Origin: Thermodesulfobacteriota bacterium
GTDB taxonomy: Bacteria; Desulfobacterota; Desulfobacteria; Desulfobacterales; Desulfosudaceae
Assembly (NCBI GenBank): GCA_040753795.1
Contig: JBFMDX010000001.1
Coordinates: 1 to 64,000, forward strand
Direction: 5' to 3'
DNA length: 64,000 bases
Shown: one piece after another, positions 1 through 64,000 of the stretch
How the letters are laid out: the number at the start of each line of letters is the position of its first letter
Position numbering within the stretch: the stretch's first letter is position 1
Program-made: the position numbers and the translations under genes
The notes under the pieces: model-generated
The model's input: only the letters and a program-made list of their open reading frames with translations
The model's database searches: none
Told to the model about the DNA's origin: nothing

Positions 1-42
1 GGCCGGGGGGTCGAGGGGTCGGGGGCGCAAGGGGACGAGTGA
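1..42 (+). CDS. C-terminal end of an upstream gene (partial)
   Basis: The first 42 bases are open in frame 1 and end with TGA at 40-42. The codons read a Gly/Glu-rich tail (GRGVEGSGAQGDE). The stop overlaps the start of the next gene (GTG 39 / ATG 42), a typical translational coupling. In Ton-type clusters of this phylum the gene before the short ExbB is often another MotA/TolQ/ExbB protein, but nothing in these 13 residues can show that. Low confidence; the function is unknown from this window. Confidence 0.35.
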   Translation, partial: GRGVEGSGAQGDE

Positions 43-671
43 TGTATTTTTTGCAGGACTATGCCTACAGAATTTACGGCTACCTTTCCAGCGGCGGCGT
101 GATGATGATCCCCCTGCTGGGGGTCTCTTTTGCCATGTGGGTCCTGATCATCCACCGGGCCGTTTTTTTGCGGCGCCTTTATTTGAAACACATGCCCCGC
201 CGGGAAGCCGGGCAACTGATCCGGGAAAACCGCCAGCCCGCGCCCCAATACCAGGGCGTGAACGCCTTGCTGGTGCGGGCATTCCTGGCCCGGCGCTGCG
301 GCCGGCCGGAGCTTGACGTCCATATCCTGGACGAAACCGTCCTGTCCGTGGTGGTCTCCCTGGACCGGCATCAGTCGGCCATCAATATCCTGGCCGGCGT
401 GGCGCCGCTGCTGGGTCTGCTGGGCACGGTCACCGGCATGATCGTTACCTTTGACGTCATCACCCAGTTCGGCACGGGCAATGTCCGGGCACTGGCCGGG
501 GGCATATCGGAAGCATTGATCACCACCGAAACCGGGCTGCTGATTTCCATCCCGGGTTTATACATGAGCGGTTTTCTCGCCCAGCGGGCAACCACCCTCA
601 AACAGCGGGTGGCCTCCGCCGGCATTTATCTGAAACGGTTTATAACGGAGGCCGCGCAGCCGAAATGCTGA
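42..671 (+). CDS. exbB: ExbB/TolQ/MotA-family proton channel subunit
   Basis: Inner-membrane proton-channel subunit that, with ExbD, powers TonB-dependent outer-membrane transport. The 209-residue protein has the family's three membrane segments, near residues 17-36, 115-135 and 160-180. The second contains APLLGLLGTVTGM and the third TTETGLLISIPGLY, both hallmarks of ExbB/TolQ. The start is ATG 42 or GTG 39; AAGGGG lies just upstream and the previous stop overlaps. It overlaps exbD by 7 bases (665-671), so the two form one operon. TonB is not next door: a tonB-TPR pair lies 15 kb away on the other strand and may be the partner. TolQ cannot be fully excluded, but no tolB/pal is visible. Confidence 0.9.
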   Translation: MYFLQDYAYRIYGYLSSGGVMMIPLLGVSFAMWVLIIHRAVFLRRLYLKHMPRREAGQLIRENRQPAPQYQGVNALLVRAFLARRCGRPELDVHILDETVLSVVVSLDRHQSAINILAGVAPLLGLLGTVTGMIVTFDVITQFGTGNVRALAGGISEALITTETGLLISIPGLYMSGFLAQRATTLKQRVASAGIYLKRFITEAAQPKC

Positions 672-1078
672 ATATCACCGCCGCCCGACGATCCCAGAAA
701 AAAGGGGTGGAGCTGAACATGGCGCCCCTGATCGACATGGTTTTCCTGCTGCTGATCTTTTTTCTGGTCACCACCAGCTTTGTCCGGGAGACCGGCGTGG
801 ACGTGCGGCGGCCGACGGCCGCCACCGCCGCCGGCAAGGAAAAAGCCACCATCATGATCGGCGTCACTCCGGACAACCGTATCTTCATGGATCGCAGGGA
901 AATCGACATCCGGGCGGTCCGGGTCAACGTGGAGAGGGCCCTGACCGAGATACCGGACGCCGGGGTGATCATCGTGGCGGACCGGGAAAGTACCACCGGC
1001 GCGGTGATCCGAATCATGGACGCCTGCAAACTGGCCGGAGCGGAGAACGTTTCCATCGCGGCCAGCGTAAACGAGTAA
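665..1078 (+). CDS. exbD: ExbD/TolR-family transport protein
   Basis: Partner of ExbB in the proton-motive-force-driven motor. The 137-residue protein has a short cytoplasmic N-terminus, one membrane helix (about residues 20-41) starting APLIDMVFLLLIFF with the conserved proton-path Asp at residue 24, and a C-terminal periplasmic domain ending near residue 135. Length fits the family (130-150). The ATG at 665 lies inside the end of exbB, so translation is probably coupled. A stem GGAATTGG/CCAATTCC lies 15 bases after the stop (1093-1116) but has no T tract, so termination there is uncertain. Confidence 0.9.
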   Translation: MLNITAARRSQKKGVELNMAPLIDMVFLLLIFFLVTTSFVRETGVDVRRPTAATAAGKEKATIMIGVTPDNRIFMDRREIDIRAVRVNVERALTEIPDAGVIIVADRESTTGAVIRIMDACKLAGAENVSIAASVNE

Positions 1079-1092
1079 TACCGATTTGATTT

Positions 1093-1116
1093 GGAATTGG
1101 TATAAGAGCCAATTCC
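1093..1116. repeat. Short inverted repeat after exbD
   Basis: GGAATTGG (1093-1100) and CCAATTCC (1109-1116) form an 8-bp stem with an 8-base loop in the short exbD to NRDE-gene gap. No uridine tract follows, so it is not a classic intrinsic terminator; it could stabilise the mRNA 3' end or be a small dispersed repeat. Confidence 0.4.
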
Positions 1117-1170
1117 GTCCCCACCGGGTATCCGATTGAACTTCCCGGCAAAACCGGATATAACTCCGGC

Positions 1171-1968
1171 ATGTGCCTGCTTTTTATCGCCATCAACCGT
1201 CATCCCGATTACCCGCTGGTGATTGCCGGAAACCGGGATGAGTTCTATCGCCGGCCCACGGAAAAACTCTCCTTCTGGAAGGACCACCCTGGGCTTCTGG
1301 CTGGCCGGGACCTGGAAGCCGGCGGGACCTGGCTGGGCGTGACCCGCTCCGGACGGATCGCCGCCATCACCAATTACCGGGATCCGGCCCGGGTAAAAGA
1401 GAACGCGCCGTCCCGCGGGCGGCTGGTCCTTGATTTTCTGGCCGGATCATCCGCGCCGCCGGACTTCTGCCGGGAAAACGCGGAGCGGATGGCCGGCTGC
1501 AACGGGTTCAACCTGGTTTTCGGGGACGTGACTTCTCTATATTACTATTCCAACCGCGGCCAGGGGCCGGTTGCCCCAATTGCCGACGGCCTCCACGGCC
1601 TGAGCAATCACCTGCTGAACACGCCCTGGCCCAAGGTGGAGAAGGGGAAGCAGCGCCTGGCCCAATTGCTGAATACGCCCGGACCACTTGATCCGGAATC
1701 GGTTTTTTCTCTTCTCCAGGACCGGGAAACAGCGCCGGATAACGCCCTGCCGCAAACCGGGGTGGGGCTGGACTGGGAACGGAAACTTTCTCCCCTGTTT
1801 ATCGTCACGGACGTGTACGGAACCCGGAGTTCTTCGGTAATCACCGTCGACCGGGAGAACAGGGTGACCTTTTCCGAGCGCACCTTTACGCCCGATGCCC
1901 TCGGCCGGCTGGCCGTTTCCACCGAAACCCTGGTTGTGCAGGCGGAGTCGTCCGGCGGCAGGATTTGA
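1171..1968 (+). CDS. NRDE-family protein (TANGO2-like)
   Basis: Member of the NRDE/TANGO2 family, proteins with an N-terminal-nucleophile-hydrolase-like fold whose biochemical role is unsettled; the eukaryotic homologue is linked to heme and lipid handling. The 265-residue sequence begins with Met-Cys and carries the defining Asn-Arg-Asp-Glu at residues 21-24 within IAGNRDEFYRRPT, followed by GGTWLG near residue 50 and NHLLNTPWPK near residue 150, all family landmarks. No signal peptide, so cytoplasmic. It starts 92 bases after exbD and 20 bases before the next gene on the same strand, so it could be cotranscribed with either. Family call is firm, function is not. Confidence 0.9.
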   Translation: MCLLFIAINRHPDYPLVIAGNRDEFYRRPTEKLSFWKDHPGLLAGRDLEAGGTWLGVTRSGRIAAITNYRDPARVKENAPSRGRLVLDFLAGSSAPPDFCRENAERMAGCNGFNLVFGDVTSLYYYSNRGQGPVAPIADGLHGLSNHLLNTPWPKVEKGKQRLAQLLNTPGPLDPESVFSLLQDRETAPDNALPQTGVGLDWERKLSPLFIVTDVYGTRSSSVITVDRENRVTFSERTFTPDALGRLAVSTETLVVQAESSGGRI

Positions 1969-1988
1969 AAAACTAACGAGCGGGACAG

Positions 1989-3917
1989 ATGACGGATTCG
2001 TTCACAAAGCAGAACCGGCTTGCGATTGCCTTCCTTCTGGCCTTATGTCTGGGCGTTTTTTTTAATACCTTTTCCAACGCGTTTGTCTGGGATGACCTGT
2101 CGCTGATCCCCGGCGACCGTTACATCAAAACCCTCCGCCATATTCCCCTGTTTTTCACGCCGCGTTACTGGAGCGACCTGCAGCCATACTCTGATCTGGC
2201 CGTCGTGTACCGGCCTGTCCGGACCATCACCTTCGCCATCGATTATTTCTTCTGGGGCCTGAATCCCGCCGGTTATCACTTTACCAATCTGCTGCTGCAC
2301 GCGGCCAACGTGTTGCTGATCTTCTATCTGATAACGGTCATCGGCCGCAGCGCGGGAGATGCTCTTCCTCAAAACAACGCCCGGGGCCCGTGGCTGATGG
2401 GGCTGCCGTTTCTGACGGCGGCCCTGTTCGCGGTCCATCCCGTGCACACGGAATCCGTGACCTATGTTAAAAACCGCTCCGATCTGCTGGCCCTGCTGTT
2501 TTTCCTGGCGGCCTGGCTGCTCTTTATCCGGACCGGGGCGCCGGTCCGGCGCCTGACGCGCCTGGCCGGTTCGCTGCTGTGCTTCGTGCTGGCGGTCCTG
2601 TCCAAGGAAGTGGCCCTGACCCTGCCGGGGGTGTTGGCGTTTCATGCTTTCTGCTTTCAGGACAAAAAGGAGCGTTTCCACTCATACCGTTGGATTGTCC
2701 CTTACGGTCTGATGATCCTGGTCTATGGCGGGTTCATCCTGGCCCTCCGCGCCCGTGCCGGTATTCCCGCGGATGATTTTCACATCAGCGTTGGCCGGCA
2801 TGTGCTGGCGGTCGTGAAAACCGTCGGCACCTATTTGTCGCTCCTGGCTTTCCCGTTCCATCTCAACGCCGACCGGGCCTTTTTTATTCCCCATTCTATC
2901 CGGGAACCGGCTGTCCTCCTGTCGCTGGCGGTCATGGCCGCGATTGCCGTCGCGGCGGTCCTGGCCCGGCGCCGGTCCAGAACGATTTTTTTCGGCATCG
3001 GCTTTATGCTGCTGACTTTGATACCCCCGGCCAACATCATCTTTCTGGAGTCAAGGCCCATTGCTGAACAGCGACTGTATATTCCTTCCCTGGGATTCTG
3101 TCTCATTCTGGCCTGGCTGATCAACCGGCTGTATCGTTTCGGCCTGAATAAAAAGGCGTGGATCGTCCTGCCCTGGCTGATTGGCGGTCTGGTCATGGTC
3201 GGGTTTTCCGCCCGGGCCATCGTCCGTAACAGGGATTGGAAGGACCCGCTGACGTTTTACACCCGCACCCTGGCCGTCAGCCCGGACAGCTCCAAGATCC
3301 ACAACAGCCTGGGCGCCTTTCTGTCCGACCGGGGGCAGCCCGAACAGGCCATGGCGCATTACGAAGCGGCCCTGCGGCTCAATCCGGATTATGCCCAGGC
3401 GTACAACAATCTGGGCGTGGAGCTGTCGGAAACCGGCCGGCCGGATGAGGCGGTCAGGCAATTTGAGGAAGCCCTGCGGCTGGACCCGGGGTATGCGTCG
3501 GCGTACTACAATCTGGCCGCGGTTTTACTGGAGAAGGGGGACGTCGCGGCCGCCATCGCCCATTACGAGACCGCGGTACGATTGAAGCCGGACGCGGAAA
3601 TGCTCAACAACCTGGGGTCGGCCTATGCGATTGCCGGCCGCTTGGAGGAGGCCATGGACCGATATCTGGCGGCCCTGCGCCTGGACCCGGATTTTACTCT
3701 GGCCCTTGATAACCTGGGGAACGTGCTGAATAAGATCGGCGACATTGAAAAAGCCGCCGACCATGTTCTGGCTCCGGTATTGTCGACCCGGCAGATGGCC
3801 GGGGTTTACCATCGGCTGGCCACGATTCGTCTGGAAAATGGCGATCAGGCATCGGCTGCCTTGTATTTCCGTCGGGCGGCGGCCCTGGATCCGAACGCTT
3901 TGCCGCGTCATCAATAA
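1989..3917 (+). CDS. Multispanning membrane protein with C-terminal TPR repeats (TMTC-like)
   Basis: The 642-residue protein has an N-terminal half of about ten hydrophobic helices and a C-terminal half of four to six tetratricopeptide repeats (from about residue 425, with repeated NNLG, A..HYE.AL and RL.PD patterns). The N-terminus has VWDD followed by YRPVRT and a FHL-type hydrophobic segment (YHFTNLLLHAANVLL), the arrangement of GT-C-like glycosyltransferases and of TMTC/DUF1736 proteins. An inner-membrane glycosyltransferase with a TPR platform is the likely reading; donor and acceptor cannot be told. It lies 20 bases after the NRDE gene and converges on recD2. Confidence 0.8.
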   Translation: MTDSFTKQNRLAIAFLLALCLGVFFNTFSNAFVWDDLSLIPGDRYIKTLRHIPLFFTPRYWSDLQPYSDLAVVYRPVRTITFAIDYFFWGLNPAGYHFTNLLLHAANVLLIFYLITVIGRSAGDALPQNNARGPWLMGLPFLTAALFAVHPVHTESVTYVKNRSDLLALLFFLAAWLLFIRTGAPVRRLTRLAGSLLCFVLAVLSKEVALTLPGVLAFHAFCFQDKKERFHSYRWIVPYGLMILVYGGFILALRARAGIPADDFHISVGRHVLAVVKTVGTYLSLLAFPFHLNADRAFFIPHSIREPAVLLSLAVMAAIAVAAVLARRRSRTIFFGIGFMLLTLIPPANIIFLESRPIAEQRLYIPSLGFCLILAWLINRLYRFGLNKKAWIVLPWLIGGLVMVGFSARAIVRNRDWKDPLTFYTRTLAVSPDSSKIHNSLGAFLSDRGQPEQAMAHYEAALRLNPDYAQAYNNLGVELSETGRPDEAVRQFEEALRLDPGYASAYYNLAAVLLEKGDVAAAIAHYETAVRLKPDAEMLNNLGSAYAIAGRLEEAMDRYLAALRLDPDFTLALDNLGNVLNKIGDIEKAADHVLAPVLSTRQMAGVYHRLATIRLENGDQASAALYFRRAAALDPNALPRHQ

Positions 3918-3936
3918 TGATGTTCTATTGTGCTGA

Positions 3937-6117
3937 TCATTCAAGATCGGGGTTCAGTCTTGCCGCCAGCAGGGACAGGCGGCGGTGGGGGTCGTTCCGG
4001 CTCATGGCCACCTGTACCGCTTTGGTCGTGCCGATGAGTACCAGCAGCCGGCGGGCCCGGGTCATGGCGGTGTAGAGCAGGTTCCGCTCCAGCATGGTAT
4101 AGTGCTGGGTGATCAGGGGCACGATCACCGCCGGGTATTCGGAGCCCTGGGACTTGTGGACGGTGATGGCGTAGGCCAGGGTCAGTTCGTCGGTTTCGGA
4201 AAAATCGTAATCCACCAGCCGGCCGTCGTAGTCTACGGTCAACACCTGCCGCATCGGATCAACGGCGGCAACGGTGCCGATGTCGCCGTTAAAGACCTCC
4301 TTCTGATAGTTGTTCCTCAAATGAATCACCTTGTCCCCGGGCTTGAACCCGGTGCTGCCGGCGACGCCGGCCGCCGGGGCCGAATTCAGGGCGGCCTGCA
4401 GCTTCTGGTTCAGGTTGATGGTTCCGGCCGGGCCCTTGTGCATGGGCGTCAGCACCTGGATCCCGGTCAACGGGTCCAGCCCGAACATCCCGGGCAGGGT
4501 CTGGCCGCACAGTTCCACGATGCGGCCGGCAATGGCCTCGGGATCGCTTTCCTCGACAAACCAGAAGTCCTCATCCGGAGGCCGGCGCCGCGCCGTTTCC
4601 AGGTCGGGCGGCTGGCCGTTGCGGACGCGGTGGGCGTTGGTGACGATGGCGCTCTGCCGGGCCTGGCGGAAGATTTCGGTCAGGAGGAAAACCGGCAGCA
4701 TCTCCGACCGGATCAGGTCGGCCAGAACATTTCCCGGACCCACCGACGGCAGCTGAAAGACGTCTCCTACCAGCACCAGCACCGAGGAAACGGGGATGGC
4801 GGACAGCAGATGGTAGAAAAGTTGAATATCGACCATGGAGGCCTCGTCGACAATGACGGCATCGGCCTGGAGGGGATTGTCCCGGTTCCGGATAAACGAT
4901 TCGTCCTCCAGGTTGTACCCCAGCAGCTTGTGAATGGTGGCCGCGTCGTGATGCGACACCTCGGCCAGGCGTTTGGCCGCCCGGCCGGTCGGCGCGGCCA
5001 GGATGACCGTCCGGCCGGAGCCTTCCAGGACGGTGGTAATGGCCCGGACCAGGGTGGTCTTGCCCGTGCCCGGACCGCCGGTGATGACCACCACCCGGTG
5101 GCGAAAGACATTTTCCAGCACATTAAGCTGTTCCGAGGAAGGCTTGATGGCCAGCCGGCTGACGACCTGATCGATCAGGTCTTCAGAGCCGGCGGCGTCG
5201 GCGTCCTCCACGGGCGCGGCCAGCAGGGCCAGCAATCTGGCGGCGGTCATGGTTTCGGCTTCATGAAGCCGGGCCGGAAAGACCAGGTTGATGTCCGGAT
5301 CCGGGCCGGGCATGGCTTCCAGGACGACCTGGCCGCCGGCGGCCATACCGGCCAGGGCGGTTTCGGCCAGGGACGGATCGATCTGGAAAACAGATTCGCA
5401 CTGCTCCAGCAACTGACGCTCAAAGGCGAAAACATGGCCGGCGGAGACCTGCCGGGCCAGCAGGTGGGAAAGACAGGCCCGGATCCGGCGGGGATCGTCA
5501 GCCGCGGCCCCGGTACTTAAGGCAATGGCGTCGGCAATGACAAAGCCCGCGACTGGAATGTCCTCGACCAGACGGAAGGGATCGGTACGAAGCACGTTCA
5601 GGGATTCCGGCCCGTACTGCCGGAAGATTCTGGCGCTGTAGGCGATATCCACGCCCTTTTCCCGGAGAAAATCCATCAGCTCCCGGACGGCGTGGTGCTC
5701 CAGCCAGGCGGCCCGGATCATGGCGACCCGGGCCTGGCCGATGCCGGGCACTTCCGTCAACCGCTCCGGTTCCCGCTCGATCACGTGCAGGGAATCCGTA
5801 CCGAAGTGAGCCGTGATTCTGTCCGCCATGGCCGGCCCCAGGCCGCGGATCAGGCCGGATTTAAGGTAGCGATTAATGCCGTCGGTGGTGGCCGGCAGCA
5901 CGATCTCATAAGCGGTGATTTTAAGCTGCTGGCCGTACCTGGGATGCGCAACCCAGTCGCCGGTCACACGCACGGTCTGGCCGGGCGCGGCCGATGGCAT
6001 GACGCCCACCAGAGTGATCAGATTCTTATGGCCCGCGGTTCTCAGATCCGCCACCGAATAGCAGCTGACCTCGTTGCGGAACCGGATTCTCTCCAGACTG
6101 CCCTCAATGGTAATCAT
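3937..6117 (-). CDS. recD2: RecD2-type ATP-dependent DNA helicase
   Basis: Superfamily 1B 5'-3' DNA helicase of the RecD2 class found in bacteria without (or besides) RecBCD. At 726 residues it has the usual length. The N-terminal part has helix-hairpin-helix-like VPGIGQARVAMIRAAW; Walker A is GGPGTGKTT near residue 350, Walker B is VDEASMVD, and the last motifs include AYAITVHKSQGSEYPAVIVP and YTAMTRARR near the C-terminus. The open frame extends 12 codons upstream, but ATG at 6117 overlaps the gmhB stop as ATGA and begins MITIEGSLERIRF, like other RecD2 proteins, so that start is used. It is probably translated together with gmhB. Confidence 0.93.
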   Translation of the reverse strand: MITIEGSLERIRFRNEVSCYSVADLRTAGHKNLITLVGVMPSAAPGQTVRVTGDWVAHPRYGQQLKITAYEIVLPATTDGINRYLKSGLIRGLGPAMADRITAHFGTDSLHVIEREPERLTEVPGIGQARVAMIRAAWLEHHAVRELMDFLREKGVDIAYSARIFRQYGPESLNVLRTDPFRLVEDIPVAGFVIADAIALSTGAAADDPRRIRACLSHLLARQVSAGHVFAFERQLLEQCESVFQIDPSLAETALAGMAAGGQVVLEAMPGPDPDINLVFPARLHEAETMTAARLLALLAAPVEDADAAGSEDLIDQVVSRLAIKPSSEQLNVLENVFRHRVVVITGGPGTGKTTLVRAITTVLEGSGRTVILAAPTGRAAKRLAEVSHHDAATIHKLLGYNLEDESFIRNRDNPLQADAVIVDEASMVDIQLFYHLLSAIPVSSVLVLVGDVFQLPSVGPGNVLADLIRSEMLPVFLLTEIFRQARQSAIVTNAHRVRNGQPPDLETARRRPPDEDFWFVEESDPEAIAGRIVELCGQTLPGMFGLDPLTGIQVLTPMHKGPAGTINLNQKLQAALNSAPAAGVAGSTGFKPGDKVIHLRNNYQKEVFNGDIGTVAAVDPMRQVLTVDYDGRLVDYDFSETDELTLAYAITVHKSQGSEYPAVIVPLITQHYTMLERNLLYTAMTRARRLLVLIGTTKAVQVAMSRNDPHRRLSLLAARLNPDLE

Positions 6118-6698
6118 GCGGCCGGATCCGAATCGTGGTTGTCCTCCAGCCATTTGGCCGCGTCCAGGAGATCGGCGGCGACATATTCCGGAAATATGCC
6201 TTTTGCCATGAGTTGGGTTTCAGCCGTTTCGCCGTTGCCGGTCTTAACCAGGAGGCAGTAGCCGCAACCCGCGGCTTTGCCGCATTCGATATCCCGCTCG
6301 CTGTCTCCGATCATGCAGGCGGAAGACAGGTCGATGGTGTACCGCCGGCAGGCCTCGTGGATCAGTCCGGGCAGTGGCTTGCGGCAGTCGCAGCCCTCTT
6401 CCGGGGTGTGGGGGCAGTAAAAAATATCGGTAATTTTGCCGCCGTGGTCGACCACCGTATGGGTCAGTTTGGAAAAGATGTAATCCAGCCCTTCCCGGGT
6501 CATGAGGCCGCGGTTGACGGCCGACTGGTTGGAAATGATAATAATAGAAAAGTCCGCTTCCGTCAGCCGCCGGATGGCCTCCAGACTACCGGGAATAAAG
6601 ACCACCTCCGACCAGCCCTTAATGTAATCCGGCGAGTCCTGGTTGATGACGCCGTCTTTATCCAGAAAGACGACTTTTTCAAGCGCGGGTGGTTTCAT
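6114..6698 (-). CDS. gmhB: D-glycero-D-manno-heptose-1,7-bisphosphate 7-phosphatase
   Basis: HAD-family phosphatase that removes the 7-phosphate from heptose bisphosphate in ADP-heptose synthesis for the LPS inner core. The 194-residue protein has motif I VVFLDKDGVINQDSPDYI (residues 9-26), motif II IISNQSAV, the zinc-binding stretch CPHTPEEGCDCRKP and motif IV MIGDSERDIECGKAAGC, the order typical of GmhB. Length fits the family. It overlaps recD2 by four bases. Other heptose genes are not in this window. Histidinol-phosphatase of the same fold is the main alternative, but the NQD and Cys/His spacing favour GmhB. Confidence 0.9.
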   Translation of the reverse strand: MKPPALEKVVFLDKDGVINQDSPDYIKGWSEVVFIPGSLEAIRRLTEADFSIIIISNQSAVNRGLMTREGLDYIFSKLTHTVVDHGGKITDIFYCPHTPEEGCDCRKPLPGLIHEACRRYTIDLSSACMIGDSERDIECGKAAGCGYCLLVKTGNGETAETQLMAKGIFPEYVAADLLDAAKWLEDNHDSDPAA

Positions 6699-6762
6699 GG
6701 TTGCCTGTTGTATGTTTATGGCGCCTTATGGTTTTGATGCATTCGTAGACAGCCTTTACATC

Positions 6763-6790
6763 GTCATTCCGGGCTTGACCCGGAATCCAG
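6763..6790. repeat. REP-like palindrome
   Basis: ATTCCGGG and CCCGGAAT separated by CTTGA form a perfect 8-bp stem upstream of gmhB. The same palindrome is seen as a dispersed repeat in many proteobacterial genomes. Read in one frame it gives the familiar spurious peptide ending FRVKPGMTM, which should not be annotated as a gene. Confidence 0.7.
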
Positions 6791-6850
6791 CATCAAAATG
6801 ATATTGTTCATTTTCGAAGCCATCTGTGTTTATCATAACCCGAATGGCAA

Positions 6851-7055
6851 TCTCGAAAAAAGCCGTTTTGTTCGCTCCCCGATCATTTTGGGCGGTCTCA
6901 ACGTCCCTGGCTGAATTTCTCGAACTCGGGCTGTTCATTAGGTCATGAAATGTCCGGGCTTCACCCTCGGACAGCGAGAAATTCTTTACGCCAGGGACCT
7001 TGAGCCCTTTCTCCCCAAAATGATCGCAGGTCGCTCACAAAAGACTTTTTCCGAG
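6851..7055 (+). repeat. Long imperfect hairpin A (cassette-hairpin family, + orientation)
   Basis: About 205 bp forming one long interrupted hairpin. The outer arms pair (CTCG-AAAAAG..., TTTTGT, GATCATTTTGGG on the left; CCCAAAATGATC, GCTCAC, CTTTTTCCGAG on the right), then CCCTGGC/GCCAGGG, then the family core: AATTTCTCGAACTCGGGCTG at 6914-6933 and CCCTCGGACAGCGAGAAATT near 6964-6983. The arms and apical loop match copies E and G in reverse orientation. It lies 3' of the gene at 7241-7762 on that gene's strand. Apparent reading frames inside it (for example 6945-7166) are translations of the repeat. Confidence 0.85.
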
Positions 7056-7223
7056 CCCGTCAGCCGTCAGCTCCGGCAACTTGTCAACCCTCTTGCCACA
7101 CACGATGCAACGTCCGGCAGCCAGAGGCAGCCAAGGTTTCCGCTGACTTGCTTTAAAGACGGTTAATGCTCATTTTTCCTAGTTTGTCCAAAAAGCCAGC
7201 CTGGCGATCCTTTTGCGCTGAAT

Positions 7224-7233
7224 GGTTAGCCGG
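7224..7233. other. Boundary-like site GTTAGCCG, 3' side of the 7241-7762 gene
   Basis: GTTAGCCG at 7225-7232 lies 9 bases beyond the stop of the minus-strand gene 7241-7762, and its exact inverse CGGCTAAC lies at 7787-7794 just before the start codon. In integron cassettes the core site at the gene's 5' end (GTTRRRY) is complementary to the inverse core at the start of its attC. On the gene's strand this side reads GGCTAAC followed by CATTC, also attC-like, but a matching second half is not evident. A suggestive resemblance only. Confidence 0.35.
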
Positions 7234-7240
7234 ATCCACT

Positions 7241-7762
7241 CTATTTTATACTGAGCCATAAAAAAGCAAAAAAATGTTTCACCCCGTCTTTTTCATAGAT
7301 CGTTAACTTTTCATGTGACGCACTTAAAACATTTAAACCATAGGAATTTAGTTCTTTGTTTATCTTTTCAACTGTGGCTGTGCCAAATACAGCATTGTTA
7401 ACCGCATCACGCAATGCAATCACTTTAGGATTGTGCATGTTCTCGGCTGATCTTAATGCTGCCTCAAGTTCAGTTGGATTGTTTTTTTGTAGCAGAGACA
7501 ATATTTCATTTTCAAATACAGAATCATCCAGCAATTCAACTACGAACAGGCTTGTTAACTGATTTAGCTTGCCTTCTTTTTTTAATTCCTCCAATGCCCC
7601 CGCAAGAAGTTTGTGCCCCACCTCGGTTGATGAATAATATTGAAGGATACATAATGAATCAAAACCTGATTGTTGAACTTCCCAGCCTGCAAATGCAATA
7701 TTGGCTTTAAAATGGAGAAGAATAACGAGCAATACAATATATCGAATTGGCCTCAAATTCAT
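7241..7762 (-). CDS. Secreted hypothetical protein, hairpin-bounded cassette 1
   Basis: I do not recognise this 173-residue protein. It has a classical signal peptide (residues 1-25, hydrophobic IVLLVILLHF, likely cut after AFA) and a mostly helical, Lys/Glu/Leu-rich mature part, suggesting export to the periplasm. The gene is visibly richer in A+T than its neighbours, suggesting acquisition. It is bracketed by hairpins A (3' side) and B (5' side), and closer in by an inverted 8-mer, GTTAGCCG/CGGCTAAC. A weak GAGG (CGAGGATTAATT then ATG) precedes the start. It looks like a mobile-cassette gene rather than a housekeeping one. Confidence 0.7.
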   Translation of the reverse strand: MNLRPIRYIVLLVILLHFKANIAFAGWEVQQSGFDSLCILQYYSSTEVGHKLLAGALEELKKEGKLNQLTSLFVVELLDDSVFENEILSLLQKNNPTELEAALRSAENMHNPKVIALRDAVNNAVFGTATVEKINKELNSYGLNVLSASHEKLTIYEKDGVKHFFAFLWLSIK

Positions 7763-7786
7763 AATTAATCCTCGTAAACTCGTTAA

Positions 7787-7794
7787 CGGCTAAC
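7787..7794. other. Boundary-like site CGGCTAAC, 5' side of the 7241-7762 gene
   Basis: Exact inverse of GTTAGCCG at 7225-7232. On the gene's strand it reads GTTAGCC about 25 bases before the ATG, which resembles (one mismatch) the GTTRRRY core that starts an integron cassette. It also forms a small palindrome with GTTA at 7782-7785. Confidence 0.3.
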
Positions 7795-7838
7795 AATGAA
7801 ATTATATCGCAGGGCACAGTTGTCCAAAACAATCTGAC

Positions 7839-8020
7839 CTCGTGGGAAGGCGTTGGTGTGAGCGCCTTTTGAGCCGTTGGGGGAAAAGCGGGTTTAAGCC
7901 GTCTGCGTCAAGAATTTCTCGCTGTCTGAGGGCGTCAGCCCGAGTTCGAGAAATTGACGCAGACGGTTTAAACCCGCCCCCAAAAGGCTCATGGCGCGAA
8001 TAACAATGCCTTTCCGCGAG
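7839..8020 (-). repeat. Long imperfect hairpin B (cassette-hairpin family, - orientation)
   Basis: About 182 bp: outer arms CTCGTGGGAAGG/CCTTTCCGCGAG, then GTGAGCGCCTTTTGAGCC with GGCTCATGGCGCG, then GCGGGTTTAAGCCGTCTGCGTC pairing with GACGCAGACGGTTTAAACCCGC in two shorter blocks, then the core AATTTCTCG...CGAGAAATT. The apical loop is shortened to a GGGC-GTCA-GCCC tip. Orientation is opposite to A. Arms match those of D and F in reverse. It lies 3' of the GNAT gene on that gene's strand and is followed by the 66-bp tail at 8021-8086. Confidence 0.85.
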
Positions 8021-8086
8021 ACATCTCAATCCTCTTGCCCTCCGGGCAAGGGCAACCCCGCCAAAGCGGGGCCCGTGTCACCCGTG
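8021..8086 (-). repeat. Tail repeat attached to hairpin B
   Basis: Sixty-six bases that recur almost unchanged after hairpin C (8721-8788). They contain two small perfect stems, CTTGCCC/GGGCAAG and CCCCGC/GCGGGG. On the minus strand the tail sits between the gene end and the hairpin, so it travels as part of the same unit as the GNAT and fosX genes. Confidence 0.8.
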
Positions 8087-8104
8087 ATCGCAGGGTTGTA
8101 TTTT

Positions 8105-8527
8105 TCATGGTTCTAAATATCCGCATTCTGGAGCGCCTATTCGTGGTTGCAGTATGCCCATTGCTGTTAGCATTTTTTTGAAACCGAACTTGCGATAGAA
8201 TCCTTCCCGGCCTGGAGCTGAAAATAAAATAATATTTGGAACTTGAAGCTTGTTGAATAGCAATCGAACCATTTCTTTGCCTATTCCTCGGCCATGATAC
8301 TCGGGAAGAAGCACAACATCATATATTGCTGCTTGGTATTCACCGTCAGAGAGGGCTCTGCACAAACCTATTAACATTTCATCGTCATATGTAAAAACAT
8401 ACGCATAGCTTCTTTGAAAAGCACGAGATAACATTTCAGGATCGCGTTCACCAAGCGGTGCAAGCCTGAACACCTCTGCTGCTTTTCCCCAATCAATGTT
8501 AGTTATTGTTGTCTCATAATGTATCAT
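8105..8527 (-). CDS. GNAT-family N-acetyltransferase, hairpin-bounded cassette 2
   Basis: A 140-residue GNAT-fold acyltransferase expected to transfer an acetyl group from acetyl-CoA to an amine; the substrate is unknown. The acetyl-CoA pyrophosphate-binding loop is YHGRGIGKEM (about residues 83-92), preceded by the beta-4 strand AAIYDVVLLPE and followed by LLFNKLQVPNIILFSAPG and the terminal FYRKFGFKKM, the usual GNAT order. Base composition is A+T-richer than the flanks. On its own strand the gene is followed by the tail repeat and hairpin B, and preceded by hairpin C. GNAT genes are frequent cargo of integron-type cassettes, which fits the context. Confidence 0.85.
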   Translation of the reverse strand: MIHYETTITNIDWGKAAEVFRLAPLGERDPEMLSRAFQRSYAYVFTYDDEMLIGLCRALSDGEYQAAIYDVVLLPEYHGRGIGKEMVRLLFNKLQVPNIILFSAPGREGFYRKFGFKKMLTAMGILQPRIGAPECGYLEP

Positions 8528-8552
8528 GGCACCGTTGGCCGTAAAATCTGAC

Positions 8553-8720
8553 CTCGCGGGAAGGCGTCGGGGTGAGCGCCTTTTGAGCCGTTGGGGTTAC
8601 GCGGGTTTAAACCGTCTGCGTCAAGAATTTCTCGCTGTTTGAGGGCGTCAGCCCGAGTTCGAGAAATTTAAACCCGCCCCCAAAAGGCTCATGGCGCGAA
8701 CAACACAGGCCTCCCGCGAG
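8553..8720 (-). repeat. Long imperfect hairpin C (cassette-hairpin family, - orientation)
   Basis: About 168 bp, the shortest complete copy. Outer arms CTCGCGGGAAGG/CCTCCCGCGAG, then GTGAGCGCCTTTTGAGCC/GGCTCATGGCGCG, GCGGGTTTAAA/TTTAAACCCGC, then the core AATTTCTCG/CGAGAAATT with a GGGC-GTCA-GCCC tip. Compared with B, one arm has lost the GACGCAGACGG block. It lies 3' of the fosX-like gene on that gene's strand and is followed by the same tail repeat. Confidence 0.85.
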
Positions 8721-8788
8721 ACCTTTTTCAATCCTCTTGCCCTTCGGGCACGGGCAACCCCGCCAAAGTGGGGCCCGGGCCACCCGTG
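8721..8788 (-). repeat. Tail repeat attached to hairpin C
   Basis: Second copy of the 66-bp tail at 8021-8086, with a few substitutions (CTTGCCCTTCGGGCACG and CCCCGCC/GTGGGG stems). The stop codon of the fosX-like gene (8728-8730) lies inside it, so the last 20 or so residues of that protein are encoded by the repeat. Confidence 0.8.
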
Positions 8789-9180
8789 TATTTTAATAGC
8801 CGATCATTTAACGTTCCAGTATGCAATTCGAATAAATGATTATCGAAATCGTAAAAATAGACAGAACGAGACTCGCCTTCAATCCGTGGGCGACCTTCAA
8901 ATACTTCCAAGCCAGCTTTCCGAATTTTGTTTATACAATCGGCAATATCAGCTTCTGCCACTTTAAAAGCCACGTGATTATAAGTTCTTTCTGACAGAGG
9001 GTCTCCCTCCATAATCGCGATCCAAATTCCGCCAATTAGAAAAAATTTTTCATATGCAACTGAAAAATTCATTTTTGAACTGTCATATATTTCTTCAGCA
9101 TTGAAAACGGAACGAAAAAGCTCGGCACTCTGCTTAACGTTTTTTACGATGAAAGTAATATGGCTTATTGACTCTATCAT
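8728..9180 (-). CDS. fosX: FosX-type fosfomycin hydrolase (VOC family), hairpin-bounded cassette 3
   Basis: Metal-dependent enzyme of the vicinal-oxygen-chelate fold that in characterised homologues opens the epoxide of fosfomycin with water. The three metal ligands are where FosX has them: His7 (ISHITF), His69 (TYNHVAF) and Glu118 (NHLFELH), and the FosX-specific general base Glu44 (AYEKFFL) is present, which separates it from FosA and FosB. Strong landmarks are IMEGD and ERTYNH near residues 57-69 and YFYDFDNHLFELH near 108-120. The usual protein ends about residue 133; here a Gly/Pro-rich extension (to residue 150) is read from the tail repeat. Activity is inferred. The gene is A+T-rich and lies between hairpin C and a hairpin remnant. 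Confidence 0.88.
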   Translation of the reverse strand: MIESISHITFIVKNVKQSAELFRSVFNAEEIYDSSKMNFSVAYEKFFLIGGIWIAIMEGDPLSERTYNHVAFKVAEADIADCINKIRKAGLEVFEGRPRIEGESRSVYFYDFDNHLFELHTGTLNDRLLKYTGGPGPTLAGLPVPEGQED

Positions 9181-9190
9181 TTTACCTTAA

Positions 9191-9219
9191 GAGCGCGAAC
9201 AACAGCGCCTTCCCGCGAG
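9191..9219 (-). repeat. Remnant of a cassette hairpin (outer right arm only)
   Basis: GCGCGAACAACAGCGCC and TCCCGCGAGAC match the right outer arm of hairpins B and C (GCGCGAACAAC...CCCGCGAGAC). No core or left arm is present. It lies 10 bases upstream of the fosX-like start and marks the outer end of the cassette stretch next to vapBC. Confidence 0.6.
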
Positions 9220-9237
9220 ACCGCATTTTGAGAACCC

Positions 9238-9594
9238 CTAAAATTTAATGCGCAGGCTATGAGCGGCCTGCGCCAGCTTTTTGTCCAGCGTCCAGACAGG
9301 GACTCCCGTCAATACGGCGGATGCCAACAGATGGACATCCACAAAGCCTATGCCTTTCCCCATTAACCGATGGCGCTCAATAAAAGTTAAGACTTCCTCG
9401 TTATCGGCTTCAACGGTCATGGGCAACAGGCGCAGAGAAGAAAGAATAGTCGCTCTGTCCGTAAGGTTTCCGCAGGCCAGCTCTCCTATGATGAAGGGGT
9501 GACACATGACGCTTCCTTCATCCAGCAGCGCGGCCAACCCGGCGTTTCCGTCCCGAAAATGTGAAACCCAGACCGAAGTATCCACCAGGACCAT
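9238..9594 (-). CDS. vapC: VapC-type PIN-domain toxin
   Basis: PIN-domain ribonuclease of a type II toxin-antitoxin pair; relatives cut tRNA or rRNA. The 118-residue protein has the PIN acidic residues: Asp5 (VLVDTSVWV), Glu near 40 (IIGELACGN), Asp near 84 (FVDVHLLASAVL) and Asp near 102 (WTLDKKL). It starts 6 bases after the antitoxin stop, so the two are co-translated, antitoxin first. It lies next to the hairpin-cassette stretch, a common place for stabilising toxin-antitoxin modules, but no hairpin separates it from the antitoxin. Confidence 0.9.
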   Translation of the reverse strand: MVLVDTSVWVSHFRDGNAGLAALLDEGSVMCHPFIIGELACGNLTDRATILSSLRLLPMTVEADNEEVLTFIERHRLMGKGIGFVDVHLLASAVLTGVPVWTLDKKLAQAAHSLRIKF

Positions 9595-9600
9595 GGCTTA

Positions 9601-9792
9601 TCATGCCCCTTTTCTTCTGGGTATCGCTTTCAACTGCTTCTGGGTCCCGCCCAGTTTGGCCAGCCGCCGGGCGCTTTCTCTGGCAATCAGTGCCTCCAGG
9701 CCGAGTTTCACCAGTGTTGTCTTTTCCTTTATGCCCGTCATACGGGAGGCTTTTTCCACCAGGTCGTCTTCGATATTCAGCGTTGTTCTCAT
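9601..9792 (-). CDS. vapB: VapB-type antitoxin
   Basis: Sixty-three residues with a ribbon-helix-helix-like start (MRTTLNIEDDLVEKASRMTG) followed by KTTLVKLGLEALIARESARRLA, the pattern of short VapB antitoxins (DUF2191 type) that bind their own promoter and neutralise the PIN toxin through the C-terminal tail. It directly precedes vapC. The upstream region 9793-9866 contains the A+T-rich repeats TATGCAT/ATGCATAT (near 9833), a candidate operator. Confidence 0.88.
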   Translation of the reverse strand: MRTTLNIEDDLVEKASRMTGIKEKTTLVKLGLEALIARESARRLAKLGGTQKQLKAIPRRKGA

Positions 9793-9866
9793 ATACGTAC
9801 CTCATACAATTATGATGCCTTAATATGCATTATTCGTGCATATATGTCAAACCGCCCGGACGTTCC

Positions 9867-10436
9867 CTACCGAACCACTTCCTTTTTTATCACCACGCAC
9901 CCCTTTCCCGCGGGCATGAGAAATATCTTCAGCGTCCCGCCATCCAGCAGAACAATATCGTTCTTCAGCACGCCGATCCGCTTTAGGTCCTTGAATACGA
10001 TCTTTTCCATGTCCTGGGGGCTCCGGTCGACATATTCCACCGTGTCATACACCGCGTCCTGGTTGGGAAAAAAACTGGCGCTGGCATAGCACATGGATTT
10101 GTCCGGCCGGACGACCTCAAGGGAGGTGGAAAAAACATGCTGGTCGGGCAGTGGATGAACCGGGAAAAGAAAAGCGCCGCTCTGGTTGCCGGCGGTAAGA
10201 AAATTGACCACCTGGTTGATGCGGCCGGCGCTGGAAAGCACGCCCATGCCCACCGCCTGCTGGGTGATCGAGTTTACCGCCGGTCCGGCCGGCTGGGGAG
10301 GAACCGCGTCGGTCTTGTTGCGGGAAGCTTCCGTCTTCGGTTGCGCCGGCGCTTCGTTTTCAGCCGCCAGCAGGCCGGGTAAGGCCAGCACTATTACCAT
10401 CAGGAAAAATACCGTCCCACGGGCCGCATTTTTCAT
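9867..10436 (-). CDS. Secreted hypothetical protein
   Basis: I do not recognise a family in this 189-residue protein. It has a signal peptide (residues 1-25, FFLMVIVLALPGLLA, cut after LLAAE), a low-complexity Pro/Ala/Glu/Lys linker (26-50), and a globular C-terminal domain with several Val/Ile-rich strands (IVFKDLKRIGVLKNDIVLLDGG, KIFLMPAGKGCVVIKKE). Periplasmic location is likely. It lies 58 bases downstream of rlpA on the same strand and could be in the same operon; no ordered motif points to an enzyme. Confidence 0.7.
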   Translation of the reverse strand: MKNAARGTVFFLMVIVLALPGLLAAENEAPAQPKTEASRNKTDAVPPQPAGPAVNSITQQAVGMGVLSSAGRINQVVNFLTAGNQSGAFLFPVHPLPDQHVFSTSLEVVRPDKSMCYASASFFPNQDAVYDTVEYVDRSPQDMEKIVFKDLKRIGVLKNDIVLLDGGTLKIFLMPAGKGCVVIKKEVVR

Positions 10437-10494
10437 ATGCCGTTATGTCCTTATTTGTCTGAAATAATCGGGAGACGATCCGGAAAATGATATG

Positions 10495-11253
10495 TTATTC
10501 CGATACCAGCTTGACATTTTCAAATCCCGCCCGGTTCAGTTTTTCCAGGGCGTCTTCGCCGGCCTCTTTCGAGTCAAACGGCCCGACTCGAACCCGGTAA
10601 AGGGTCTGGGCGCCGTCTTCGGAGGTGGTGATATAGACGGTGTCGAACTGTTGTGCCACCTCGGCCCGGAGGCGCTCGGCGTTCTGCCGGCTGGCAAAGG
10701 AGCCGACCTGAAGGGAAAAGCCGGAACGGCCGGGATCATCCGTCATGGCTGTCGCCGGGCGATAATGGCTGTCCCCCTGCTGAGTTTCCGCGTACATCCG
10801 GTCCAGGGCCACGACCGCCACCCGGCCGGTGCCATTCTGGGCAATGCCCAGATACTCGGCCGCGGCATGGGTCAGGTCGATGATGCGGCCGTCCACAAAG
10901 GGGCCCCGGTCATTGACCCGGAGAATAGCCGAGCGTCCGTTCTCCAGGTTGACGACCATGACGTAAGTTCCCAGGGGAAGGGTTTTGTGCGCGGCGGTCA
11001 TACCGTTCATGTCGTACACCTCGCCGCTGGAGGTGTTTTTTCCGTGGAAATCCTTGCCGTACCAGGAGGCGATGCCGATTTCCATGAAGTTGGTGCTGTC
11101 GGTGATAGGGGCATACCGCTTGCCGAACACCTCGTAGGGATCGTTCTGGGACTTCCGGCGGGGCGGCCCGGGCGTGGCGCAGCCGGCCAGAAAACAGCAG
11201 ACGACCAGGCCGCAAAGCCAGATCCTGAAGGTGCTTCTGAAAATCAACGGCAT
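10495..11253 (-). CDS. rlpA: RlpA-family septal lytic transglycosylase-like lipoprotein
   Basis: Outer-membrane lipoprotein that binds denuded peptidoglycan and, in some species, cleaves it during cell separation. The 252-residue protein has a lipobox (LAGC, Cys about residue 25), a double-psi beta-barrel with GIASWYGKDFHGKNTSSGE and RVNDRGPF, containing the conserved Asp, and a C-terminal SPOR domain (from about residue 170, FSLQVGSFASRQNAERL...YRVRVGPF) that targets septal glycan. Domain order and length match RlpA. Whether it is catalytically active cannot be told. Divergent from the MFS gene at 11337. Confidence 0.92.
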   Translation of the reverse strand: MPLIFRSTFRIWLCGLVVCCFLAGCATPGPPRRKSQNDPYEVFGKRYAPITDSTNFMEIGIASWYGKDFHGKNTSSGEVYDMNGMTAAHKTLPLGTYVMVVNLENGRSAILRVNDRGPFVDGRIIDLTHAAAEYLGIAQNGTGRVAVVALDRMYAETQQGDSHYRPATAMTDDPGRSGFSLQVGSFASRQNAERLRAEVAQQFDTVYITTSEDGAQTLYRVRVGPFDSKEAGEDALEKLNRAGFENVKLVSE

Positions 11254-11336
11254 AAGAAATTCTCCATCTCATGGTTTACAACGTATTGAAAAATATATAT
11301 CACTGATGCTGTCAGGCAATCAATATCGGAGAAAGT

Positions 11337-12476
11337 TTGGATACCAACCGGTCCAGGGCGGCGCTGTCGCTACAGTATTTCCTGTATTTCGGGGTGCTGG
11401 GCATCTTCCTGCCCTTTTTCAACCTCTATTGCTACCATCTGGGCTTTTCCGGGTTCCAGATCGGGGCCCTGTTCTCCGTGAACACCGGGGCCACCGTTAT
11501 TTTCCCGGTACTCTGGGGCGCCCTGGCCGACCGCTTCGGCGCCAGAAAACCGATCTACGTGCTGTGCAACGTTGTCTGCGCCGGGGCCTGGAGTTTCTTC
11601 CTGTGGACTACGGACTTTCTCCCCATGCTGATCATCACCGTTTTCTTTGCCATATTCCGCGCCCCGGTCATCTCCTTCATGGAAGCGTTTTCCATGGACA
11701 TCCTGGGCACGCGGAAAACCAGTTACGGTAAAATCCGCGCCTGGGGAACGGCCAGCTTTGTCGCCATTGTCATCCTGATGGGCCGGCTGACGGATGCCTA
11801 TTCGGTCAATATCATCGTGCCCCTGATCCTGGCGGGCATGCTGGTCCAGTCCCTGGGCGCGCTGCTCATGCCGGCCGCAGGAAAGGAAGAACGGGAAAAA
11901 ACAGTACCGGTAACCGTCCTGGCCCGGAAAAAAATCGTGATCTTTCTGGTGTGCGGATTCCTGATGCTGGTCAGCCACGGCACCTATTACGGGTTTTTTT
12001 CCATCCACCTGGAGCGACTGGGGTTCGGCAACATGTTCATCGGTTTTGCCTGGGCCCTGGCGTCCATGGCCGAAATCATCGTCATGATCTCCTCCCGGCG
12101 CCTGTTTGACCGGTTTGCCCTGGAAAGCGTACTGGTCTTCTCGTTTTTTGCGGCCTGCGCCCGCTGGATCCTGATGTATTTTGCCGCCTCGGCCGGAGCG
12201 GTACTCTTCTCCCAGCTTCTGCACGCAATCACCTACGCCGCCTTTCACATGGCCAGCATTCTCTACATGGACCGGGTCAGCCCCGAGGGCGCCAAAACCG
12301 TGGGCCAGGCCCTGAACAACTCCGTCAGCTTCGGACTGGGCATGATGGTCGGGGTTTTCGTCAACGGCTATTTCTTTGATCTGGCGGGTTCCACGCCGCT
12401 GTTTCTCGGCAGCGCGGCCGTGGCCGCGGCCGGCGGGCTGATGTTGTGGCCGGTGCTCAAATCATCGGAGAAATAA
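11337..12476 (+). CDS. MFS transporter (MFS_1-like / HcaT type)
   Basis: A 379-residue major-facilitator carrier with about 12 membrane helices. The N-terminal LQYFLYFGVLGIFLPFFNLY and the loop ALADRFGARKP between helices 2 and 3 are typical of the MFS_1-like group that includes 3-phenylpropionate and nucleoside:proton symporters. A second half-signature lies near residue 235 (SSRRLFDRFALE). The start is a TTG at 11337, preceded by GGAGA at 11328-11332; no better start exists. The substrate is unknown. It stands alone, between rlpA (divergent) and an SDR gene (convergent). Confidence 0.85.
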   Translation: MDTNRSRAALSLQYFLYFGVLGIFLPFFNLYCYHLGFSGFQIGALFSVNTGATVIFPVLWGALADRFGARKPIYVLCNVVCAGAWSFFLWTTDFLPMLIITVFFAIFRAPVISFMEAFSMDILGTRKTSYGKIRAWGTASFVAIVILMGRLTDAYSVNIIVPLILAGMLVQSLGALLMPAAGKEEREKTVPVTVLARKKIVIFLVCGFLMLVSHGTYYGFFSIHLERLGFGNMFIGFAWALASMAEIIVMISSRRLFDRFALESVLVFSFFAACARWILMYFAASAGAVLFSQLLHAITYAAFHMASILYMDRVSPEGAKTVGQALNNSVSFGLGMMVGVFVNGYFFDLAGSTPLFLGSAAVAAAGGLMLWPVLKSSEK

Positions 12477-12487
12477 AAGCCCCTGTT

Positions 12488-13345
12488 CTACAGATAGCGG
12501 CTCAGGGCGGCCATGATTTTTCCGGTAATCCAGTCGGCCAGGCGCGCGGGCGTCAGCCCGTAAAAGGCAACCATCACCCGGGCTTCCGCGCCGACCACGT
12601 ACCGGATGTTCGGCCTTCCGGCCGTCAGGGCGTGGATAACGGCCCGGGAGACCTTTTTCGGCGAAAAGGCGAGTTTGTTCATCTTCTGGGGCAGCTTGCT
12701 CAACAGTCGCAGTTCAGCGGCATAGTAGTTCCGGGCCTGCGGCGGCATGCTGTTGATGAGGCTGTCGCTGCTGCTGCTGGCCTTGTCCCAGATGGGGGTC
12801 TTGGCGCTGCCCGGTTCGATCAGGACGACCCGGATGCCGGCCGGCATCAGTTCCAGCCGCAGGGCATTGCCGACGGCTTCCAGGGCGAACTTGGAGGCGG
12901 AATAAGGCCCCAGCAGGGGCAGGGTGTAGCGGCCGCTTTCCGAGCCCATGAACACGATCCGGCCCCGGGCTCTGCGGATCAGGGGCAGGAAGGCCTGGGT
13001 GACGGCCAGCTGGCCGGTCACGTTGACCTTGAGCTGCTGCTCGAACATGGCCAGAGGCACGAACTCCAGGGGGCCCTGCACACTGATGCCGGCGTTATTG
13101 ACCAGGCCGTCCAGGCCCGCGCCCGCCAGGTCCGCTTCCACTTGCGCGGCCGCCTTCCCGATGCTTTTCGCGTCGGTGACATCAATGATCAGGGGCGTGA
13201 TGGCGCCGGGAGCTTCGGCCTGGATCGCCTGCCCGTCCGCCGGTTTCCTGACGCCGGCAAATACCCGCCAGCCGGCGCGGGCAAGATCAAGGGCGCATTC
13301 GCGGCCGATTCCAGTGGAAGAACCTGTAATCATTACAGTTTTCAT
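12488..13345 (-). CDS. Short-chain dehydrogenase/reductase
   Basis: Classical SDR oxidoreductase of 285 residues. It has the NAD(P)-binding TGSSTGIGRECA near residues 7-18, an NNAG motif (VNNAGISVQG, about 85-94), the catalytic Ser in MGSESGRYT and the Tyr-X3-Lys pair in PYSASKFALEAVG (about 150-162). An Arg-rich turn after beta-2 (VFAGVRK) suggests NADP preference. The C-terminal 60 residues are longer than the minimal fold, as in retinol- or 17-beta-hydroxysteroid-type members. The substrate is unknown. It is a single gene with a divergent promoter region shared with 13470. Confidence 0.9.
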   Translation of the reverse strand: MKTVMITGSSTGIGRECALDLARAGWRVFAGVRKPADGQAIQAEAPGAITPLIIDVTDAKSIGKAAAQVEADLAGAGLDGLVNNAGISVQGPLEFVPLAMFEQQLKVNVTGQLAVTQAFLPLIRRARGRIVFMGSESGRYTLPLLGPYSASKFALEAVGNALRLELMPAGIRVVLIEPGSAKTPIWDKASSSSDSLINSMPPQARNYYAAELRLLSKLPQKMNKLAFSPKKVSRAVIHALTAGRPNIRYVVGAEARVMVAFYGLTPARLADWITGKIMAALSRYL

Positions 13346-13360
13346 GCTAATCGCCTTAAT

Positions 13361-13389
13361 TTGACATTATCCGAGTTTTCTGCTACTAT
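13361..13389 (+). promoter_or_regulatory. Sigma-70-type promoter for the gene at 13470
   Basis: TTGACA at 13361-13366, a 17-base spacer and TACTAT at 13384-13389 point toward the secreted hypothetical gene 80 bases downstream. The -35 is perfect, the -10 is 4/6. Confidence 0.55.
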
Positions 13390-13469
13390 ACGATCAGAAT
13401 TTCAGGCTGTCCTGTTTATCCTCAATCTGCCGGGTTTTTGAAATATTAACCGCAAAGGGTATTTTATCA

Positions 13470-13913
13470 ATGAACCGACTCCAAAGCATTCTTGTCATCG
13501 CCTGTTGCATGGCAGGCCTGTTTGCCGGCGACGCATCCGCCCGATGGTCGCTTCTGGAAGATTATCAACTGTGTGAAATATCCGGCGATCAGGGCCTTTG
13601 TTTCGCCTCCATAAAGGAAACGTGTGGTTTCGAGGTTCTTAAATACCGGGAAATCTATCCCTCTGACGAATTAAAAGATGATATGAGCGAGTCAATGACC
13701 GCCGGCCTTGAAATGATTTTTTCCGAATACTTTCTGTTCCATCAGTATGTCCCGTATCCGGCTCCCGAGCCTGCCTTTGTAACCCCCACACCGGGTGATC
13801 CTTTTTTTGCGTCCGACTGGTTCTCTCCCGGATTCCCGCCCGAATTCTTCCCGGGATGGGACAGCCTGTATGAAGACCTCATGCAAAAGCTGTCTTCTCA
13901 ACAGTATCATTAA
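13470..13913 (+). CDS. Secreted hypothetical protein, Cys- and Pro-rich
   Basis: A 147-residue protein of no recognised family. The signal peptide is clear (residues 1-24, ILVIACCMAGLFAG, cut after ASA). The mature part starts with four cysteines within 30 residues (YQLCEISGDQGLCFASIKETCGF), which could form disulfides or bind metal in the periplasm, and ends in a Pro/Phe-rich tail (FPPEFFPGWDSLYEDLMQKL). No transmembrane segment after the signal. It has its own candidate promoter (13361-13389). It converges on the DUF3783 gene. Confidence 0.7.
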   Translation: MNRLQSILVIACCMAGLFAGDASARWSLLEDYQLCEISGDQGLCFASIKETCGFEVLKYREIYPSDELKDDMSESMTAGLEMIFSEYFLFHQYVPYPAPEPAFVTPTPGDPFFASDWFSPGFPPEFFPGWDSLYEDLMQKLSSQQYH

Positions 13914-13941
13914 ACTCCGAAAAAGCGTTGACGCATCCGGG

Positions 13942-14367
13942 TCAGCCCTGCTGCTGTTCCATGGCGGTTCGTTCCTGTTCCAGCTCAGTGATCAGGGCGG
14001 AAAGCGTCCAGTTTTCGGAAAACGGCGTCAGGGTCGCCCACAGCGGCCGCGGCAATCCGGACTGCCGGTAAGCGGCCAGTGTCCGGTGAAGCTCGCTTTC
14101 CGTTATACCCGAAATAATGATGGCCCGGGCCAGCCCGGAGTCGGCGTTTCGGCCCGATTGATCCGTTCGGCGCAACAGATCCGCCAGTTTTTCTTCGCCG
14201 TCGGTCGCGGCGGCAAAAATTATCGGCACATCCGTCAGCCGGACGGCGGCCAGCAGTTTCATGACGGCGTCCTGCTCCGGCGGCGTAAACCCGCACACCA
14301 GCAAAGCCTTCGGGCCGTAAAGCGGCTGATCCGTTTCCCCCATTCTGGTAAATGTCCCCTGACTCAT
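13942..14367 (-). CDS. DUF3783 domain protein
   Basis: A 141-residue cytoplasmic protein matching the DUF3783 pattern known from clostridia and Desulfobacterota: an N-terminal LLVCGFTPPEQDAVMKLL, a middle AIIISGITESELHRTLAAYRQ and the C-terminal LPRPLWATLTPFSENWTLSALITEL, where the T-P-x-N/E-x-x-W motif is characteristic. The function is unknown. A short Gln-rich tail (MEQQQG) ends it. It is a single gene facing the secreted protein at 13470. Confidence 0.75.
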   Translation of the reverse strand: MSQGTFTRMGETDQPLYGPKALLVCGFTPPEQDAVMKLLAAVRLTDVPIIFAAATDGEEKLADLLRRTDQSGRNADSGLARAIIISGITESELHRTLAAYRQSGLPRPLWATLTPFSENWTLSALITELEQERTAMEQQQG

Positions 14368-14609
14368 GACTCCTCCCGATCCGGTGGGTGGTGTTTAAGT
14401 TCGGCGACGGGGGCCTCGCTCCCTCTGCTGCCGGCCTGCTTTTCTTCGCCGGTCGCGCGCTGGATCACCCGTCAGGACATGGCATTATAAAAAATTCGCG
14501 GGGTTGTCAAGGGCCTGCCGGACGGGCGTCACCATAAAGATGTCGCCGTCTTCAACCCGCGCGTCGTGGCTGGGCCGAACCGACAGTCGCCCTGCCGGAG
14601 GTTATGGAC

Positions 14610-14765
14610 TCAGCGGGGAGACCGCTCATCCGAATAAAGCGGCAGAAGCATGAACTCTTCGTTTTCGATCCGGGCGTGCCGCATCCCCGTATATCGAACC
14701 TTGATGTCCCGTATTTCCATAACCGCAAAAAACAGGGTGGTCAGAATGCAGACAATGATTTCCAT
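14610..14765 (-). CDS. 51-residue membrane protein
   Basis: A short gene below usual length cut-offs. ATG at 14765 is preceded by GGAGG with 5 bases spacing (CCGGAGGTACCC). The product has one hydrophobic N-terminal helix (residues 3-16, IIVCILTTLFFAVM) followed by a charged, basic then acidic tail (EIRDIKVRYTGMRHARIENEE) that ends SDERSPR. This is the usual design of small regulatory or assembly membrane proteins. No family is recognised. Downstream (14512-14600, same strand) is an open stretch ending NPANFL without a start, perhaps debris of a second gene. Confidence 0.55.
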   Translation of the reverse strand: MEIIVCILTTLFFAVMEIRDIKVRYTGMRHARIENEEFMLLPLYSDERSPR

Positions 14766-15092
14766 GGGTACCTCCGGTGGGCAATGGTGTGATTAGGTTG
14801 TTATGTTTTTGGATGAATAAAAATGTCCACCCTTCCGATAAAAGCCTCCGGCTGAAAAACTCATTTTCAACCGTAATTACACGCTATCATGGACCTGTGA
14901 CAGATCAGGTCACAGTTGGGAAAATTTTTTTGGTTTATCGTTCGATTCGTTTCAGCAAACAAGGCCTGATGTTTAATCACGGCCCTATGTTTTGTGAGGG
15001 TTCAAGGCGTCAAGGATTCAAGGGGGCAAGCGAACCACCCCTTGACCGCCATGTGCCCACTGAATGGGAGAAGAGGGAAAGAATAGAGGCAG
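14766..15092. other. Gene-free interval with a palindrome
   Basis: No supported gene. A perfect inverted repeat CTGTGAC (14895-14901) / GTCACAG (14909-14915) with a 7-base spacer has the geometry of a regulator binding site and lies 130 bases upstream of the 51-residue gene. A second, looser inverted repeat TCAAGGGG/CCCCTTGA lies at 15018-15045. The ends of the interval are of ordinary composition. Confidence 0.45.
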
Positions 15093-16205
15093 TTATTCCG
15101 GTTTCCGGCTCTGGAGATGCGTTTTAAAGGCCAGCAAATCCTTGTCACCGGGCGTCAGCTTCAGGCCGGCCTCCACCCAGACCAGTGCCTGATGCTTGTC
15201 ATGCAGCCGCAGGTACCCGCGGACCGCCTTTTTTATCAGTTCCGGATCCTGCTTTTCGATCAGCCGCTGTTCGTAAAGGCGAACCGCTTCCTGTGGGATT
15301 CCCGCCGTGAAGTTAACGTCGGCCAGCAGCGCGGCCTCCTCTCCGGACAGGGGGGATAGATAGCTGTAGGCGGTCAGAGCAGTCAGTGCCCGGCGGAAAT
15401 CCTGGCGGGAAAGCAGGAGCCAGGCCTGAAGCTTCCACCATTTGGGTTCCAGCGGATCGTCCCGGGTGTAGGCCTCGGCCCGTGCCATCGCCTTTTCTTC
15501 CCGGTGGAGCTCCAGGTAAAGATGGATCAGTGTTTCCCGCCATGCCTGCCGATCCTTCAGATCCGCCTGGTCGGCCAGAAATTCGATATGCGGCAGGGCC
15601 TGCTCAGGCCTTTCCAGCGCCAGGTAAAGCCGGGCCAGGGTCTGGCGGCGCTCCGGCGTCAGGGCGTCCGGATGATTTTTCAGCAGCCTGTCGAAAACCG
15701 TAAGCGCCAGGGAATAATCTTTGGCTTCCATGAAGCTGACCGCCCCGTAATAAAGCGCTTCGACAGCCTGATTCCCGGACGCGTCATAGGCGGCGGTAAA
15801 TTCCCGGGCGGCTTCCGCCGGCCGGTTCAGATCATATAATCCCCGGGCCAGATTAAGACGGGCTTCGGTAAAGTCGGGTTTCCGGTTGACGGCGGCCTGA
15901 TAGTGGGAAACGGCGGCGGCCGGGTCTTTCAGCAGCAGGCGACAGTTGCCGATCATAAAATCGATCAGCGGGTGGGTATACCCCCGGCTGTCCGCCTCGT
16001 CCGCGGAAACGGTCTTTTGCCGTGACTGAAACGATTCCAGCAGTTCGAGGGCTTCCCTTGTTTTTCCCCCGGCCAGCAGTTGCCGGGACTTGCTGACGGC
16101 GAGGGCGGCCGGGGCGGGCGTCTTGCCGGCATCAGCGGCCATGACCGGTCCGCAGACCCCGAAGGCCAGGATCAGCATCAGACAGATAACACCTGGATAC
16201 TTCAT
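15093..16205 (-). CDS. TPR-repeat periplasmic protein of the Ton operon
   Basis: A 370-residue exported protein (signal peptide residues 1-23, MLILAFGVCGPVMAADA) made almost entirely of tetratricopeptide repeats from about residue 75 to 360 (recurring AVSHYQAAVNRKPDF, A..LYL.L..PEQAL and similar 34-residue units). Its ATG overlaps the tonB stop by four bases, so it is translated with TonB. TPR proteins regularly follow tonB in Desulfobacterota exb/ton clusters; the role is presumably as a periplasmic adaptor, which is inference. Not an enzyme. Confidence 0.85.
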   Translation of the reverse strand: MKYPGVICLMLILAFGVCGPVMAADAGKTPAPAALAVSKSRQLLAGGKTREALELLESFQSRQKTVSADEADSRGYTHPLIDFMIGNCRLLLKDPAAAVSHYQAAVNRKPDFTEARLNLARGLYDLNRPAEAAREFTAAYDASGNQAVEALYYGAVSFMEAKDYSLALTVFDRLLKNHPDALTPERRQTLARLYLALERPEQALPHIEFLADQADLKDRQAWRETLIHLYLELHREEKAMARAEAYTRDDPLEPKWWKLQAWLLLSRQDFRRALTALTAYSYLSPLSGEEAALLADVNFTAGIPQEAVRLYEQRLIEKQDPELIKKAVRGYLRLHDKHQALVWVEAGLKLTPGDKDLLAFKTHLQSRKPE

Positions 16206-16906
16206 GGGTTATCCTCCAGGTCAAAACGGACGGTGGTGGTCACCAGCGTTCTGACGGGATCTCCCTGAACAGTCCCGGGCTGAAACCGCCATCCGGCGAC
16301 CGCCTGCCGGACGCTCTCCTCAAACACCCCCGGCGGCTGGGCCTTGATGATGCGAATATCTTCCACCCGGCCACCGGTATCGACCAGAAACTCTATTTCC
16401 ACCCAACCTTCTATGGAAGCCCGCCTGGCGCCGAGGGGATAAAGCGGCGGCATCCGGGAGACGGCCGTCAGCGGCCGGTCCAGTTCCTGGATGCTGAAAA
16501 TGCCGTTCGCGCCGGTGACCCCGGGATCAATGGTCGCCAGGGGCATATCGGTCAGTTGTGGGATGCCGTCCCGGACGGATATGGCCTGAAGCTCCGGGCG
16601 CAGGGTCCGGTCCAGATAATCCGGGGGTAGACTCACGGCGGTCGGCACCGGCGGCAGAGCCTGTTCCGGTGGAGGCGCTTTTTTTGCCAGTGTTGCGTGT
16701 CGCGGTCCGGCGGGTTCGGGCGGCTTCAGCCGGACGAATTGGACGGCCCGGGGGGCGGGTGATGTCCTGGGCAGCGTCACGGTTCCGATGTTGACGACCG
16801 GCAGAACGCTCAACATGATCAGGTTGATCACCAGTGCCGCGGCCGCGGCAGTCAGCCATCCGGTTCGGTTACCGGCTTCTCTGGTATGATGTGTCGAATT
16901 TGTCAT
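16202..16906 (-). CDS. tonB: Energy transducer TonB
   Basis: Inner-membrane-anchored protein that transmits energy from ExbBD to outer-membrane receptors. The 234 residues hold an N-terminal anchor (about 18-40, LTAAAAALVINLIMLSVLPVV), a Pro/Ala/Lys-rich periplasmic linker (about 45-125) and a C-terminal TonB domain (about 145-232) with PPLYPLGARRASIEGWVEIEF and GGRVEDIRIIKAQPPGVFEESVRQAVAGWRF split across two motifs (each shorter in the family alignment). It overlaps the TPR gene. No exbB/exbD is adjacent; the nearest pair is at 42-1078. Confidence 0.92.
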   Translation of the reverse strand: MTNSTHHTREAGNRTGWLTAAAAALVINLIMLSVLPVVNIGTVTLPRTSPAPRAVQFVRLKPPEPAGPRHATLAKKAPPPEQALPPVPTAVSLPPDYLDRTLRPELQAISVRDGIPQLTDMPLATIDPGVTGANGIFSIQELDRPLTAVSRMPPLYPLGARRASIEGWVEIEFLVDTGGRVEDIRIIKAQPPGVFEESVRQAVAGWRFQPGTVQGDPVRTLVTTTVRFDLEDNP

Positions 16907-16941
16907 TTATGCAGTATTGGCGGAGCGGGCCTTTGCGCCCG

Positions 16942-17403
16942 TCATTTTTTCTCCGGAACAGTCACGACCTTGACGATGACCTTGTGGATTTGTCCGGCCG
17001 AGACGCCCGGCATGTGCGCGTCTTCCGGAAAAAAAATCGCGAACATACCAGGAGCGGTGGCCAGCCGGACAACCGGTTCGTCCGCGAAAAACCGCACGTC
17101 CGCCGTCCCGTCATATTCCCCGGCTGGCGTCGCGCACAACGAGGCCGGCTTCCAGCCGATAAGGTCGGTTCCGGCCAGAATCAGATGAATATCGATATAT
17201 CGCTCATGTGTCTCCAGCCGGGCATTTTCCGGCTTGCGGCCAGGCGCTTTGGATACCGTGGCGTACACGTTTTCGCCGTCGATCCCATATTTTCCCGTTG
17301 CCAGATCCTTCAGATCCGGGCGCGCCAGAAACACGAAAGCCGCGGCGAATCCCGGGATAAGCGTCTGGTAACGACTTGCATTTGCCAGCATATCTAAAAT
17401 CAT
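16942..17403 (-). CDS. YhcH/YjgK/YiaL-family cupin (DUF386)
   Basis: A 153-residue protein of the YhcH/YjgK/YiaL family, small beta-barrels related to EbgC, thought to act on sugars or sugar acids (sialic acid or gulonate pathways in some hosts). Landmarks: the C-terminal family block HERYIDIHLILAGTDLIGW (about residues 65-84) with conserved His and Asp, then ADVRFFADEPVVRLATAPGMFAIFFPEDAHMPG, in which the last part is the metal-binding HMPG. No sugar operon is adjacent; it is 35 bases before tonB on the same strand, so co-transcription is possible. Function here is unknown. Confidence 0.85.
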   Translation of the reverse strand: MILDMLANASRYQTLIPGFAAAFVFLARPDLKDLATGKYGIDGENVYATVSKAPGRKPENARLETHERYIDIHLILAGTDLIGWKPASLCATPAGEYDGTADVRFFADEPVVRLATAPGMFAIFFPEDAHMPGVSAGQIHKVIVKVVTVPEKK

Positions 17404-17528
17404 TCGGGCGCCTTTTTATGGTTTGATTCCGGATGACCAAGCGGTTCGATTATTGCCAAAACCGGTAAATTCTGCAATGCTTCTTTTGATACAAAGACTT
17501 AAACCCGGATACAAGGAGCATGTGATCC

Positions 17529-18308
17529 GTGACGCCTGAACAGGTCGATCGTCTCAAACACTGGTTTGAAGCATATGCCGATGGATTTGCCTCCCGGGCC
17601 GCAAACCCGGAAGGATACCTGTTGAAGAAAAACCATACTTTTCGGGTCTGCCGGGAGATCGTTTCCCTGGGGCGGGAACTGGGCCTTGATCACCATGCGC
17701 TCCTGCTGGCCGAAGCCGCCGCCTGCCTGCATGATGTCGGCCGGTTCCGGCAACTGGACCAGTACGGCACTTTTGTGGACGATCTGTCTGAAGATCACGC
17801 CCGGATCGGCCTGCGGGTAATCGAAGAGGAGCGCCTGCTGGATGGATGGGATGTGCGGGAGGCGGAGATTCTGCGCGCGGCCGTCGCTTTTCATAATGCC
17901 GCCGCGCTTCCCGGGGACCAGGAAGAGGTCGCCCTGGTTTTTATTAAACTGCTCAGGGATGCCGACAAACTCGATATCTGGAGGGTGGTAACCACCGATG
18001 ATCAGTTTCGTAACACGGCTACGCCGGCGCTGATCGCGCTCGGCATGACGGATGATGGCCAGTATTCTCCGGAAGCCCTTCAGGCCGTGGCTGAAAAACG
18101 GCTGGTTAACAAGTCGGCGATCTCCCGGCTGAACGACTTTAAGCTGATGCAGATCAGCTGGGTGTTTGATTTGAACTTTCCGCCCGCCGTCCGGAAAGTC
18201 ATTGAGCGGGGGTATATCCCGGCGATCATGGCCACGCTGCCGGCGTCAAAAGAATTGACCGCTGTCTTTGGTCAGGTGGAGGAATGGTTGAAGCCCTTTG
18301 CGCCATAA
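17529..18308 (+). CDS. HD-domain phosphohydrolase
   Basis: A 259-residue member of the HD superfamily, metal-dependent phosphohydrolases. The signature is complete: His near residue 35 (KKNHTFRV), the His-Asp pair in CLHDVGRF near residue 76, His near 100 (SEDHARIGL) and Asp near 152 (LRDADKLDIW). The predicted activity is on a nucleotide, of unknown type. The start is GTG at 17529; AAGGAG at about 17512 is 11 bases upstream, and the ATG at 17520 is followed at once by a stop. No obvious partner genes; a strong promoter for the next gene begins 32 bases after its stop. Confidence 0.85.
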   Translation: MTPEQVDRLKHWFEAYADGFASRAANPEGYLLKKNHTFRVCREIVSLGRELGLDHHALLLAEAAACLHDVGRFRQLDQYGTFVDDLSEDHARIGLRVIEEERLLDGWDVREAEILRAAVAFHNAAALPGDQEEVALVFIKLLRDADKLDIWRVVTTDDQFRNTATPALIALGMTDDGQYSPEALQAVAEKRLVNKSAISRLNDFKLMQISWVFDLNFPPAVRKVIERGYIPAIMATLPASKELTAVFGQVEEWLKPFAP

Positions 18309-18340
18309 GCTCAGAAAAAACGTCACCGCTTGTTTTTGTG

Positions 18341-18369
18341 TTGACTCAACCGGCCGTTTCAATTAATAA
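18341..18369 (+). promoter_or_regulatory. Sigma-70-type promoter for the gene at 18436
   Basis: TTGACT (18341-18346), a 17-base spacer and TAATAA (18364-18369), 67 bases before the 98-residue membrane protein. Both hexamers match consensus at 5/6. Confidence 0.6.
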
Positions 18370-18435
18370 TTTACCTTCAAATCAGCGTCATTTCCCAGGT
18401 ATTCTTTTTACGCTAACAACAGAAAGGAGTCCCGC

Positions 18436-18732
18436 ATGGATTTCTTAACGTCCCTGCCTTTCGAATTCTTTACCGAAACCACCGTCGTCATTCCGATTAC
18501 CCAGATCGTTCTTTTTCTTACCATCAGCACGCTGGCGCTGCTTTTCGGCAGGGCCAAACTGGCGCTGGTGATCAATTATCTGTTCGCCCTGTACTGGGGA
18601 TACCTGTGCAACCTGGAACTCTATACCGATCTCTTCCAGAGCTCGGAATACATCGTTTATCTCTATTTCGGTTTCGGCGTCATCATCGCGCTGCTGGCGG
18701 TCGTGGCTTTCGTCTCCCAGGCGCACAAATAA
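18436..18732 (+). CDS. Small three-helix membrane protein
   Basis: Ninety-eight residues, mostly hydrophobic: membrane segments around 18-38 (PITQIVLFLTISTLALLFG), 42-60 (LALVINYLFALYWGYL) and 72-94 (YIVYLYFGFGVIIALLAVVAF). A short polar C-terminus (SQAHK) follows. The start is supported by AAAGGAG at 18422 and a good promoter upstream. I do not recognise a family; the abundance of aromatic residues in the helices and the monocistronic layout suggest a conserved small membrane protein of stress or respiration. No function can be given. Confidence 0.75.
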   Translation: MDFLTSLPFEFFTETTVVIPITQIVLFLTISTLALLFGRAKLALVINYLFALYWGYLCNLELYTDLFQSSEYIVYLYFGFGVIIALLAVVAFVSQAHK

Positions 18733-18764
18733 GCGGTCGCGGTTGTCCTGCGGCAGGTGTCTGC

Positions 18765-19229
18765 TCAGGCGGGCGGGTTTCCGCTGACGAGCATTTTCAG
18801 GACGTCCTCTTTGCCCAGCACCCCCACCAGGCGGCCGTCGTCCACCACCGGTATGGTGTGGAAATGCTTTTCGACCATCAGGGAGGCCACTTCATCGATG
18901 GCCGTGTCCGGCTCAACGGACACCGGATCGGGGGTCATGGCGTCCGCCACGGTGGTGGCCGCGATTTTCTGTATTTCTTTTTCCAGCGCTTTAGCGGATG
19001 TGAGTGAAAAGATGCCGTCCAGGAAGGTGAAAATGGACGGCAGTGGAAAGCGCTTTTGCTGGGTGATCAGGTCACTCTGGCAGAGCATTCCCACCAGTTC
19101 TCCCTGCCGGTTTATCACCGGGACACCGTTGATGTGATTTTTCAGCAGAATGCCGGCGGCCTGGGCAATGTCGGTCTCCGGCGCAACGGTAATAACATCC
19201 CTGGTCATAATGTCTCTGGCCCGAATCAT
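18765..19229 (-). CDS. Tandem CBS-domain protein
   Basis: A 154-residue protein that is a pair of CBS domains, the modules that bind adenine nucleotides and regulate enzymes or channels. CBS1 is residues 1-70 (IRARDIMTRDVITV, INGVPVINRQGELVGML), CBS2 about 90-154 (VADAMTPDPVSVEPDTAIDEVA, FHTIPVVDDGRLVGVLGKEDVL). The open frame has an earlier ATG at 19241, but ATG 19229 is preceded by GGAGGAG and starts exactly at the domain, so it is used. No partner domain is attached and no obvious partner gene is adjacent. Confidence 0.88.
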   Translation of the reverse strand: MIRARDIMTRDVITVAPETDIAQAAGILLKNHINGVPVINRQGELVGMLCQSDLITQQKRFPLPSIFTFLDGIFSLTSAKALEKEIQKIAATTVADAMTPDPVSVEPDTAIDEVASLMVEKHFHTIPVVDDGRLVGVLGKEDVLKMLVSGNPPA

Positions 19230-19323
19230 ATCTCCTCCCATGTCTGTGAGTTTTTTTAAGCTGACCGATAAAATATTTTTAGCACATATCCCGTTGATTC
19301 CAAAACGGGGAAACTCATTTTGA

Positions 19324-20289
19324 ATGAAATTGACAGAAAAGGACTTCTTGGCTATTTATAGTACCAGCCGAATGAATCCACAACAGGGAGCGGATGTGAC
19401 CCGGAAAAAGCAACGAACAGGCCGATGGCTTCTCGTCATGGCCGCGGCCCTTGCGCTTGCGGTGCTGCCGGTGCTTCCTTTGCCGGCCAAAAGAATTCCC
19501 GCAAATCAAGTGCGGGTTTCCACGCCTGTTTATGCCCCAGCCGATTCTTTTCAGCCATTGCCGGGTCTGTATTCCTATGTGGTGTCATGGAACGGAGTCC
19601 CGGCAGCCAGTGCCGCGCTGGAACTGGACCGCCGGGACGGCGATTATGAAATCCGGGCCAGCGCCCAGACGGCCAAGGGAATTGACGTGGTTTTCAAGCT
19701 TCGCTACCAGTGCGCGACGGTTCTGGCCGCCGACACTTTCAAACCGAAATATTCGTTTTCCGTTGCCGAAACCAATTCCCGGCAGAAAACCGTCCGGATC
19801 GAGTTTCTGCCGGACGGGGAAATCCTCTCCGTGAGGAGGGATGACGAGGGAAATGTCAAAACCCTGAAGTTCGATCCGGACAACTTTACCCTGGATCCTT
19901 ACTCCGCCGGACTCCTCGCCTTGAGCCAGGAATGGAAAGTGGGCGATAAGCGCCGGTTCGATCTGTTTAACGGCAAACACCGCTATCTGATTGAATTCGT
20001 GGCGGTCAGAAAGACATCGGTAACGGTCAATGGAAAAGCCCGCCCGGCCTTTGTCCTTATCCCCAGCATAAAAAAACTGACCAAAGCCGAAGCGGACGAA
20101 TCAGACGACAGCCTGCGGCAGGCCCGGATCTTCATATCCGCGGATCAGCCCCGGCAGATTCTGAAGGTCACCAGTGAACTGCTGTTCGGCAGGGTGGATA
20201 CGGAGATGGTCGGTTTTACGCCTCAGCGGAAAGTCATTCTGAAAGCCCCGGCTCCGGGCGACCTTCCCCCCGCCGGCGTCAGAAAGTAG
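19324..20289 (+). CDS. DUF3108 domain protein, exported
   Basis: A 321-residue protein of the DUF3108 family, periplasmic proteins of unknown function seen near outer-membrane and lipid genes. After a long basic N-terminus a single hydrophobic segment (residues 37-54, LLVMAAALALAVLPVLP) acts as an anchor or signal. The domain runs from about residue 75: LPGLYSYVVSWNGVPAASAAL, then YSFSVAETNSRQKTVRIEF, then DPYSAGLLAL and, at the end, RQILKVTSELLFGRVDTEMV, in family order. The first ATG is used; a later one (MNPQQGAD) lies 16 codons on. It is 34 bases upstream of murJ on the same strand. Confidence 0.82.
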   Translation: MKLTEKDFLAIYSTSRMNPQQGADVTRKKQRTGRWLLVMAAALALAVLPVLPLPAKRIPANQVRVSTPVYAPADSFQPLPGLYSYVVSWNGVPAASAALELDRRDGDYEIRASAQTAKGIDVVFKLRYQCATVLAADTFKPKYSFSVAETNSRQKTVRIEFLPDGEILSVRRDDEGNVKTLKFDPDNFTLDPYSAGLLALSQEWKVGDKRRFDLFNGKHRYLIEFVAVRKTSVTVNGKARPAFVLIPSIKKLTKAEADESDDSLRQARIFISADQPRQILKVTSELLFGRVDTEMVGFTPQRKVILKAPAPGDLPPAGVRK

Positions 20290-20323
20290 CCGATATTAAC
20301 CCTATTGCTTCCACCGTTCGGGT

Positions 20324-21922
20324 GTGTTACCGAAGCGCATGGCATCTTCCGTATATAAGAAGGTGGGGATCGCCTCCCTGATCATGACGGCGTCGATTTT
20401 CGCCAGCCGGCTCATCGGCGTGTTCCGTGAAATGGCCATAGCCTATACCGGCGGCGCCAGCGGCTCCGTGGACGCCTATCAGGTGGCCTTCATCATTCCG
20501 GAAATTCTGAACCACGTGGTGGCCAGCGGTTTTCTTTCAGTGACGTTTATCCCGATTTTCTCCCATTACCTGGCCGCGGGGGAGGAAGATCGCGGCTGGG
20601 AGCTTTTTTCCGTCATTATGACCGTTTTCGGCGGCATTCTGGTGCTGCTGACCGCTCTGGCTTTTGTGCTGACACCGCACCTGGTCAGGCTGCTGGCGCC
20701 CGGTCTGACCGATCCGGGCCGTTTTCACTCTGCCGTGCGCATGACCCGCATCATCATGCCGGCTCAAATTTTTTTCTTTGCCGGCGGTCTTTTCATGGCC
20801 GTGCAGTTTGCCAAAGAGCGGTTCGCCGTCCCCGCCCTGGCGCCGCTGATCTACAACCTCGGCATTATCGCCGGCGGCCTGCTGGGAGGACGGTGGCTGG
20901 GAATGGAAGGGTTCGCCTGGGGTGTGCTGGCCGGGGCCTTTATCGGCAACTGCGCCCTGCAATACGTCGGCGCCCGCCGGATCGGTATGCGGTTCCGTTT
21001 TCTTCTCCGTTGGCGCCATCCGGATTTGAAACGATACATTCTCCTGACCATCCCCCTGATGCTCGGCCTGACCATGACATTTGTCACTGAAATATTCCTG
21101 AAGTATTTCGGGTCCCATCTCCCCCCCGGGTCCATCGCCGCACTCAATTACGCCCTGCGGATCATGTATATCGTCGTGGCTCTTTTCGGCCAGGCCGTGG
21201 GCGTTGCCTCCTATCCTTTTCTGACGCGCCTGGCCGCCGAAGGCAAGGTGGGCGAACTGAACCGGCTGCTCAACAGCACCCTGCGCTATCTGGCCCTGGT
21301 CATTCCCCTTTCAGCGCTGTTCATGGCGCTGCGTCACGAGACGGTCCTGGTCTTGTTCCAGCGGGGCCGGTTTGATGCCGCCGCTACGGCGATCACCTCC
21401 CGCCTGCTGATTTTTCTCATGCTCGGCGCTTTTGCCTTCGCGGTGCAGACCGTCGTGGTCCGGGGTTTTTATGCCACCCAGAACACCCTTCTACCGGCGC
21501 TGTTTTCAACGGCCGCGGCAGTGATCAGTCTGCCAATCTATGTTTACGGCCTGCGGTACTTCGGCGCGGACGGCGTGGCGCTGGCGGTTTCTCTGTCGGC
21601 CATTCTGCAGGTGGTGATGTTGTTTAACCTGTGGAACCGGCGCAGCGGGAACGCCGGCAGCCGTTCGGTTTATCTGTTCTACCTTCGCGTCATCGGACTG
21701 TCCATTCCCCTGGGGCTGCTGCTGGAGCGGCTGAAAATATTTCTGCATACGGTCATTGATACAACGACCCTGACGGGCTGCCTGGTCACGGGCACCATCA
21801 CCCTGGCCGTTTTTCTCAGCCTGCTCATCGCCGCCGCATACGCATTGCGGCTGGAGGAAGTGATCCGCCTGGGGAAAAAACTGGCCGCCCGGCTCGGATC
21901 CGGAAAAACGCACGGGCCATGA
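20324..21922 (+). CDS. murJ: Lipid II flippase MurJ
   Basis: Integral inner-membrane protein (532 residues, about 14 helices) of the MviN/MurJ MOP superfamily that moves lipid II across the membrane for peptidoglycan synthesis. The N-terminal signature ASIFASRLIGVFREMAIAY and the Arg residues in FQRGRFD and VVRGFYATQNT are all present, with the family's SVDAYQVAFIIPEIL after helix 1. The frame starts GTG 20324; ATG at 20339 (five codons later) is equally likely because neither has a strong ribosome site. It follows the DUF3108 gene closely. Confidence 0.93.
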   Translation: MLPKRMASSVYKKVGIASLIMTASIFASRLIGVFREMAIAYTGGASGSVDAYQVAFIIPEILNHVVASGFLSVTFIPIFSHYLAAGEEDRGWELFSVIMTVFGGILVLLTALAFVLTPHLVRLLAPGLTDPGRFHSAVRMTRIIMPAQIFFFAGGLFMAVQFAKERFAVPALAPLIYNLGIIAGGLLGGRWLGMEGFAWGVLAGAFIGNCALQYVGARRIGMRFRFLLRWRHPDLKRYILLTIPLMLGLTMTFVTEIFLKYFGSHLPPGSIAALNYALRIMYIVVALFGQAVGVASYPFLTRLAAEGKVGELNRLLNSTLRYLALVIPLSALFMALRHETVLVLFQRGRFDAAATAITSRLLIFLMLGAFAFAVQTVVVRGFYATQNTLLPALFSTAAAVISLPIYVYGLRYFGADGVALAVSLSAILQVVMLFNLWNRRSGNAGSRSVYLFYLRVIGLSIPLGLLLERLKIFLHTVIDTTTLTGCLVTGTITLAVFLSLLIAAAYALRLEEVIRLGKKLAARLGSGKTHGP

Positions 21923-22029
21923 ACACGCCCGCCAGCGGTTCCGTCCGGGATATCTTTTTGACACCGTCGCTTTTTGTTCAGTATATTTCTGGGGCACGAT
22001 TTTAACGGATGTTTTTCCCAGGGAACACG

Positions 22030-23124
22030 ATGGCAATACCCATTTTTCATATCCGGCGGTTTCATGCCGGCTGCCTTTTCGTCCTGCTGGCGCTTGGCTT
22101 CATTCCGGCGGCGGGGGAGTCTTTCGGGCCTTCTTTGCCGGTGGAGGATATCCCCGGGCAGACGCGGGAAGTCGCGGCTGAAACAGGGGCGACGTCGGAA
22201 ACGGTCGGGGAGGAGGAAAATGTTCAAAACCCCCGGGACCCCGTCGGAGATGACTACGGGTCGAAGGCCGATGATTTTCACAAGATCGTTTCTGAAAGGC
22301 TTACGGCCAGCGCCAACTGGCTGGATTCGTTTTTCCGGGATGAGCGGACGGAAATCGAAGATAACGAAACCAGCCTGAGAGTCAGGCTGTCCTCCTTTCT
22401 GGAAGACGGAAAAGGGCTTGACGCCGACGCCAAGCTCCGCTTACGGCTGGTGCTTCCCGAACTGGAAGACCGGTTTCATCTCATGATCACCGGAGAGCGG
22501 GATGAAGAGGATGACTTCAGTGACGCCCCCGTCGTCATCAAGAAAGGGGAATTTGACCCGGAGGCCGACAGAAACGTGACCCTGTCTCTGCGCTATTTCA
22601 TTAAGAAGGCCAGAAACAGGAATTTAAGCTTCAAAGTCGGCGCCCGGCTCAATGGATTCCCGGCGGTGTTCTACGCCGGCCCCCGGTTCAGGATTTCGAA
22701 AAAATTCAAGCCCTGGGTGGTCCGGTTCACCCAGGAGGTAAAATATTTCACCGATGACGGCTGGGAAACCACCAGCCGCTTTGACTTTGAAAAGCCCCTG
22801 TCTGACGCGCTTTTTTTCAGGACACGGACCGAGGGTTCCTGGTATGAAAACGAGGTCGGCTATTATTACGATGTGAATTTTATCCTGTATCAGGTGATCG
22901 ACAAAGACCGGGCGCTGGAATATGCCTGGAACAACTACTTTGAAACCCGGCCCAGCGACCGACTGGATCAGATCCATCTGCATGTAACCTACCGGCAGCG
23001 GTTCTGGCGGCCGTGGCTTTTTTTTGAAATCGAGCCGCAGCTCGCTTTCCGTAAAGACCAGGAGTTCGTTCCTACGCCCGGCATCACCTTCGCGGTGGAA
23101 GCCTTTTTCGGGGAAAAAAAGTGA
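22030..23124 (+). CDS. Secreted hypothetical protein, predicted outer-membrane beta-barrel
   Basis: A 364-residue protein from ATG 22030 (AGGGA 7 bases upstream; an alternative ATG is at 22009). Signal peptide residues 1-30 (AGCLFVLLALGFIPAAG). After an acidic linker come many amphipathic strands in alternating pattern (VRLSSFLEDG, KLRLRLVLPELEDRFHLMI, NVTLSLRYFI, LSFKVGARLNGFPAVFYAG, QIHLHVTYRQRFWRPW, GITFAVEAFFG), with aromatic girdles. This is the look of a small outer-membrane barrel. I cannot name the family. Separated from murJ by 107 bases. Confidence 0.75.
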   Translation: MAIPIFHIRRFHAGCLFVLLALGFIPAAGESFGPSLPVEDIPGQTREVAAETGATSETVGEEENVQNPRDPVGDDYGSKADDFHKIVSERLTASANWLDSFFRDERTEIEDNETSLRVRLSSFLEDGKGLDADAKLRLRLVLPELEDRFHLMITGERDEEDDFSDAPVVIKKGEFDPEADRNVTLSLRYFIKKARNRNLSFKVGARLNGFPAVFYAGPRFRISKKFKPWVVRFTQEVKYFTDDGWETTSRFDFEKPLSDALFFRTRTEGSWYENEVGYYYDVNFILYQVIDKDRALEYAWNNYFETRPSDRLDQIHLHVTYRQRFWRPWLFFEIEPQLAFRKDQEFVPTPGITFAVEAFFGEKK

Positions 23125-23164
23125 TCATGCCGGCCGGGTATCGACGAGGTGATCAGGACGGCGT

Positions 23165-23524
23165 TTATTCGTGGCAGCCGTGCTCATGATGCGCGCAGAT
23201 GATTCCCGAATCCTTCAGGCTGCCGGACAGCCACCTTTCCGCAACATTTTTCACGTCGCCCGCGCAACCCCTCAGGACTTCGATGCCGTGGCTGTTCAAG
23301 ACATTCACCGCGCCCTGGCCCATGTTCCCGGCCAGCATCAGGGTGACGCCTTTTTCCGCGAGTACCTGGGCGATGTTTGATTTGCAGCCGCAGCCCGCGG
23401 GCGAGGCGATTTTTTCTTCCGCGATGATTTTTTTCCGGTCGTCAATGGTGAATACCGTAAAGTGCTCACAATGACCGAAGTGTTCGTCAATCTGGTTCTG
23501 ACGGGATGGCAATGCGATTTTCAT
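23165..23524 (-). CDS. NifX/NafY-type dinitrogenase cofactor-binding domain protein
   Basis: A 119-residue stand-alone protein of the NifB/NifX/VnfX superfamily, iron-sulfur or FeMo-cofactor carriers. It has MKIALPSRQNQIDEHFGHCEHFTVF split as IALPSRQNQIDEHFG, then AGCGCKSNIAQVLAEKGV and LAGNMGQGAVNVL with the conserved GxMGxGA, and a Cys/His-rich tail (CAHHEHGCHE) that may bind metal. ATG 23524 is preceded by AAGGAG with 7 bases spacing; a longer frame (to 23581) lacks a site. In Desulfobacterota such proteins often work with MRP/ATPase cluster-assembly proteins and not with nitrogenase. Confidence 0.88.
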   Translation of the reverse strand: MKIALPSRQNQIDEHFGHCEHFTVFTIDDRKKIIAEEKIASPAGCGCKSNIAQVLAEKGVTLMLAGNMGQGAVNVLNSHGIEVLRGCAGDVKNVAERWLSGSLKDSGIICAHHEHGCHE

Positions 23525-23922
23525 GGTTGTCTCCTTGTCCTTGCATCCGGTTCCTGCCGATGGTTTCGGTGCAATTATCAAAAAACTTCAGGCAAATGGT
23601 CTTCTGTGCCGGTGCGGTGTCTGTCAGCAAACAAAATGGTACCGGCGGCTCCGCCGGACGGTTACGGGAATATAGTCGGAAGGCCCCTGTCATTGCAACA
23701 GCAAAAAAGATCTTTTACGAAACGCCATCAGCCAGTGAGTACAGCGCCGGATCGGCGCCAAGCGGCAGCTTTAAGCGGTGACCTGTAAAATTGGTGATGA
23801 CATTGCCGCTTCTGTGGCTTATAATTATTAAAGAATATTTCAGGCCGGCCAGAAAGGCTCCAGGCGGCGCGCCTTGAGCCCGTCTTGCTCCAAATTGGTT
23901 TTGTGCTGATGGAAAGGTTTTA
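23525..23922. other. Gene-free interval, divergent promoters
   Basis: About 400 bases between the minus-strand NifX-like gene and the plus-strand DUF429-like gene, without a supported reading frame. A short perfect stem CCGGCGG/CCGCCGG (23651-23667, loop CT) lies centrally. The minus-strand leader of the NifX-like gene is unusually long (about 170 bases up to this stem). No recognised riboswitch consensus is seen. Promoters were not resolved. Confidence 0.35.
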
Positions 23923-24630
23923 ATGGAAAACAGCTGGTACATCGTCGGTGTTGATCCGTCGCCATCCAAAGATACGGTACTGTGTCATGGCAAAGGTTTT
24001 TTTGACCGCCTGCCGCCTCAATCCCTCCGTTCCTGGTTTTATGAGTTGCTTGAGAGCTATGCAAACGTGCTGATCGCCTGGGGCTCTCCCCTGGGTTTTG
24101 GATCAGATAATTTTTATGACCGTACCATCGATCAGGCTGTCCGGTCATGGGTAGCGGCCCGGGTGGAGAAGGGCCGGATCGAAGAAAAAGCCGTCACGGC
24201 CGGACCGTTTGCCGACCTGCCGGGCTGGGCCCTTTCCTGCCATGCCCTGGGACATCCCTTTGGTACCGCTCCAGGAAACTTGAGACTCGTGGGACGCATA
24301 CACAACGGCCATTGCTTAGTGGAAGTGAATCCGGCCGTTGCGCTGGCGGTATGGTGGCTGGACAAGAAGGTTGACCGTCCGTTGAAGCCATACCATAACA
24401 GCCAAGCCGAGGCAGCCATGATTGCCCGGGAGCTTGGCTTTCCCGAAGCGGCCGGAGCCGATGACGACCATCTTGATGCCTATGCGGCTTTCAAACTGGG
24501 CGAATTGTTCGTCCAGGGCGAGGCGCGCTGGGTGGGGTCCGCGGTTTTCGGCGGATATGTTCTGCCGGATTGTCTTGAGAGTGATGCAATAGAATCGGTC
24601 CTGCTGGCTGAAAAAGATAAATCTCTATGA
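23923..24630 (+). CDS. DUF429-like (RNase H-fold) protein
   Basis: A 235-residue cytoplasmic protein with RNase H-like landmarks as in DUF429: N-terminal strand with Asp ([14 protein letters not shown], Asp11), a second motif WGSPLGF (about residues 47-53), the Glu of [14 protein letters not shown] (about 131) and the C-terminal [13 protein letters not shown] with two Asp (about 185-197). Those four acidic sites match the superfamily's metal site. DUF429 function is unknown. The gene overlaps creA by four bases (ATGA at 24627), so it forms a two-gene operon with it. Moderate confidence in the family. Confidence 0.6.
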
Positions 24631-25115
24631 AAAAGATCGGAGTGATTCTGGGCCTTGTTGCCCTCCTGGCCGCGGTTTTCTCCGGTTGGTGGGTTTTCAG
24701 CCGCCCGGAGCGCGGTACCACCGGTGAGGTCAGCACCCGCTTCCGGTGGCTCGGACCCAACGATAAGATCGTGGTTGATGCCTTTGACGACCCCAAAGTC
24801 CAGGGCGTCACCTGTCACATCTGCCGGGCGCAAACCGGCGGGATAAAAGGCGGAATGGGCGTGGCCGAAGATACCAGTGACGCCAGCATTGCCTGCCGCC
24901 AGGTCGGCCCCATCCGGATCATGGGCGAGTTGAAGGACGGCGAACAGGTCTTTGATGAACACCGCAGCCTCGTTTTCAAGAAGCTTCAGGTCGTGCGGTT
25001 CTTCGATCGGCAGCGCAACGTCCTGGTTTACGTGGCTTACAGCGACCGTATCATCGAGGGCAGCCCGAAGAACAGCATCAGCACCGTGCCGATAATGGCC
25101 TGGCCCGGGCCGTAA
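24627..25115 (+). CDS. creA: CreA-family protein
   Basis: A 162-residue periplasmic protein of the CreA family (E. coli CreA, function unknown). The N-terminal hydrophobic stretch (residues 3-24) is a signal or anchor. The family's core is nearly complete: IGPDxKIVV-type [62 protein letters not shown] and [10 protein letters not shown]-type [12 protein letters not shown]. Three Cys are conserved (CHIC, IACR). It overlaps its upstream neighbour, an odd pairing because E. coli creA sits with creBCD. It is the last gene before the tRNA and terminator region. Confidence 0.92.
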
Positions 25116-25330
25116 AGAGAATTGATGCCGGAAGTGCCATCAAACGAAAATGTGACTTTTATCTCCAAACATCTCCACCCGGTTAACTCATTTTCCGCTT
25201 ATCCTGTCACGCTGCGCGAAGTCTTAACATTTTCAGGTCTTCAGGCTGAAAAGCATTTTCGGCGGTTACTCGGGAAACCGTAAAAGGTGTTTGGACGTTG
25301 GGTGTACTGCTGGGGGCGGCCATTTCAGCC

Positions 25331-25367
25331 AATAAAAAAGGGTTTAAGTTTTTCACTTAAACCCTTT
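25331..25367 (-). terminator. Intrinsic terminator of the initiator tRNA gene
   Basis: Reading the minus strand, AAAGGGTTTAAGT and ACTTAAACCCTTT form a perfect 13-bp stem with loop GAAAA (25337-25367), followed by T6. It begins 9 bases after the tRNA 3' end. Confidence 0.85.
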
Positions 25368-25376
25368 ATTTTATTG

Positions 25377-25453
<77 letters not shown>

Positions 25454-25573
25454 TCAATGAACAGGGCTGAATAGTACCTATGCCAAAATAAAGTGTCAAG
25501 ATGTTTTTAGCGGGCCGCCATTATTTATGATTTTCTTTTGATCGGAGGAGGGCCTTCTGTTTTGAGGGCGCCG

Positions 25574-25885
25574 TTAATACCCGGATAAAAGCGCCTTGAT
25601 CCGCCGGAGGTGTTCGCTGCCCTCGCTGTCTTCCGCGAAACGGATGGCCACCACCTTATGGCGGCCGGATTGGCCGGATACAATTCCCAGGGAGGATTTG
25701 GGAACCTCAAAGGCTTTGGCCAGAAACTCCAGGCACATCCGGTTGGCCGCCCCTTCCACCGGCGGGGCCATCAGCTTTACCTTGAGGGCGTCGTCAACGG
25801 CACCCACGATCTTGTTTCGGGATGATCGGGGCACCACCAGCACCTTAAATTCCAGACTGGCGGCTGTTTCTTTGACCGGGATCAT
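25574..25885 (-). CDS. yggU: DUF167 (YggU) family protein
   Basis: A 103-residue member of the DUF167/YggU family. Family landmarks are VLVVPRSSRNKIVG, KVKLMAPPVEGAANRMCLEFLAK and SGQSGRHKVVAI, with the conserved VxP.(A/S)..(D/N) and AP..GkAN motifs. Function is unknown. Its ATG overlaps the thrH stop by four bases and it is the last of the alaC-hom-thrH-yggU run. Confidence 0.9.
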   Translation of the reverse strand: MIPVKETAASLEFKVLVVPRSSRNKIVGAVDDALKVKLMAPPVEGAANRMCLEFLAKAFEVPKSSLGIVSGQSGRHKVVAIRFAEDSEGSEHLRRIKALLSGY

Positions 25886-26499
25886 GGAAGGGCCAGGGAT
25901 TCGGACAGTTTGGTTTTTAATGTCGCATAGTCGGTGACCACGGGAAACTCCGGAAACTCGGCCACGACATTTTTCGGCGGACGGAATAGAATACCGCAGT
26001 CCGCCTCTTTTAACATGCTGATGTCGTTATAGGAGTCGCCCATGGCCGTGACCCGGTAATTTAAGGTTTTCAGGGCCTGAACAGTCTTTTTCTTGCCGTC
26101 CTTCTGCCGCAGGGCGTATCCGGTCACCGCCCCGTTGTCCCCGATGATCAGCGCGTTGCAGAACAGGGCCGGCATTTTCAGCTTTTCCATGAGCGGCCCG
26201 GCGAACTGGGTAAACGTGTCGGACACGATGATGACCGGGGCCTGGCGCCGCAGCCAGTCCAGCAATTCAACAGCGCCGTCCAGGGGATCGATGGTGGCGA
26301 TCACGTCGGTGATATCCCGGATGGTCAGGTGGTGTTCGGCCAGGATGGCCAGCCGCCGCTTCATCAGCACGTCATAATCGGATATATCGCGGGTGGTCAG
26401 TTTCAGCTCTTCGATGCCGGTTTTCAGAGCGACATTGATCCACACTTCCGGAACAAACACGCCTTCCAGGTCGCTGCAGACGATATTCATCATGGTCAT
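25882..26499 (-). CDS. thrH: Phosphoserine/homoserine phosphotransferase ThrH
   Basis: HAD-superfamily enzyme (205 residues) of the ThrH class, which dephosphorylates phosphoserine and can transfer phosphate to homoserine, supplying threonine biosynthesis in organisms with no ThrB. Motif I is VCSDLEGVFVPEVW with Asp (ThrH has DLEG in place of DxDxT), motif II VIIVSDTFTQFA, motif III Lys in KMPALFCN or GKKKT, and motif IV AMGDSYNDISMLKEADCGI. Placement beside hom fits. The ATG at 26499 is preceded by GGGGGA; later Met codons (residues 3 and 4) are possible. Overlaps yggU. Confidence 0.92.
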   Translation of the reverse strand: MTMMNIVCSDLEGVFVPEVWINVALKTGIEELKLTTRDISDYDVLMKRRLAILAEHHLTIRDITDVIATIDPLDGAVELLDWLRRQAPVIIVSDTFTQFAGPLMEKLKMPALFCNALIIGDNGAVTGYALRQKDGKKKTVQALKTLNYRVTAMGDSYNDISMLKEADCGILFRPPKNVVAEFPEFPVVTDYATLKTKLSESLALP

Positions 26500-26517
26500 T
26501 GTTTTTCCCCCTGGCGG

Positions 26518-27831
26518 TCAGTGACCGCCGGTATCTTCAATCCGGATCAGTACCGGTTGGTCAGTTACGATGTCGAGCTGGACGATTTCCGCCAGGGCCT
26601 GCTTCACGTCTTTCTCGCGGGCCAGATGGGACAGCATCACCAGCGGCACCTGCCCGCCGGTATCCTGGCCCTTCTGGTGAACCGACTGGATGCTGATGTG
26701 GTGGTTCCCGAGAATACCGGCGATTTTGGAAAGCACGCCGGGCCGGTCGGTGGCGGTAAACCGGAAATAATAGCGGGTCACCAGGTTGTCCATGGGCAGT
26801 ACCGGCAGGGGCCGTATGGCCTCGGGCCGGTAGGACAGGGCGGGAACACGCTGTCGGATGCCGGCGGCAATGTTCCTGGCCAGATCGACGATGTCGGAAA
26901 CCACCGCGCTGGCGGTGGGCATCATGCCGGCGCCCCGGCCGTACAGAATCATATCCCCCACGCAGTCGCCGGACACCTCAACCGCGTTCAGCGATCCGGC
27001 CACATCGGAGAGAAGGTTGCCCCGGGGAATCATGGTGGGGTGAATCCGCGCTTCCACGCCGTCGTCGGTCTGTTTGCTGATGGCCAGCAGTTTGATACGG
27101 TAGCCGAAGGCCTCGGCAAATTCGATATCCAGCGGCGTGATGGCCCTGATGCCCTCAACGTAGATGTCCTCCAGCCGGATGGTCATGCCGAAGCCGATGG
27201 TGTTTAAAATGGCCAGTTTGTGGGCGGTGTCCAGGCCGTCAATGTCCAGAGTGGGGTCGGCCTCGGCAAATCCCTTTTCCTGGGCTTCCTTCAGGGCGAC
27301 CGCGAAGGGACAGTGCTCTTCCGTGATCTTGGTCAGGATGTAATTGCAGGTGCCGTTTAGAATCCCGCGGATGGAATCGATCCGGTCGGCCACCAGGGAT
27401 TCCCGGATGGTCCGGATGATGGGCATGCATCCGCCCACGCTGGCTTCGTAGGCGATATCCACGCCTTTTTCCGCGGCCAGGGGGAAAATCCGGTCGCCGT
27501 GGGCCGACAGCAGTGCCTTGTTGGCGGTGACGATGTGCTTGCCGCTGTCGATGGCCCGCAGCATCAAGTCCCGGGCGATGGTGACGCCGCCGACCAGTTC
27601 CACGATGATATCGATGTCCGGATCGCCGATGACCGCTCCGGCATCGGCGGTCATGACGCCCGCCGGAATGGCCAGGCCCCGGTCGCGTTTTGTGTCAATG
27701 TCGGCGATGCGTTTCAGCCGGATCGCCAGTCCGGTCCGGGAGGAGATCAGCGGCTGCTTTTCCAGCAGGATTTTAGCCACGCCCGTGCCGACCGTGCCGC
27801 AGCCGATCAGGCCGACGGAGATCTCTTTCAT
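26518..27831 (-). CDS. hom: Homoserine dehydrogenase
   Basis: NAD(P)-dependent reduction of aspartate semialdehyde to homoserine, for threonine and methionine. The 437-residue protein has the Rossmann IGLIGCGTVGTGVAKIL-type VGLIGCGTVGTGVAK at the N-terminus, VTANKALLSAHG (about 103-114), the catalytic domain motifs GIRGILNGTCNYIL-type SIRGILNGTCNYILTK and EADPTLDIDGLDTAHKLAIL, and a C-terminal ACT domain (from about residue 350, RPGVLSKIAGILGNHHISI) that gives feedback control by threonine. Cotranscribed with alaC (9 bases upstream) and thrH (18 bases downstream). Confidence 0.95.
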   Translation of the reverse strand: MKEISVGLIGCGTVGTGVAKILLEKQPLISSRTGLAIRLKRIADIDTKRDRGLAIPAGVMTADAGAVIGDPDIDIIVELVGGVTIARDLMLRAIDSGKHIVTANKALLSAHGDRIFPLAAEKGVDIAYEASVGGCMPIIRTIRESLVADRIDSIRGILNGTCNYILTKITEEHCPFAVALKEAQEKGFAEADPTLDIDGLDTAHKLAILNTIGFGMTIRLEDIYVEGIRAITPLDIEFAEAFGYRIKLLAISKQTDDGVEARIHPTMIPRGNLLSDVAGSLNAVEVSGDCVGDMILYGRGAGMMPTASAVVSDIVDLARNIAAGIRQRVPALSYRPEAIRPLPVLPMDNLVTRYYFRFTATDRPGVLSKIAGILGNHHISIQSVHQKGQDTGGQVPLVMLSHLAREKDVKQALAEIVQLDIVTDQPVLIRIEDTGGH

Positions 27832-27840
27832 AAACAGGTC

Positions 27841-29013
27841 CTATAATATTTTTTTAATTCCCCGCACCGCCTGGCTGATGCGCATTTCATTTTCAATCAG
27901 CGCGAAGCGGACATAGTCGTCACCGTACTCGCCGAACCCCAGGCCCGGGGAGACCGCCACCTGGGACTCATGGATCAGCATTTTGGAGAACTCTACCGAT
28001 CCCAGGTGCCGGTACTTTTCAGGTATCCGGGCCCAGACGAACATGGTCGCCTTGGGTTTTTCGATGGGCCAGCCCACCCGGTTCAGCCCGTTGACCAGAG
28101 CGTCGCGCCGGGAACGGTAAATCTCGCAGATTTCATGAACGCAGTCCTGGGGCCCGTTTAAGGCGATGATGGAAGCGATCTGGATGGGCTGGAACATGCC
28201 GTAATCCAGATAACTCTTGATCCGCCGCAGGGCCGCGACGATGTGCCGGTTGCCGACGCAGAAGCCGACGCGCCAGCCGGGCATGTTGTAGCTCTTGGAC
28301 AGGGAAAAAAACTCCACGCCCACGTCCTTGGCGCCTTCCACCTGGAGAAAGCTCGGCGCCACGTAACCGTCAAAGACCAGGTCGGCGTAGGCAAAGTCAT
28401 GGATGATCATGACGTTGTATTTCCGGGCGTAGGCCACGATCTCCTTGAAGAAATCCAGCTCCACCACTTCCGTGGTGGGGTTGTGGGGATAGCTGATGAC
28501 CAGCATCTTGGGTTTGGGCCAGCTCTGGCGGGTGCCGTCGATGAGGTTTTTCAGAAAATCCTCGCCCGGCCCCACCGGGATACCGCGGACGTTGCCGCCG
28601 GCAATGATGGTGGCGTAAGGATGAATGGGGTAGGTCGGGCTGGGGGTGAAGACCAGATCTCCCGGGCTGATGGTCACCAGGGTCAGGTGGGAGAACCCCT
28701 CCTTGACGCCGATGGTGGCGATGGCTTCTTCTTCGTAATCGATGGCCACGTCATAGCGGCGCTGGTACCAGTCGGCGATGGCCAGGCGGAGCTTGCGGAT
28801 GCCCATGGAGGCGGAATAGCGGTGATTGTGAGGCTTCCGGGCCGCTTCGACCAGCTTGTCGATGACATGATCAGGGGCCGGCAGGTCGGGATTGCCCATG
28901 CCCAGATCGATGATATCCTTGCCCGCCCGGCGCTCTTCCATCTTGAGCTGGGTAACCGTCGCGAACACATAGGGCGGCAGACGGTCCAGCCTTCCAAACT
29001 TATTTTCCATCAT
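27841..29013 (-). CDS. alaC: AlaC/DapL-type aminotransferase
   Basis: PLP-dependent fold-type I aminotransferase of the AlaC/LL-DAP-aminotransferase group, probably glutamate-pyruvate transaminase, based on its close likeness to AlaC and its place before hom. Of 390 residues, landmarks are [45 protein letters not shown] and the PLP-lysine motif [16 protein letters not shown], then the C-terminal substrate-carboxylate Arg in [12 protein letters not shown]. The same gene order alaC-hom is common in Desulfobacterota. LL-diaminopimelate aminotransferase is the alternative reading. Confidence 0.9.
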
Positions 29014-29086
29014 AAGCGTTTCCAGTCAGCAAAATAGTAAATTTGAATTCAATACTACAGATACGCCGATGCTGTCAAAAAATATT

Positions 29087-29115
29087 TTGACTTTTCAGGC
29101 GGTCGGCGTTAATAT
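29087..29115 (+). promoter_or_regulatory. Sigma-70-type promoter of purM
   Basis: TTGACT (29087-29092), a 17-base spacer and TAATAT (29110-29115), pointing at purM 57 bases downstream. Both hexamers are 5/6 to consensus. Confidence 0.6.
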
Positions 29116-29171
29116 CAACAGTCTTGTTACAAGGGATACGGAACAGTCGGATTATCTTACAGGAAACGGGA

Positions 29172-30212
29172 ATGGCAGCTATCACTTACAAAGATTCAGG
29201 CGTTGACATCGACAAGGGCAACGCCTTTGTGAATCAGATCAAGAAACTCGCCAAAAAGACCAAGCGCCGGGGTGTCATCGGAGAGATCGGTGGTTTCGGC
29301 GGTCTGTTTTCTCTTGATATTTCCGCCATGAAAAACCCCGTGCTGGTCAGCTCCACCGACGGCGTCGGCACCAAGCTGAAAATCGCCTTCATGACCGGCA
29401 AACACGATACCGTCGGCATCGATCTGGTGGCCATGTGCGTGGACGACGTCGCGGTTCAGGGCGCCAGTCCATTGTTTTTCCTTGATTATCTGGCCATGGG
29501 CCAGCTGGACCTCCAGGTGGCGACGGATGTGGTCAAGGGTATTGCCGACGGCTGCCAGAAGGCCGGATGCGCCCTCATCGGCGGGGAAACGGCCGAGCTG
29601 CCCGATTTCTACCAGCCGAACGAATACGACCTGGCCGGTTTTACGGTCGGCGTAGTCGATAATGATCAGATTATCGACGGCTCCGAAATCCGTGTGGGCG
29701 ACCGGATCATCGGTATCGCCTCCAGCGGCCTGCACAGCAACGGGTATTCCCTGGCAAGAAAAATCTGTTTTGACGTCATGAAGCTTAAGGTAAACAAGCA
29801 TATCGACGAGTTCGGCCGGACCCTGGGTGAAGAACTGCTGGAACCCACCAAAATATACTGCGAAATGCTCAAGCAGCTGACCAAACTTTTTCCCGTTCAC
29901 GGCATGGCCCACATCACCGGCGGCGGACTGGCGGAAAACTTGGTCCGCATTCTGCCCCAGACCTGCGCCGGGGTTATCGAGAAGGGTTCATGGACGGTGC
30001 CGCCCGTTTTCCCCTTCCTGCAGCAGGGCGGCAAGGTGGCTGATGAAGAGATGCAGCGGACGTTCAATAACGGCATCGGCATGGTGGTGGTAACCGCCAA
30101 GGACAAGTTCCAGGACGTTCTTGAGAGTATTAACGCCACGGGGGAAAAGGCCTTCCTTATCGGAGAGATCAAAACCCGGCAGAAAAACGCTCCCCAGGTC
30201 CAGTTAAAGTAA
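29172..30212 (+). CDS. purM: Phosphoribosylformylglycinamidine cyclo-ligase PurM
   Basis: ATP-dependent ring closure of formylglycinamidine ribonucleotide to aminoimidazole ribonucleotide in purine synthesis. The 346-residue protein starts MAAITYKDSGVDIDKGNAF, the usual PurM beginning, at ATG 29172 (AGGA 9 bases upstream; the frame extends 16 codons further but without a match to PurM). Landmarks are GGFGGLF, VSSTDGVGTKLKIAF, GIDLVAMCVDDV, IGGETAELPDFY, GIASSGLHSNGYSL and the C-terminal HITGGGLAENLVRIL. It precedes tsaD and is driven by the promoter at 29087. Confidence 0.95.
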   Translation: MAAITYKDSGVDIDKGNAFVNQIKKLAKKTKRRGVIGEIGGFGGLFSLDISAMKNPVLVSSTDGVGTKLKIAFMTGKHDTVGIDLVAMCVDDVAVQGASPLFFLDYLAMGQLDLQVATDVVKGIADGCQKAGCALIGGETAELPDFYQPNEYDLAGFTVGVVDNDQIIDGSEIRVGDRIIGIASSGLHSNGYSLARKICFDVMKLKVNKHIDEFGRTLGEELLEPTKIYCEMLKQLTKLFPVHGMAHITGGGLAENLVRILPQTCAGVIEKGSWTVPPVFPFLQQGGKVADEEMQRTFNNGIGMVVVTAKDKFQDVLESINATGEKAFLIGEIKTRQKNAPQVQLK

Positions 30213-30219
30213 GCCCGCC

Positions 30220-30333
30220 ATGACCGCTGCCAATAATGGTCCGGATTTTTTCCGGCGTCTTCGTGAGGCGTTGATCCGTCGGCTGGCGCGCATCGAGACC
30301 GCCTGGAAAAAAACGCCCGCCTGCGGCAGTTGA
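30220..30333 (+). CDS. Possible 37-residue ORF between purM and tsaD
   Basis: ATG 30220 to TGA 30333 gives a basic, helical 37-residue peptide (DFFRRLREALIRRLARIETAW). A run of seven A's (30307-30313) sits near its end; a -1 slip there would extend the product into KNARLRQLKHRQASPGPAEQ, keep the helical character and run into the start of tsaD. There is no clear ribosome-binding site. It could be a real small gene or just intergenic sequence; the evidence is weak. Confidence 0.3.
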   Translation: MTAANNGPDFFRRLREALIRRLARIETAWKKTPACGS

Positions 30334-30375
30334 AGCACCGCCAGGCGTCCCCCGGTCCGGCGGAACAAATGATCA

Positions 30376-31377
30376 ATGAACATATTAGGCATTGAAACTT
30401 CCTGCGATGAGACCGCCGCCGCCATCGTGGCGGACGGCCAAACCATCCTCTCCTCGATCGTTTCATCCCAGGTCCATATCCACCGGCCCTATGGCGGCGT
30501 TGTGCCCGAGCTGGCCTCCCGCAAGCATATCGAAAACATCGTGCCGGTTGTCCGACGGGCCATGGACGAAGCCGGCATTACCCCGGAGCGGATCGACGCC
30601 CTGGCCGCCACCCGGGGACCGGGACTGGTCGGCGCCCTGCTGGTGGGGTTCTCCTTTGCCAAGGCCTTTGCCTATGCCCTGAACCGTCCGCTGATCGGCG
30701 TCAACCACCTGGACGGTCACCTGGGCTCGGTTCTGATTTCAGAGAGCCCGCCGGATTTTCCCTTTGTGTCGCTGCTGGCGTCCGGCGGGCATACGGCGAT
30801 TTATGAGGTGGTTTCGGCCACGGAGTCTCGACTGATGGGGCAGACCCGGGACGACGCGGCCGGCGAGGCCTTTGACAAGGTGGCCAAGGCCCTGGGCCTG
30901 GGCTATCCGGGCGGCGCTGTCATTGAGAAGGTCGCCGGCCGCGGAAATCCGGCCGCTGTTTCATTCACCCGGCCCTATCTGGACAAAAACGGATTTGACT
31001 TCAGCTTCAGCGGCATAAAAACGGCTGTCAGCCGCCAGATTCAACTGGCCGGGGACAGGCTGGAGGAAACCATTCCCGATATCGCCGCGGGATTCCAGGA
31101 AGCGGTGGCGGACGTGTTGTGCCACAAGCTGATCCATGCCGCCGAGGTCAAAGGCAGTCGCCACATCGCCCTGGTCGGCGGGGTGGCGGCCAATTCCCGG
31201 GTGCGGCAAAAGCTGGCGGAAGCGGCCTCGGCCCGGGGGCTGTCGCTGCATGTCCCGCCACTTGAGCTTTGCGGTGATAACGCCGCCATGATCGCGGTGG
31301 CCGGGTTTCACCGGCTGTCATCCGGCCTCGGGGCCGCCCTGGATACGGACGTCTTCTCCCGGGTCAGCGGTGCTTAA
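30376..31377 (+). CDS. tsaD: tRNA threonylcarbamoyladenosine synthase subunit TsaD
   Basis: ASKHA-fold enzyme that transfers the threonylcarbamoyl group to A37 of ANN-decoding tRNAs. The 333-residue protein has the N-terminal ILGIETSCDETAAAIV, SSQVHIHRPYGGVVPELASRKH split around residue 35-56, the metal-binding NHLDGH (His about 110 and 114), ASGGHTAI, DDAAGEAFDKVAK, FSFSGIKTAV and GGVAANSRVRQKL. Length is standard. It is the gene after purM and the last on the plus strand here before nagZ converges on it. Confidence 0.95.
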   Translation: MNILGIETSCDETAAAIVADGQTILSSIVSSQVHIHRPYGGVVPELASRKHIENIVPVVRRAMDEAGITPERIDALAATRGPGLVGALLVGFSFAKAFAYALNRPLIGVNHLDGHLGSVLISESPPDFPFVSLLASGGHTAIYEVVSATESRLMGQTRDDAAGEAFDKVAKALGLGYPGGAVIEKVAGRGNPAAVSFTRPYLDKNGFDFSFSGIKTAVSRQIQLAGDRLEETIPDIAAGFQEAVADVLCHKLIHAAEVKGSRHIALVGGVAANSRVRQKLAEAASARGLSLHVPPLELCGDNAAMIAVAGFHRLSSGLGAALDTDVFSRVSGA

Positions 31378-31385
31378 GGCTATCT

Positions 31386-32411
31386 CTAAAAATCAGAAAT
31401 TTTGAGTTCCCTTTTGAGGTATTGCCGTTTCAATCGCAGAATCCGCTCCACTGAGTTCAGCGCCTCCCGCCGGCCCGATTCGCTTTCCTGAATGATATGC
31501 AGAAGGGTGTCGGCCGCGATTTCACGGCCGGGGCCCCGGTGGCAGACCAGGGCCAGATCGATCCCGGCCTCAACCACCCGCCGGATGACGGTTTCGATAT
31601 CGTAATGCCGGGCCATGGCGCCCATGTCCAGATCATCGGTCATGACCAGGCCGTCAAATTTCATCTTTTCCCGCAGCAGCTTTCCGGCAATGGCCTCGGA
31701 CATACCCGCCGGCCACTGCCGGTCCCAGTCGCTGTAAAGGACGTGGGACAGCATGATGCCGGCCACGCCGCAGTCAATGGCCGCCTGAAAGGGAACCAGA
31801 TCGGTCGCGGTCATCTCCCCGGCGCTCGTTTCCAGCTCCAGGCAATCGATATGCGTGTCCGCGGTGGTCCGGCCCAGGCCGGGGAAATGCTTGGCCACGG
31901 CCATGACGCCGCCGGCCTGCAGGCGTTCGATCACCCGGCAGCCGAGGCGCGCCACGTTGTCCGGACTTCCCGGGAACGACCTGTTTTTCATGATGCTGTC
32001 GTCGCGCAGGGAGGCCACGTCCATGACCGGGGCCATGTCCATATTGACGCCGATGTGGGCCAGTTCCACCGCGGTCATCTCCCCGAAACGGGCGGCGCTC
32101 TTTTCATCGTGAATGGAGGGGTTGCCGGGAAACTGCGTGAACGGGGCCTTGAGCCGGGCCACGGCGCCCCCCTCCTGGTCGATGGCGACAAACAGGGGCG
32201 GCAGGCCGCAGGCGGCGGCGCAGGCCTGGGCCGCGGCGCACATCTCCCTGATTTCCTCCGGGCCTTCCAGGTTGCCGGAGAAAAGAATGATGCCGCCGAC
32301 ATTCAGGGTTTCGACCAGGTACCGGGCGTCGTCATTGAACCCGGGGCCTTCAAAACCGGCCATCAGGCGCTGACCGGCCAGCATCCGGTCTGAAAAATCC
32401 GAGATATTCAT
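31386..32411 (-). CDS. nagZ: Beta-N-acetylhexosaminidase NagZ (GH3)
   Basis: Family GH3 glycosidase that releases GlcNAc from cell-wall turnover muropeptides in the cytosol. The 341-residue protein lacks a signal peptide. Key landmarks are AIDQEGGAVARLKAPFTQFP (about 75-95), the NagZ catalytic loop KHFPGLGRTTADTHID (Asp and His, about 170-186) and the nucleophile-bearing MTDDLDMGAMA (about 246-256). It converges on tsaD; only 8 bases separate the stops. It may be cotranscribed with the thioesterase gene, 26 bases upstream. Confidence 0.92.
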   Translation of the reverse strand: MNISDFSDRMLAGQRLMAGFEGPGFNDDARYLVETLNVGGIILFSGNLEGPEEIREMCAAAQACAAACGLPPLFVAIDQEGGAVARLKAPFTQFPGNPSIHDEKSAARFGEMTAVELAHIGVNMDMAPVMDVASLRDDSIMKNRSFPGSPDNVARLGCRVIERLQAGGVMAVAKHFPGLGRTTADTHIDCLELETSAGEMTATDLVPFQAAIDCGVAGIMLSHVLYSDWDRQWPAGMSEAIAGKLLREKMKFDGLVMTDDLDMGAMARHYDIETVIRRVVEAGIDLALVCHRGPGREIAADTLLHIIQESESGRREALNSVERILRLKRQYLKRELKISDF

Positions 32412-32437
32412 CCTGTCCTCCCGCCGGCTGTTTTCCG

Positions 32438-33235
32438 TCAGCCGTTTTTCCGGAACCGGGCAATCTGCCGGGAAACGGCGATCAGTTCGTTATTTTCGTC
32501 CCAGACCCGGCCGTCCTCCTCCACCACGCCGCGGTTGAGGAAACGCGACCGGAACACGCATTTCAGCCGGGGGGTCCGCGGGACGTTACGGAGGTTCACC
32601 GACAGTTCGATGGTGGGCACCCAGGCCACCGCGCCCTGGCTGGCCAGGACGGCCGGCGGAAAGGCGTCGGCCGCCAGCAGGACGGAGAGGGGATCAAAGG
32701 GGCGGCCGTCCCGGAACGCCAGCCAGCCGCGCTGTTCGGATATGTCCGACAACTTCGGCCCGGTCAGCCACCCGGTGCAGGACGGGTCCAGCCTTACCTC
32801 CAGGTGCTCGAACATGGTGTATCCGGGCAGGTTGGGCATGGCCAGGCACCGCTCGAAGGCGGCCAGGTCCGGGGCCTCGTCCTCGTAGCGTTTCTGCCCG
32901 TCGTCGTCGGCTTCATCGCTCATGGTGCAGATCGCCCTGATTCTGACGGCGCCCTCCTGGGACAGGGTCGCCTGCCAGCGGTCGAAGGACCGGGATCCGC
33001 CGATGAGCTCCAGGGTCACCTCCGCCGGCCCCGGCACGCAGCGGGCCGCGAAGTTGGCGGTCACGATCAGGGGCCATTTTTTTTCGCCGCTCTGCTGCGC
33101 CGCGCTGGCCAGCAGGGCCATGAGATAGCCGCCGTCGGGATTGCCGTTGACCGACCAGTTGGGCGATACGGCCGTCTGAAAAGAAAGCGGCGACCGCCGC
33201 GAGATCTCGATATCCCTGTCGAACTGATGCGTCAT
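32438..33235 (-). CDS. TesB-like acyl-CoA thioesterase (double hot-dog)
   Basis: A 265-residue protein of the TesB/acyl-CoA thioesterase II type (two hot-dog halves, 4HBT_3). Landmarks: NPDGGYLMALLASAAQQ (about 33-49, the core of the first half), ANFAARCVPGPAEVTLELI and RSFDRWQATLSQEG in the same half, and WLAFRDGRPFDPLSVLLAADAFPPAVL in the second half with the expected acidic residues. It should hydrolyse acyl-CoA; chain length is unknown. It sits between nagZ and the HisC-like gene on the same strand, with short spacings, so an operon is possible. Confidence 0.82.
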   Translation of the reverse strand: MTHQFDRDIEISRRSPLSFQTAVSPNWSVNGNPDGGYLMALLASAAQQSGEKKWPLIVTANFAARCVPGPAEVTLELIGGSRSFDRWQATLSQEGAVRIRAICTMSDEADDDGQKRYEDEAPDLAAFERCLAMPNLPGYTMFEHLEVRLDPSCTGWLTGPKLSDISEQRGWLAFRDGRPFDPLSVLLAADAFPPAVLASQGAVAWVPTIELSVNLRNVPRTPRLKCVFRSRFLNRGVVEEDGRVWDENNELIAVSRQIARFRKNG

Positions 33236-33262
33236 GTTGCGTTTCCTGTTTCCCTCAAAAAG

Positions 33263-34375
33263 TTATGCCGTCATGGCTTCCCGGAAGGCCCGGCAGAAAG
33301 CCTCCATCACCGGCCGCGTCACCAGGCTGACCCGGATCCACCCGGGAAAGCGGAAGCCGGTCATGGTGCGGACCAGAATGCCCCGGGCGGCCATCTTGCG
33401 GTAGAAAAGCGTGTCCGACACGGGCAGCCGGACCATCATGAAATTCCCCTCCCCCGAGACATGCTCCAGGCCGGCATTCTCAAATTCGGCGCCCAGCAGG
33501 GCCCTGGCCCCGGCCACCATGTCGCGGGTGGCGGCGATGAAGCCGGCGTCGTCCTCCATGGCCGCGACCGCGGCCGCCTGGGCCAGGGCGTTGACGGAAT
33601 AGACCACGTGCGCCCGGCGGATGATGTCTACCACCTCCGCCGCGGCGCAGAGATACCCCACCCGCAGCGCCGCCAGGGCGTACATCTTGGAGAAGGTCCG
33701 GAAAACGACCACGTTGGGATAATCGTTCATCAGGGCCATGCCGTCGGGGTAGTCGTCCCGGGCCACGTATTCAAAGTAGGCCTCGTCAATGACCACGATC
33801 CGCCGGTTGCCCACCGCCTCCAGGAAGCCGCGGAAGGTGGCGCTGTCCCAGTAGGTCCCGGTGGGGTTGTTGGGGTTGCAGACAAAGAAGATCTTGGTCC
33901 GCTCATCGGCGGCGTCCAGCATGGCCTGGGGGTCGAAAGCGAACCGCCGCAGGGGCACCAGCCGGGCTTCGAGCCCTGAAAATTCGGCCACCCATTCGTA
34001 CACGGCAAAGGTCTTGTCGGCGGTGACGATATTGTCGCCCTTCTCGCAGAAGGCCTTGATGACGCTGGTAATGACCTCGCAGGAACCGTTGCCCACCAGG
34101 AACTGGTCCGGCGACTTGCCGAACCGCTCGGCCAGGGCCTGGCGCAGATAGAAACAGTCGCCGCTGGGGTAGATGGGCCACTGGACCGGATCGAAGTGTT
34201 CAATCACCCGCCGCGCGGCCGGCGGCGGCCCCAGGACGTTCTCGTTGTTGTTCAGGCGGTAAAGGTGGTCCACGCCGAACATCCGCATCAGCTCCCTGTC
34301 CGGCCGGCTCGGCTGGTAGGGTTCGAAGCGCTGAATATGGGAGGGGACCAGATGGTCCAGGGGGAGGTTAAACAT
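33263..34375 (-). CDS. HisC-like PLP-dependent aminotransferase
   Basis: A 370-residue fold-type I aminotransferase of the histidinol-phosphate aminotransferase group. It has NNNENVLGPPPAARRVIE (about 45-62), FCNPNNPTGTYWDS-type VCNPNNPTGTYW, IDEAYFEY and the PLP-lysine block FRTFSKMYALAALRVGYL (Lys about 235), then a C-terminal Arg-bearing GWIRVSLVTR. ATG 34375 gives a normal HisC N-terminus (MFNLPLDHLVPSHI); the frame extends upstream only as a shadow. It overlaps by 8 bases the unusual ATPase/GNAT gene. Because a specific partner is present, the real substrate may not be histidinol phosphate. Confidence 0.78.
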   Translation of the reverse strand: MFNLPLDHLVPSHIQRFEPYQPSRPDRELMRMFGVDHLYRLNNNENVLGPPPAARRVIEHFDPVQWPIYPSGDCFYLRQALAERFGKSPDQFLVGNGSCEVITSVIKAFCEKGDNIVTADKTFAVYEWVAEFSGLEARLVPLRRFAFDPQAMLDAADERTKIFFVCNPNNPTGTYWDSATFRGFLEAVGNRRIVVIDEAYFEYVARDDYPDGMALMNDYPNVVVFRTFSKMYALAALRVGYLCAAAEVVDIIRRAHVVYSVNALAQAAAVAAMEDDAGFIAATRDMVAGARALLGAEFENAGLEHVSGEGNFMMVRLPVSDTLFYRKMAARGILVRTMTGFRFPGWIRVSLVTRPVMEAFCRAFREAMTA

Positions 34376-35675
34376 ACTGGAACACCACCACATCGGCCCT
34401 GCCCGCGTGGGGCAGCACCAGGATCGGCCGGCAGCCCTGCCGGACCAGTTCACCGCCCAGGGCGGCCTGCCAGGGTTCCGCCAGATCGATACGGAAGCGA
34501 ATCCGCTCGTAGCCTTCCTGGCTCAGCCCGTTCAGATGGGCGGCGATATTGTCCCGGTTGTCCGCTCCGTTGAGCAGGGGCGTGATGGTCGCCTGCCGGC
34601 GCTCCTTGTTCAGGGCGGCGGCGAAGACCGACGGCTCGGTCAGGGTTACCCCGGTTTCCACAACCGGCTGAACGGTCCGGATCAGAAAGAGGCGGCGATA
34701 GGTCTCTTCCAGAAACGGCGCGAAATCCGGGTGGGCCCAGACGTTCAGGCCGTCGTCCTCCCGCAGGTGGCGGAACCACACCGGGATATCCGCCGGGGCG
34801 TCCTGTCCGACCGCCCGGCCGGGCAGGGTCGCCAGCAGTTCGAATCCATGACCGGCGAAATCGACGTTCCCGGGCGTCGCCTCCGGGTCGCTGACCAGGG
34901 AAACCGCCGCGCCCCGGGCCAGGGAATTGATCATCTCCTCCAGCAACAGGGCGGCTCCGGCATCATCCCCGGACAACAGCCAGGGACCGGAGAACACGAT
35001 GCTTTTTCCGGATATCGCCTGCCAGCAAAGCAGGCCGCAGACGGCGTCCCCCCCGTCCCGGAGCAGCAGGAGATGCATCCGGCCGGCCAGAATCAGATCC
35101 ACCCCCCTGGCCGGGGTCGAGAACCAGGACGGCAGCCGGTCTCCGGGAAATCTCCCCAGCGCCCGGGCGCAGGCATCGGCGATCAGGGACGCCTCCCGGG
35201 CCCTCTCCACCCGCAGCGGCGGGCGGGCCGGGGCCGGGGCCGTCTCCACGGGGGACACGGCCGGGTATACATGCTCCTGGAAAAGGGTCAGCAGGATCTG
35301 CCGTCCGGACCGGGTCAGGGAGAACCCGTCGCTCAGGCGCGAGGCCAGCAGCATGGGCAGGTTCTGGCCGTCCGCATCGGCCAGGGAAGGCGAGGCGGTA
35401 ATGTTCATGGCCGAAAGGTCGAGGGCCTCGGCGTCCAGCGAGAAAACAGCCCGCACGGCGGTGGCGTCGGGTCCGACCTCGATCTTAATCGGTGTTCCGG
35501 GCACCACCTGCGACAGGTAGAGCAGCACCTCTTCCATTCCCATGGCCAGGCGCAATCCCTTTGTCCGGTCAAGGCGGAAGATCCGGGCGACGGTTTCCGC
35601 CACGGACTGGACCACCGGGACCCAGGCCGGATCAGCGGGCACGGTTAAAAAAACAGGTGGAGAGTCATGTTTCAT
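34368..35675 (-). CDS. Fusion of an anti-sigma-like ATP-binding domain and a GNAT-like domain
   Basis: A 435-residue protein whose N-terminal 135 residues look like an HATPase_c/SpoIIAB-type domain: N-box ...GLRLAMGMEEVLLYLSQ..., DADGQNLPMLLASRLSDGF and the G-box RSGRQILLTL, followed by a Pro/Ala linker. Residues about 150-435 carry a fold that resembles two GNAT-like acyltransferase modules (LLLLRDGGDAVCGLLCW; ATITPLLNGADNRDNIAAHL; RIRFRIDLAEP). No name fits. The overlap with a HisC-like aminotransferase suggests a shared pathway. What the ATP-binding domain regulates cannot be told. Confidence 0.6.
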   Translation of the reverse strand: MKHDSPPVFLTVPADPAWVPVVQSVAETVARIFRLDRTKGLRLAMGMEEVLLYLSQVVPGTPIKIEVGPDATAVRAVFSLDAEALDLSAMNITASPSLADADGQNLPMLLASRLSDGFSLTRSGRQILLTLFQEHVYPAVSPVETAPAPARPPLRVERAREASLIADACARALGRFPGDRLPSWFSTPARGVDLILAGRMHLLLLRDGGDAVCGLLCWQAISGKSIVFSGPWLLSGDDAGAALLLEEMINSLARGAAVSLVSDPEATPGNVDFAGHGFELLATLPGRAVGQDAPADIPVWFRHLREDDGLNVWAHPDFAPFLEETYRRLFLIRTVQPVVETGVTLTEPSVFAAALNKERRQATITPLLNGADNRDNIAAHLNGLSQEGYERIRFRIDLAEPWQAALGGELVRQGCRPILVLPHAGRADVVVFQYV

Positions 35676-35928
35676 AGGGTCCCTCCGGAGAGACGGTCAG
35701 GCTGTTTCCGACCCATCATTAATATATGCTTTCCCTGGCACGCCAAACCGCCCCGGGCATGGGGCCGAGCGTGAATTGCCCGTCAGAGTACCGTATAACC
35801 CTCTGTGCTTCAATGAAAAAAAACGGCCGGAAGGCGGGCGGGCGGGGGGCATCGGCCGGAAATTGACAGGGTATACCGTTCTTGTTATAGAGAGATTCTG
35901 TCATCATTTTCTTAATTCATTGACCGAC

Positions 35929-38274
35929 ATGACCCGTTCACCTGACAGCACGAACCAAGAAACAAAGCCCATGCGGATCGGAGAACCGGTTCCGCGGGGC
36001 GATGCCCGGGCCAAGGCGACCGGCCGGGAGCATTATGCCGCGGATTGTTATCCGGACAATATGCTCTGGGCGGCGGCTGTCCGGCCGGGGATCCCTTCCG
36101 GCCGCATCGTCCGGGTGGACATTGCCGAGGCCCTGGCGGTTCCGGGCGTTGTCAAGGTGCTGACGGCCGCTGATGTGCCCGGCACCAATCTTCAGGGGCT
36201 GGTTCACAAGGACATGCCCGTCCTGGCGGGCGATCGCGTCCGCTACGGCGGGGATCCGGTGGCCCTGGTGCTGGCGGAAAGCCGGGCGGCCGCCCGGGCC
36301 GGCGCCGCCCGGGTCAGTGCCCATATCGAGCCGCTGCCGGGCGTGTACGACCTGGACGCGGCCCTGGCCCCGGGCGCGGCCCTGGTCCATGAGGACCGCC
36401 CCGGTAACATCCTGAACAAGGCCGTTATCTGCAAGGGCCGGGGAGCCGACGCCCTGGAGGAGTGCCCGGTCGTGGTCGAGGGCTCTTTCTCCGTGCCGGT
36501 GCAGGCCCACGCCTTTCTGGAAACCGAAAACGGCGTCGCCTGCCTGCAGCCGGACGGCACCATCCGGATGGAGGTGTCCACCCAGTCGCCCTTCCGGGAC
36601 CGGCTGGAGATCGGCCATGCCCTGGGCCTTGCCTTTGACCGCATCCGCATCGCGGCCCCCAGCCTGGGCGGGGGCTTCGGCGGCAAGGACGGGGCCACGG
36701 TCCAGTGCCTGCTGGCCCTGGCCGCCCTCAATGCCGGCGGCCGGCCGGTGAAAATGATCTGGGATCGCGAGGAGAGTTTTCTGGCCGGCTACAAGCGTCA
36801 CGCCTGCCGCCTGCAGTACCGCCTGGGCGCTGACCGGGACGGCACCCTGCGGGCCCTGCACGCCCGGCTGTGGTATGACACCGGCGCTTACGCCCACCTG
36901 GGCGGCGAGGTCATGGAGCTGGGCATGGAACACGCCGGCGGCCCCTACCGTATTCCCCACGCCCGCATCGAGGGCCATTGCGTCTACACCAATAATCCCG
37001 TTGCCGGGGCCATGCGCGCCTTCGGCGTCTGCCAGGTCAGTTTCGCCTTTGAATCCATGATGGACCTGCTGGCCGACCGCCTGAAAATGGACCGGCTGGA
37101 CCTGCGGCTGGCCAATGCCCTGGACCCCGGGGACACCAACTGCGCCGGGGTGCGCCTGGAAACCTCCACCGGCATCCGGGAGTGCCTGGAGATCATCGGC
37201 CGTCATCCCCTGTGGCGGGAGCGGCTGGACTGGCAGCGGCAGGCGCCGCCCCGCACCCGCCGGGGCACGGGGCTGGCGGCCGTTTTCAACGCCGCCGGGT
37301 ACGGCGGCGGGGTCCGGGACGCCGCCATCGCCAAAATCGAAATGGACGCCGCCGGCCGGTTTATCGTCCACAACGCCGTCTCCGACATGGGCCAGGGCAA
37401 CAGCTGCGCCTTTGTCCAGATCGCCGGCCACATCCTCAACCAGGACGCCGGGCGGGTGAGCCTGCGCCAGCCGGACACCGGCACGGCCTATCCCTCCGGG
37501 TCTTCGTCCGCCGGCCGGACCACCTATACTTACGGCCGGGCCCTGATGATCGCCTGCGAGGAGATGAAAAGCCGCCTGATCAACCGGGCCGGGCTGATCC
37601 TTTTTTTACAGAACGATGACGGCCTGGCCCTGGAGCCGGGCCGGGTGCGCCATCTCCCCTCGGACCGGGCCGTGCCCCTGGAGCGGCTGGCCGGTTTTAT
37701 GCAGCCCGAGGAGCGGGTCTGCCTGGGCCAGTTTGTGGCCCCCGTCTGCCCCTCGGTGCCGGACACCGGCAAGGATTTTTTCATCGGTTTCCCCCATGTG
37801 ATTTTCGCCTACGGCGCCCATCTGGTCCGGATCGAAGCAGACACCCTTACCGGCGCGGTGCGCGTCAGCGACTACCTGGCCGTGACCGACGGCGGGCAGG
37901 TGATCAACCCGGCCATGTTCGATCAGCAGGTCCAGGGCGGGGTGGCCCAGGGCATGGGGTACGCCCTGTACGAGGACTTCGTCGTCCGCGACGGGCATGT
38001 CCGGACCGGCGACCTGACCACTTACATCATTCCCGGCAGCCTGGATCTGCCGGAGATCGTTTCCGTCGCCGCCACCGGGCAGACCGAAACGACCGGGCCT
38101 TTCGGCATGAAGGGGATCGGCGAGGTGGCCATGAACGGCCCCCTGCCGGCCATTGCCAACGCCCTGGCCGATGCCGGCTGCGGCCGCATCCGCCGGGCCC
38201 CCCTGACGCCGGAAGCGGTCCTGCGCGCAGCGGCGGCGGATGTGCCGCCGGCTGAAAAGGAAAGGGAGCCATGA
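35929..38274 (+). CDS. Molybdenum hydroxylase large subunit (xanthine dehydrogenase family)
   Basis: Molybdopterin-binding catalytic subunit of a xanthine-dehydrogenase-type enzyme, hydroxylating an unknown substrate. From ATG 35929 it has 781 residues (MRIGEP at 35971 gives 767, also typical). Landmarks: GDARAKATGREHYAAD near the N-terminus, SLGGGFGGKDG (Mo-cofactor loop), AMRAFGVCQVSFAFE (replaces RGFGxPQ), LANALDPGDT and, at the C-terminus, the active-site Glu in GMKGIGEVAMNG. The frame goes on upstream to 35542 but that part is a shadow of the opposite gene. It overlaps the FeS-subunit gene by four bases. Confidence 0.9.
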   Translation: MTRSPDSTNQETKPMRIGEPVPRGDARAKATGREHYAADCYPDNMLWAAAVRPGIPSGRIVRVDIAEALAVPGVVKVLTAADVPGTNLQGLVHKDMPVLAGDRVRYGGDPVALVLAESRAAARAGAARVSAHIEPLPGVYDLDAALAPGAALVHEDRPGNILNKAVICKGRGADALEECPVVVEGSFSVPVQAHAFLETENGVACLQPDGTIRMEVSTQSPFRDRLEIGHALGLAFDRIRIAAPSLGGGFGGKDGATVQCLLALAALNAGGRPVKMIWDREESFLAGYKRHACRLQYRLGADRDGTLRALHARLWYDTGAYAHLGGEVMELGMEHAGGPYRIPHARIEGHCVYTNNPVAGAMRAFGVCQVSFAFESMMDLLADRLKMDRLDLRLANALDPGDTNCAGVRLETSTGIRECLEIIGRHPLWRERLDWQRQAPPRTRRGTGLAAVFNAAGYGGGVRDAAIAKIEMDAAGRFIVHNAVSDMGQGNSCAFVQIAGHILNQDAGRVSLRQPDTGTAYPSGSSSAGRTTYTYGRALMIACEEMKSRLINRAGLILFLQNDDGLALEPGRVRHLPSDRAVPLERLAGFMQPEERVCLGQFVAPVCPSVPDTGKDFFIGFPHVIFAYGAHLVRIEADTLTGAVRVSDYLAVTDGGQVINPAMFDQQVQGGVAQGMGYALYEDFVVRDGHVRTGDLTTYIIPGSLDLPEIVSVAATGQTETTGPFGMKGIGEVAMNGPLPAIANALADAGCGRIRRAPLTPEAVLRAAAADVPPAEKEREP

Positions 38275-38753
38275 CGCTTGTCGATGCCTCAGCGGCCGTT
38301 AATTTCAGCCTCAACGGAGCGCCTGTCACGGTCAGGACCGCCCCTGACCGGCGGGTCATCGACCTGCTCCGGGAGGACCTCGGCCTGACCGGGAGCAAGG
38401 AAGGGTGCGGCACCGGCGAGTGCGGCGCCTGCACCATCCTGGTGGACGGAGAGCCCCGCCTGGCCTGTCTCATGCTGGCCGCCCAGCTGGAGGGACATGC
38501 CGTGGAAACCGTCGAGTCCCTGGAGCAGACGCCCCTCGGCCGCGGGCTGGTGGACGCCTTCGAGGCCCACGGCGCGGTCCAGTGCGGCTACTGCATGCCC
38601 GGCATGGAGATGACCGCCCTGGCCCTGCTGCGGCAGGCCCCGTCCCCGGACCGGGAGGCCGCCAGGCGGGCCCTGTCCGGAAACCTCTGCCGCTGCACCG
38701 GCTACGTCAAGATCATCGATGCCGTGACGCGGGTCAGGACGGAGTCGCCATGA
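38271..38753 (+). CDS. Molybdenum hydroxylase 2Fe-2S subunit
   Basis: The small iron-sulfur subunit (160 residues) that passes electrons from molybdenum to FAD. It binds two [2Fe-2S] clusters: the plant-type N-terminal set is CGTGECGACTILVDGE with a fourth Cys in LACLML, and the helical C-terminal set is QCGYCMPGM with NLCRCTGY. All eight Cys are in place. It overlaps both neighbours as ATGA, so the three subunits are translationally coupled. Confidence 0.95.
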   Translation: MTLVDASAAVNFSLNGAPVTVRTAPDRRVIDLLREDLGLTGSKEGCGTGECGACTILVDGEPRLACLMLAAQLEGHAVETVESLEQTPLGRGLVDAFEAHGAVQCGYCMPGMEMTALALLRQAPSPDREAARRALSGNLCRCTGYVKIIDAVTRVRTESP

Positions 38754-39589
38754 GCGCGGTCTTTTTCCCCGAATCCCTGGAGGCCTGCTTCGATCTGCGC
38801 CGGCAGTACGGCGACGCCCTGATCATGGCCGGCGGGACCGATCTGCTGGTGGCCGAACGTAAAACCGGCTCCGGCGGGCGGCCCCTTGTCTGCCTGGAGC
38901 GGATAGCGGCTCTCCGTCAGATCGCCCCGGGCACGGACGGGGGGATCGTCATCGGCGCCGCCGCCCCCCTGTCGGCCGTCATCCGTCACCCGCTGGTGGC
39001 GGAGCGGTATCCCCTGCTGGCCATGGCCGCGGCCACCGTGGGCGGCCCGGCCATCCGCAACATGGCCACCATCGGCGGCAACATCTGCACCGCCTCACCC
39101 GCCGGCGACTGCCTGCCGCCCCTTTACCTGCTGGAGGCCCGCCTGGAACTGTCCGACGGGGAAAACCGGCGCCGGGTGCCGGTCGAGGCGTTTATCACGG
39201 GGCCGAAAAAAACCGTCCTGTCGGCGGGCGAACTGCTGACGGCCGTTCATCTGCCGCCCCCGGGCGAGTTTGCCATCCGCCATTTTGAGAAAGTCGGCAG
39301 GCGCAATGCCCTGGCCGTTGCCGTGGCCAGCCTGGCGGCCCTGGTCCGTCTGGACGAAGGGAACCGGGTGGCCGAAGCGCGCCTGGCCTGGGGCAGTGTC
39401 GGCCCCTGCGTGGTGCGCTGTCCCGAAGCCGAAGCCCGGCTGACCGGCCGGCCGCTTTCCGAAGCCAGCCTCCGGGAGGCCGGGGAAGCCGTCCGCCGGG
39501 CCGTTCGTCCCATCGACGACATCCGGGCTACGGCCGAATACCGCCGGATGCTGTCCGCCAACCTGCTCCTGAGGCTGGAGACCCCATGA
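38750..39589 (+). CDS. Molybdenum hydroxylase FAD-binding subunit
   Basis: The 279-residue FAD subunit of the CoxM/XdhB type. FAD contacts are in MAGGTDLLV (about 23-31) and the double motif ATVGGPAIRNMATIGGNI with ASPAGDCLPPLYLL (about 85-120), followed by a C-terminal CO-dehydrogenase flavoprotein-like domain. The longer frame (from 38405) overlaps the FeS gene and is not coding there; ATG 38750 overlaps its stop as ATGA. The gene order L-S-M differs from many XDH operons. It overlaps the MFS gene by four bases. Confidence 0.93.
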   Translation: MSAVFFPESLEACFDLRRQYGDALIMAGGTDLLVAERKTGSGGRPLVCLERIAALRQIAPGTDGGIVIGAAAPLSAVIRHPLVAERYPLLAMAAATVGGPAIRNMATIGGNICTASPAGDCLPPLYLLEARLELSDGENRRRVPVEAFITGPKKTVLSAGELLTAVHLPPPGEFAIRHFEKVGRRNALAVAVASLAALVRLDEGNRVAEARLAWGSVGPCVVRCPEAEARLTGRPLSEASLREAGEAVRRAVRPIDDIRATAEYRRMLSANLLLRLETP

Positions 39590-40743
39590 CCACCGGCCTG
39601 CTGACCCGACCGTTTCTTCTCCTCTGCACCCAGCTGCTGGCCATTTCGACCATTGTGGCCCTGTTTTTCCCCCTCCAGCTCTACCTGACCAGCCTGGGCA
39701 TTTCCGAGCGGGCGGCCGGATTTATTATCGGCGCGGACGCCCTGGCCGCCCTGGTGGTGCAACCGTTCATCCTGCCGCTGGTCTCGGCCAGAAACGCCCG
39801 TGCCTGGCTGGCGGCCGGGTCGCTGGTCCTGGCCGCGGCCCTGCTGGCCGAAGGGACCGTCTCCCGGGCCGTCCCCTTCACGGCGGCGCGCCTGCTGCAG
39901 GGCGCCGGCTTCATCTGCGTCATGACCGCCTTCATGCCGCTGCTGGTCCTGTGCATTCCCCCGGAGCGCAGCGGCCAGGCCTTCGGCTGGATCTCCATGA
40001 TCCGCTTGGTGCCTTACGCCGCCGTGCCGCCGCTGTTTGGCCTGCTGGGGATTACCCCGGCCGGTTTCGGCCCGGTCATCCGCTGGTCGGTCCTGCTGGG
40101 GCTTTTCCCGGCGCTGGCCTTAATCTTCATCCCGGCCTCGCCCGCGGAAAAAAGCGCCGCGCCGGGTTCGCCCCTGGCCGATATGGGCCGCAGCCTGAAG
40201 GACGTCCGGCTCGGCTGCCTGCTGCTGGCGACCCTTCTGGTGTACGCCTCCTACGCCATCACCTTTTTCTTCATCAAAGGCCTGCTGGCCCAAGCGGGCC
40301 TGGCCCACAGCGGGCTCTTTTTCACCCTGGCCACCCTGGTGATGATCGCCGTCCGCCTGGCGGGCGGGTTTCTCTTTGACCGTTTCGACAAGGCGCGGCT
40401 GACCGCCGGCGCCCTGGTGCTGTCCGCCGCCGCCATCGCCGCGCTGCCCCTGTGCGCCGGCATGGCGTCCCTGCTGGCCGCCGCCGCTGTCTGCGGCGCG
40501 GGATGGGGAATCGCCATGCCGCTGCTCAATGCCCTCGGCTTTGTCATTTCCCCGCCGGAAACCCGGGGCCTCAACCAGAACCTGATATTCCTCATGCTCC
40601 AGGCGGGCTTTTTCCTCGGCCCCCTGGCGGGCGGCATGATTCTGGCCCAGGCCGGTTATGCCCCGCTGTTTCTGGCCGGCGGCGCGCTCATGCTTCCGGC
40701 GGCTTTCCTGGTGCTGATGGCGGCTTCCGCTCATGACCGATAA
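39586..40743 (+). CDS. MFS transporter of the molybdenum hydroxylase operon
   Basis: A 385-residue carrier with about 12 membrane helices. It lacks a strong specific motif but has the MFS charged loops (SARNARAWL between helices 2-3, FDRFDKARLTAG between 8-9) and the gly-rich C-terminal helices. Its ATG overlaps the FAD-subunit stop, so it is part of the same operon. By context it likely imports the substrate or exports the product of the hydroxylase, perhaps a purine, aromatic or N-heterocycle; this is inference. Confidence 0.85.
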   Translation: MTTGLLTRPFLLLCTQLLAISTIVALFFPLQLYLTSLGISERAAGFIIGADALAALVVQPFILPLVSARNARAWLAAGSLVLAAALLAEGTVSRAVPFTAARLLQGAGFICVMTAFMPLLVLCIPPERSGQAFGWISMIRLVPYAAVPPLFGLLGITPAGFGPVIRWSVLLGLFPALALIFIPASPAEKSAAPGSPLADMGRSLKDVRLGCLLLATLLVYASYAITFFFIKGLLAQAGLAHSGLFFTLATLVMIAVRLAGGFLFDRFDKARLTAGALVLSAAAIAALPLCAGMASLLAAAAVCGAGWGIAMPLLNALGFVISPPETRGLNQNLIFLMLQAGFFLGPLAGGMILAQAGYAPLFLAGGALMLPAAFLVLMAASAHDR

Positions 40744-41749
40744 CCTTATTATATTAAAGCGCCTGGTCGATCTGCTGGCGGACGGGCAATCCGTTGCCCT
40801 GATGCTGGTGGTGGAGCAGGACGGCCCGGTCCCGGCCGGGCCGTCGGCCATGATGCTGGTGACCGGCGGCGGGGATACCAGCGGCACCATCGGCGGCGGG
40901 GCCCCGGAATATGAAGCCCTGGCCCTGGCCCGCCAGTGCCTGGCGGACGGGCGGGTCCGTCTCTTCCGCCTTCACCTGACCATGGAAGCCGGCCTGCTCT
41001 GCGGCGGCTGGATGGCCGTGCTCATCGTTCCCCTGGGACCGGATGCCGGGCCGGCGGGAAATTTTTTTGGCCGGGCCGGGGAGTGCCTCCGGGACGGCGC
41101 CCCGGTTTCCCTCCGGATCCAGTGCCATGACGAACCGGACAGCGCCGGCGCTTCCGGCCGGCCGGTGGGAGCGTCCCCCGTCCGTGTGTTCAAGACCGTG
41201 GACTGGTCCCTGTGTCCGGCCCCGGCGCCGTCTACGCAGGGACCGGCCGCATCCGAAACGTTTGTTTTCACCTTGGCGCCGCCGCCCCGTCTGATGGTTT
41301 TCGGCGCCGGCCATATCGCCGCCGCCCTGGCGCCCATGGCCCTGGCCGCCGGTTTCCGGGTGACGGTCCTGGATGACCGGCCGGAGCGGTTTGCGGCAGG
41401 GCTTTTCCCCGAAACGGTGGCCACCCGCGTCCTGCCGTCGTTTGCAGGGTGCCTGGCCGGACCGGATGCGGACGCCGCCACCTTTCTCCTGATCGCCACT
41501 TACGGCCACCGGCATGACCGGGTGGTTCTGGAACAGGCCCTGGCAACGACGGCCGCCTACATCGGCATGGTGGGCAGCCGCCGGAAGCGCGCCGCCCTGT
41601 CCGGGGATTTGCTGCGCGCGGGATGGACCCCGGCCGATCTTGACCGGGTGGACAGCCCGGCGGGCCTGCCCATCGGCGCGGAAACGCCGGCGGAAATCGC
41701 CGTCAGCATCCTGGCCCGGATGATCGCCGTGCGCCGAGATGCCCCATGA
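40733..41749 (+). CDS. xdhC: XdhC/CoxI-family molybdenum-enzyme maturation factor
   Basis: Accessory protein that binds Mo cofactor and helps insert a sulfurated form into molybdenum hydroxylases. The 338-residue protein has the XdhC N-terminal domain (about 1-100, with TGGGDTSGTIGGGAPEYEAL) and the C-terminal Rossmann part: MVFGAGHIAAALAPMALAAGFRVTVLDDRPER cut by gaps at about 185-215, ATYGHRHDRVVLEQAL and YIGMVGSRRKRAAL (about 275-288). It overlaps the MFS gene by 11 bases and mocA by four. It confirms that the hydroxylase is a true molybdo-enzyme. Confidence 0.9.
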   Translation: MTDNLIILKRLVDLLADGQSVALMLVVEQDGPVPAGPSAMMLVTGGGDTSGTIGGGAPEYEALALARQCLADGRVRLFRLHLTMEAGLLCGGWMAVLIVPLGPDAGPAGNFFGRAGECLRDGAPVSLRIQCHDEPDSAGASGRPVGASPVRVFKTVDWSLCPAPAPSTQGPAASETFVFTLAPPPRLMVFGAGHIAAALAPMALAAGFRVTVLDDRPERFAAGLFPETVATRVLPSFAGCLAGPDADAATFLLIATYGHRHDRVVLEQALATTAAYIGMVGSRRKRAALSGDLLRAGWTPADLDRVDSPAGLPIGAETPAEIAVSILARMIAVRRDAP

Positions 41750-42327
41750 GGCATGCCGCCATTATCCTGGCCGCCGGAGACTCCGGCCGCATGGGGACCG
41801 ACAAGGCCCGCCTGCCCCTGGGGCCGGTCACGGTCGTGGAGCATGTCATCGCCGTCCACCGGGCGGCCGGCGCGGGGAACATTGTAGTGGTCTCGGGCCG
41901 GAACACCTCCGCCCTGGCGGGCCTGCCCCTGGACGCCGTCCTGGTCGAGAACCCGCGGCCGGAAGAGGGCATGTTCTCTTCGGTCCAGGCCGGCGTCCGG
42001 GTCATCGCTCCCGAGACCGAGGCGTTTTTCATTCACCCGGTTGACATCCCCCTGGTGCCGGTCTCCGTCCTTGAGCGGATTCTGGAAGCCGCCGAGGGGC
42101 ACCCCGGCCGGATGGTGTTGGTGCCTGCCGCCGGCGGCCGCCGCGGGCACCCCCCCCTCATCCGCGCCGGATTGAAGGCAACGATTCTCGCGGAAAAAGG
42201 AGACGGCGGACTGCGGGCGGTGCTGAACCGGGCGGGCGTTTTTGAAGTGGCGTGCGGGGAGCCGGGAATCCTGCGGGACATGGACACCCCCGAAACCTAT
42301 TTGCAACTGAAACAGCAGTTTTCTTAA
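41746..42327 (+). CDS. mocA: MocA/MobA-like molybdenum cofactor nucleotidyltransferase
   Basis: The 193-residue nucleotidyltransferase with the GT-A-like fold. The N-terminal ILAAGDSGRMGTDKARLPLG is the phosphate-binding signature (LAAGxSxRMGxxKxxLp). Then VEHVIAVHRAAGAGNIVVVSG and FFIHPVDIPLV (the metal-binding Asp) follow in family order, with a C-terminal RGHPPLI and DMDTPETY. By likeness and operon it converts molybdopterin to the cytosine dinucleotide used by xanthine-dehydrogenase-type enzymes. Last gene of the operon; the next, at 42350, starts 22 bases on and may be read-through. Confidence 0.85.
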   Translation: MRHAAIILAAGDSGRMGTDKARLPLGPVTVVEHVIAVHRAAGAGNIVVVSGRNTSALAGLPLDAVLVENPRPEEGMFSSVQAGVRVIAPETEAFFIHPVDIPLVPVSVLERILEAAEGHPGRMVLVPAAGGRRGHPPLIRAGLKATILAEKGDGGLRAVLNRAGVFEVACGEPGILRDMDTPETYLQLKQQFS

Positions 42328-42349
42328 TACCAGCAGAACAGGAGAAGAC

Positions 42350-43339
42350 ATGGACCTTCAGATTCGATTGATGCAGTCAGAAGATGCCGCCGGGGTGGTT
42401 GAGCTGTACCGGACGGTTTACGGGGACGCTTATCCCGTCAAAAGCGTTTATGATCCCGTTGCCATCATGGCGGCTCAGGACGCCGGGGACTGCTACCGCA
42501 TCGTGGCAGTCGACGAAGGCAGGGTCCTCGGACATATCGCCTCCTACCGCTCCGCCCCCCCCAACCCCCGGTTATACGAAGACGGCCAGGGGATGGTTCT
42601 GCCTGAATGCCGCAACCGGAACATCCTGGAAGACATCTGGTGTTATTGCCATGAGGTCGTCCATCCGGAAAAAGGCATCACCCTGCGCTGGGGCGAGGGG
42701 GTCTGTAATCATGTCTTCACCCAGAAGGCCTCTCTCAAGCTCGGCTATATTTACACCGGCATCGAGATCGACCTGATGCCGGCCGCCGCCTACCGCAAGG
42801 AAAAAAGCAGCGCCGGCCGGGTTTCCTCCATCCTGGGATTCAAGGTCACGGATGATGTCACTCGGACGATCCATGTTCCGGCCGTTTACAGCGGGATCGC
42901 CTCTTTCCTCTATCAGCCCCTTCCTCTCCGGCGCCGGATCGAAACCGGCGCGGAGCCGCTGCCGGCAGACCGTGACACGGTCAGCCGGGAAGAGATGTAT
43001 GCCGAAGCGGCCGTGGCCCGAACCACCTTCATGACCCTGGGGCGTGATTTTGAAGCCCGGCTGACCGCCATGGAGGAAAAGGCCCTGGCCGCCGGCTGCA
43101 CTGTTTTTCAGGCTTTTTTAAACCTGTCCGAACCGGCAACGGTCAGCGCCCTGGACCTTCTGCGCGATCATCACTACTTCCTGGGCGGCGTTCTGCCTCG
43201 CTGGTATGACGACGACGGCATCCTGATGCAGAAGATTCTCCACGAGCCCAACATCCAGGGAATCAAGCTGGAAAGCGAAGGCAGCTGGCGGATTCTGGAC
43301 CTGCTGCTCAAGGACAGGGAATCGGTTCTCGAGGGTTAA
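42350..43339 (+). CDS. GNAT-family-like protein
   Basis: A 329-residue protein whose first 150 residues resemble a GNAT acyltransferase: IRLMQSEDAAGVVELYRTVYGD, then YRIVAVDEGRVLGHIASYRS and VFTQKASLKLGYIYTGIE (the C-terminal beta-bulge region). The acetyl-CoA loop (QxxGxG/A) is not clear, so activity is uncertain. Residues 160-329 form a second domain without a match. It lies 22 bases after mocA and ends at the terminator at 43338; it may be co-transcribed with the molybdenum hydroxylase operon or be independent. Confidence 0.6.
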   Translation: MDLQIRLMQSEDAAGVVELYRTVYGDAYPVKSVYDPVAIMAAQDAGDCYRIVAVDEGRVLGHIASYRSAPPNPRLYEDGQGMVLPECRNRNILEDIWCYCHEVVHPEKGITLRWGEGVCNHVFTQKASLKLGYIYTGIEIDLMPAAAYRKEKSSAGRVSSILGFKVTDDVTRTIHVPAVYSGIASFLYQPLPLRRRIETGAEPLPADRDTVSREEMYAEAAVARTTFMTLGRDFEARLTAMEEKALAAGCTVFQAFLNLSEPATVSALDLLRDHHYFLGGVLPRWYDDDGILMQKILHEPNIQGIKLESEGSWRILDLLLKDRESVLEG

Positions 43340-43364
43340 AAAAGGCTGTGGCACGGCCTTTTTT
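43338..43364 (+). terminator. Intrinsic terminator after the GNAT-like gene
   Basis: AAAAAAGGC and GCCTTTTTT make a 9-bp stem with loop TGTGGCACG, immediately after the stop at 43339. It ends the molybdenum-hydroxylase-side transcripts before the PurF-like gene. Confidence 0.75.
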
Positions 43365-43487
43365 GTACGCGGTCCGGCGTGGCGGATCGTGAAGCAGAGC
43401 CGGTGTATTTTCAGGCAAAAAAAGTAATGGACAAAAAGTCCCGCGGCGGGGTAAACAGGGGAAAAATCGTAAACGGGAGATGGCGTT

Positions 43488-44891
43488 ATGGGCGGCGTAT
43501 TTGGTTGTGCTTCACGGGATAACTGTGTGACGGACCTGTTTTACGGGACGGATTACCATTCTCACCTGGGAACACGGCGGGGCGGGCTGGCGGTGCGGAA
43601 CTCCTCGGGCATCAAGCGGAAGATCCACAGCCTGGAAAACGCCTATTTCCGGTCCAAGTTCGAGTCGGACCTGGCCGATCTTCACGGCCGGCAGGGTATC
43701 GGCGTGATCAGCGACCATGAGGACCAGCCCATCCTCATGCGCTCTCACCTGGGAACCTTCGGGCTGGTGACGGTGTCAAAAATCATCAACATCGAAGAGC
43801 TGGCTGAAATCGCTCTCAAGCGGAAACAGCATTTTTCCGAATTAAGCCCCATCGGCATCAATCCCACCGAACTGGTGGCCATGCTGATCTGCGAACAGGA
43901 TTCCTTCCAGGCGGGAATCGCCTATGCCCAGGAGCTGATCAAGGGGGCCTGCACCATGCTGATTCTGTCCAGGGACTGCCTTTACGCCGCCCGGGACAAA
44001 CTGGGCCGGACGCCCCTCATCCTCGGTAAAAAAGAGGGCGCCTATGCCGTGTCGTCGGAAACCTGCGCCTTTCCCAACCTGGGCTATACCGTGGAAAGAG
44101 ATCTGGGGCCGGGCGAAATCGTCCGCGTCACCTCCGAGGGATACGAGCAGTTGAAGCCGCCCGGGGACAGAATGCAGGTGTGCTCGTTTTTATGGGTGTA
44201 CTACGGCTACCCGGCCTCGGCCTACGAAGGCATCAACGTCGAGTGCGTCCGTTATCGCTGCGGCCAGGCCCTGGCCAGAAACGATTCCGTGGATATTGAT
44301 TTTGTAGCCGGCATCCCCGATTCGGGCATCGGCCACGCGGTGGGATACGCCAACGGCAAAGGAATTAATTATAAACGTCCCTACGTCAAATACACCCCGA
44401 CCTGGCCCCGAAGCTTCATGCCCCAGAACCAGGAGATGCGTGATCTGGTGGCCAGGATGAAACTGATCCCCATCGCCGATCTGATCAGGGGAAAGCGGAT
44501 CCTGTTCTGCGAGGACTCTATCGTTCGGGGGACCCAGCTCCAGGACAATGTTGAACTGCTTTTTAACACCGGGGCGAAGGAGGTCCACATGCGGCCGGCC
44601 TGCCCCGTCCTGATTTATCCCTGCCAGTTCCTGAATTTTTCCCAGTCCCGGTCTACCCTGGACCTGGCCGGCCGCAAAGCCATTTATGAAATCGAAGGCC
44701 GTGAGGACGCCAACCTGGACCAGTACGCCGTGGCGGGCACGGAAAAGAACAGCGCCATGATCGAGAACATCCGCAAGCGCCTCAAGCTGACCACCTTAAA
44801 ATTCCAGACCATGAACGACCTGGTTGAGGCCATCGGGCTGCCGAAGGAGAAGCTTTGCACGCATTGTTGGGATGGCTCCAGCTACTTTTGA
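43488..44891 (+). CDS. PurF-like amidophosphoribosyltransferase lacking the N-terminal Cys
   Basis: A 467-residue protein with full PurF architecture: class II glutaminase domain (about 1-220; HSHLGTRRGGLAV, RSHLGTFGLVTV) and phosphoribosyltransferase domain (about 250-460) with PRPP loop RILFCEDSIVRGTQL. The residue after Met, the glutaminase nucleophile Cys in PurF, is Gly (MGGVFGCAS), and the nearest Cys is at position 7, so the glutaminase half should be inactive as it stands. The variant looks conserved, not broken. It may use free ammonia or a partner, or bind PRPP for regulation. The ATG is preceded by GGGAGA. Hairpin D begins two bases after the stop. Confidence 0.85.
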   Translation: MGGVFGCASRDNCVTDLFYGTDYHSHLGTRRGGLAVRNSSGIKRKIHSLENAYFRSKFESDLADLHGRQGIGVISDHEDQPILMRSHLGTFGLVTVSKIINIEELAEIALKRKQHFSELSPIGINPTELVAMLICEQDSFQAGIAYAQELIKGACTMLILSRDCLYAARDKLGRTPLILGKKEGAYAVSSETCAFPNLGYTVERDLGPGEIVRVTSEGYEQLKPPGDRMQVCSFLWVYYGYPASAYEGINVECVRYRCGQALARNDSVDIDFVAGIPDSGIGHAVGYANGKGINYKRPYVKYTPTWPRSFMPQNQEMRDLVARMKLIPIADLIRGKRILFCEDSIVRGTQLQDNVELLFNTGAKEVHMRPACPVLIYPCQFLNFSQSRSTLDLAGRKAIYEIEGREDANLDQYAVAGTEKNSAMIENIRKRLKLTTLKFQTMNDLVEAIGLPKEKLCTHCWDGSSYF

Positions 44892-44892
44892 T

Positions 44893-45100
44893 GACGGCGC
44901 AAAAAGTGTGGTTGTTCGCACCCTGATCCTTTTGGGGCCGGCTGCCCTCATCCGCGGCGTTTCTCGAACTCGGGCTGTCCTGAATCTTTAAAATATTTGC
45001 CTACACCCTCGGACAGCGAGAAACGCTCTTCGCGGATGACGCCAGCCGGCCTTTTCCCAAAAGGCTCAACGGCGCTCACACCCATACTTTTTGCGCCGTC
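44893..45100 (+). repeat. Long imperfect hairpin D (cassette-hairpin family, + orientation)
   Basis: About 208 bp. The outer arms are perfect for 14 bases: GACGGCGCAAAAAG and CTTTTTGCGCCGTC; then GGTTGTTCGC, CCTTTTGGGGCCGGCTG and CATCCGCGGCGTTTCTCG pair with the right side through CAGCCGGCCTTTTCCC and CGAGAAACGC..GCGGATG. Core: TTTCTCGAACTCGGGCTG at 44963-44980, CCTCGGACAGCGAGAAA near 45009-45025. It starts two bases after the PurF-like stop and could also end that transcript. It is 3' of the gene at 45160 on that gene's strand. Nearly identical in arms to F. Confidence 0.9.
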
Positions 45101-45159
45101 CGGCCTATTCGCGGCGGCTTTTTACCATCGCAATCATGACGCTGTAAGAGCTTTTAGCA

Positions 45160-45849
45160 TTAAAAACTCAAATATTTCTTTTTTGATAGAATGAATTCAT
45201 TTTCTGTTTCATCAAATATATACAAGTAAATTGTGACACCATTCATTTCAGGTTTAGTTACGGCAATTTCCGGATATTTTTTATTGTTTAACCAAAAGAT
45301 CTCAAACGCCCCGCCTAAACCCTCTTCCGAATGAACATCAGAGTATTCCTCGATATCAATAGCTACGTATTTCGAAAAAGGTGCTGCTGAAATGTATGAG
45401 CTACTGCTAAGAATCTGGTATGAATTATCACTAAAAGCGTACTCGTTTACTACTGTAATTAAAAATAAAGTGATATCTTTTGATTCATACAAATAATAGA
45501 CTTTAGCTCCGGCTTCTGGCCAATATGGATGATTCCACCCATCAGGTAATTTTGCTCCTTTGATTTTATCTGATATTTTGAAAGATGATCCATAATATCG
45601 CTTTAGGTTTTCCATCTTTAGTTTCGAATATTTTGTTACAATAGATATCTCACCGATATTTTTTTTATTGTAAGACAACCAATCTTTATTGCATTGATTC
45701 TCCCACCAATCAATGAATTTAGAACAAAGGACTGAACTGCCAAGCTCTGAACTTTGCGTCTTTTCCATAGATTTTATCATTTCATTTGCATAGGGCGAGG
45801 CTATAAAACACAAAACGATCATAATGCTGACGAAAAGCTTATTTACCAT
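45160..45849 (-). CDS. Secreted hypothetical protein, hairpin-bounded cassette 4
   Basis: A 229-residue protein with a signal peptide (residues 1-21, KLFVSIMIVLCFIASPY, cut after PYA). The mature protein is rich in Tyr, Ser, Asn and Lys, with many beta-prone stretches (TLFLITVVNEYAFSD, MNGVTIYLYIFDETENEFILSKK). No family is recognised. The gene is the most A+T-rich in the window, clearly unlike the flanking genes, so acquisition is likely. It lies between hairpins D (3') and E (5') and is transcribed on the minus strand. No good ribosome site is seen at 45850. Confidence 0.7.
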   Translation of the reverse strand: MVNKLFVSIMIVLCFIASPYANEMIKSMEKTQSSELGSSVLCSKFIDWWENQCNKDWLSYNKKNIGEISIVTKYSKLKMENLKRYYGSSFKISDKIKGAKLPDGWNHPYWPEAGAKVYYLYESKDITLFLITVVNEYAFSDNSYQILSSSSYISAAPFSKYVAIDIEEYSDVHSEEGLGGAFEIFWLNNKKYPEIAVTKPEMNGVTIYLYIFDETENEFILSKKKYLSF

Positions 45850-45912
45850 TTTAATTCTACCATTGTATTTGGATAGAAAGAATCTTCACACATTCGTACA
45901 AATAAAATCGCC

Positions 45913-46120
45913 GCATTCGGTAAAGGGGTTTTGTGAGCGACTTGCGAGCATTTTGGGAAGCAAGGGGGGAAGGATTTCGGCGTAAAGAATTTCTCGCTGT
46001 TTGAGGGTGAAGCCCGGACAATTCATGAAATATTGAACAGCCCGAGTTCGAGAAATTCAGCCGGAATCATTCAACCCGCCCAAAATGCTCGGGGAGCGAA
46101 CCCAAACCCCTTCCGAATGC
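45913..46120 (-). repeat. Long imperfect hairpin E (cassette-hairpin family, - orientation)
   Basis: About 208 bp. Outer arms GCATTCGGTAAAGGGG/CCCCTTCCGAATGC; then GAGCATTTTGGG/CCCAAAATGCTC and the core AATTTCTCGCTGTTTGAGGG/CAGCCCGAGTTCGAGAAATT. Orientation is opposite to D. Compared with A, the pair GAGC/GCTC replaces GATC/GATC, a compensatory change. It is 5' of the gene at 45160 and adjoins hairpin F, 53 bases away. Nearly identical in arms to G. Confidence 0.88.
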
Positions 46121-46173
46121 TACCCCCTTGTTCATGCATGACTTCTGCTGGTGAAGAACATAGCATGCGATGA

Positions 46174-46374
46174 TGCAAAAAGCATGTTTGTTCGCGCCCT
46201 GACCCTTTTGGGGCCGGCTGCCCTCATCCGCGGCGTTTCTCGAACTCGGGCTGCGCTGGAATCTTTTCAAAATATCTGCCTACACCCTCGGACAGCGAGA
46301 AACGCTCTTCGCGGATGACGCCATCCGGCTCTTTCCCAAAAGGCTCAACGGCGCTCACACCCACACTTTTTGCA
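46174..46374 (+). repeat. Long imperfect hairpin F (cassette-hairpin family, + orientation)
   Basis: About 201 bp, a near copy of D. The outer stem is TGCAAAAAG/CTTTTTGCA, where D has CGCAAAAAG/CTTTTTGCG: a paired change of C-G to T-A. Then TTCGCGCCCTGACCCTTTTGGGGCCGG-type left arm (read in parts), TTTCTCGAACTCGGGCTG, an apical loop of about 36 bases, CCTCGGACAGCGAGAAA and GGCTCAACGGCGC. It is 3' of the L,D-transpeptidase gene, 40 bases from its stop. Confidence 0.88.
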
Positions 46375-46413
46375 CAGCCTCGGCTCGTCAGTTGTAGTGA
46401 GCAGTTGCGCGTA

Positions 46414-46908
46414 TTACGGAAGTATATCAATCGGGGTGCCTGCATCTACAAGCTTCCACATTGCGTCGATATCCGCATTGGACAATGCAATACATCCCTT
46501 TGTCCAGTTCACTCGTTGGGCGAGAAAGGAAAGCCAACTCAAGCCGTTTTTCTGCCCGTGGACCATAATGTCCCCTCCTGGGGAGACTCCCATTTTTTTC
46601 GCGCGGGCGAGATCTTGTTGGTTTGGGTAGGATACATGAAAGGCCTTGTAGTAGGCGCTATTCGATTTCTTTGAGTCGAGGATGTAGCGACCTTCAGGAG
46701 TCTTTCCATCTCCCTGCCGCTCTTTGGGCCCAGTAGGGTTACCACCGAAAACCACATGGTAGGAGGCCAGCAACTCCCCGTTTCTGTATAGGGAAAGTCG
46801 ATTCTTGCTCTTCTCGACGACAACCAGGTCGGCCTTCTCCGCAGCCAACGAAGCGACTGAATTCAGTAACAGGCAAAAGGCGAGAAGTGCGTTGAGTATC
46901 TTCATCAT
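46414..46908 (-). CDS. L,D-transpeptidase (YkuD) family protein, hairpin-bounded cassette 5
   Basis: A 164-residue exported YkuD-domain protein: signal peptide residues 1-20 (ALLAFCLLLNSVASLA), then DLVVVEKSKNRLSLYRNGELL and the catalytic half with HG (VHGQKNGLSWL) and the nucleophile Cys in TKGCIALSNADIDAMW (SxGCxR-type, here KGCIAL). It is likely to cross-link or modify peptidoglycan. ATG 46908 is followed by a second ATG; the upstream frame (to 47079) is hairpin translation. The sequence GTTAGGCTC directly before the start is an integron-core-like 7-mer (GTTRRRY). It lies between hairpins F and G. Confidence 0.85.
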   Translation of the reverse strand: MMKILNALLAFCLLLNSVASLAAEKADLVVVEKSKNRLSLYRNGELLASYHVVFGGNPTGPKERQGDGKTPEGRYILDSKKSNSAYYKAFHVSYPNQQDLARAKKMGVSPGGDIMVHGQKNGLSWLSFLAQRVNWTKGCIALSNADIDAMWKLVDAGTPIDILP

Positions 46909-46912
46909 GAGC

Positions 46913-46919
46913 CTAACAT
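46913..46919 (-). other. Core-site-like GTTAGGC before the L,D-transpeptidase start
   Basis: On the minus strand GTTAGGC ends 4 bases before the ATG at 46908, the position of the conserved 7-mer GTTRRRY at the start of integron gene cassettes. The plus strand reads GCCTAAC. No matching inverse core is evident after the stop codon at 46414, so this may be chance. Confidence 0.3.
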
Positions 46920-46965
46920 TATCTTTAGGTAGAAGATCTCCCCCTGTTGGCACAAATAAACCGCC

Positions 46966-47173
46966 GCATTCGGCAAAGGGGTTTTGTGAGCGACCCGCGA
47001 GCATTTTGGGGAACAAGGGTTGACGGATTTCGGCGCAAAGAATTTCTCGCTGTTTGAGGGTGAATCCCGGACAATTCATGAAATATTGAACAGCCCGAGT
47101 TCGAGAAATTCAGCCGGAATCCTTCAACCCGCCCAAAATGCTCGGGGAACGAACCAAATCCCCTTCCGAATGT
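46966..47173 (-). repeat. Long imperfect hairpin G (cassette-hairpin family, - orientation)
   Basis: About 208 bp, a near copy of E: outer arms GCATTCGGCAAAGGGG/CCCCTTCCGAATGT, then GAGCATTTTGGGG/CCCAAAATGCTC, then the core AATTTCTCGCTGTTTGAGGG/CAGCCCGAGTTCGAGAAATT. The left flank is shared with E (ACAAATAAA before CGCCGCATTCGG), fixing the element's edge. It lies 5' of the L,D-transpeptidase gene and 3' of the GlmS-like gene (20 bases from its stop). Confidence 0.88.
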
Positions 47174-47192
47174 TACCTCTTATTATAAAACG

Positions 47193-50100
47193 CTAAGAAC
47201 TGGCGGCGCCGGATTCCACCCGGGCGACAATGGCTTCGGCGAGTTTCTCGGCCGACAGGCCGAAGAGGTCCTTGATGCCGACCAGTTCCAGAAAGTGATC
47301 CTGCCAGGCCACGTTGTTTTCCTGAACGATATTCTTGATGCGCTCGCTTTTTCCGCCCAGGGCCTTTTTCTTGGCGGCCAGGGCCGCGTCTTCCCTGAAG
47401 GCGATATTGATCAGCAGAATATACCGGATCATGCCGCCCGTGGAGGCGGAGGAGGAGAGAACGGGGATGACGACGATGGAGCGGTCGTCCTTGCGGCCCT
47501 TGCCGATATAGACGTTGCCTTCCCGGACGATGATCTTCTTGGTCCCCTTGAGCCGGTTGTCGCTTTCGACCCGGGAGGGGATGGCGGCCAGGACCCCGTC
47601 TTTTTTCAAGATGGTGATGGTCGTCTCGTCCGTGGGCTCACCCAGCAGGTTAAGGCGGTCCACTTCATAGAGGATCGCGCCCTTGATGCCGGCTACGATG
47701 CCCTGCAGGTTCTTTAAGACCACCACATTGCTGTTGGTCAACTGGGACAGGCCCATGCCGTAGGCGGTCAGGGCGTCAAAGAGAATGCCTTCCATGGTCT
47801 GGGTAATGCGGCTGGTGCCGACGGTGACGGTCTTGGCCTGGTGCTTGATGGCGTCGATGGGCCGGGCCATCTGGTTGATGGATTCATCCACGAACTCGAA
47901 CAGGGTGTTTAACATGTTCGGGGCCGTGCCGGTCCGGCCGAAATCCAGTTCGAAATCGGACAGGGGCAGGCGGCCGGCCAGGTATTTTAACAGCAGCACC
48001 AGGTCGGAGGCCATGGCGATGCAGGACGGCGCGATGATGTCTTTCCGGATGCCCCGGATCTTGTGATAAAAACTGATCACCTTTTCCCGGAACCCTTTTT
48101 CCAGGACGATTTCGAAAACATCCAGGCTGCGCCGGCGGCATTCCGCGATCTCGTTCCGGATCTCCTCCCGGAAGGCATGGAGCATGCGGGACCCTTCGTT
48201 GATGGCCAAGGCCGCGTAGTACCCCCACAGGTGGCCGGCGAAGGTGTTGACCACCGGGCCGAAGTGCTCGGCGGTTTGGGGGACGGGGATGACCGCCGCG
48301 GCGTAATGGGAAAAGCGGTCTTCCCCCTCGTCGGCAATGACGACGGGAATGGCCTTGTGGGCCCGGAAGATGGCGGTGTCCTTGATGATGTCGTCCAGCA
48401 CGCCCGGGCGGGACCCGGCCGCGCAGACGATGATGAGCGGTTCGGCGGAAAGATCGATATGCTTCTTGTCCTCCACGAAATCCGAGGAGATCGTCCGGTA
48501 ACACAGCTCGCTCAGCTTGATCCGGATCTCGTCGGCCGAGGCCTTGTTGGGCCCGCTTCCGACCACCGCCCAGTAGGTCCGGGTGGCCGCCAGGCGCTGG
48601 GCCACGGCCCGGATGTCGTCCCGGCGGGAGAATATTTTCCGTAAGGCCGAGGGGAGCTTGGACAACTGGCGGATCTCGTTGGAAATAAATTCCCGGTCCC
48701 GGTCGCCCTTGAGCCCGACGATATACAGGCTCAACATGGCCGCGGCCACCACCTGGGAATAGAAGGCCTTGGTGGAGGCCACCGACATTTCGATGTCCCG
48801 GCCGGTGCTGGTGTAAAAGACGCCGTCCGTCTTGAAGGTGAGGTCCGAGTCCCGGCGGTTGACGATGGCCAGGGTGTGGGCGCCGAGTCCCCGGACCATG
48901 TCGACGGCGCGGTTGGTGTCGGTGGTGGTCCCGGACTGGCTGACGGCCACGACCAGGGTGTCGCTCATGGATCTGGCGCTATCTGTTATGGTCAGGTTGA
49001 AGCCGCTTAATTCCGATGATTTCACCGCCCGCACGGTGATGGCCGGGTCGGACAGGTAGTAGCGCAGGATGTTGGCGCCGGCCAGCGCGGCCACGCCGGC
49101 CGTGCCCTGGCCGATGAAGAAAACGCGGCGGATGAGATTTTTCTTCAGGGCTTCGGCCAGGGAGGCGGGAATGACATCGGGCGACAGGCGCACCTCGAAT
49201 ATCCCCGGGTCGTCGGCCGCGGTCTGCCAGCGGTTGCGCAGCGTTTTTTCAATGGATTGCGGCGCTTCCGAGATCTCTTTTAAAAAGTAGTGCTCGTACT
49301 CCTGGCGGTCCACGTCCCGGGAGGTGATTTCCGTCCGCAGAATATCTTTTTCGCTGAAGGTTACCGGCGTGCCGTCGTACCGCATGGCGGCGATCCCCTC
49401 CAGTCCTCCCGCGGCCCGGTCCAGCACCACAATCTGCCCGGGCGCCTGCTCGTCGGCTGCCGCCGTTCCGCCGGCGTTCATCTTGATGAACCGGGAGGTC
49501 TCCTCCACGACGCCATATAATTCCGACGCGACGACGTAATGGTTCTCGGCCAGCCCGATGAACAGGGCCTGGCCGCTTCCCCTCTGGGCAAAAAACATTT
49601 TTCCCGGCGCCAGGTCCGTGTGCATGGAGATGGCGTGCGCGCCGGTGAAGTCGCTGACGGCCAGGCGGAAGGCGTCGATGATGTCATGGCCCTGCCGGAC
49701 GTACCGGCCGATCCTCACCGGGATGATCTTGGTGTCGGTGGTGATGTCGGCGGCGATGACCTCCCCGGCCGCTTCATGTTCCGATTTCAGCTGGCGGTAA
49801 TTGTCGATATCCCCGTTTAGACAGGCGTGAATGATGTGCTCCCGGGACTCCGGCCGGCCGGTCAGGCCGTCCATGGGGTGACAGTTGGCTTCGGTGATCG
49901 TGCCCACCGACGCCCAGCGCGTGTGGGAAGAGATGGTGTAGTCTTGCCAGGCGGCGGCCAGCATGCCGTGGAAAACGGCGTCCTCGGATACGGCCCGACG
50001 CAGGAAGCGGACATTGTCGCCCAGGCGGCCGATTTCGGCGGCATACTTGTAGACAAAGGCCAGGCCGACGGTCCCGGTGCTTTTGTCCCGGGAAACCCGG

Positions 50101-50792
50101 ATCGTGCGGTGGGTCAGAATGTCGTCCCCGCACCGCTGTTTCAGTTCTTCACCGAGGCCGGATTGTTCAAGGACCGTCGAGAATCGCTTAAAAGAGTCTT
50201 CCGTCAGGGAGAATAAGATCGACAACCCCGCCGAGTCACGGCCCCGGACTTCCAGCCGGTCGAGGCTGTTGAATACGGCGTTGATTTTTTTGAGCAGGAT
50301 GATGGCGGCATAGGTCGTGATGCCGGAAGCGGCCAGGTCCCGCGTCTTGACAATGTTGCCGCAGACCTCGTGTTTCAGGCACCAGCAGATGTCCCGGATT
50401 TTTTCAAACCGGGCGGCGACGGCTTCACCCTCGGCGGCGTCGAGCCGGGCCGTCTCCTGGCGCTCCATGACCTCCGCTTCCCCGGCAATCACCGCTTCTA
50501 AGCGGGCGGTGGCGTCCAGGGCCTTCTGGTAATCGGCTCCCTCGGCGAACAGATGATAGAAGCAGGCGTCTGTTTTAAGACGGCAGGACATATGCCAGAG
50601 CCGCTCGAGCGTGTCTTGCCCTCCGAGGTAGCGGTCCGTCGCCGTCCGGCCTTCCGGACAGCACCGGCTCCAGACATTGTTTTCGATCTCTTTCAGCAGC
50701 GCGGCCAGGTCGGACAGGCACTCCCCGGTTACCTGGCGGTTATCACCGCTTCCGGACGGTGTCACCGGTATGATGGATGAAATGCCGCACAT
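47193..50792 (-). CDS. Giant GlmS-like amidotransferase/phosphosugar isomerase (1199 aa)
   Basis: Twice the length of GlmS (about 610). The nucleophile Cys2 (MCGISSI) is present. A 150-residue, Cys-rich helical insert (about 15-170) separates it from the rest of the glutaminase domain (RGRDSAGLSIL at 183-193, SSHTRWASVGTITEANCHPMDG in pieces near 290-310). Two SIS domains follow: the first with AVSQSGTTTDTNRAVDMV and IVNRRDSDLTFKTDG, the second with VGSGPNKASADEIRIKLSEL. The last 300 residues are an extra domain without a match. Likely a glucosamine-phosphate synthase relative with another acceptor; not the housekeeping GlmS. Confidence 0.85.
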   Translation of the reverse strand: MCGISSIIPVTPSGSGDNRQVTGECLSDLAALLKEIENNVWSRCCPEGRTATDRYLGGQDTLERLWHMSCRLKTDACFYHLFAEGADYQKALDATARLEAVIAGEAEVMERQETARLDAAEGEAVAARFEKIRDICWCLKHEVCGNIVKTRDLAASGITTYAAIILLKKINAVFNSLDRLEVRGRDSAGLSILFSLTEDSFKRFSTVLEQSGLGEELKQRCGDDILTHRTIRVSRDKSTGTVGLAFVYKYAAEIGRLGDNVRFLRRAVSEDAVFHGMLAAAWQDYTISSHTRWASVGTITEANCHPMDGLTGRPESREHIIHACLNGDIDNYRQLKSEHEAAGEVIAADITTDTKIIPVRIGRYVRQGHDIIDAFRLAVSDFTGAHAISMHTDLAPGKMFFAQRGSGQALFIGLAENHYVVASELYGVVEETSRFIKMNAGGTAAADEQAPGQIVVLDRAAGGLEGIAAMRYDGTPVTFSEKDILRTEITSRDVDRQEYEHYFLKEISEAPQSIEKTLRNRWQTAADDPGIFEVRLSPDVIPASLAEALKKNLIRRVFFIGQGTAGVAALAGANILRYYLSDPAITVRAVKSSELSGFNLTITDSARSMSDTLVVAVSQSGTTTDTNRAVDMVRGLGAHTLAIVNRRDSDLTFKTDGVFYTSTGRDIEMSVASTKAFYSQVVAAAMLSLYIVGLKGDRDREFISNEIRQLSKLPSALRKIFSRRDDIRAVAQRLAATRTYWAVVGSGPNKASADEIRIKLSELCYRTISSDFVEDKKHIDLSAEPLIIVCAAGSRPGVLDDIIKDTAIFRAHKAIPVVIADEGEDRFSHYAAAVIPVPQTAEHFGPVVNTFAGHLWGYYAALAINEGSRMLHAFREEIRNEIAECRRRSLDVFEIVLEKGFREKVISFYHKIRGIRKDIIAPSCIAMASDLVLLLKYLAGRLPLSDFELDFGRTGTAPNMLNTLFEFVDESINQMARPIDAIKHQAKTVTVGTSRITQTMEGILFDALTAYGMGLSQLTNSNVVVLKNLQGIVAGIKGAILYEVDRLNLLGEPTDETTITILKKDGVLAAIPSRVESDNRLKGTKKIIVREGNVYIGKGRKDDRSIVVIPVLSSSASTGGMIRYILLINIAFREDAALAAKKKALGGKSERIKNIVQENNVAWQDHFLELVGIKDLFGLSAEKLAEAIVARVESGAASS

Positions 50793-50828
50793 AAACTGCC
50801 ACTTTCCTCTGGCGTTTTCCGCCGGTTG

Positions 50829-52757
50829 CTATCGGAGCCGGGTGCCGGGGGCCACTTCCCGGTCCACGGTCACCACGGAGGTCTGCTGATCCGTGACCGC
50901 GGCCAGCACCATGCCGTGAGACTCCACCCCCATCAGCTTGACCGGCTTCAGGTTGGCCGCGATAACGACCTGCTTGCCGACCAGCGCTTCCGGGGCGTAT
51001 CGTTCGGCGATACCGGCCACGATGGTGCGGGTCTCGCCGATGTCCACCGTCAGGCGCAGGAGTTTTTTCGATTTGGGAATTTTTTCCGCGGTCAGCACGG
51101 TACCCACCCGCAGGTCCGTTTTTAAAAACAGGTCAAAGTCGATTTCAGGGCTGATTTGAGGAACGGTCTCGGCCGGTTTTTTTTCGGGCTCCGCCGGGTG
51201 GGGCGTCTTCTTTTCGACCCGGGGAAACAGGGAAACGGGCGGCAGGAGCGGCGTCCCGGGCGGGAGCTTCCCCCAGATTTTCAGTGATTCCAGGTCGAAA
51301 GCCGCGCTCTTTTCATCGCCGGAAGACAAGCCCAGATGCCGCGCCATGATGCCGGCGGTGTCCGGCATCACCGGAGAGACCAGGCCCGCGATGACGCGCA
51401 ATCCTTCCAGCAGGGTATAGAGGACGGCGTCCAGCGCTTTTTTTCTGGAGGCGTCCTTGGCCAGCACCCATGGGGCCGAATAATCCACGAACCGGTTCAT
51501 GGCGCCGATGAACTCCCAGACCGCCGCCAGGGCTTTGGACGTATGAAATTCCGTCATCTGTTTTTCATATTCGCTGACGGTTCTGCCGGCCAGTTCCCTT
51601 AAATCCAGTTCGCTCTGCGGCAGCAGGGCCGGGTCGCCGGCGGGGACCGTTCCGTCACCGTACTTGATGGCCATGGCCAGCACCCGGGAAAACAGGTTGC
51701 CGATATCATTGGCCAGATCGGCGTTGATCCGGTCGACCAGGGCGTCCTCGGAAAAACTGGCGTCGAGCCCGAAGGTCATTTCCCGGCACAGGAAATAGCG
51801 GAAGGCGTCCAGGCCGTACACATCCTTCATCGCCAGGGGGCTGACCACGTTGCCCAGGCTTTTGGACATCTTGCTCTGGTCGATTTTCCAGAAACCGTGA
51901 ACATTCAGATGGGTATAGACGGGGATGCCGGCCGCCTTGAGCATGATCGGCCAGTAGATCCCGTGGGGCTTGATGATGTCCTTGGCGGTCAGGTGCTGGG
52001 CCACGGGCCAGAACTTTTTAAACTCCTCGCCGTCCGGGTAGCCGATGGCGGAAATGTAGTTGGCCAGGGCGTCAAACCAGACATAGGTGACATAACGGTC
52101 GTCAAAGGGCAGGGTGATGCCCCAGTCCAGCCTGGATTTGGGCCGGGAAATGCACAGGTCCTCCAGGGGCTCCTTTAAAAACGAAAGAATTTCGTTGCGG
52201 TAGCTTTCCGGGCGGATAAAATCCGGGTTGGCATGGATATGGTCAATCAGCCACTGCTGGTATTTGCCCATCCGGAAAAAATAGTTGGACTCCTTTATCT
52301 TTTCCGGGACCGTTTCATGGTCCGGGCATTTGCCGTCCACCAGCTCCCGTTCACCGTAAAACCTTTCGCAGCCGAAGCAGTAAAGCCCCTCATATTCACT
52401 GAAATAGATGTCGCCGGCGTCATGGATCCGCGTCAGCAGGTAGCGGACCACCTGTTTGTGCCCCTCGTCGGTCGTCCGGATGAACCGGGAATAGCGGATG
52501 TTCAGCGCCGGCCACAATTCCCGGAACACACCGCTGATCCGGTCGGCGTAGGCTTTCGGGGAAATGCCTTCGGCGGCGGCTGCCTTCATGATCTTGTCGC
52601 CGTGCTCATCGGTTCCAGTCAGCAGAAAGGTCTCTCGGCGGCGCATGGCGTTGAAGCGGCAGGCCACATCCGCCATGATAGTGGTATAGGCATGTCCCAG
52701 GTGGGGACGGGCATTAACGTAATAGATCGGGGTCGTCAGATAGTAGGGATCCGTCAT
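50829..52757 (-). CDS. metG: Methionyl-tRNA synthetase
   Basis: Class I synthetase charging Met tRNA. The 642-residue protein starts at ATG 52757 (MTDPYYLTTPIYYVNARPHLGH; AGGAAGAGG upstream), has the HIGH-type PHLGHAYT, a zinc-binding CFGCERFY...GKCPDH, the KMSKS motif in SKMSKSLGNVV (about residue 300) and a C-terminal tRNA-binding OB domain (from about 540, FLKTDLRVGTVLTAEKIPKSKKLL). Its start overlaps ricT by 44 bases. Housekeeping; the neighbourhood ricT-holB is shared with Firmicutes, a conserved arrangement. Confidence 0.95.
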   Translation of the reverse strand: MTDPYYLTTPIYYVNARPHLGHAYTTIMADVACRFNAMRRRETFLLTGTDEHGDKIMKAAAAEGISPKAYADRISGVFRELWPALNIRYSRFIRTTDEGHKQVVRYLLTRIHDAGDIYFSEYEGLYCFGCERFYGERELVDGKCPDHETVPEKIKESNYFFRMGKYQQWLIDHIHANPDFIRPESYRNEILSFLKEPLEDLCISRPKSRLDWGITLPFDDRYVTYVWFDALANYISAIGYPDGEEFKKFWPVAQHLTAKDIIKPHGIYWPIMLKAAGIPVYTHLNVHGFWKIDQSKMSKSLGNVVSPLAMKDVYGLDAFRYFLCREMTFGLDASFSEDALVDRINADLANDIGNLFSRVLAMAIKYGDGTVPAGDPALLPQSELDLRELAGRTVSEYEKQMTEFHTSKALAAVWEFIGAMNRFVDYSAPWVLAKDASRKKALDAVLYTLLEGLRVIAGLVSPVMPDTAGIMARHLGLSSGDEKSAAFDLESLKIWGKLPPGTPLLPPVSLFPRVEKKTPHPAEPEKKPAETVPQISPEIDFDLFLKTDLRVGTVLTAEKIPKSKKLLRLTVDIGETRTIVAGIAERYAPEALVGKQVVIAANLKPVKLMGVESHGMVLAAVTDQQTSVVTVDREVAPGTRLR

Positions 52758-53586
52758 AATCCTCTTCCTCAACATTTTCCACTTCGTCGCAGGTGATGGC
52801 GTCCAGCGCGACCTCCACTACGGTTCCGTCTTCCTTTTCAATCGTTACCCGTTTGGCGATTACATTGTGACCGATCACCGTTCCTTCTCCCCTGGTGGTC
52901 TGGATCCGGTCGCCGATGGCGGGAATGCTCTTCTTGAGTGTTCGATAGGACTCCTCTTCAAAAGCCAGGCAGCACATCAACCGGCCGCAGACGCCGGAGA
53001 TTTTTGTCGGGTTCAGGGAAAGCCCCTGATTTTTCGCCATGCGGATGGAAATGGGGTCGAATTTTCTCATAAATGCCGCGCAGCAGATTTCCCGGCCGCA
53101 GCGTCCGATACCGCCGGTGATTTTGGCCTGGTTGCGGATGCCGACCTGCCGCATTTCAATTTTAATGCGGAACTGTTTCACCAGCCGCTTGACCAGTTCC
53201 CTGAAGTCGACCCGTCCGTCGGCGGTATAGAGGAAGGTCAGTTTTCTGGAATCAAAGGAGCAGTCCACGGAAAAAAGGTGCATCTCCAGCTTCAGTTCCT
53301 TGATCTGCGTCTTGCAGAACTCGAGCCCCTGCTGTTCCAGCACCCGATTTTCATCCAACTGGGCAAAATCCTTGTCGATGGCCTTGCGGTGGACTTTTTT
53401 CAGCGGGGTTTTTATCCGTTCCGGATTGACCGGGGCCGGCGTACTGGCCACCACTCCCATGCCGTACCCCTGTTCGGTTTCGACGATTACGTAATCCCCG
53501 GTTTCCAGCACAAAGGCGCCGCAGTCAAAGATATAGGCCTTGCCGTCCGGCTTGAATTTGATTTCAACTGTTTTTCTCATGGTCAT
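52714..53586 (-). CDS. ricT: PSP1-domain protein RicT/YaaT
   Basis: The 290-residue RicT (YaaT)-family protein. In Bacillus it belongs to the RicAFT complex, which binds iron-sulfur clusters and supports RNA processing. The PSP1 C-terminal domain is clear: GYGMGVVASTPAPV near residue 42, IEMRQVGIRNQAKITGGIGRCGREICCAAFM with a CGREICC motif, and CGRLMCCLAFEEESY with a second CGRLMCC. These Cys pairs could hold the cluster. The start could be ATG 53586 or 53580. Between holB and metG on the same strand. Confidence 0.92.
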   Translation of the reverse strand: MTMRKTVEIKFKPDGKAYIFDCGAFVLETGDYVIVETEQGYGMGVVASTPAPVNPERIKTPLKKVHRKAIDKDFAQLDENRVLEQQGLEFCKTQIKELKLEMHLFSVDCSFDSRKLTFLYTADGRVDFRELVKRLVKQFRIKIEMRQVGIRNQAKITGGIGRCGREICCAAFMRKFDPISIRMAKNQGLSLNPTKISGVCGRLMCCLAFEEESYRTLKKSIPAIGDRIQTTRGEGTVIGHNVIAKRVTIEKEDGTVVEVALDAITCDEVENVEEEDYDGSLLSDDPDLLR

Positions 53587-53607
53587 GATATGGTCAACAA
53601 CTCCTGG

Positions 53608-54642
53608 TCAGGCGGCAATATCCGCCAGTCTGATAGACAAGGCTTCCAGCGTCAACCGCTGGTTGGCGTGTTGCCGGATAGCCTGGTCCGCTTCCTCGAC
53701 CGCGGTGATTTTGTCAAAAATAGCGGACAGGCTGTTTTTCCGGGCCATCTCCTCTATCGCTTCCCGTAAATCGGTGTTGATTAATTTTTCAGGGCAGGTA
53801 CCGCATATCGCCGCGTCCCTTAACAGCCCTTTTATGAGCCGCAAAAAATCCGGCAGATCATTTTTATCGGCGGCCAGTTTTTGAGCAAACAGCAAAATAC
53901 GCGGGATCGGGTAAGACGGTAATCCGGCCATTTCGGCTGCCAGCCATTGCCGCCGCCGTTCCATCCCGTGAAGTGTTTCCGGCCGTTCCGACAGATCCAG
54001 CGCCCTGGCCATGCTGCCGTCCGCCAGAATAGCGGCGGGCCTTGCCGTCGTGGGGCTGATCCCGTGGTGTTCCGTCAGAAACCGCTCGATCTTTTCAGTT
54101 GAAACGGGATTAAACCGGATATGCTGGCAGCGGGAGACAACCGTTGGCAAAAGGTCCGCCGGCTGGCCGGCGGTAAGGAAAAAAAACGTCAGGGGCGGCG
54201 GTTCTTCCAGTGCTTTTAACAGTGCGTTGGCGGCTTCAACGTTCATGGCCTGCGCGTCTGAAATAATGACGACTCGGGCCGCTCCCCCCTCCTGTGGCTG
54301 AAAGGCCAGTCTCCGGGAAAGTTCACGGATTTGAGCGATTTTTATCACATCCCCGGCGGGTTCTATCATCAACACGTCCGGGTGGCTTCCGGCCATGATT
54401 TTGACGCAGGCGCCGCATTGACCGCAAGGGGTCGTCATCATGTCCCGGGTACCGGAAGCGCCGCCGTCATGCTTCAATCCGTGGCAATTCCTGGCCATGG
54501 CAAAGTGGATGGCGGTCGATCGTTTTCCGATGCCGTCTATACCGGTAAGCAAGAAAGCGTGGGGGATGTTTCCTTTTGTCAGGATGCCCGATAAAATCCG
54601 CAGGGGCCTTTCCTGATCGATCAGTTCGTGAAATCGCGGCAC
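53608..54642 (-). CDS. holB: DNA polymerase III delta' subunit
   Basis: AAA+ clamp-loader subunit. The 344-residue protein has the DnaX/HolB organization: N-terminal HAFLLTGIDGIGKRSTAIHFA (Walker A in GIDGIGKRS), a zinc-module CGQCGACVKIMAGSHPDV, VVIISDAQAMNVEAANALLKALEEPP (Walker B-like SD and sensor region) and VVSRCQHIRF (SRC arginine finger). The C-terminal third is helical. The ATP site lacks the full GxxGxGK[TS] (it ends GKRS), as in delta' subunits, which often do not hydrolyse ATP. Four bases from ihfA. Confidence 0.93.
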   Translation of the reverse strand: MPRFHELIDQERPLRILSGILTKGNIPHAFLLTGIDGIGKRSTAIHFAMARNCHGLKHDGGASGTRDMMTTPCGQCGACVKIMAGSHPDVLMIEPAGDVIKIAQIRELSRRLAFQPQEGGAARVVIISDAQAMNVEAANALLKALEEPPPLTFFFLTAGQPADLLPTVVSRCQHIRFNPVSTEKIERFLTEHHGISPTTARPAAILADGSMARALDLSERPETLHGMERRRQWLAAEMAGLPSYPIPRILLFAQKLAADKNDLPDFLRLIKGLLRDAAICGTCPEKLINTDLREAIEEMARKNSLSAIFDKITAVEEADQAIRQHANQRLTLEALSIRLADIAA

Positions 54643-54646
54643 AAAG

Positions 54647-54922
54647 CTAATAGTTAACCCTGTCTTTCAACTCTTTCCCGCATTTAAAAAACGGAAGTTT
54701 TTTCGGAGATATGGTTACCCGCTCGCCGGTCTTGGGGTTCCGGCCGGTATAACTTTTGTATTCCTTGACGAAAAAGCTGCACAGCCCGCGGATCTCTATC
54801 CTTCCGCCTTCCGCCAGGTTGTTGGCCATGGAATCGAAAAAAATCTTGACGACCTTGGCTGATTCGGCTTTGGAGATACCCGCTTTGTCTTTCAGAGCGG
54901 TAATAAGCTCTAATTTATTCAT
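54647..54922 (-). CDS. ihfA: HU/IHF-family DNA-binding protein
   Basis: A 91-residue histone-like protein. The start MNKLELITALKDKAGISKAES, the beta-arm region RIEIRGLCSFFVKEYKSYTGRNPKTGE (with the Pro that intercalates in the arm near residue 63) and the C-terminal SPKKLPFFKCGKELKDRV match the HU/IHF family; residues R.PxTGE at the arm favour IHF over HU, but the IHF-alpha or -beta assignment is not certain. It bends DNA for replication, recombination and transcription. First in the ihfA-holB-ricT-metG run. Confidence 0.85.
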   Translation of the reverse strand: MNKLELITALKDKAGISKAESAKVVKIFFDSMANNLAEGGRIEIRGLCSFFVKEYKSYTGRNPKTGERVTISPKKLPFFKCGKELKDRVNY

Positions 54923-55027
54923 CCATCCTCCTTATTAAAAAAAGCCCACATATTAATAAATCGTATCCGATGACCGGAGTGTTGAATAACGACGTTAAAT
55001 CATACAATATCATAACAAGTCAAGAGA

Positions 55028-55552
55028 TTATAGGATTTTTAGGGCCAGGGGCTCCACGTCTTCGGCAGCCACGAAAATGGCGGCCGCCCGGCCCATGGCC
55101 TCTATGTTTACTGCCACCCTTTCCGAGTTCTGGTATCGGACAAATACACCGATAACACCGGCAAACGGTCCGGCCATAACCCGGACCGGGTCTCCCTGAC
55201 GCAGGCAGTTTATGGTTTCGACCAGTTCATCGGCCTGGACGATAATCCGCAGCGATTCGATAACCTCCGGCTCCACCGGAACCGGTATATCCCGGTTGCC
55301 GATCAGGTTCACCACGCCCGTGGTTTTCAGCACGTCCAGCCGTTCAGCCGGCGTAATGGGTATCCGCACAAACAGATATCCCGGAAAAAGCGGCTGCCGC
55401 AGAAACAGGCGCCGGTCCTGGCGCCGGCTTCTTTTCCTGACGGTCGGCAGGAAAACATCCTTGCTTTTTTTCATGAGGCCCTGATAGACGACATTCTCGA
55501 ATTTGCTTCGGGTGTGAATAACATACCAGGCCGGGTCTTTTTCCAAAAGCAT
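55028..55552 (-). CDS. NusG-paralogue transcription factor (UpxY/LoaP/RfaH type)
   Basis: A 174-residue NusG-like protein. The NGN domain (1-110) has WYVIHTRSKFENVVYQGLMKK, FLPTVRKRSRRQD and PLFPGYLFVRIP, and the C-terminal KOW domain has LRQGDPVRVMAGPFAGVIGVFV. The organization is that of specialised NusG paralogues (UpxY, LoaP, RfaH) which relieve termination in long operons; housekeeping NusG usually lies with secE and rplK. It is 18 bases upstream of nothing else on its strand except lptD, which lies upstream by 19 bases; so it is the second gene of an lptD-nusG-like pair. The operon it controls is not visible. Confidence 0.85.
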   Translation of the reverse strand: MLLEKDPAWYVIHTRSKFENVVYQGLMKKSKDVFLPTVRKRSRRQDRRLFLRQPLFPGYLFVRIPITPAERLDVLKTTGVVNLIGNRDIPVPVEPEVIESLRIIVQADELVETINCLRQGDPVRVMAGPFAGVIGVFVRYQNSERVAVNIEAMGRAAAIFVAAEDVEPLALKIL

Positions 55553-55570
55553 TTATTCCGCCCCGCTGAT

Positions 55571-57835
55571 TTACAATTCTTCTCCGGTGATGCCGGTTTC
55601 CATGTCACTCAAACCGTTCAGCCGGATCATGAAAGAAAATCGGTCGTCATCCGACTCGTCCGTGAAAGAGACATCCAGGGACCAGCAGTAGGCCGAATAG
55701 ATGAAGCCGGCGCTGGTTTCAATGTCGATATGGTCGAAGAAATTATGCTCATGCTCGGCATACAATCTTAATAATCGATTCAGGACCAGGGTTCCCCTGG
55801 AGCGGATGGATTCGGCGATGTCCCGGTCATACCGATAGGCGACATGCAGGACGTCTCCCCGGTTATCCGCCAGGGCCATTTTGAAATCATATTCGGACCA
55901 GCCGTGTTCGTAACGATTCCAGCCGGCATCCATATCCAGCCGCAAATAATTCGCCGGCCTGAAGTCGAGCTCCACCATAATCGGAGAAAACGGCCGCCGG
56001 CTGGTCCCGTTGTTCCAGTCGGCCGGGTCGTTTTCCCGGGCTTCTTTTATGTCATAGCTTTGCCATATATTGAAACGGCATATCTCGCGGTATCGAAAAT
56101 CCGGATCCCCCGGGCTTTTCTTTTCTCCGCCCACCAGTTTTTTCAGCGTGAACACATTTTCCAGCCCATAGGTAACCAGGCGCTCTTCCTCAATGGTGTC
56201 GAGGCTGTCGTCGAATTCCGGAAACGGGTCATCCGCTTCCGGGGAAAGGACATGGTCATAAACCACACGGGGAAGGAGGGCGTGCTGCAGTTTCGTCCCC
56301 ATCTCCCGGTTTAAGGAAAATACCCGGTCCAGTTCGGATGAGAGATCCAGCCGCATATCATACGCTGTCCGGGTCTGATCTTTGTCCATCGCGGGATATA
56401 ACGGATCGGGTTTATCCATCCACCAGGCGGTTTCCCGTATACCGGCGGAGGGTTCGAAGGCGAGAAAATGATGCCAGTACAGGGGGAGATAAAGCCTGGG
56501 ATGAATATCCGTCCGATGCCCTTTGGCCCCGTCCTTACGAAAACAGAAAGTATATTCGCTTCCCAGGTCGTAGCTAAGGGGAAGGCCCGGCGCAAACTGC
56601 CGGACGGCGTCAAACATCACCACCGGAAGCCGCTGTACCGTTGTATCCTCATCTTCCCAGCGCCGTTTGATGACATCGTCTTCCCACCGCAGGGCACCGT
56701 TCAGGCTGTGGCTTGCCCACAACCGGTTTACGCTGAGATTGTTGGTGCGGATGGCCTCGTTCTCTTCATCCAAATCCCGGCCGAAATATTTTTCAAAAAA
56801 GGCGTCGGTTTTTTTAAAGCCCATATAGGAACTGTCGAATTCTTTCAGATAGTCCTGATCGCTGACCACGTCAAGATCCAGGCGGGCGGTGGTCGTTTCG
56901 GAAAAAGCATGATCCTGCTTCATGCGGAACCAGTAACGATCGGAGTTGGGCCTAGCCCAGGCGTCCCCGTCATATCCGTAATCACCATCCGTGACTTCCT
57001 TGTTCCTCTGGCGGTCGTGCAGGCCTTCCATCATGATGACGATTTTAGAATCCTCACCGAAGGCCTGGCGGTATTCGGCGCCCATCCTGGCCCCCCGGCG
57101 CGTCATATAGTGGGAGAAAATCGTCATGTCGGTGCTGTCGTTTATGGCCCAGAATAGCGGCTGGGTGTATCCCGCCCCGTCTTCGCTGGAATAGTTTATC
57201 TCCGGGACCAGTAAACCGCTTTGCCGTTTTGTCTTCACCGGGAAAAACAGGTAGGGGACATACAGCAGCGGGACGCTTTTCGCCCAGAAAGAGGCATGAC
57301 GCATGGAGCCGTATCCCTCCATGGTAAAAGAGAGGTCCCGGCCCGTGAATTGCCAGTCGGGGGATTTCGGATCGCAGGTCGTAACCTTGAACCGGTCGAC
57401 CTTGTAGGCGTCCGGTCCCACCTTTTCAATCCGGTCCCCGGCGATGTAGAAATGATTCTTGCCGAAGAGTAACTCCCCCCCGTAAACCGTGCCGGTTTCG
57501 GACGCCAGGCTCATTTCCATCCTGTCCCCGGTAAGGACGTCCTCACCGGATCTGATGACCACATTGCCCGCGGCCAGAATCTCGCGTTTTTTGCTGTCGA
57601 ACCGGATCGTATCCGCATGAATCCGTCTTTCCCCCGACGAGATGACAACCCCGCCGACCGCTGAATACTGGTCATTGCCCAGGTAATGCAGGGTATCGGC
57701 TTCAATGTGCCAGGGGGTATCGGGGTCGCCAAAACCAAACAGGGGAGAGTCTTCGGCAAAGCAGCAAAACACACCCGCCACAAAGCAGAGGAGGAGAAAA
57801 AAGGCGATCCGCAGAGAGGGAAAAAACCTGTTCAC
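55571..57835 (-). CDS. lptD: LPS-assembly protein LptD
   Basis: Outer-membrane beta-barrel that inserts LPS. The 754-residue protein has a signal peptide (1-27), an N-terminal OstA/LptA-like jellyroll (about 35-135; DTPWHIEADTLHYLGN, GGVVISSGERRIHADTIRFD, REILAAGNVVIRSGEDVL) and the large C-terminal barrel (RGARMGAEYRQAF, FMIRLNGLSDMETG at the end). Cysteines that could form the disulfides lie in the plug region (TTCDPKSPDW, about 152) and near 610 (REICRFNIW). The gene is followed by the NusG paralogue. Gram-negative LPS biosynthesis agrees with gmhB. Confidence 0.92.
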   Translation of the reverse strand: MNRFFPSLRIAFFLLLCFVAGVFCCFAEDSPLFGFGDPDTPWHIEADTLHYLGNDQYSAVGGVVISSGERRIHADTIRFDSKKREILAAGNVVIRSGEDVLTGDRMEMSLASETGTVYGGELLFGKNHFYIAGDRIEKVGPDAYKVDRFKVTTCDPKSPDWQFTGRDLSFTMEGYGSMRHASFWAKSVPLLYVPYLFFPVKTKRQSGLLVPEINYSSEDGAGYTQPLFWAINDSTDMTIFSHYMTRRGARMGAEYRQAFGEDSKIVIMMEGLHDRQRNKEVTDGDYGYDGDAWARPNSDRYWFRMKQDHAFSETTTARLDLDVVSDQDYLKEFDSSYMGFKKTDAFFEKYFGRDLDEENEAIRTNNLSVNRLWASHSLNGALRWEDDVIKRRWEDEDTTVQRLPVVMFDAVRQFAPGLPLSYDLGSEYTFCFRKDGAKGHRTDIHPRLYLPLYWHHFLAFEPSAGIRETAWWMDKPDPLYPAMDKDQTRTAYDMRLDLSSELDRVFSLNREMGTKLQHALLPRVVYDHVLSPEADDPFPEFDDSLDTIEEERLVTYGLENVFTLKKLVGGEKKSPGDPDFRYREICRFNIWQSYDIKEARENDPADWNNGTSRRPFSPIMVELDFRPANYLRLDMDAGWNRYEHGWSEYDFKMALADNRGDVLHVAYRYDRDIAESIRSRGTLVLNRLLRLYAEHEHNFFDHIDIETSAGFIYSAYCWSLDVSFTDESDDDRFSFMIRLNGLSDMETGITGEEL

Positions 57836-57866
57836 CTGTTCCTCTTCGTAAGCATTTTAAGGCCAA

Positions 57867-58049
57867 TCACCGCTTTTTCTGCTTATGATCGGTGGTTCCG
57901 GTTTCTGATCTCTGAATCCGCTCTTCTATGGCTTCATAAATCATCTGGAACGATTCGGAGAAGTTGGCCGGAGAAATCCTGCCCATTTCGATAAATTTGA
58001 CCGCTACTTCTTTGGCGGCTCTTAAGACCTGGTCTTCATTAGCGCCCAT
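57867..58049 (-). CDS. Conserved small hypothetical protein
   Basis: Sixty residues from ATG 58049, preceded by AAGGAG 8 bases upstream (the frame extends to 58130 but without that site). A helical peptide: ANEDQVLRAAKEVAVKFIEMGRISPANFSESFQMIYEAIEERIQ, followed by a basic tail (TTDHKQKKR). Short proteins of this look (EVAVKFIETGRISP) recur in Geobacter and Desulfobacterota and are annotated as conserved hypothetical. It is on the same strand as lptD, 31 bases upstream; no function. Confidence 0.7.
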   Translation of the reverse strand: MGANEDQVLRAAKEVAVKFIEMGRISPANFSESFQMIYEAIEERIQRSETGTTDHKQKKR

Positions 58050-58214
58050 CAGACAGTCTCCTTCCATATTGTCCGGGGTTACCCCGGCGGCTTCGAGTCT
58101 ACCATTACTAAAAGACGGATGAATGTTCAATCATTATCCGGACATCAGGACTGCTCCTGCCGCAAGCAGTTAAAAAATCGAACCGAAAGTTGCCGCCCTG
58201 CCTGTCTCCGGAGG

Positions 58215-58243
58215 TTGACATGGGCTATATTGATTGATATTAT
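58215..58243 (+). promoter_or_regulatory. Sigma-70-type promoter of the PilZ gene
   Basis: Perfect TTGACA (58215-58220), a 17-base spacer and TATTAT (58238-58243, 5/6), 63 bases before the PilZ start. Confidence 0.65.
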
Positions 58244-58306
58244 TTAATATATAAATTCCTGCGGATATACTTAACCAGTTGATAGAGCAGTCTTTAACCC
58301 TGAAGG

Positions 58307-58807
58307 ATGACCTTCATGACCGAAGAAAATCTGCCGCGGACATTCATGACCAAGGACGACAGGGCGGCTTTCACCTGCCCCAAGTGCGGGAAGGTCAGGG
58401 TCCTGGATGTCTCGCAGTTCAAACACATCAACAAGTCGGTTATCAAGGTCAAGTGTAAATGCCCCTGCGGTCATCAGTACAGCGTCCTTTTAGAGAGGAG
58501 AAAGGAGATCAGAAAAGAGGTCTCCTTTACGGGAACATATTACGCTTACGTTAAAGGGATGGAAGTCAAGGGCAGGGTCACCATCAGGGATCTTTCCCGA
58601 TCGGGCCTGCGGTTTAAACTTCATCTTTCTCATCAGTTTACCATCGGTGAAACCATAACACTGGAGTTCACCATCAATGACCGGGACCAGTCTCTGATTT
58701 CGCGCAAGGTGATCGTCAGAAGCCAGCATGGCGACTCCGTCGGCGCCAGTTTTATTTCCACGGAGCATTACGATAAGCTCGGTCCCTACCTGCTGTATTC
58801 ATTATGA
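58307..58807 (+). CDS. Zinc-ribbon plus PilZ-domain protein
   Basis: A 166-residue protein: an N-terminal four-Cys zinc-ribbon-like stretch (CPKCGKVRV, KVKCKCPCGHQY, residues 24-56) and a C-terminal PilZ domain (about 64-165) with the c-di-GMP motif ERRKEIRKEVSF (RxxxR) and DLSRSGLRF (D/NxSxxG). The pair is typical of Desulfobacterota PilZ proteins, and binding to cyclic di-GMP is expected. Start 58307 has GAAGG 4 bases before; a second ATG follows 3 codons on. Downstream lies the inverted-repeat element at 58806, overlapping the stop by two bases. Confidence 0.85.
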   Translation: MTFMTEENLPRTFMTKDDRAAFTCPKCGKVRVLDVSQFKHINKSVIKVKCKCPCGHQYSVLLERRKEIRKEVSFTGTYYAYVKGMEVKGRVTIRDLSRSGLRFKLHLSHQFTIGETITLEFTINDRDQSLISRKVIVRSQHGDSVGASFISTEHYDKLGPYLLYSL

Positions 58808-58930
58808 TGGCTTCGTCAGGCGTCCAATATCCGCGTTACGATGCATCCCTCGGAATTTCATCACGCCACAGGCGTGACGGCATTCCTCGTGACTTGCGCG
58901 CCTTGGTCTTGAACCCCTGACGAAGCCATC
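58806..58930. repeat. 125-bp element with perfect 15-bp terminal inverted repeats
   Basis: GATGGCTTCGTCAGG (58806-58820) and CCTGACGAAGCCATC (58916-58930) are exact inverse copies. Inside are further inverted parts (TCACGCC/GGCGTGA around 58860-58880, with ACA loop, and GGAATT/ATTCC). No coding content. It looks like a MITE or REPIN-type element. Its left end overlaps the final bases of the PilZ gene (TGA at 58805-58807), and it lies 20 bases before the convergent hisD gene end. Confidence 0.85.
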
Positions 58931-58949
58931 TTACAATAAACTTTTACGG

Positions 58950-60251
58950 TTATTTTTCCAACCGGACGCGGATGGCGTTGGCATGGGCGCCCAGTCCTTC
59001 GATTTCAGCCAGCCTGATGGCGTCCGGGGCCTCTGCTTTCAACGCGGCTTCAGAATAGAAAACCACGCTGGTTCGCTTTAGAAAATGACTGGTTGAAAGC
59101 GCCGAGGCAAAACGGGCGCACCCGCCGGTGGGCAGGGTATGATTGGGGCCGGCCACATAATCCCCGATGGGCTCGGGAGTAAAGCGGCCCAGGAAAACGG
59201 CCCCGGCGTTTCGTATTCTCCCCAGCATCGCGAAGGGTTCTTCCACCTGCAGTTCCAGGTGTTCCGGCGCGAAGCGATTGGCTGTCGTCAGGGCGGTTTC
59301 CATCGAGTCGACGATAAAAATACCACCGTATCGGGCGAGGGCTTTTTTCGCCGTTTCCTGCCGGTTGAGGGCGGATAGTTGCGCGTCCACTTCCCGGGCG
59401 GTTTGCCGGGCGATTTCCCGGACGGGCGTGATCAGTACGGCCGAAGCAAGGGCGTCATGTTCCGCCTGAGAAAGAAGGTCGGCCGCCAGATAACGGGGAT
59501 CGGCGGTCTGGTCGGCGATGATCAGGATTTCGCTGGGCCCGGCAATAATATCAATACCGACCGTGCCCGAAAGTGTTTTTTTGGCCAGCACCACGTATTT
59601 ATTGCCCGGCCCGGCGATCATGTCCACCCTGGGAATCGTTTCCGTTCCATATGCCAGGGCGGCGATGGCCCAGGCACTGCCGACCTTGTATACTTCCGTT
59701 ACCCCGGTCTTTTCGGCGGCCACCAGCAGATGCGGACTGACCGAGCCGTCTTTTCTCGGCGGGGTTACCATCACGATCCGGGGAACGCCTGCCTGTCTGG
59801 CCGGCAGCACCCCCATCAGAACCGTTGACACCAGCGGCGTCTCTCCCCCTCTTGCGCCGGGCACATAAATGCCGGCCGAGTCGACCGGTGTTATCTGCTG
59901 ACCCACCACCACACCGGGGCGATCCGTGCTGATCCAGGAGTTTTCCCGCTGGGCCTGGTGGAATGTTTCAATCTGACGAATGGCCCGGGCCAGGGAGTGG
60001 CGGAATTGCCTGTCGACCTGCCTGCCGGCGGCTTTAAACTCTTGAGGAGTTACCCGCAGCCGGGCGGCCTTCAGTCCGGGGGCGTCGAACTGACGGGTGT
60101 ATTTTTCAAGGGCCCGGTCACCATTCCGGCGAACCTCTCCAATAATCTGCTCGACCTGGCGGTAATCCTTCCGGGAATAATCGGTTCCCCGGTTCATGAT
60201 CCGGCGCAATTGTTCCTGGGCCGTTTTCGTCGTGTAATCAAATACTTTCAT
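58950..60251 (-). CDS. hisD: Histidinol dehydrogenase
   Basis: Zn-dependent, NAD+-dependent oxidation of histidinol to histidine. The 433-residue protein has IYVPGARGGETPLVSTVLM (P-loop-like start of the NAD domain, about 128-146), DMIAGPGNKYVVLAKKTLSG, GPSEILIIAD, LLSQAEHDALASAVLIT (Zn ligand and catalytic His), NRFAPEHLELQVEE and GPNHTLPTGGCARFAS, all in family order. It is a solo gene here; other his genes are not in the window. A 158-base gap with a promoter separates it from serC on the other strand. Confidence 0.95.
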   Translation of the reverse strand: MKVFDYTTKTAQEQLRRIMNRGTDYSRKDYRQVEQIIGEVRRNGDRALEKYTRQFDAPGLKAARLRVTPQEFKAAGRQVDRQFRHSLARAIRQIETFHQAQRENSWISTDRPGVVVGQQITPVDSAGIYVPGARGGETPLVSTVLMGVLPARQAGVPRIVMVTPPRKDGSVSPHLLVAAEKTGVTEVYKVGSAWAIAALAYGTETIPRVDMIAGPGNKYVVLAKKTLSGTVGIDIIAGPSEILIIADQTADPRYLAADLLSQAEHDALASAVLITPVREIARQTAREVDAQLSALNRQETAKKALARYGGIFIVDSMETALTTANRFAPEHLELQVEEPFAMLGRIRNAGAVFLGRFTPEPIGDYVAGPNHTLPTGGCARFASALSTSHFLKRTSVVFYSEAALKAEAPDAIRLAEIEGLGAHANAIRVRLEK

Positions 60252-60331
60252 GTGAGCATCCTTTTGCTGCCGGATTCGCCGGCGTATGGAAATTACCGTT
60301 ACTGCGTTTTTTCAGCTCCCGCTTTTCCCCA

Positions 60332-60360
60332 TTGACATATATTTATAAATTTGTTTTATT
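60332..60360 (+). promoter_or_regulatory. Candidate promoter of serC
   Basis: TTGACA (60332-60337), a 17-base spacer and TTTATT (60355-60360); perfect -35, weak -10, in an A+T-rich stretch 51 bases before the serC start. Confidence 0.4.
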
Positions 60361-60410
60361 TCCTTTTTTTAATTATATCAAATCAGAGAATAGTCTTAAA
60401 GGAGGTTTTT

Positions 60411-61496
60411 ATGTCAAAGCGTATTCATAATTTCAACCCGGGGCCGGCCGCGTTGCCGGTGAGCGTTTTGCAGGAAATCCAGGCATCTTTTCTGGATTTT
60501 GCCGGAACGGGAATGTCAATTACCGAAGTCAGTCATCGTTCAAAACCGTTTGAAAACATCATCAATGACGCGGTGGCCAGAGTCAAACGGCTGCTGGGCG
60601 TGGGCGACGAGTTTACGGTTCTGTTCATCCAGGGCGGCGCCAGTCTCCAGTTTGCCATGGTACCCATGAACCTGCTGCCGGACGAAAAGTCGGCCGACTA
60701 TGTCAACACCGGCACCTGGGCCACCAAGGCCATCAAGGAAGCCAAAATTCTGGGCAAGACCGTTCGCGTTCCGGCTTCTTCCGAAGACAGGAATTTTTCC
60801 TATATCCCGCAGAACATCGATTTTGATCCGAACGCGGCCTATGTTCATCTTACGTCTAACAATACCATCAAGGGCACCCAATGGGCATCCTTCCCCGATA
60901 CAAAAGGGGTCCCCATCGTCTGCGACATGTCTTCCGATATCATGAGCCGGCCTGTTGATATGACCCGTTTCGGGCTGATTTACGCCGGCGCCCAGAAGAA
61001 TATCGGGCCGGCCGGGGTGTGCCTGGTCATTATCCGCAAGGATATGCTCGAGGCCGCCGCGGATCAGTTGCCGACCATGCTCAAGTATGCCACCTTTGCC
61101 AAGGAAAACTCTCTTTACAACACCCCGCCCTGTTTCACCATCTATACCATTCAACTGGTTTTAAAATGGCTGGAAGAAACCGTCGGCGGTCTTGAAAAAA
61201 TGGATGCCCTTAACCGCAAAAAGGCGGCCCTTCTGTATGACATGATGGATGCCGGCAGTTTTTACAAGGCAACCGCGGAAAAAGGCAGCCGTTCCCTGAT
61301 GAACGTAACCTTCCGGCTCCCTTCAGAAGAACTGGAGAAGAAATTCATCGCCGAAGCGACTGCCAATGATCTGGGAGGACTCAAGGGCCACCGTTCCGTG
61401 GGCGGCTGCCGGGCTTCCATTTACAATGCCACGACCATGGAGTCGGTGCAGGCCTTGGCCGATTTTATGAAGGCGTTCGAACAGAAAAACGGGTAG
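60411..61496 (+). CDS. serC: Phosphoserine aminotransferase SerC
   Basis: PLP enzyme forming phosphoserine from 3-phosphohydroxypyruvate in serine synthesis (and needed for PLP synthesis). The 361-residue protein from ATG 60411 starts MSKRIHNFNPGPAALPVSVLQE, as SerC does, preceded by AAAGGAGG. Landmarks: SITEVSHRSKPF, LFIQGGASLQFAMVPMN, VHLTSNNTIKGTQW, CDMSSDIMSRPVD, the PLP lysine in YAGAQKNIGPAGV and C-terminal KGHRSVGGCRASIYNATT. The upstream frame to 60351 is spurious. First of a three-gene run with the two genes after it. Confidence 0.95.
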   Translation: MSKRIHNFNPGPAALPVSVLQEIQASFLDFAGTGMSITEVSHRSKPFENIINDAVARVKRLLGVGDEFTVLFIQGGASLQFAMVPMNLLPDEKSADYVNTGTWATKAIKEAKILGKTVRVPASSEDRNFSYIPQNIDFDPNAAYVHLTSNNTIKGTQWASFPDTKGVPIVCDMSSDIMSRPVDMTRFGLIYAGAQKNIGPAGVCLVIIRKDMLEAAADQLPTMLKYATFAKENSLYNTPPCFTIYTIQLVLKWLEETVGGLEKMDALNRKKAALLYDMMDAGSFYKATAEKGSRSLMNVTFRLPSEELEKKFIAEATANDLGGLKGHRSVGGCRASIYNATTMESVQALADFMKAFEQKNG

Positions 61497-61555
61497 GCGG
61501 TTTTACGGTCATTTTTAAAGGTGGCCTTTAACCTGTCAACGATTAAGGACGCGGC

Positions 61556-62617
61556 ATGAACGTTAAAGTTGCGGTTAAAAAACAGGACCTGACAATTGAC
61601 ATGGACGCGGTCTGCGCCCGGATCGCCGCCACCCAGCGCGATAACGGCGATATCCCCTGGTCGTCCGGCGACAAGACGGATCCCTGGGACCTGGTGGAGG
61701 CCGCCATGGGTTTGACCATCGGCGGTCAGGCGCAAAAAGCGGAGGCCGCTTTCCGCTGGCTGAAAAACAAGCAGCGACCGGACGGAAGCTGGTATGCCGC
61801 CTATCGCAATGATCTGCCGGACGACCGTACCGTCGACACCAATATGAGCTCCTATCTGGCCGCCGGTCTTTTCCATCATTACCTGGTTACCGGGAACATC
61901 GATTTTATCAAGAGCATGTGGCCGGTCATGTGCGGGGGCATCGATTTCGCCTTGAGCCTCCAAACCCCCAGAGGGGAAATTTACTGGGCCAAAAACCCGG
62001 AGGGCAGGACCGATCCCATGTCGTTGCTGACCGGTTCAAGTTCCATTTATTTCAGCTTAAAATGCGCGCTGGCCCTTGCTCATGAGATCGGTGCGGATAT
62101 GCCCGGCTGGCGGGCGTCTCTGTCCCGACTCGGTCATGCCATCCAGTTTCAGCCGCACCTGTTTAACGTGGCCAAATCGCGTTTTTCCATGGACTGGTTT
62201 TATCCCATTCTGTCCGGAGCGATCACCGGCCCCGACGCGCAAAAGCGGATCGACAGGCACTGGAAGAAATTCGTTGTCGAAGGCCAGGGTGTTAAATGCG
62301 TGGCCGATGAACCCTGGGTCACCATCGCCGAATCCTGCGAACTGGTCATGGCGCTGGCCGCCATGGGCAATGAAAATGACGCCCAGGCCGTTTTTTCCTG
62401 GATTCAGGATAAGTGCTTTGATGACGGTTCCTTCTGGTGCGGTTTTACCTATCCGAATATGGTTGTCTGGCCGGAAGAAAAAATTTCCTGGACCAACGCG
62501 GCGGTACTTCTGGCCGCGGATGCCCTGTACCACCTGACTCCGGCCGGCCGCCTTTTTAATCACAACTTCTGGAAAACGGAATACCCCTTTCTTTTTGACG
62601 CAACCATCAAGGAGTAA
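61556..62617 (+). CDS. Prenyltransferase/alpha-alpha-barrel-like protein
   Basis: A 353-residue protein with the repeated helix pairs of the (alpha/alpha)6 barrel fold (prenyltransferase/squalene-oxidase or glycoside-hydrolase-like): QAQKAEAAFRWLKNKQRPDGSWYAAYR with the GSW motif, HHYLVTGNIDFIKSMWPVMCGGIDFALS, and FSWIQDKCFDDGSFWCGFT in the C-terminal part. Active-site DxDD is not seen, so substrate is unclear. By its neighbour (a hexapeptide acyltransferase) it may act in polysaccharide or lipid processing. It starts 60 bases after serC. Family-level call only. Confidence 0.65.
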   Translation: MNVKVAVKKQDLTIDMDAVCARIAATQRDNGDIPWSSGDKTDPWDLVEAAMGLTIGGQAQKAEAAFRWLKNKQRPDGSWYAAYRNDLPDDRTVDTNMSSYLAAGLFHHYLVTGNIDFIKSMWPVMCGGIDFALSLQTPRGEIYWAKNPEGRTDPMSLLTGSSSIYFSLKCALALAHEIGADMPGWRASLSRLGHAIQFQPHLFNVAKSRFSMDWFYPILSGAITGPDAQKRIDRHWKKFVVEGQGVKCVADEPWVTIAESCELVMALAAMGNENDAQAVFSWIQDKCFDDGSFWCGFTYPNMVVWPEEKISWTNAAVLLAADALYHLTPAGRLFNHNFWKTEYPFLFDATIKE

Positions 62618-62631
62618 AGCCAAGGCTTCTC

Positions 62632-63354
62632 TTGAGAAACGATTTCCGTCCATATTTTTTGAAAAAACTTCATTTGCGGCTGCAGCACCTGTATGTGAAT
62701 CATTTTCTGCGCCCGCAGTTTGAATCCCTCGGTCCGCAATTCAATTTCATGCAACCCTGGCATGTGGAGCTGTTCGGTCCCGGCATTCATCTCGGCAACC
62801 ATGCCACGGTCATCGCCACTTCCGACAATAAAGTCCGGTTTTCGGTATGGTCGGAAAGCGAGGACACCAAAGGCATATTCGTTGGCGATGCCTGTCTTAT
62901 CTGCCCGGGAGTGAGGATCAGCGCCGCCAGGAAAATAACCATCGGAGACGGGACCATGCTGGCCAGCGGCGTATATCTGAGCGACGCGGACTGGCATGAT
63001 CTCTACAACCGGGTCAGCATGGGTGTTGCCGCTCCCATTACCCTGGGGAAGAATGTCTGGGTCTGTGACAACGCCATGATATGCAAAGGCGTGACGATCG
63101 GCGATAACAGCGTCATCGGCGCCCGGGCCGTTGTCATTGATGACGTTCCGGAGAATGTGATTGTTGCCGGCAATCCGGCCAGGATCGTCAAGCAGCTGGA
63201 TCTGGAAAAAGAGTTGGTCACCCGCACGGAGTGGTTCCGGAGAGAATATCGGCAGATATATTACGGGTTTGATGCTCTAGACCGCCATGTCCTTAAGGAC
63301 AATACGATTCTCGGCTATTTGCGGCACCGGCTTTTCCCCGGAAAAGGGGTTTAG
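62632..63354 (+). CDS. Left-handed beta-helix acyltransferase (hexapeptide repeat)
   Basis: A 240-residue acyltransferase of the LbetaH hexapeptide-repeat class (maltose/galactoside O-acetyltransferase-like). Repeats of the [LIV]-G-x4 type run from about residue 50 to 190 (IHLGNHATVI, IFVGDACLICPGVRISA, ITIGDGTMLASGVYLSD, ITLGKNVWVCDNAMICKGVTIGDNSVIGARAVVIDDVPENVIVAGNPARIV read in parts). His in DADWHDLYNR is a candidate catalytic base. The start is TTG at 62632; no nearer ATG suits. It likely acetylates a sugar or surface glycan. Cotranscribed with the barrel protein (15 bases). Confidence 0.82.
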   Translation: MRNDFRPYFLKKLHLRLQHLYVNHFLRPQFESLGPQFNFMQPWHVELFGPGIHLGNHATVIATSDNKVRFSVWSESEDTKGIFVGDACLICPGVRISAARKITIGDGTMLASGVYLSDADWHDLYNRVSMGVAAPITLGKNVWVCDNAMICKGVTIGDNSVIGARAVVIDDVPENVIVAGNPARIVKQLDLEKELVTRTEWFRREYRQIYYGFDALDRHVLKDNTILGYLRHRLFPGKGV

Positions 63355-63384
63355 GCATCAAATAAAGGCTGAGGCTGAAAATAG

Positions 63385-63423
63385 AAAAGGCGCCGGCGGA
63401 CTTTTGTCTCCGGCGCCTTTTTT
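63385..63423. terminator. Bidirectional intrinsic terminator between the acyltransferase and dsrP
   Basis: GGCGCCGG (63389-63396) and CCGGCGCC (63410-63417), extended by AAAA/TTTT, with T6 on the plus strand and A4 on the minus side. It stops the plus-strand serC operon and probably the minus-strand dsrP transcript. Confidence 0.85.
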
Positions 63424-63437
63424 GTCTGGCAGAACCG

Positions 63438-64000
63438 CTATGCGGAAACTTCTTCCTTCACGCTGATGGCGATCTTATACAGAACCGTCAGGATCAGAAA
63501 ACCCGCACCATAGACGCCGAGGGAAATAATGATTTCCGGAATGGTTGGGATGTAATCGACGACATGATGCAGCGGCGTGGGAATAAACCCGCCGGAGATC
63601 ATGCCCAGGCCCTTGTCGATCCAGATGCCGACAAACAGAATGATGCAGGAAAAGCAGAGCACGGTTTCATTCTGCCGTAAAGACGGGACAATCAGCAGCG
63701 CAATGGCCAGCAGCATCAAAAACAGAGAAGTCCACATCCAGGGCACCAGGGCGTTGTGGCCGTGGAGACCGAGGAAGAGGTACTGCAGGGAATGCACGTG
63801 GCCGGGAATCTGGCTGTAGAGGGCCACAAATACCTCGCAGGCGAAGAAGAAGACGTTGGCGATAAGCGCGTAGGTTACGATCCGGGCAATTCCCTGGATG
63901 GCTTCCTTGCCGGCGTCAAAAGAGGTAAACCGCCGCAGAATCAGCGCCATAATGATAATCAGGGCGGGGCCGGCGGCAAAGGCCGAGGCCAGGAAGCGGG
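63438..64000 (-). CDS. dsrP: DsrP/NrfD-family membrane quinol-interacting subunit (partial, N-terminus outside window)
   Basis: C-terminal about 187 residues; the frame continues past the window edge, so an internal Met at 63950 is not the start. Five hydrophobic helices are visible, with PALIIIMALILRRF, ARIVTYALIANVFFFACEVF, ALVPWMWTSLFLMLLAIALLIV and the DsrP-like LFVGIWIDKGLGMISGGFIPTPLHHVVDYIPTIPEIIISLG in parts, followed by a short charged tail (ISVKEEVSA). This block fits DsrP of the DsrMKJOP complex better than other NrfD/PsrC proteins. Its presence is the main sign of sulfate or sulfite respiration. The rest of the dsr operon would lie to the right. Confidence 0.85.
   Translation of the reverse strand, partial: RFLASAFAAGPALIIIMALILRRFTSFDAGKEAIQGIARIVTYALIANVFFFACEVFVALYSQIPGHVHSLQYLFLGLHGHNALVPWMWTSLFLMLLAIALLIVPSLRQNETVLCFSCIILFVGIWIDKGLGMISGGFIPTPLHHVVDYIPTIPEIIISLGVYGAGFLILTVLYKIAISVKEEVSA

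What the first reader, a model, noticed from the sequence alone, without database searches (positions are those of the whole stretch)
6851..47173. A family of seven long hairpins with a conserved asymmetric core and diverged but pairing arms (A-G)
Seen: seven elements at 6851-7055, 7839-8020, 8553-8720, 44893-45100, 45913-46120, 46174-46374 and 46966-47173 share TTTCTCGAACTCGGGCTG on one side and CGGACAGCGAGAAA on the other (or the reverse complement), a tip-proximal core. The outer arms (40-70 nt each side) are imperfect inverted repeats. Between copies they differ yet still pair: GATC/GATC in A against GAGC/GCTC in E and G, and CGCAAAAAG/CTTTTTGCG in D against TGCAAAAAG/CTTTTTGCA in F are compensatory. 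This points to selection on a folded single strand. Inference: a recombination or replication substrate, or a structured RNA, not previously described to my knowledge.
Basis: partly seen in the sequence, partly recalled or inferred. Interest (0 to 1): 0.88.

Follow-up and report, generated by a model that had tools for sequence, protein, structure and literature searches.

The report
Mobile hairpin elements with conserved tip
The seven hairpins belong to a large family of small mobile DNA elements found in relatives of sulfate-reducing bacteria; their folded tip is conserved far beyond this genome, and here facing pairs of them often enclose a single AT-rich, foreign-looking gene.

Summary
A-G are 7 of 73 copies in this 4.75-Mb genome. 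A covariance model finds relatives in 80 of 291 sampled genomes of the order and in 25 of 395 of the phylum, 18 of these outside the order. Arm covariation is far above its controls: score 0.494 against 0.142 shuffled. In other genomes the elements have terminal inverted repeats and exact 6-bp target duplications (34 of 73; shuffled mean 1.0), so they are MITE-like mobile elements; one site is empty in two relatives. Against this, copies in this genome and in G282 show no duplication signal, and no transposase was identified. The tip loop CTGTYYGA/GAGTT is the best conserved part. A one-strand wobble excess is confined to the tip-proximal helix (G.T 36, A.C 11; outer arms 27, 28). Here 21 of 34 close neighbour pairs face each other; 14 of the 20 such pairs examined hold one gene, median segment GC 0.39 against 0.57. 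Integron integrase and Y1 transposase do not track the copies. New variant of a known kind; the tip's role and the cassette idea are inferred.

The parts
6851..7055 (+). Hairpin A (long tip loop); tip core 6916-6981
7839..8020 (-). Hairpin B (short tip loop); tip core 7915-7953
8553..8720 (-). Hairpin C (short tip loop, part of one inner arm missing); tip core 8628-8666
44893..45100 (+). Hairpin D (D-type); tip core 44960-45023; starts 2 bp after the stop codon of the gene 43488-44891
45913..46120 (-). Hairpin E (E-type); tip core 45990-46055
46121..46173 (.). Linker between E and F; the same E-linker-D arrangement (gap 76-77 bp between model matches) occurs three times in the genome
46174..46374 (+). 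Hairpin F (D-type); tip core 46236-46302
46966..47173 (-). Hairpin G (E-type); tip core 47043-47108
7241..7762 (-). Gene between A and B, 173 aa, no Pfam match, GC 0.36
8105..8527 (-). GNAT acetyltransferase gene between B and C (these two hairpins point the same way)
8728..9180 (-). Glyoxalase-superfamily gene next to C
45160..45849 (-). Gene between D and E, 229 aa, no Pfam match, GC 0.33
46414..46905 (-). YkuD (L,D-transpeptidase) gene between F and G, 163 aa from the start used here, GC 0.51

Best explanation
The hairpins are non-autonomous, MITE-like mobile elements of about 170-210 bp, built as one long imperfect palindrome with two layers. The outer arms act as terminal inverted repeats and are what an unidentified transposase, supplied in trans, most likely cuts and joins; in relatives this left 6-bp target duplications (shown for relatives, not for this genome). 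The inner hairpin carries conserved unpaired segments, above all the asymmetric loop CTGTYYGA / GAGTT, and its stems are kept paired, with the mark of one folded strand (the one reading CAGCCCGAGTTCGAGAAA) near the tip (shown statistically). Inferred: a host or element protein binds this folded strand, as ssDNA or as RNA, and the element needs it to spread. Also inferred: in this genome pairs of different hairpins facing each other have moved or been exchanged together with one AT-rich gene, as composite single-gene cassettes.
For: 73 copies here, relatives in 80 of 291 and 25 of 395 genomes. Exact 6-bp direct repeats flank 34 of 73 elements with GATGG..TCGTAAAAAGTC-type ends, shuffled flanks mean 1.02, maximum 5. 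A hairpin sits between two genes in G282 whose orthologs in G229 and G683 are 11 and 12 bases apart with no hairpin. Covariation 0.494 vs 0.142, 243 vs 78.4 double-change cells, 0 of 500 shuffles as high. Tip-proximal one-sided changes G.T 36 vs A.C 11, p = 0.0003; outer arms 27 vs 28. Tip loop kept while the stem above it changes in relatives of other orders. Facing pairs 21 of 34, AT-rich contents.
Against: No duplication signal around 66 copies here or 17 in G282, which are at the shuffled level. No autonomous parent or transposase found. Elements with the same ends but classed as without the tip also carry 6-bp repeats (5 of 19), so the tip is not needed for every insertion. Two sister genera sampled in the same family have no copies. 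No direct repeats were seen around composites by reading, and no composite was seen in motion. Five of 20 facing pairs examined hold no ORF over 60 aa and one holds four.
Confidence: 0.7

Rival explanations
1. The hairpin is chiefly a structured regulatory RNA or terminator kept at genes, and its repetition is secondary.
For: Strong covariation and one-strand wobble excess near the tip; 0 of 66 midpoints in called genes and some excess of convergent gaps, 17 of 65 against 15 of 103; in G282 10 of 11 tandem-gap copies have the folded strand antisense.
Against: Here the folded strand is sense in 17 and antisense in 21 tandem gaps and 10 copies sit between divergent genes; duplications and an empty site show insertion as DNA; no Rfam match.
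Confidence: 0.12
2. They are integron-like recombination sites used by a tyrosine recombinase, and the genes between them are its cassettes.
For: Single AT-rich genes between folded sites; three integron integrases over the cut-off in this genome.
Against: By my hand count 37 to 39 of 80 hairpin-positive genomes have an integrase over the cut-off, against 135 of 291 overall, so no association (two borderline). 6-bp duplications in relatives are a transposition mark. Facing pairs differ from a one-site-per-cassette array. attC was not modelled.
Confidence: 0.06
3. They are REP/BIME-type repeats moved by a Y1 (RAYT) transposase.
For: High copy number, intergenic places, inverted pairs; Y1 genes in 254 of 291 genomes including this one.
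Against: Element length about 190 bp with 6-bp duplications. Nine of the 80 hairpin-positive genomes are not in the list of 254 with a Y1 match (G050, G101, G103, G106, G206, G235, G240, G258, G271), much as in the whole sample (37 of 291); some are incomplete.
Confidence: 0.04
4. The pairing of the arms is neutral: template switching copies one arm onto the other, without selection for a fold.
For: Few one-sided changes between families on alignment A2; outer arms show no strand asymmetry; G282 copies keep copy-specific outer arms that pair.
Against: Conserved mismatched loops persist in all families, and the tip-proximal helix has a strand-specific wobble excess. It may still explain the outer arms.
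Confidence: 0.08

Closest known systems
MITEs of bacteria (e.g. Chunjie of Geobacter uraniireducens, QMITE2 of Coxiella; passages of the review PMC10969869)
   Same: Short, non-coding, high copy, terminal inverted repeats, direct repeats at the target, stable fold.
   Different: Here the middle, not the ends, is conserved across an order and beyond, with an asymmetric loop and strand-specific wobble; no parent insertion sequence found.
TIMEs, Tn3-derived inverted-repeat miniature elements (PMC4133298, outline and abstract)
   Same: 262-bp miniature elements with 5- or 6-bp duplications in AT-rich targets; pairs can mobilize the DNA between them.
   Different: 38-bp Tn3-family ends there; the ends here were not compared with Tn3 ends by any search. 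Composite movement is only inferred here.
MRSC-65-2, a repeated long-stem motif of diverse phyla (PMC11109978, passages)
   Same: Long covarying stem, dozens of copies per genome, thought to be a selfish element possibly acting as DNA.
   Different: Its conserved repeat is UYCCGG; the conserved part here is CUGUYYGA/GAGUU. Its figure and supplements were not seen.
Integron cassettes with attC sites (recalled)
   Same: Single foreign genes next to imperfect palindromes that may fold as single strands.
   Different: Two different facing hairpins per gene, no association with integrase presence, 6-bp duplications in relatives.

Membership tests
MITE | Short non-coding element with terminal inverted repeats | tested here: met
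   187-191 bp with GATGG..TCGTAAAAAGTC-type ends in relatives; palindromic arms here
MITE | Target-site duplication | tested here: inconclusive
   Met in relatives, 34 of 73 exact 6 bp; not met in this genome (66 copies) or G282 (17 copies)
MITE | Many copies and mobility | tested here: met
   73 copies; one site empty in two relatives
MITE | Autonomous parent with the same ends | tested here: inconclusive
   None found in the limited search
Composite transposon of the TIME type | Two miniature elements move the DNA between them as a unit | tested here: inconclusive
   Facing D-type/E-type pairs around unrelated genes; no duplication around the pairs seen by reading, no movement seen
Integron cassette array | Dependence on integron integrase | tested here: not met
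   37-39 of 80 hairpin-positive genomes vs 135 of 291 overall
Integron cassette array | attC architecture (R and L boxes) | not tested
   No attC model was run
REP/BIME with RAYT | Y1 transposase present with the repeats | tested here: not met
   9 of 80 hairpin-positive genomes without a Y1 match, 37 of 291 overall
Known Rfam RNA | Match to a curated covariance model | tested here: not met
   Window: only a tRNA; five loci at E up to 1: one match far below its gathering score

The most novel reading that the evidence does not exclude
The tip (CTGTYYGA / stem / GAGTT) is a strand-specific structured nucleic-acid module that recurs in unrelated miniature elements (6-bp duplications in one order, apparently 5-bp in G467 of another order) because a conserved host factor recognises it; and in this genome facing pairs of such hairpins form a capture system for foreign single genes that is independent of integrons.
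Probability: 0.17. Interest if true: 0.9.

Novelty: new variant of a known kind. Interest (0 to 1): 0.6.

Why it matters
Miniature elements are usually thought to keep only their ends, which the transposase reads. Here the middle is better conserved than the ends, occurs with different ends, and carries the mark of a folded single strand. That makes it testable what such elements need besides their ends. If the hairpin-enclosed AT-rich genes move as units, this is a route of single-gene exchange outside integrons.

Tried and rejected
Insertion into a ready-made hairpin, to explain the copy-specific outer arms in G282: at the one junction examined, the orthologs in G229 and G683 have 11 and 12 bases between stop and start and no hairpin; G105 has a longer gap without the tip. 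Two neighbouring G282 copies share the same outer arms, so the arms belong to the element there.

Integron integrase and Y1 transposase as movers: no association. ISNCY_2 transposase: 10 matches in 8 of 23 genomes, none between two TIRs; two loci have one TIR nearby. ORFs beside lone TIRs in 7 loci: none looked like a transposase by eye, no family search was run on them. The one TIR pair about 1.5 kb apart that I fetched (L203) proved to be two short elements around a gene.

Replication-strand bias: in G066, 20 stretches were sampled; GC skew followed gene strand, no replichores could be set and nothing was concluded.

Plasmids: no match for two elements. Viral contigs: no match. Of 30 matching stretches in genome contigs, 4 (L097, L103, L108, L119) were set aside as chance by reading. 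In one search, 9 of 291 genomes matched; 5 single hits (G065, G111, G162, G204, G212) were set aside as chance by reading.

Neighbour gene of hairpin D: found in 12 of 19 other genomes; none showed the 1199-aa gene or the two cargo genes in the fetched flanks, so it gave no empty site.

Rows dropped: 3 of 90 approximate core hits had no 3' core (an off-family hit in L037, the broken copy L047:7843, L092) and were left out; five ill-formed copies were left out of the model's input and C and a few more were not aligned.
Full report
Observation. The seven elements are at the given places and share the core in the stated orientations. The core with up to two mismatches occurs 67 times in the genome, the reversed control 0 times. 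A covariance model from 42 short-loop copies of this genome, G282 and Tobar MAGs finds 73 copies here at E <= 0.01. Named records with the core are Desulfobacteraceae MAGs (SURF_33, Tobar G13 and G14) and a Desulfonema limicola MAG, so the order is probably Desulfobacterales (inference). Rfam gives only a tRNA for the window and nothing near a gathering score for five loci.

Anatomy. On the strand reading TTTCTCGCTGTYYGAGGGC-loop-GCCCGAGTTCGAGAAA, from the tip down: a GGGC/GCCC stem with a loop of 3-4 nt or about 31 nt; the asymmetric loop CTGTYYGA/GAGTT; a 10-bp stem; a one-sided bulge next to GCGTTAAGAA; a variable 14-bp stem; an A-rich bulge; a stem around CATTTTGGG; a bubble with GAGCGA-like letters on both sides; the outer arms. 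In diverged relatives of other orders the loop stays while the stem above it changes and still pairs (GTGC/GCAC, GCGC/GCGC, AGGC/GCCT, GCCC/GGGC). Thirteen loop and stem variants occur in 119 distinct tips found by a pattern that itself fixes most of the loop.

Covariation. On alignment A2 (42 sequences, 28 pairs) 95.0% of cells pair against 75.9% in shuffles, 243 cells have changes on both sides against 78.4, and the covariation score is 0.494 against 0.142, with 0 of 500 shuffles as high for these measures; the number of further pair types is reached by 6 of 500. Sliding the partner by 1-3 columns gives at most 0.107. The structure came from these sequences, which favours it over the slid versions. 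Within seven families, 212 double changes kept pairing and 28 did not; 72.6 doubles are expected under independence, though inherited changes are counted repeatedly. Counted once per pair and state: 90 G.T, 55 A.C and 105 other one-sided changes, 87 paired and 26 unpaired doubles. By depth, G.T to A.C is 36 to 11 near the tip (p = 0.0003), 27 to 16 in the middle (p = 0.13), 27 to 28 in the outer arms. An earlier count on the other strand pointed the same way (A.C 201, G.T 110 there). So the tip-proximal helix bears the mark of one folded strand; the outer arms do not.

Mobility. In many relatives the tip-bearing element is 187-191 bp and ends in GATGG..TCGTAAAAAGTC-type repeats. Of 73 elements chosen by such ends and with both flanks, 34 have exact 6-bp direct repeats at the predicted place; shuffled flanks give a mean of 1.02 and at most 5. 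These are 29 of 54 with the tip and 5 of 19 classed as without it; one of the five (L180) has a diverged tip on reading (one search shows the same element as L185). In G467, of another order, the same tip has quite different ends and, by reading, exact 5-bp repeats in 4 of 6 copies. Around 66 copies of this genome and 17 of G282, near-symmetric direct repeats of 6-8 bp are at the shuffled level: these copies are old or entered differently. In G282 a hairpin separates two genes whose orthologs in G229 and G683 are 11 and 12 bases apart.

Distribution. 80 of 291 sampled genomes of the order (at most 10 candidates scored in each, stricter filters) and 25 of 395 of the phylum have matches, 18 of the 25 outside the order. 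G070 and G111, the two other genera sampled in the family, have none. Three single-contig genomes hold 45 (G066), 33 (G275, 75% complete) and 9 (G185) copies at E <= 1e-4.

Gene context. Of 66 copies scored, none has its midpoint in a called gene; 65 classed gaps are 38 tandem, 17 convergent and 10 divergent, against 65, 15 and 23 in hairpin-free gaps of the same loci. In tandem gaps the folded strand is sense in 17 and antisense in 21; in G282 it is antisense in 10 of 11 (genes called by a simple codon model). No single strand rule supports a terminator or leader.

Cassette-like pairs. Of the successive copies, 34 pairs lie within 4 kb; 21 of the 34 face inward (p = 6e-6 against 25%, copies not independent). 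Twenty of the 21 were examined (the pair at C2:20663 and 21907 had no fetched stretch): 14 hold one ORF of 95 aa or more, one holds four ORFs, five hold none above 60 aa. Median GC of segments over 300 bp is 0.39, against 0.573 for the G000 loci pooled. Eleven of 13 cargo genes compared have GC of 0.37 or less and no two of their proteins are alike. Of 17 proteins from such pairs, 3 have Pfam matches over the cut-off (YkuD, GspD N0, OmpA), 3 only weak ones and 11 none. By my reading, eight inward pairs join a D-type with an E-type hairpin, seven of them with a gene, and the E-linker-D junction occurs three times. A strict string test finds 12 D-type and 7 E-type copies; D-type are 82-93% identical, E-type 82-94%, D to E 70%. 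The window holds two such units in a row between two genes that end toward each other. This fits composite cassettes but does not prove movement; the pair A/B has its gene in the other relation to hairpin class.

Mover. By hand count 37-39 of 80 hairpin-positive genomes have an integron integrase over the cut-off, as in the sample at large, 135 of 291. Y1 transposase is missing in 9 of 80, against 37 of 291. No parent transposase was found in a limited search. A DDE-type transposase acting in trans is the likeliest mover, inferred from ends and duplications. TIMEs are a precedent for two miniature elements mobilizing what lies between them (PMC4133298, outline and abstract).

Literature. Searches listed no paper that I recognised as describing this element; only listings were seen, capped at 12-15 rows of 207, 21, 0, 24, 234 and 2 papers. 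In one search the 18-letter core occurs in no listed paper, and any paper with it would hold two of the terms and rank first. Passages of PMC10969869 and PMC11109978 were read; their supplements were not, so a listing there cannot be excluded.

Verdict. Real, mobile in relatives, widespread and structurally unusual: a MITE-like family whose folded tip is its best conserved part, with a suggestive but unproven role in enclosing foreign-looking single genes.

Noticed in passing
window 9166-9221: A partial copy of one outer arm (61% to the B arm) lies beyond the glyoxalase gene, perhaps a remnant of a further hairpin.
   Followed up: no
window 8026-8086 and 8728-8788: A 61-bp GC-rich repeat (92% alike) follows both B and C, so these two copies share flanking DNA and may be a local duplication.
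   Followed up: no
window 6758-6800: A short CATTCCGGG..CCCGGAATCC palindrome next to hairpin A has UYCCGG-like letters, as described for MRSC-65-2 in PMC11109978; resemblance only.
   Followed up: no
L047 around 7843-7940 (G000 C2:37791-37981): One hairpin has its 3' core replaced by another palindrome (GGTAGGGGCACGGCGCGCCGTGCCCCTAC), a repeat inside a repeat.
   Followed up: no
L187, L206, L191, L205 (G224, G228 or G120): Shorter elements (48-136 bp) with the same terminal repeats but another or no interior; L187 and L191 have exact 6-bp repeats.
   Followed up: partly
G000 C11:367-1314, C11:140302-141237, C33:744-1676: Three integron integrases over the family cut-off, so this genome also has true integrons.
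   Followed up: no
G282 loci L075-L087: Outer 9-15 bp of the arms differ from copy to copy yet pair within each copy, and 10 of 11 copies in tandem gaps have the folded strand antisense.
   Followed up: partly
window 9238-9594: PIN-domain gene beside the small-gene cluster of hairpins A-C.
   Followed up: no

Follow-up and report, generated by a model that had tools for sequence, protein, structure and literature searches.

Paired Hairpin Repeats Framing Single, Cassette-like Genes in the Genome of a Thermodesulfobacteriota Bacterium

Results and Discussion

Layout of the Hairpin Modules in the Window

Between its purF-like and glmS-like genes, the window (the whole 64,000-nucleotide stretch of DNA analyzed here) carries two consecutive modules, each of which consists of a single minus-strand gene set between two long hairpins. 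In the first, hairpin D (type 1, 44893–45100, plus strand) lies on the 3′ side of the framed gene (45160–45849, minus strand, G+C 0.33), and hairpin E (type 2, 45905–46124, minus strand) lies on its 5′ side, with a candidate attI-like or −10-like site, TTCTATCCAAATACAATG (45861–45878, minus strand), which is conserved across E-type frames, located 5′ of the gene. The second module follows the same plan, with hairpin F (type 1, 46175–46373, plus strand), a second framed gene (46414–46908, minus strand), a putative attI-like or −10-like site, TTCTACCTAAAGATAATG|TTAGGC (46911–46934, minus strand), 5′ of this gene, and hairpin G (type 2, 46958–47177, minus strand). The spacer that joins the two modules (46125–46174, no strand) is kept in other tandem junctions in the genome (on contigs C2 and C6, see below). 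The first gene encodes a secreted protein of unrecognized family, for which a Pfam search returned no match, and the second encodes an L,D-transpeptidase (Pfam YkuD, E 4e-20), the likely start of which is position 46908, because the longer start at 47079 enters hairpin G.

All four hairpins are long imperfect palindromes of ~200 nt, which fall into two types (D/F and E/G) that point inward, with 92–94% identity between D and F, and 93% between E and G. Compared to shuffled sequence, both D and E fold far better (z-scores of −11.0 and −5.5, respectively). An earlier note on this DNA had described D and F, and likewise E and G, as near copies, with D–E and F–G each bracketing one of two unrelated minus-strand genes, and E and F nearly abutting at a distance of 53 bases; this description is borne out, with an E–F distance of about 50 bases in our measurements. 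Hairpin D starts 2 bases past the stop codon of the purF-like gene and hairpin G ends ~15 bases from that of the glmS-like gene, and thus the insert sits between two convergent genes, which it separates, as was also claimed.

The window contains another hairpin locus (6842–8738), comprising a hairpin of the same family (6842–7069, plus strand), a framed cassette gene of unrecognized family (7241–7762, minus strand) with its attC site (7109–7231, minus strand; 77.1 bits, E 4.6e-13 in the genome), a second hairpin (7794–8034, minus strand), a framed GNAT acetyltransferase gene (8105–8473, minus strand), and a third hairpin (8526–8738, minus strand). The R″ box of this attC, CGGCTAAC, is complementary to the cassette start, GTTAGCCG. 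Two more stretches of the window, 9961–10180 and 15361–15580, also fold with many long-range pairs.

The Hairpin Family across the Genome

The assembly comprises 41 contigs, denoted C1, C2, and so forth, and was compared with a set of genomes that contains no congeneric genome. A profile search, at the threshold used, yields at least 69 members of the hairpin family in this genome. The 18-nt core, TTTCTCGAACTCGGGCTG, occurs 47 times exactly and 62 times with at most one mismatch, versus 0 times for a reversed control, and this count, together with the 69 profile hairpins, indicates a repeat family and not a chance resemblance. The same core is absent from all 388 of the 388 other genomes of the class, a search of 57 relatives gave nothing except one chance match within a gene, and the core pattern has no match in GTDB r220 contigs or IMG/VR. 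A known RNA family was considered and rejected, as an Rfam search returned only weak SRP-like noise.

The family has two broad types, TTCGCGCC..TGACCCTTTTGGGGCCGG and TTCGCTCC..GATCATTTTGGGCGG, often with one of each at opposite ends of a module. Among the 29 neighboring hairpin pairs less than 4 kb apart, 18 point inward and 4 outward, and three of these four outward pairs are tandem junctions with 9–14 bp between profile ends, like that between E and F. Inverted copies on both sides, which are a trait of MITEs and of integron mobilization units, are therefore present in the 18 inward pairs, with the two sides usually being of different types. Only within the E/D subfamily is gene direction constant relative to hairpin type. 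The stems covary, with at least two Watson–Crick types at 26 of the 34 consensus pairs and 94% of cells paired (31 short-apex copies), and terminate in an A-tract/T-tract.

Framed Genes and the Conserved Site Upstream of Them

Some 26 genes are framed by hairpins in this genome, usually one per frame, and most of them are A+T-rich, with a G+C content of roughly 0.33–0.46 compared to about 0.6 in neighboring genes. Their products include toxin–antitoxin pairs (HigB-type and YafQ-like), a GNAT acetyltransferase, ORF6N and SH3 proteins, small secreted proteins, and lipoproteins, and many have no Pfam match. Products of these kinds are common among integron cassettes. Beyond two framed genes, at C2:13048–13332 and C11:104651–104962, we observe a different repeat, readable as KVPKETxPGSAGHAxGV, where the second hairpin would be expected.

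The frame formed by E and D is also found in an array on C2, at C2:49842, and on C6, C7, and C14, with different cargo or none, such that the suggestion of a fixed frame carrying varied genes is well supported. These frames are 84–93% identical. Modules of this type share a conserved site, TAATTACAATG|TTAGGC, 5′ of the gene, and when the interiors of E-type hairpins are aligned, conservation ends at about TTCTRCCTAATTACAATGTTAGGC, directly 5′ of the gene start, with unrelated sequence beyond. In sequence, this stretch resembles an attI-like site in which crossover would take place at G|TT, and the TACAAT/TATAAT within it could be a −10 promoter element. A possible empty frame is C14:10404–10900, where the two hairpins enclose ..CCATGGACG|TTGCAAAAAG. 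Searched genome-wide as a plain pattern, the E-type site matched only known modules. The attI region of an integrase lies next to the cassette in one module, at C1:482, the other modules having only the short, similar A+T-rich site.

Could such frames simply be old and conserved, with genes exchanged by homologous recombination through shared hairpin sequence and independently of IntI? Frames that are 84–93% identical would indeed recombine, but conservation stops at the site 5′ of the gene and not within the hairpins, and the attC sites at gene ends and the match between cassette start and R″ (see below) would be left unexplained, making this the least probable of the explanations weighed here, and one to which we give little credence.

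Integrases, attC Sites, and Cassette Boundaries

Two proteins encoded in this genome score above the TIGR02249 cutoff for integron integrases (E 1e-131 and 3e-126), and a third integron-type recombinase (C11:325–1329) is of similar kind, the TIGR02249 scores covering the other two. The three integron-type genes (C33:378–1691, C11:325–1329, and C11:~140.3–141.5 kb) all face contig ends, and thus their cassette arrays are probably missing from the assembly or broken in it. Two of the three carry an N-terminal extension of ~95 residues. None of the hairpin modules examined has an intI gene, the integrases being located elsewhere, and there is no hairpin in the 0.4 kb upstream of the integrase genes (up to the contig ends), nor are there similar hairpins beside related integrases at three Deltaproteobacteria/Desulfobacterales loci.

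At the end of contig C10 there is a real attC array, with four sites and the expected conserved R″-L″-L′-R′ pairing. Individual attC candidates gave unimpressive folds at first, and the consensus of the C10 array resolved the pairing. We built a covariance model from seven attC sites, all from outside the hairpin modules, which identified 10 further sites in the genome. Four of these 10 lie within 1 kb of a hairpin, a zone that makes up 2.4% of the genome (p 6e-5). These hairpin-associated sites, at C1:7109 (in the window), C2:38000, C26:45268, and C1:430024, have E values of 1e-6 to 5e-13. The attC structure at C1:482 was recognized by eye.

An integron cassette opens with (G)TTRRRY, a sequence complementary to R″ in the attC of that same cassette. 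When the position of this core is fixed by the conserved site, three of 10 modules show an 8/8 match between core and R″, compared to 0 of 90 cross-comparisons, with matches of 7/8 in C1:429 and 7/7 in C1:482. A free scan for core/R″ complementarity likewise gives an excess at 8 nt (p 0.003–0.007), and a marginal one at 7 nt (p about 0.05). The clearest module is C1:482373–484016. Its leader matches, with 83% identity over 95 nt (E 1.7e-20), the attI region that lies upstream of the third integrase, and is followed in order by G|TTCGCC, the gene, the R″ box GGCGAAC, and a compact attC-like hairpin. A clear attC or core/R″ match is found in only about 5 of the some 26 framed genes, and therefore some of these genes may have arrived in another way.

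The word “cassette”, as used in the earlier note, can be taken in its strict, integron meaning for several modules, in which attC sites or core/R″ matches are observed. In D–E and F–G, no attC is recognizable and the cores match no R″. We count D–E and F–G among the putative integron units on the strength of their shared frame, as they have the same hairpins, the same site, and the same spacer between E and F as modules on C2, of which C2:38000 has an attC and C2:40797 an 8/8 core match.

Comparison with Relatives

The purF-like gene is conserved in relatives, and none of the other window genes tested was found adjoining it. The adjacency of the purF-like and glmS-like genes is absent in 19 relatives having several kb of flank, and ancient fixed synteny of the two framed genes and their hairpins was not seen. 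Elsewhere in the genome, other gene pairs can be compared directly. In six relatives, hemC and cobA/hemD directly adjoin or overlap each other, but in this genome 2,138 bp separate them, and a module of three hairpins and a cassette-like gene lies between (C7:125520–127411). Similarly, rarA overlaps or directly adjoins an ABC gene in both family members, but in this genome the two are separated by 268 bp that include a solo hairpin (C2:451942–452142), the iorA–iorB gap is about 16–71 bp in four relatives versus 199 bp here, around a solo hairpin (C4:247806–247986), and the oppC–oppA gap is also larger than in relatives. The solo hairpins in the rarA–ABC and iorA–iorB gaps are present in this genome only. 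We conclude from these enlarged gaps that insertion of both modules and solo hairpins took place in this lineage. We note that an imperfect 22-bp direct repeat surrounds the iorA–iorB copy.

A test for target duplications based on shared words was null, and one based on alignment was suggestive, in the case of solo hairpins, under one setting of the interval compared, with another setting giving p values of 0.13 (solo hairpins) and 0.89 (module hairpins). The proposal of a transposon-like carrier is thus supported only in part, by the absence of modules and solo hairpins between the same gene pairs in relatives, whereas the tests established no target duplication. Movement by IS200/IS605 or RAYT elements was considered and rejected, as two Y1 transposases are present, with no significant family hairpin within 1.5 kb.

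Interpretation of the Modules

Taking these observations into account, we consider it reasonably probable that each module is an integron unit that holds a single cassette and has no integrase, and that such units, set between MITE-like hairpins, have spread to sites between genes. In the direction of the gene, such a unit would run from a type-2 hairpin through the attI-like site, the captured gene, and the attC of that gene, which would often be decayed, to a type-1 hairpin. The attI-like site, which is short and A+T-rich, may double as a −10 promoter element, and cassettes would be supplied by the resident IntI integrases, recombining at G|TT. The hairpins would be MITE-like mobile ends, inserting singly or as facing pairs and spreading units between chromosomal genes, with neighboring units giving rise to tandem arrays such as D–E/F–G, and their stems might work as single strands in folded form, or might terminate transcription.

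A rival explanation, which we regard as unlikely, is that of a composite transposon, in which MITE-like ends moved by some transposase bracketed whatever lay between them, cassettes included, with the attI-like stretch being a mere promoter. Solo hairpins inserted between operon genes, inward pairs with tandem junctions, and the several framed genes that have no attC would all fit this explanation; however, the two ends are of different types, attC sites and core/R″ matches are enriched, an attI region is present in the module at C1:482, and neither an established target duplication nor a family-linked transposase (in a search covering Y1 transposases and tyrosine recombinases) has emerged. 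More improbable again is a reading in which the hairpins, with no role in capture, gathered around foreign genes as insulators or as transcription terminators working in both directions, or else constitute a family of structured RNAs: covarying stems that end in an A-tract/T-tract, and the start of D just past a stop codon, agree with such a function, which nevertheless leaves the inward orientation, the solo copies inside operons, and the link with attC and attI sequence unexplained.

Returning to integrase-less integron units, a bolder version, which we put forward tentatively and hold to be possible rather than probable, is that of a decentralized integron, in which the hairpin-framed attI-like sites would be mobile, scattered landing pads, at which integrases place single cassettes at dozens of loci. 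Each locus might then, with similar reservation, have its own promoter and boundaries, instead of all cassettes sharing one promoter in a single array. In a classical integron, which holds all of its cassettes in a single array, good expression is limited to the first few. If the landing pads are real, captured genes could be expressed from many loci simultaneously, and the system would show how cassettes turn into settled chromosomal genes.

Relation to Known Systems

Searches of open-access papers brought up no account of a genome-wide, hairpin-framed system. The closest precedents are MITE-flanked class 1 integrons (PMC10969869) and attG integration (PMC11023631, PMC12901181). Integron mobilization units and MITE-flanked class 1 integrons, of Acinetobacter and Enterobacter, likewise have inverted-repeat elements on either side of an integron piece, the known cases being resistance integrons, few in number, with identical MITEs at their flanks (PMC10969869). 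By comparison, this one genome holds at least 69 hairpins, which are of two main types, and some 26 genes in frames. In attG integration (Loot et al. 2024, as cited in PMC11023631 and PMC12901181), cassettes enter ordinary genomic sites. This resembles our modules in that single cassettes occupy chromosomal sites off the integron platform, and differs in that the receiving site here lies within a repeated, conserved element.

The modules also resemble CALIN and sedentary chromosomal integrons in having attC cassettes, small A+T-rich genes, toxin–antitoxin and unrecognized cargo, and integrases in the same genome, but the cassettes are dispersed singly in hairpin frames and not in one array. 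With BIMEs, REP pairs, and RAYT systems they share palindromes, inverted pairs, solo and paired copies, and an intergenic location, but the stems are 200 nt long with conserved internal boxes, they frame whole genes, and Y1 transposases are not associated. A gene-capture system normally kept to one array thus appears dispersed in small framed units over the chromosome. If the landing pads are real, MITE-flanked integron pieces, of which a few cases are known, would also exist as a natural system spanning a whole genome. The modules offer a link, open to testing, between integron recombination and long palindromic repeats.

Hairpin Apices

Finally, two features of the hairpin apices can be described. 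The hairpin at C2:37751–38022 has a different palindrome, GGTAGGGGCACGGCGCGCCGTGCCCCTAC, in place of its apex, which would fit the insertion of a REP-like element there. Short-apex hairpins (for example, C1:295115 and C14:30621) have GGGCGAAGCCC on the bottom strand of the apex, and within this sequence lies GCGAAGC, an unusually stable DNA minihairpin that may bear on single-strand folding.
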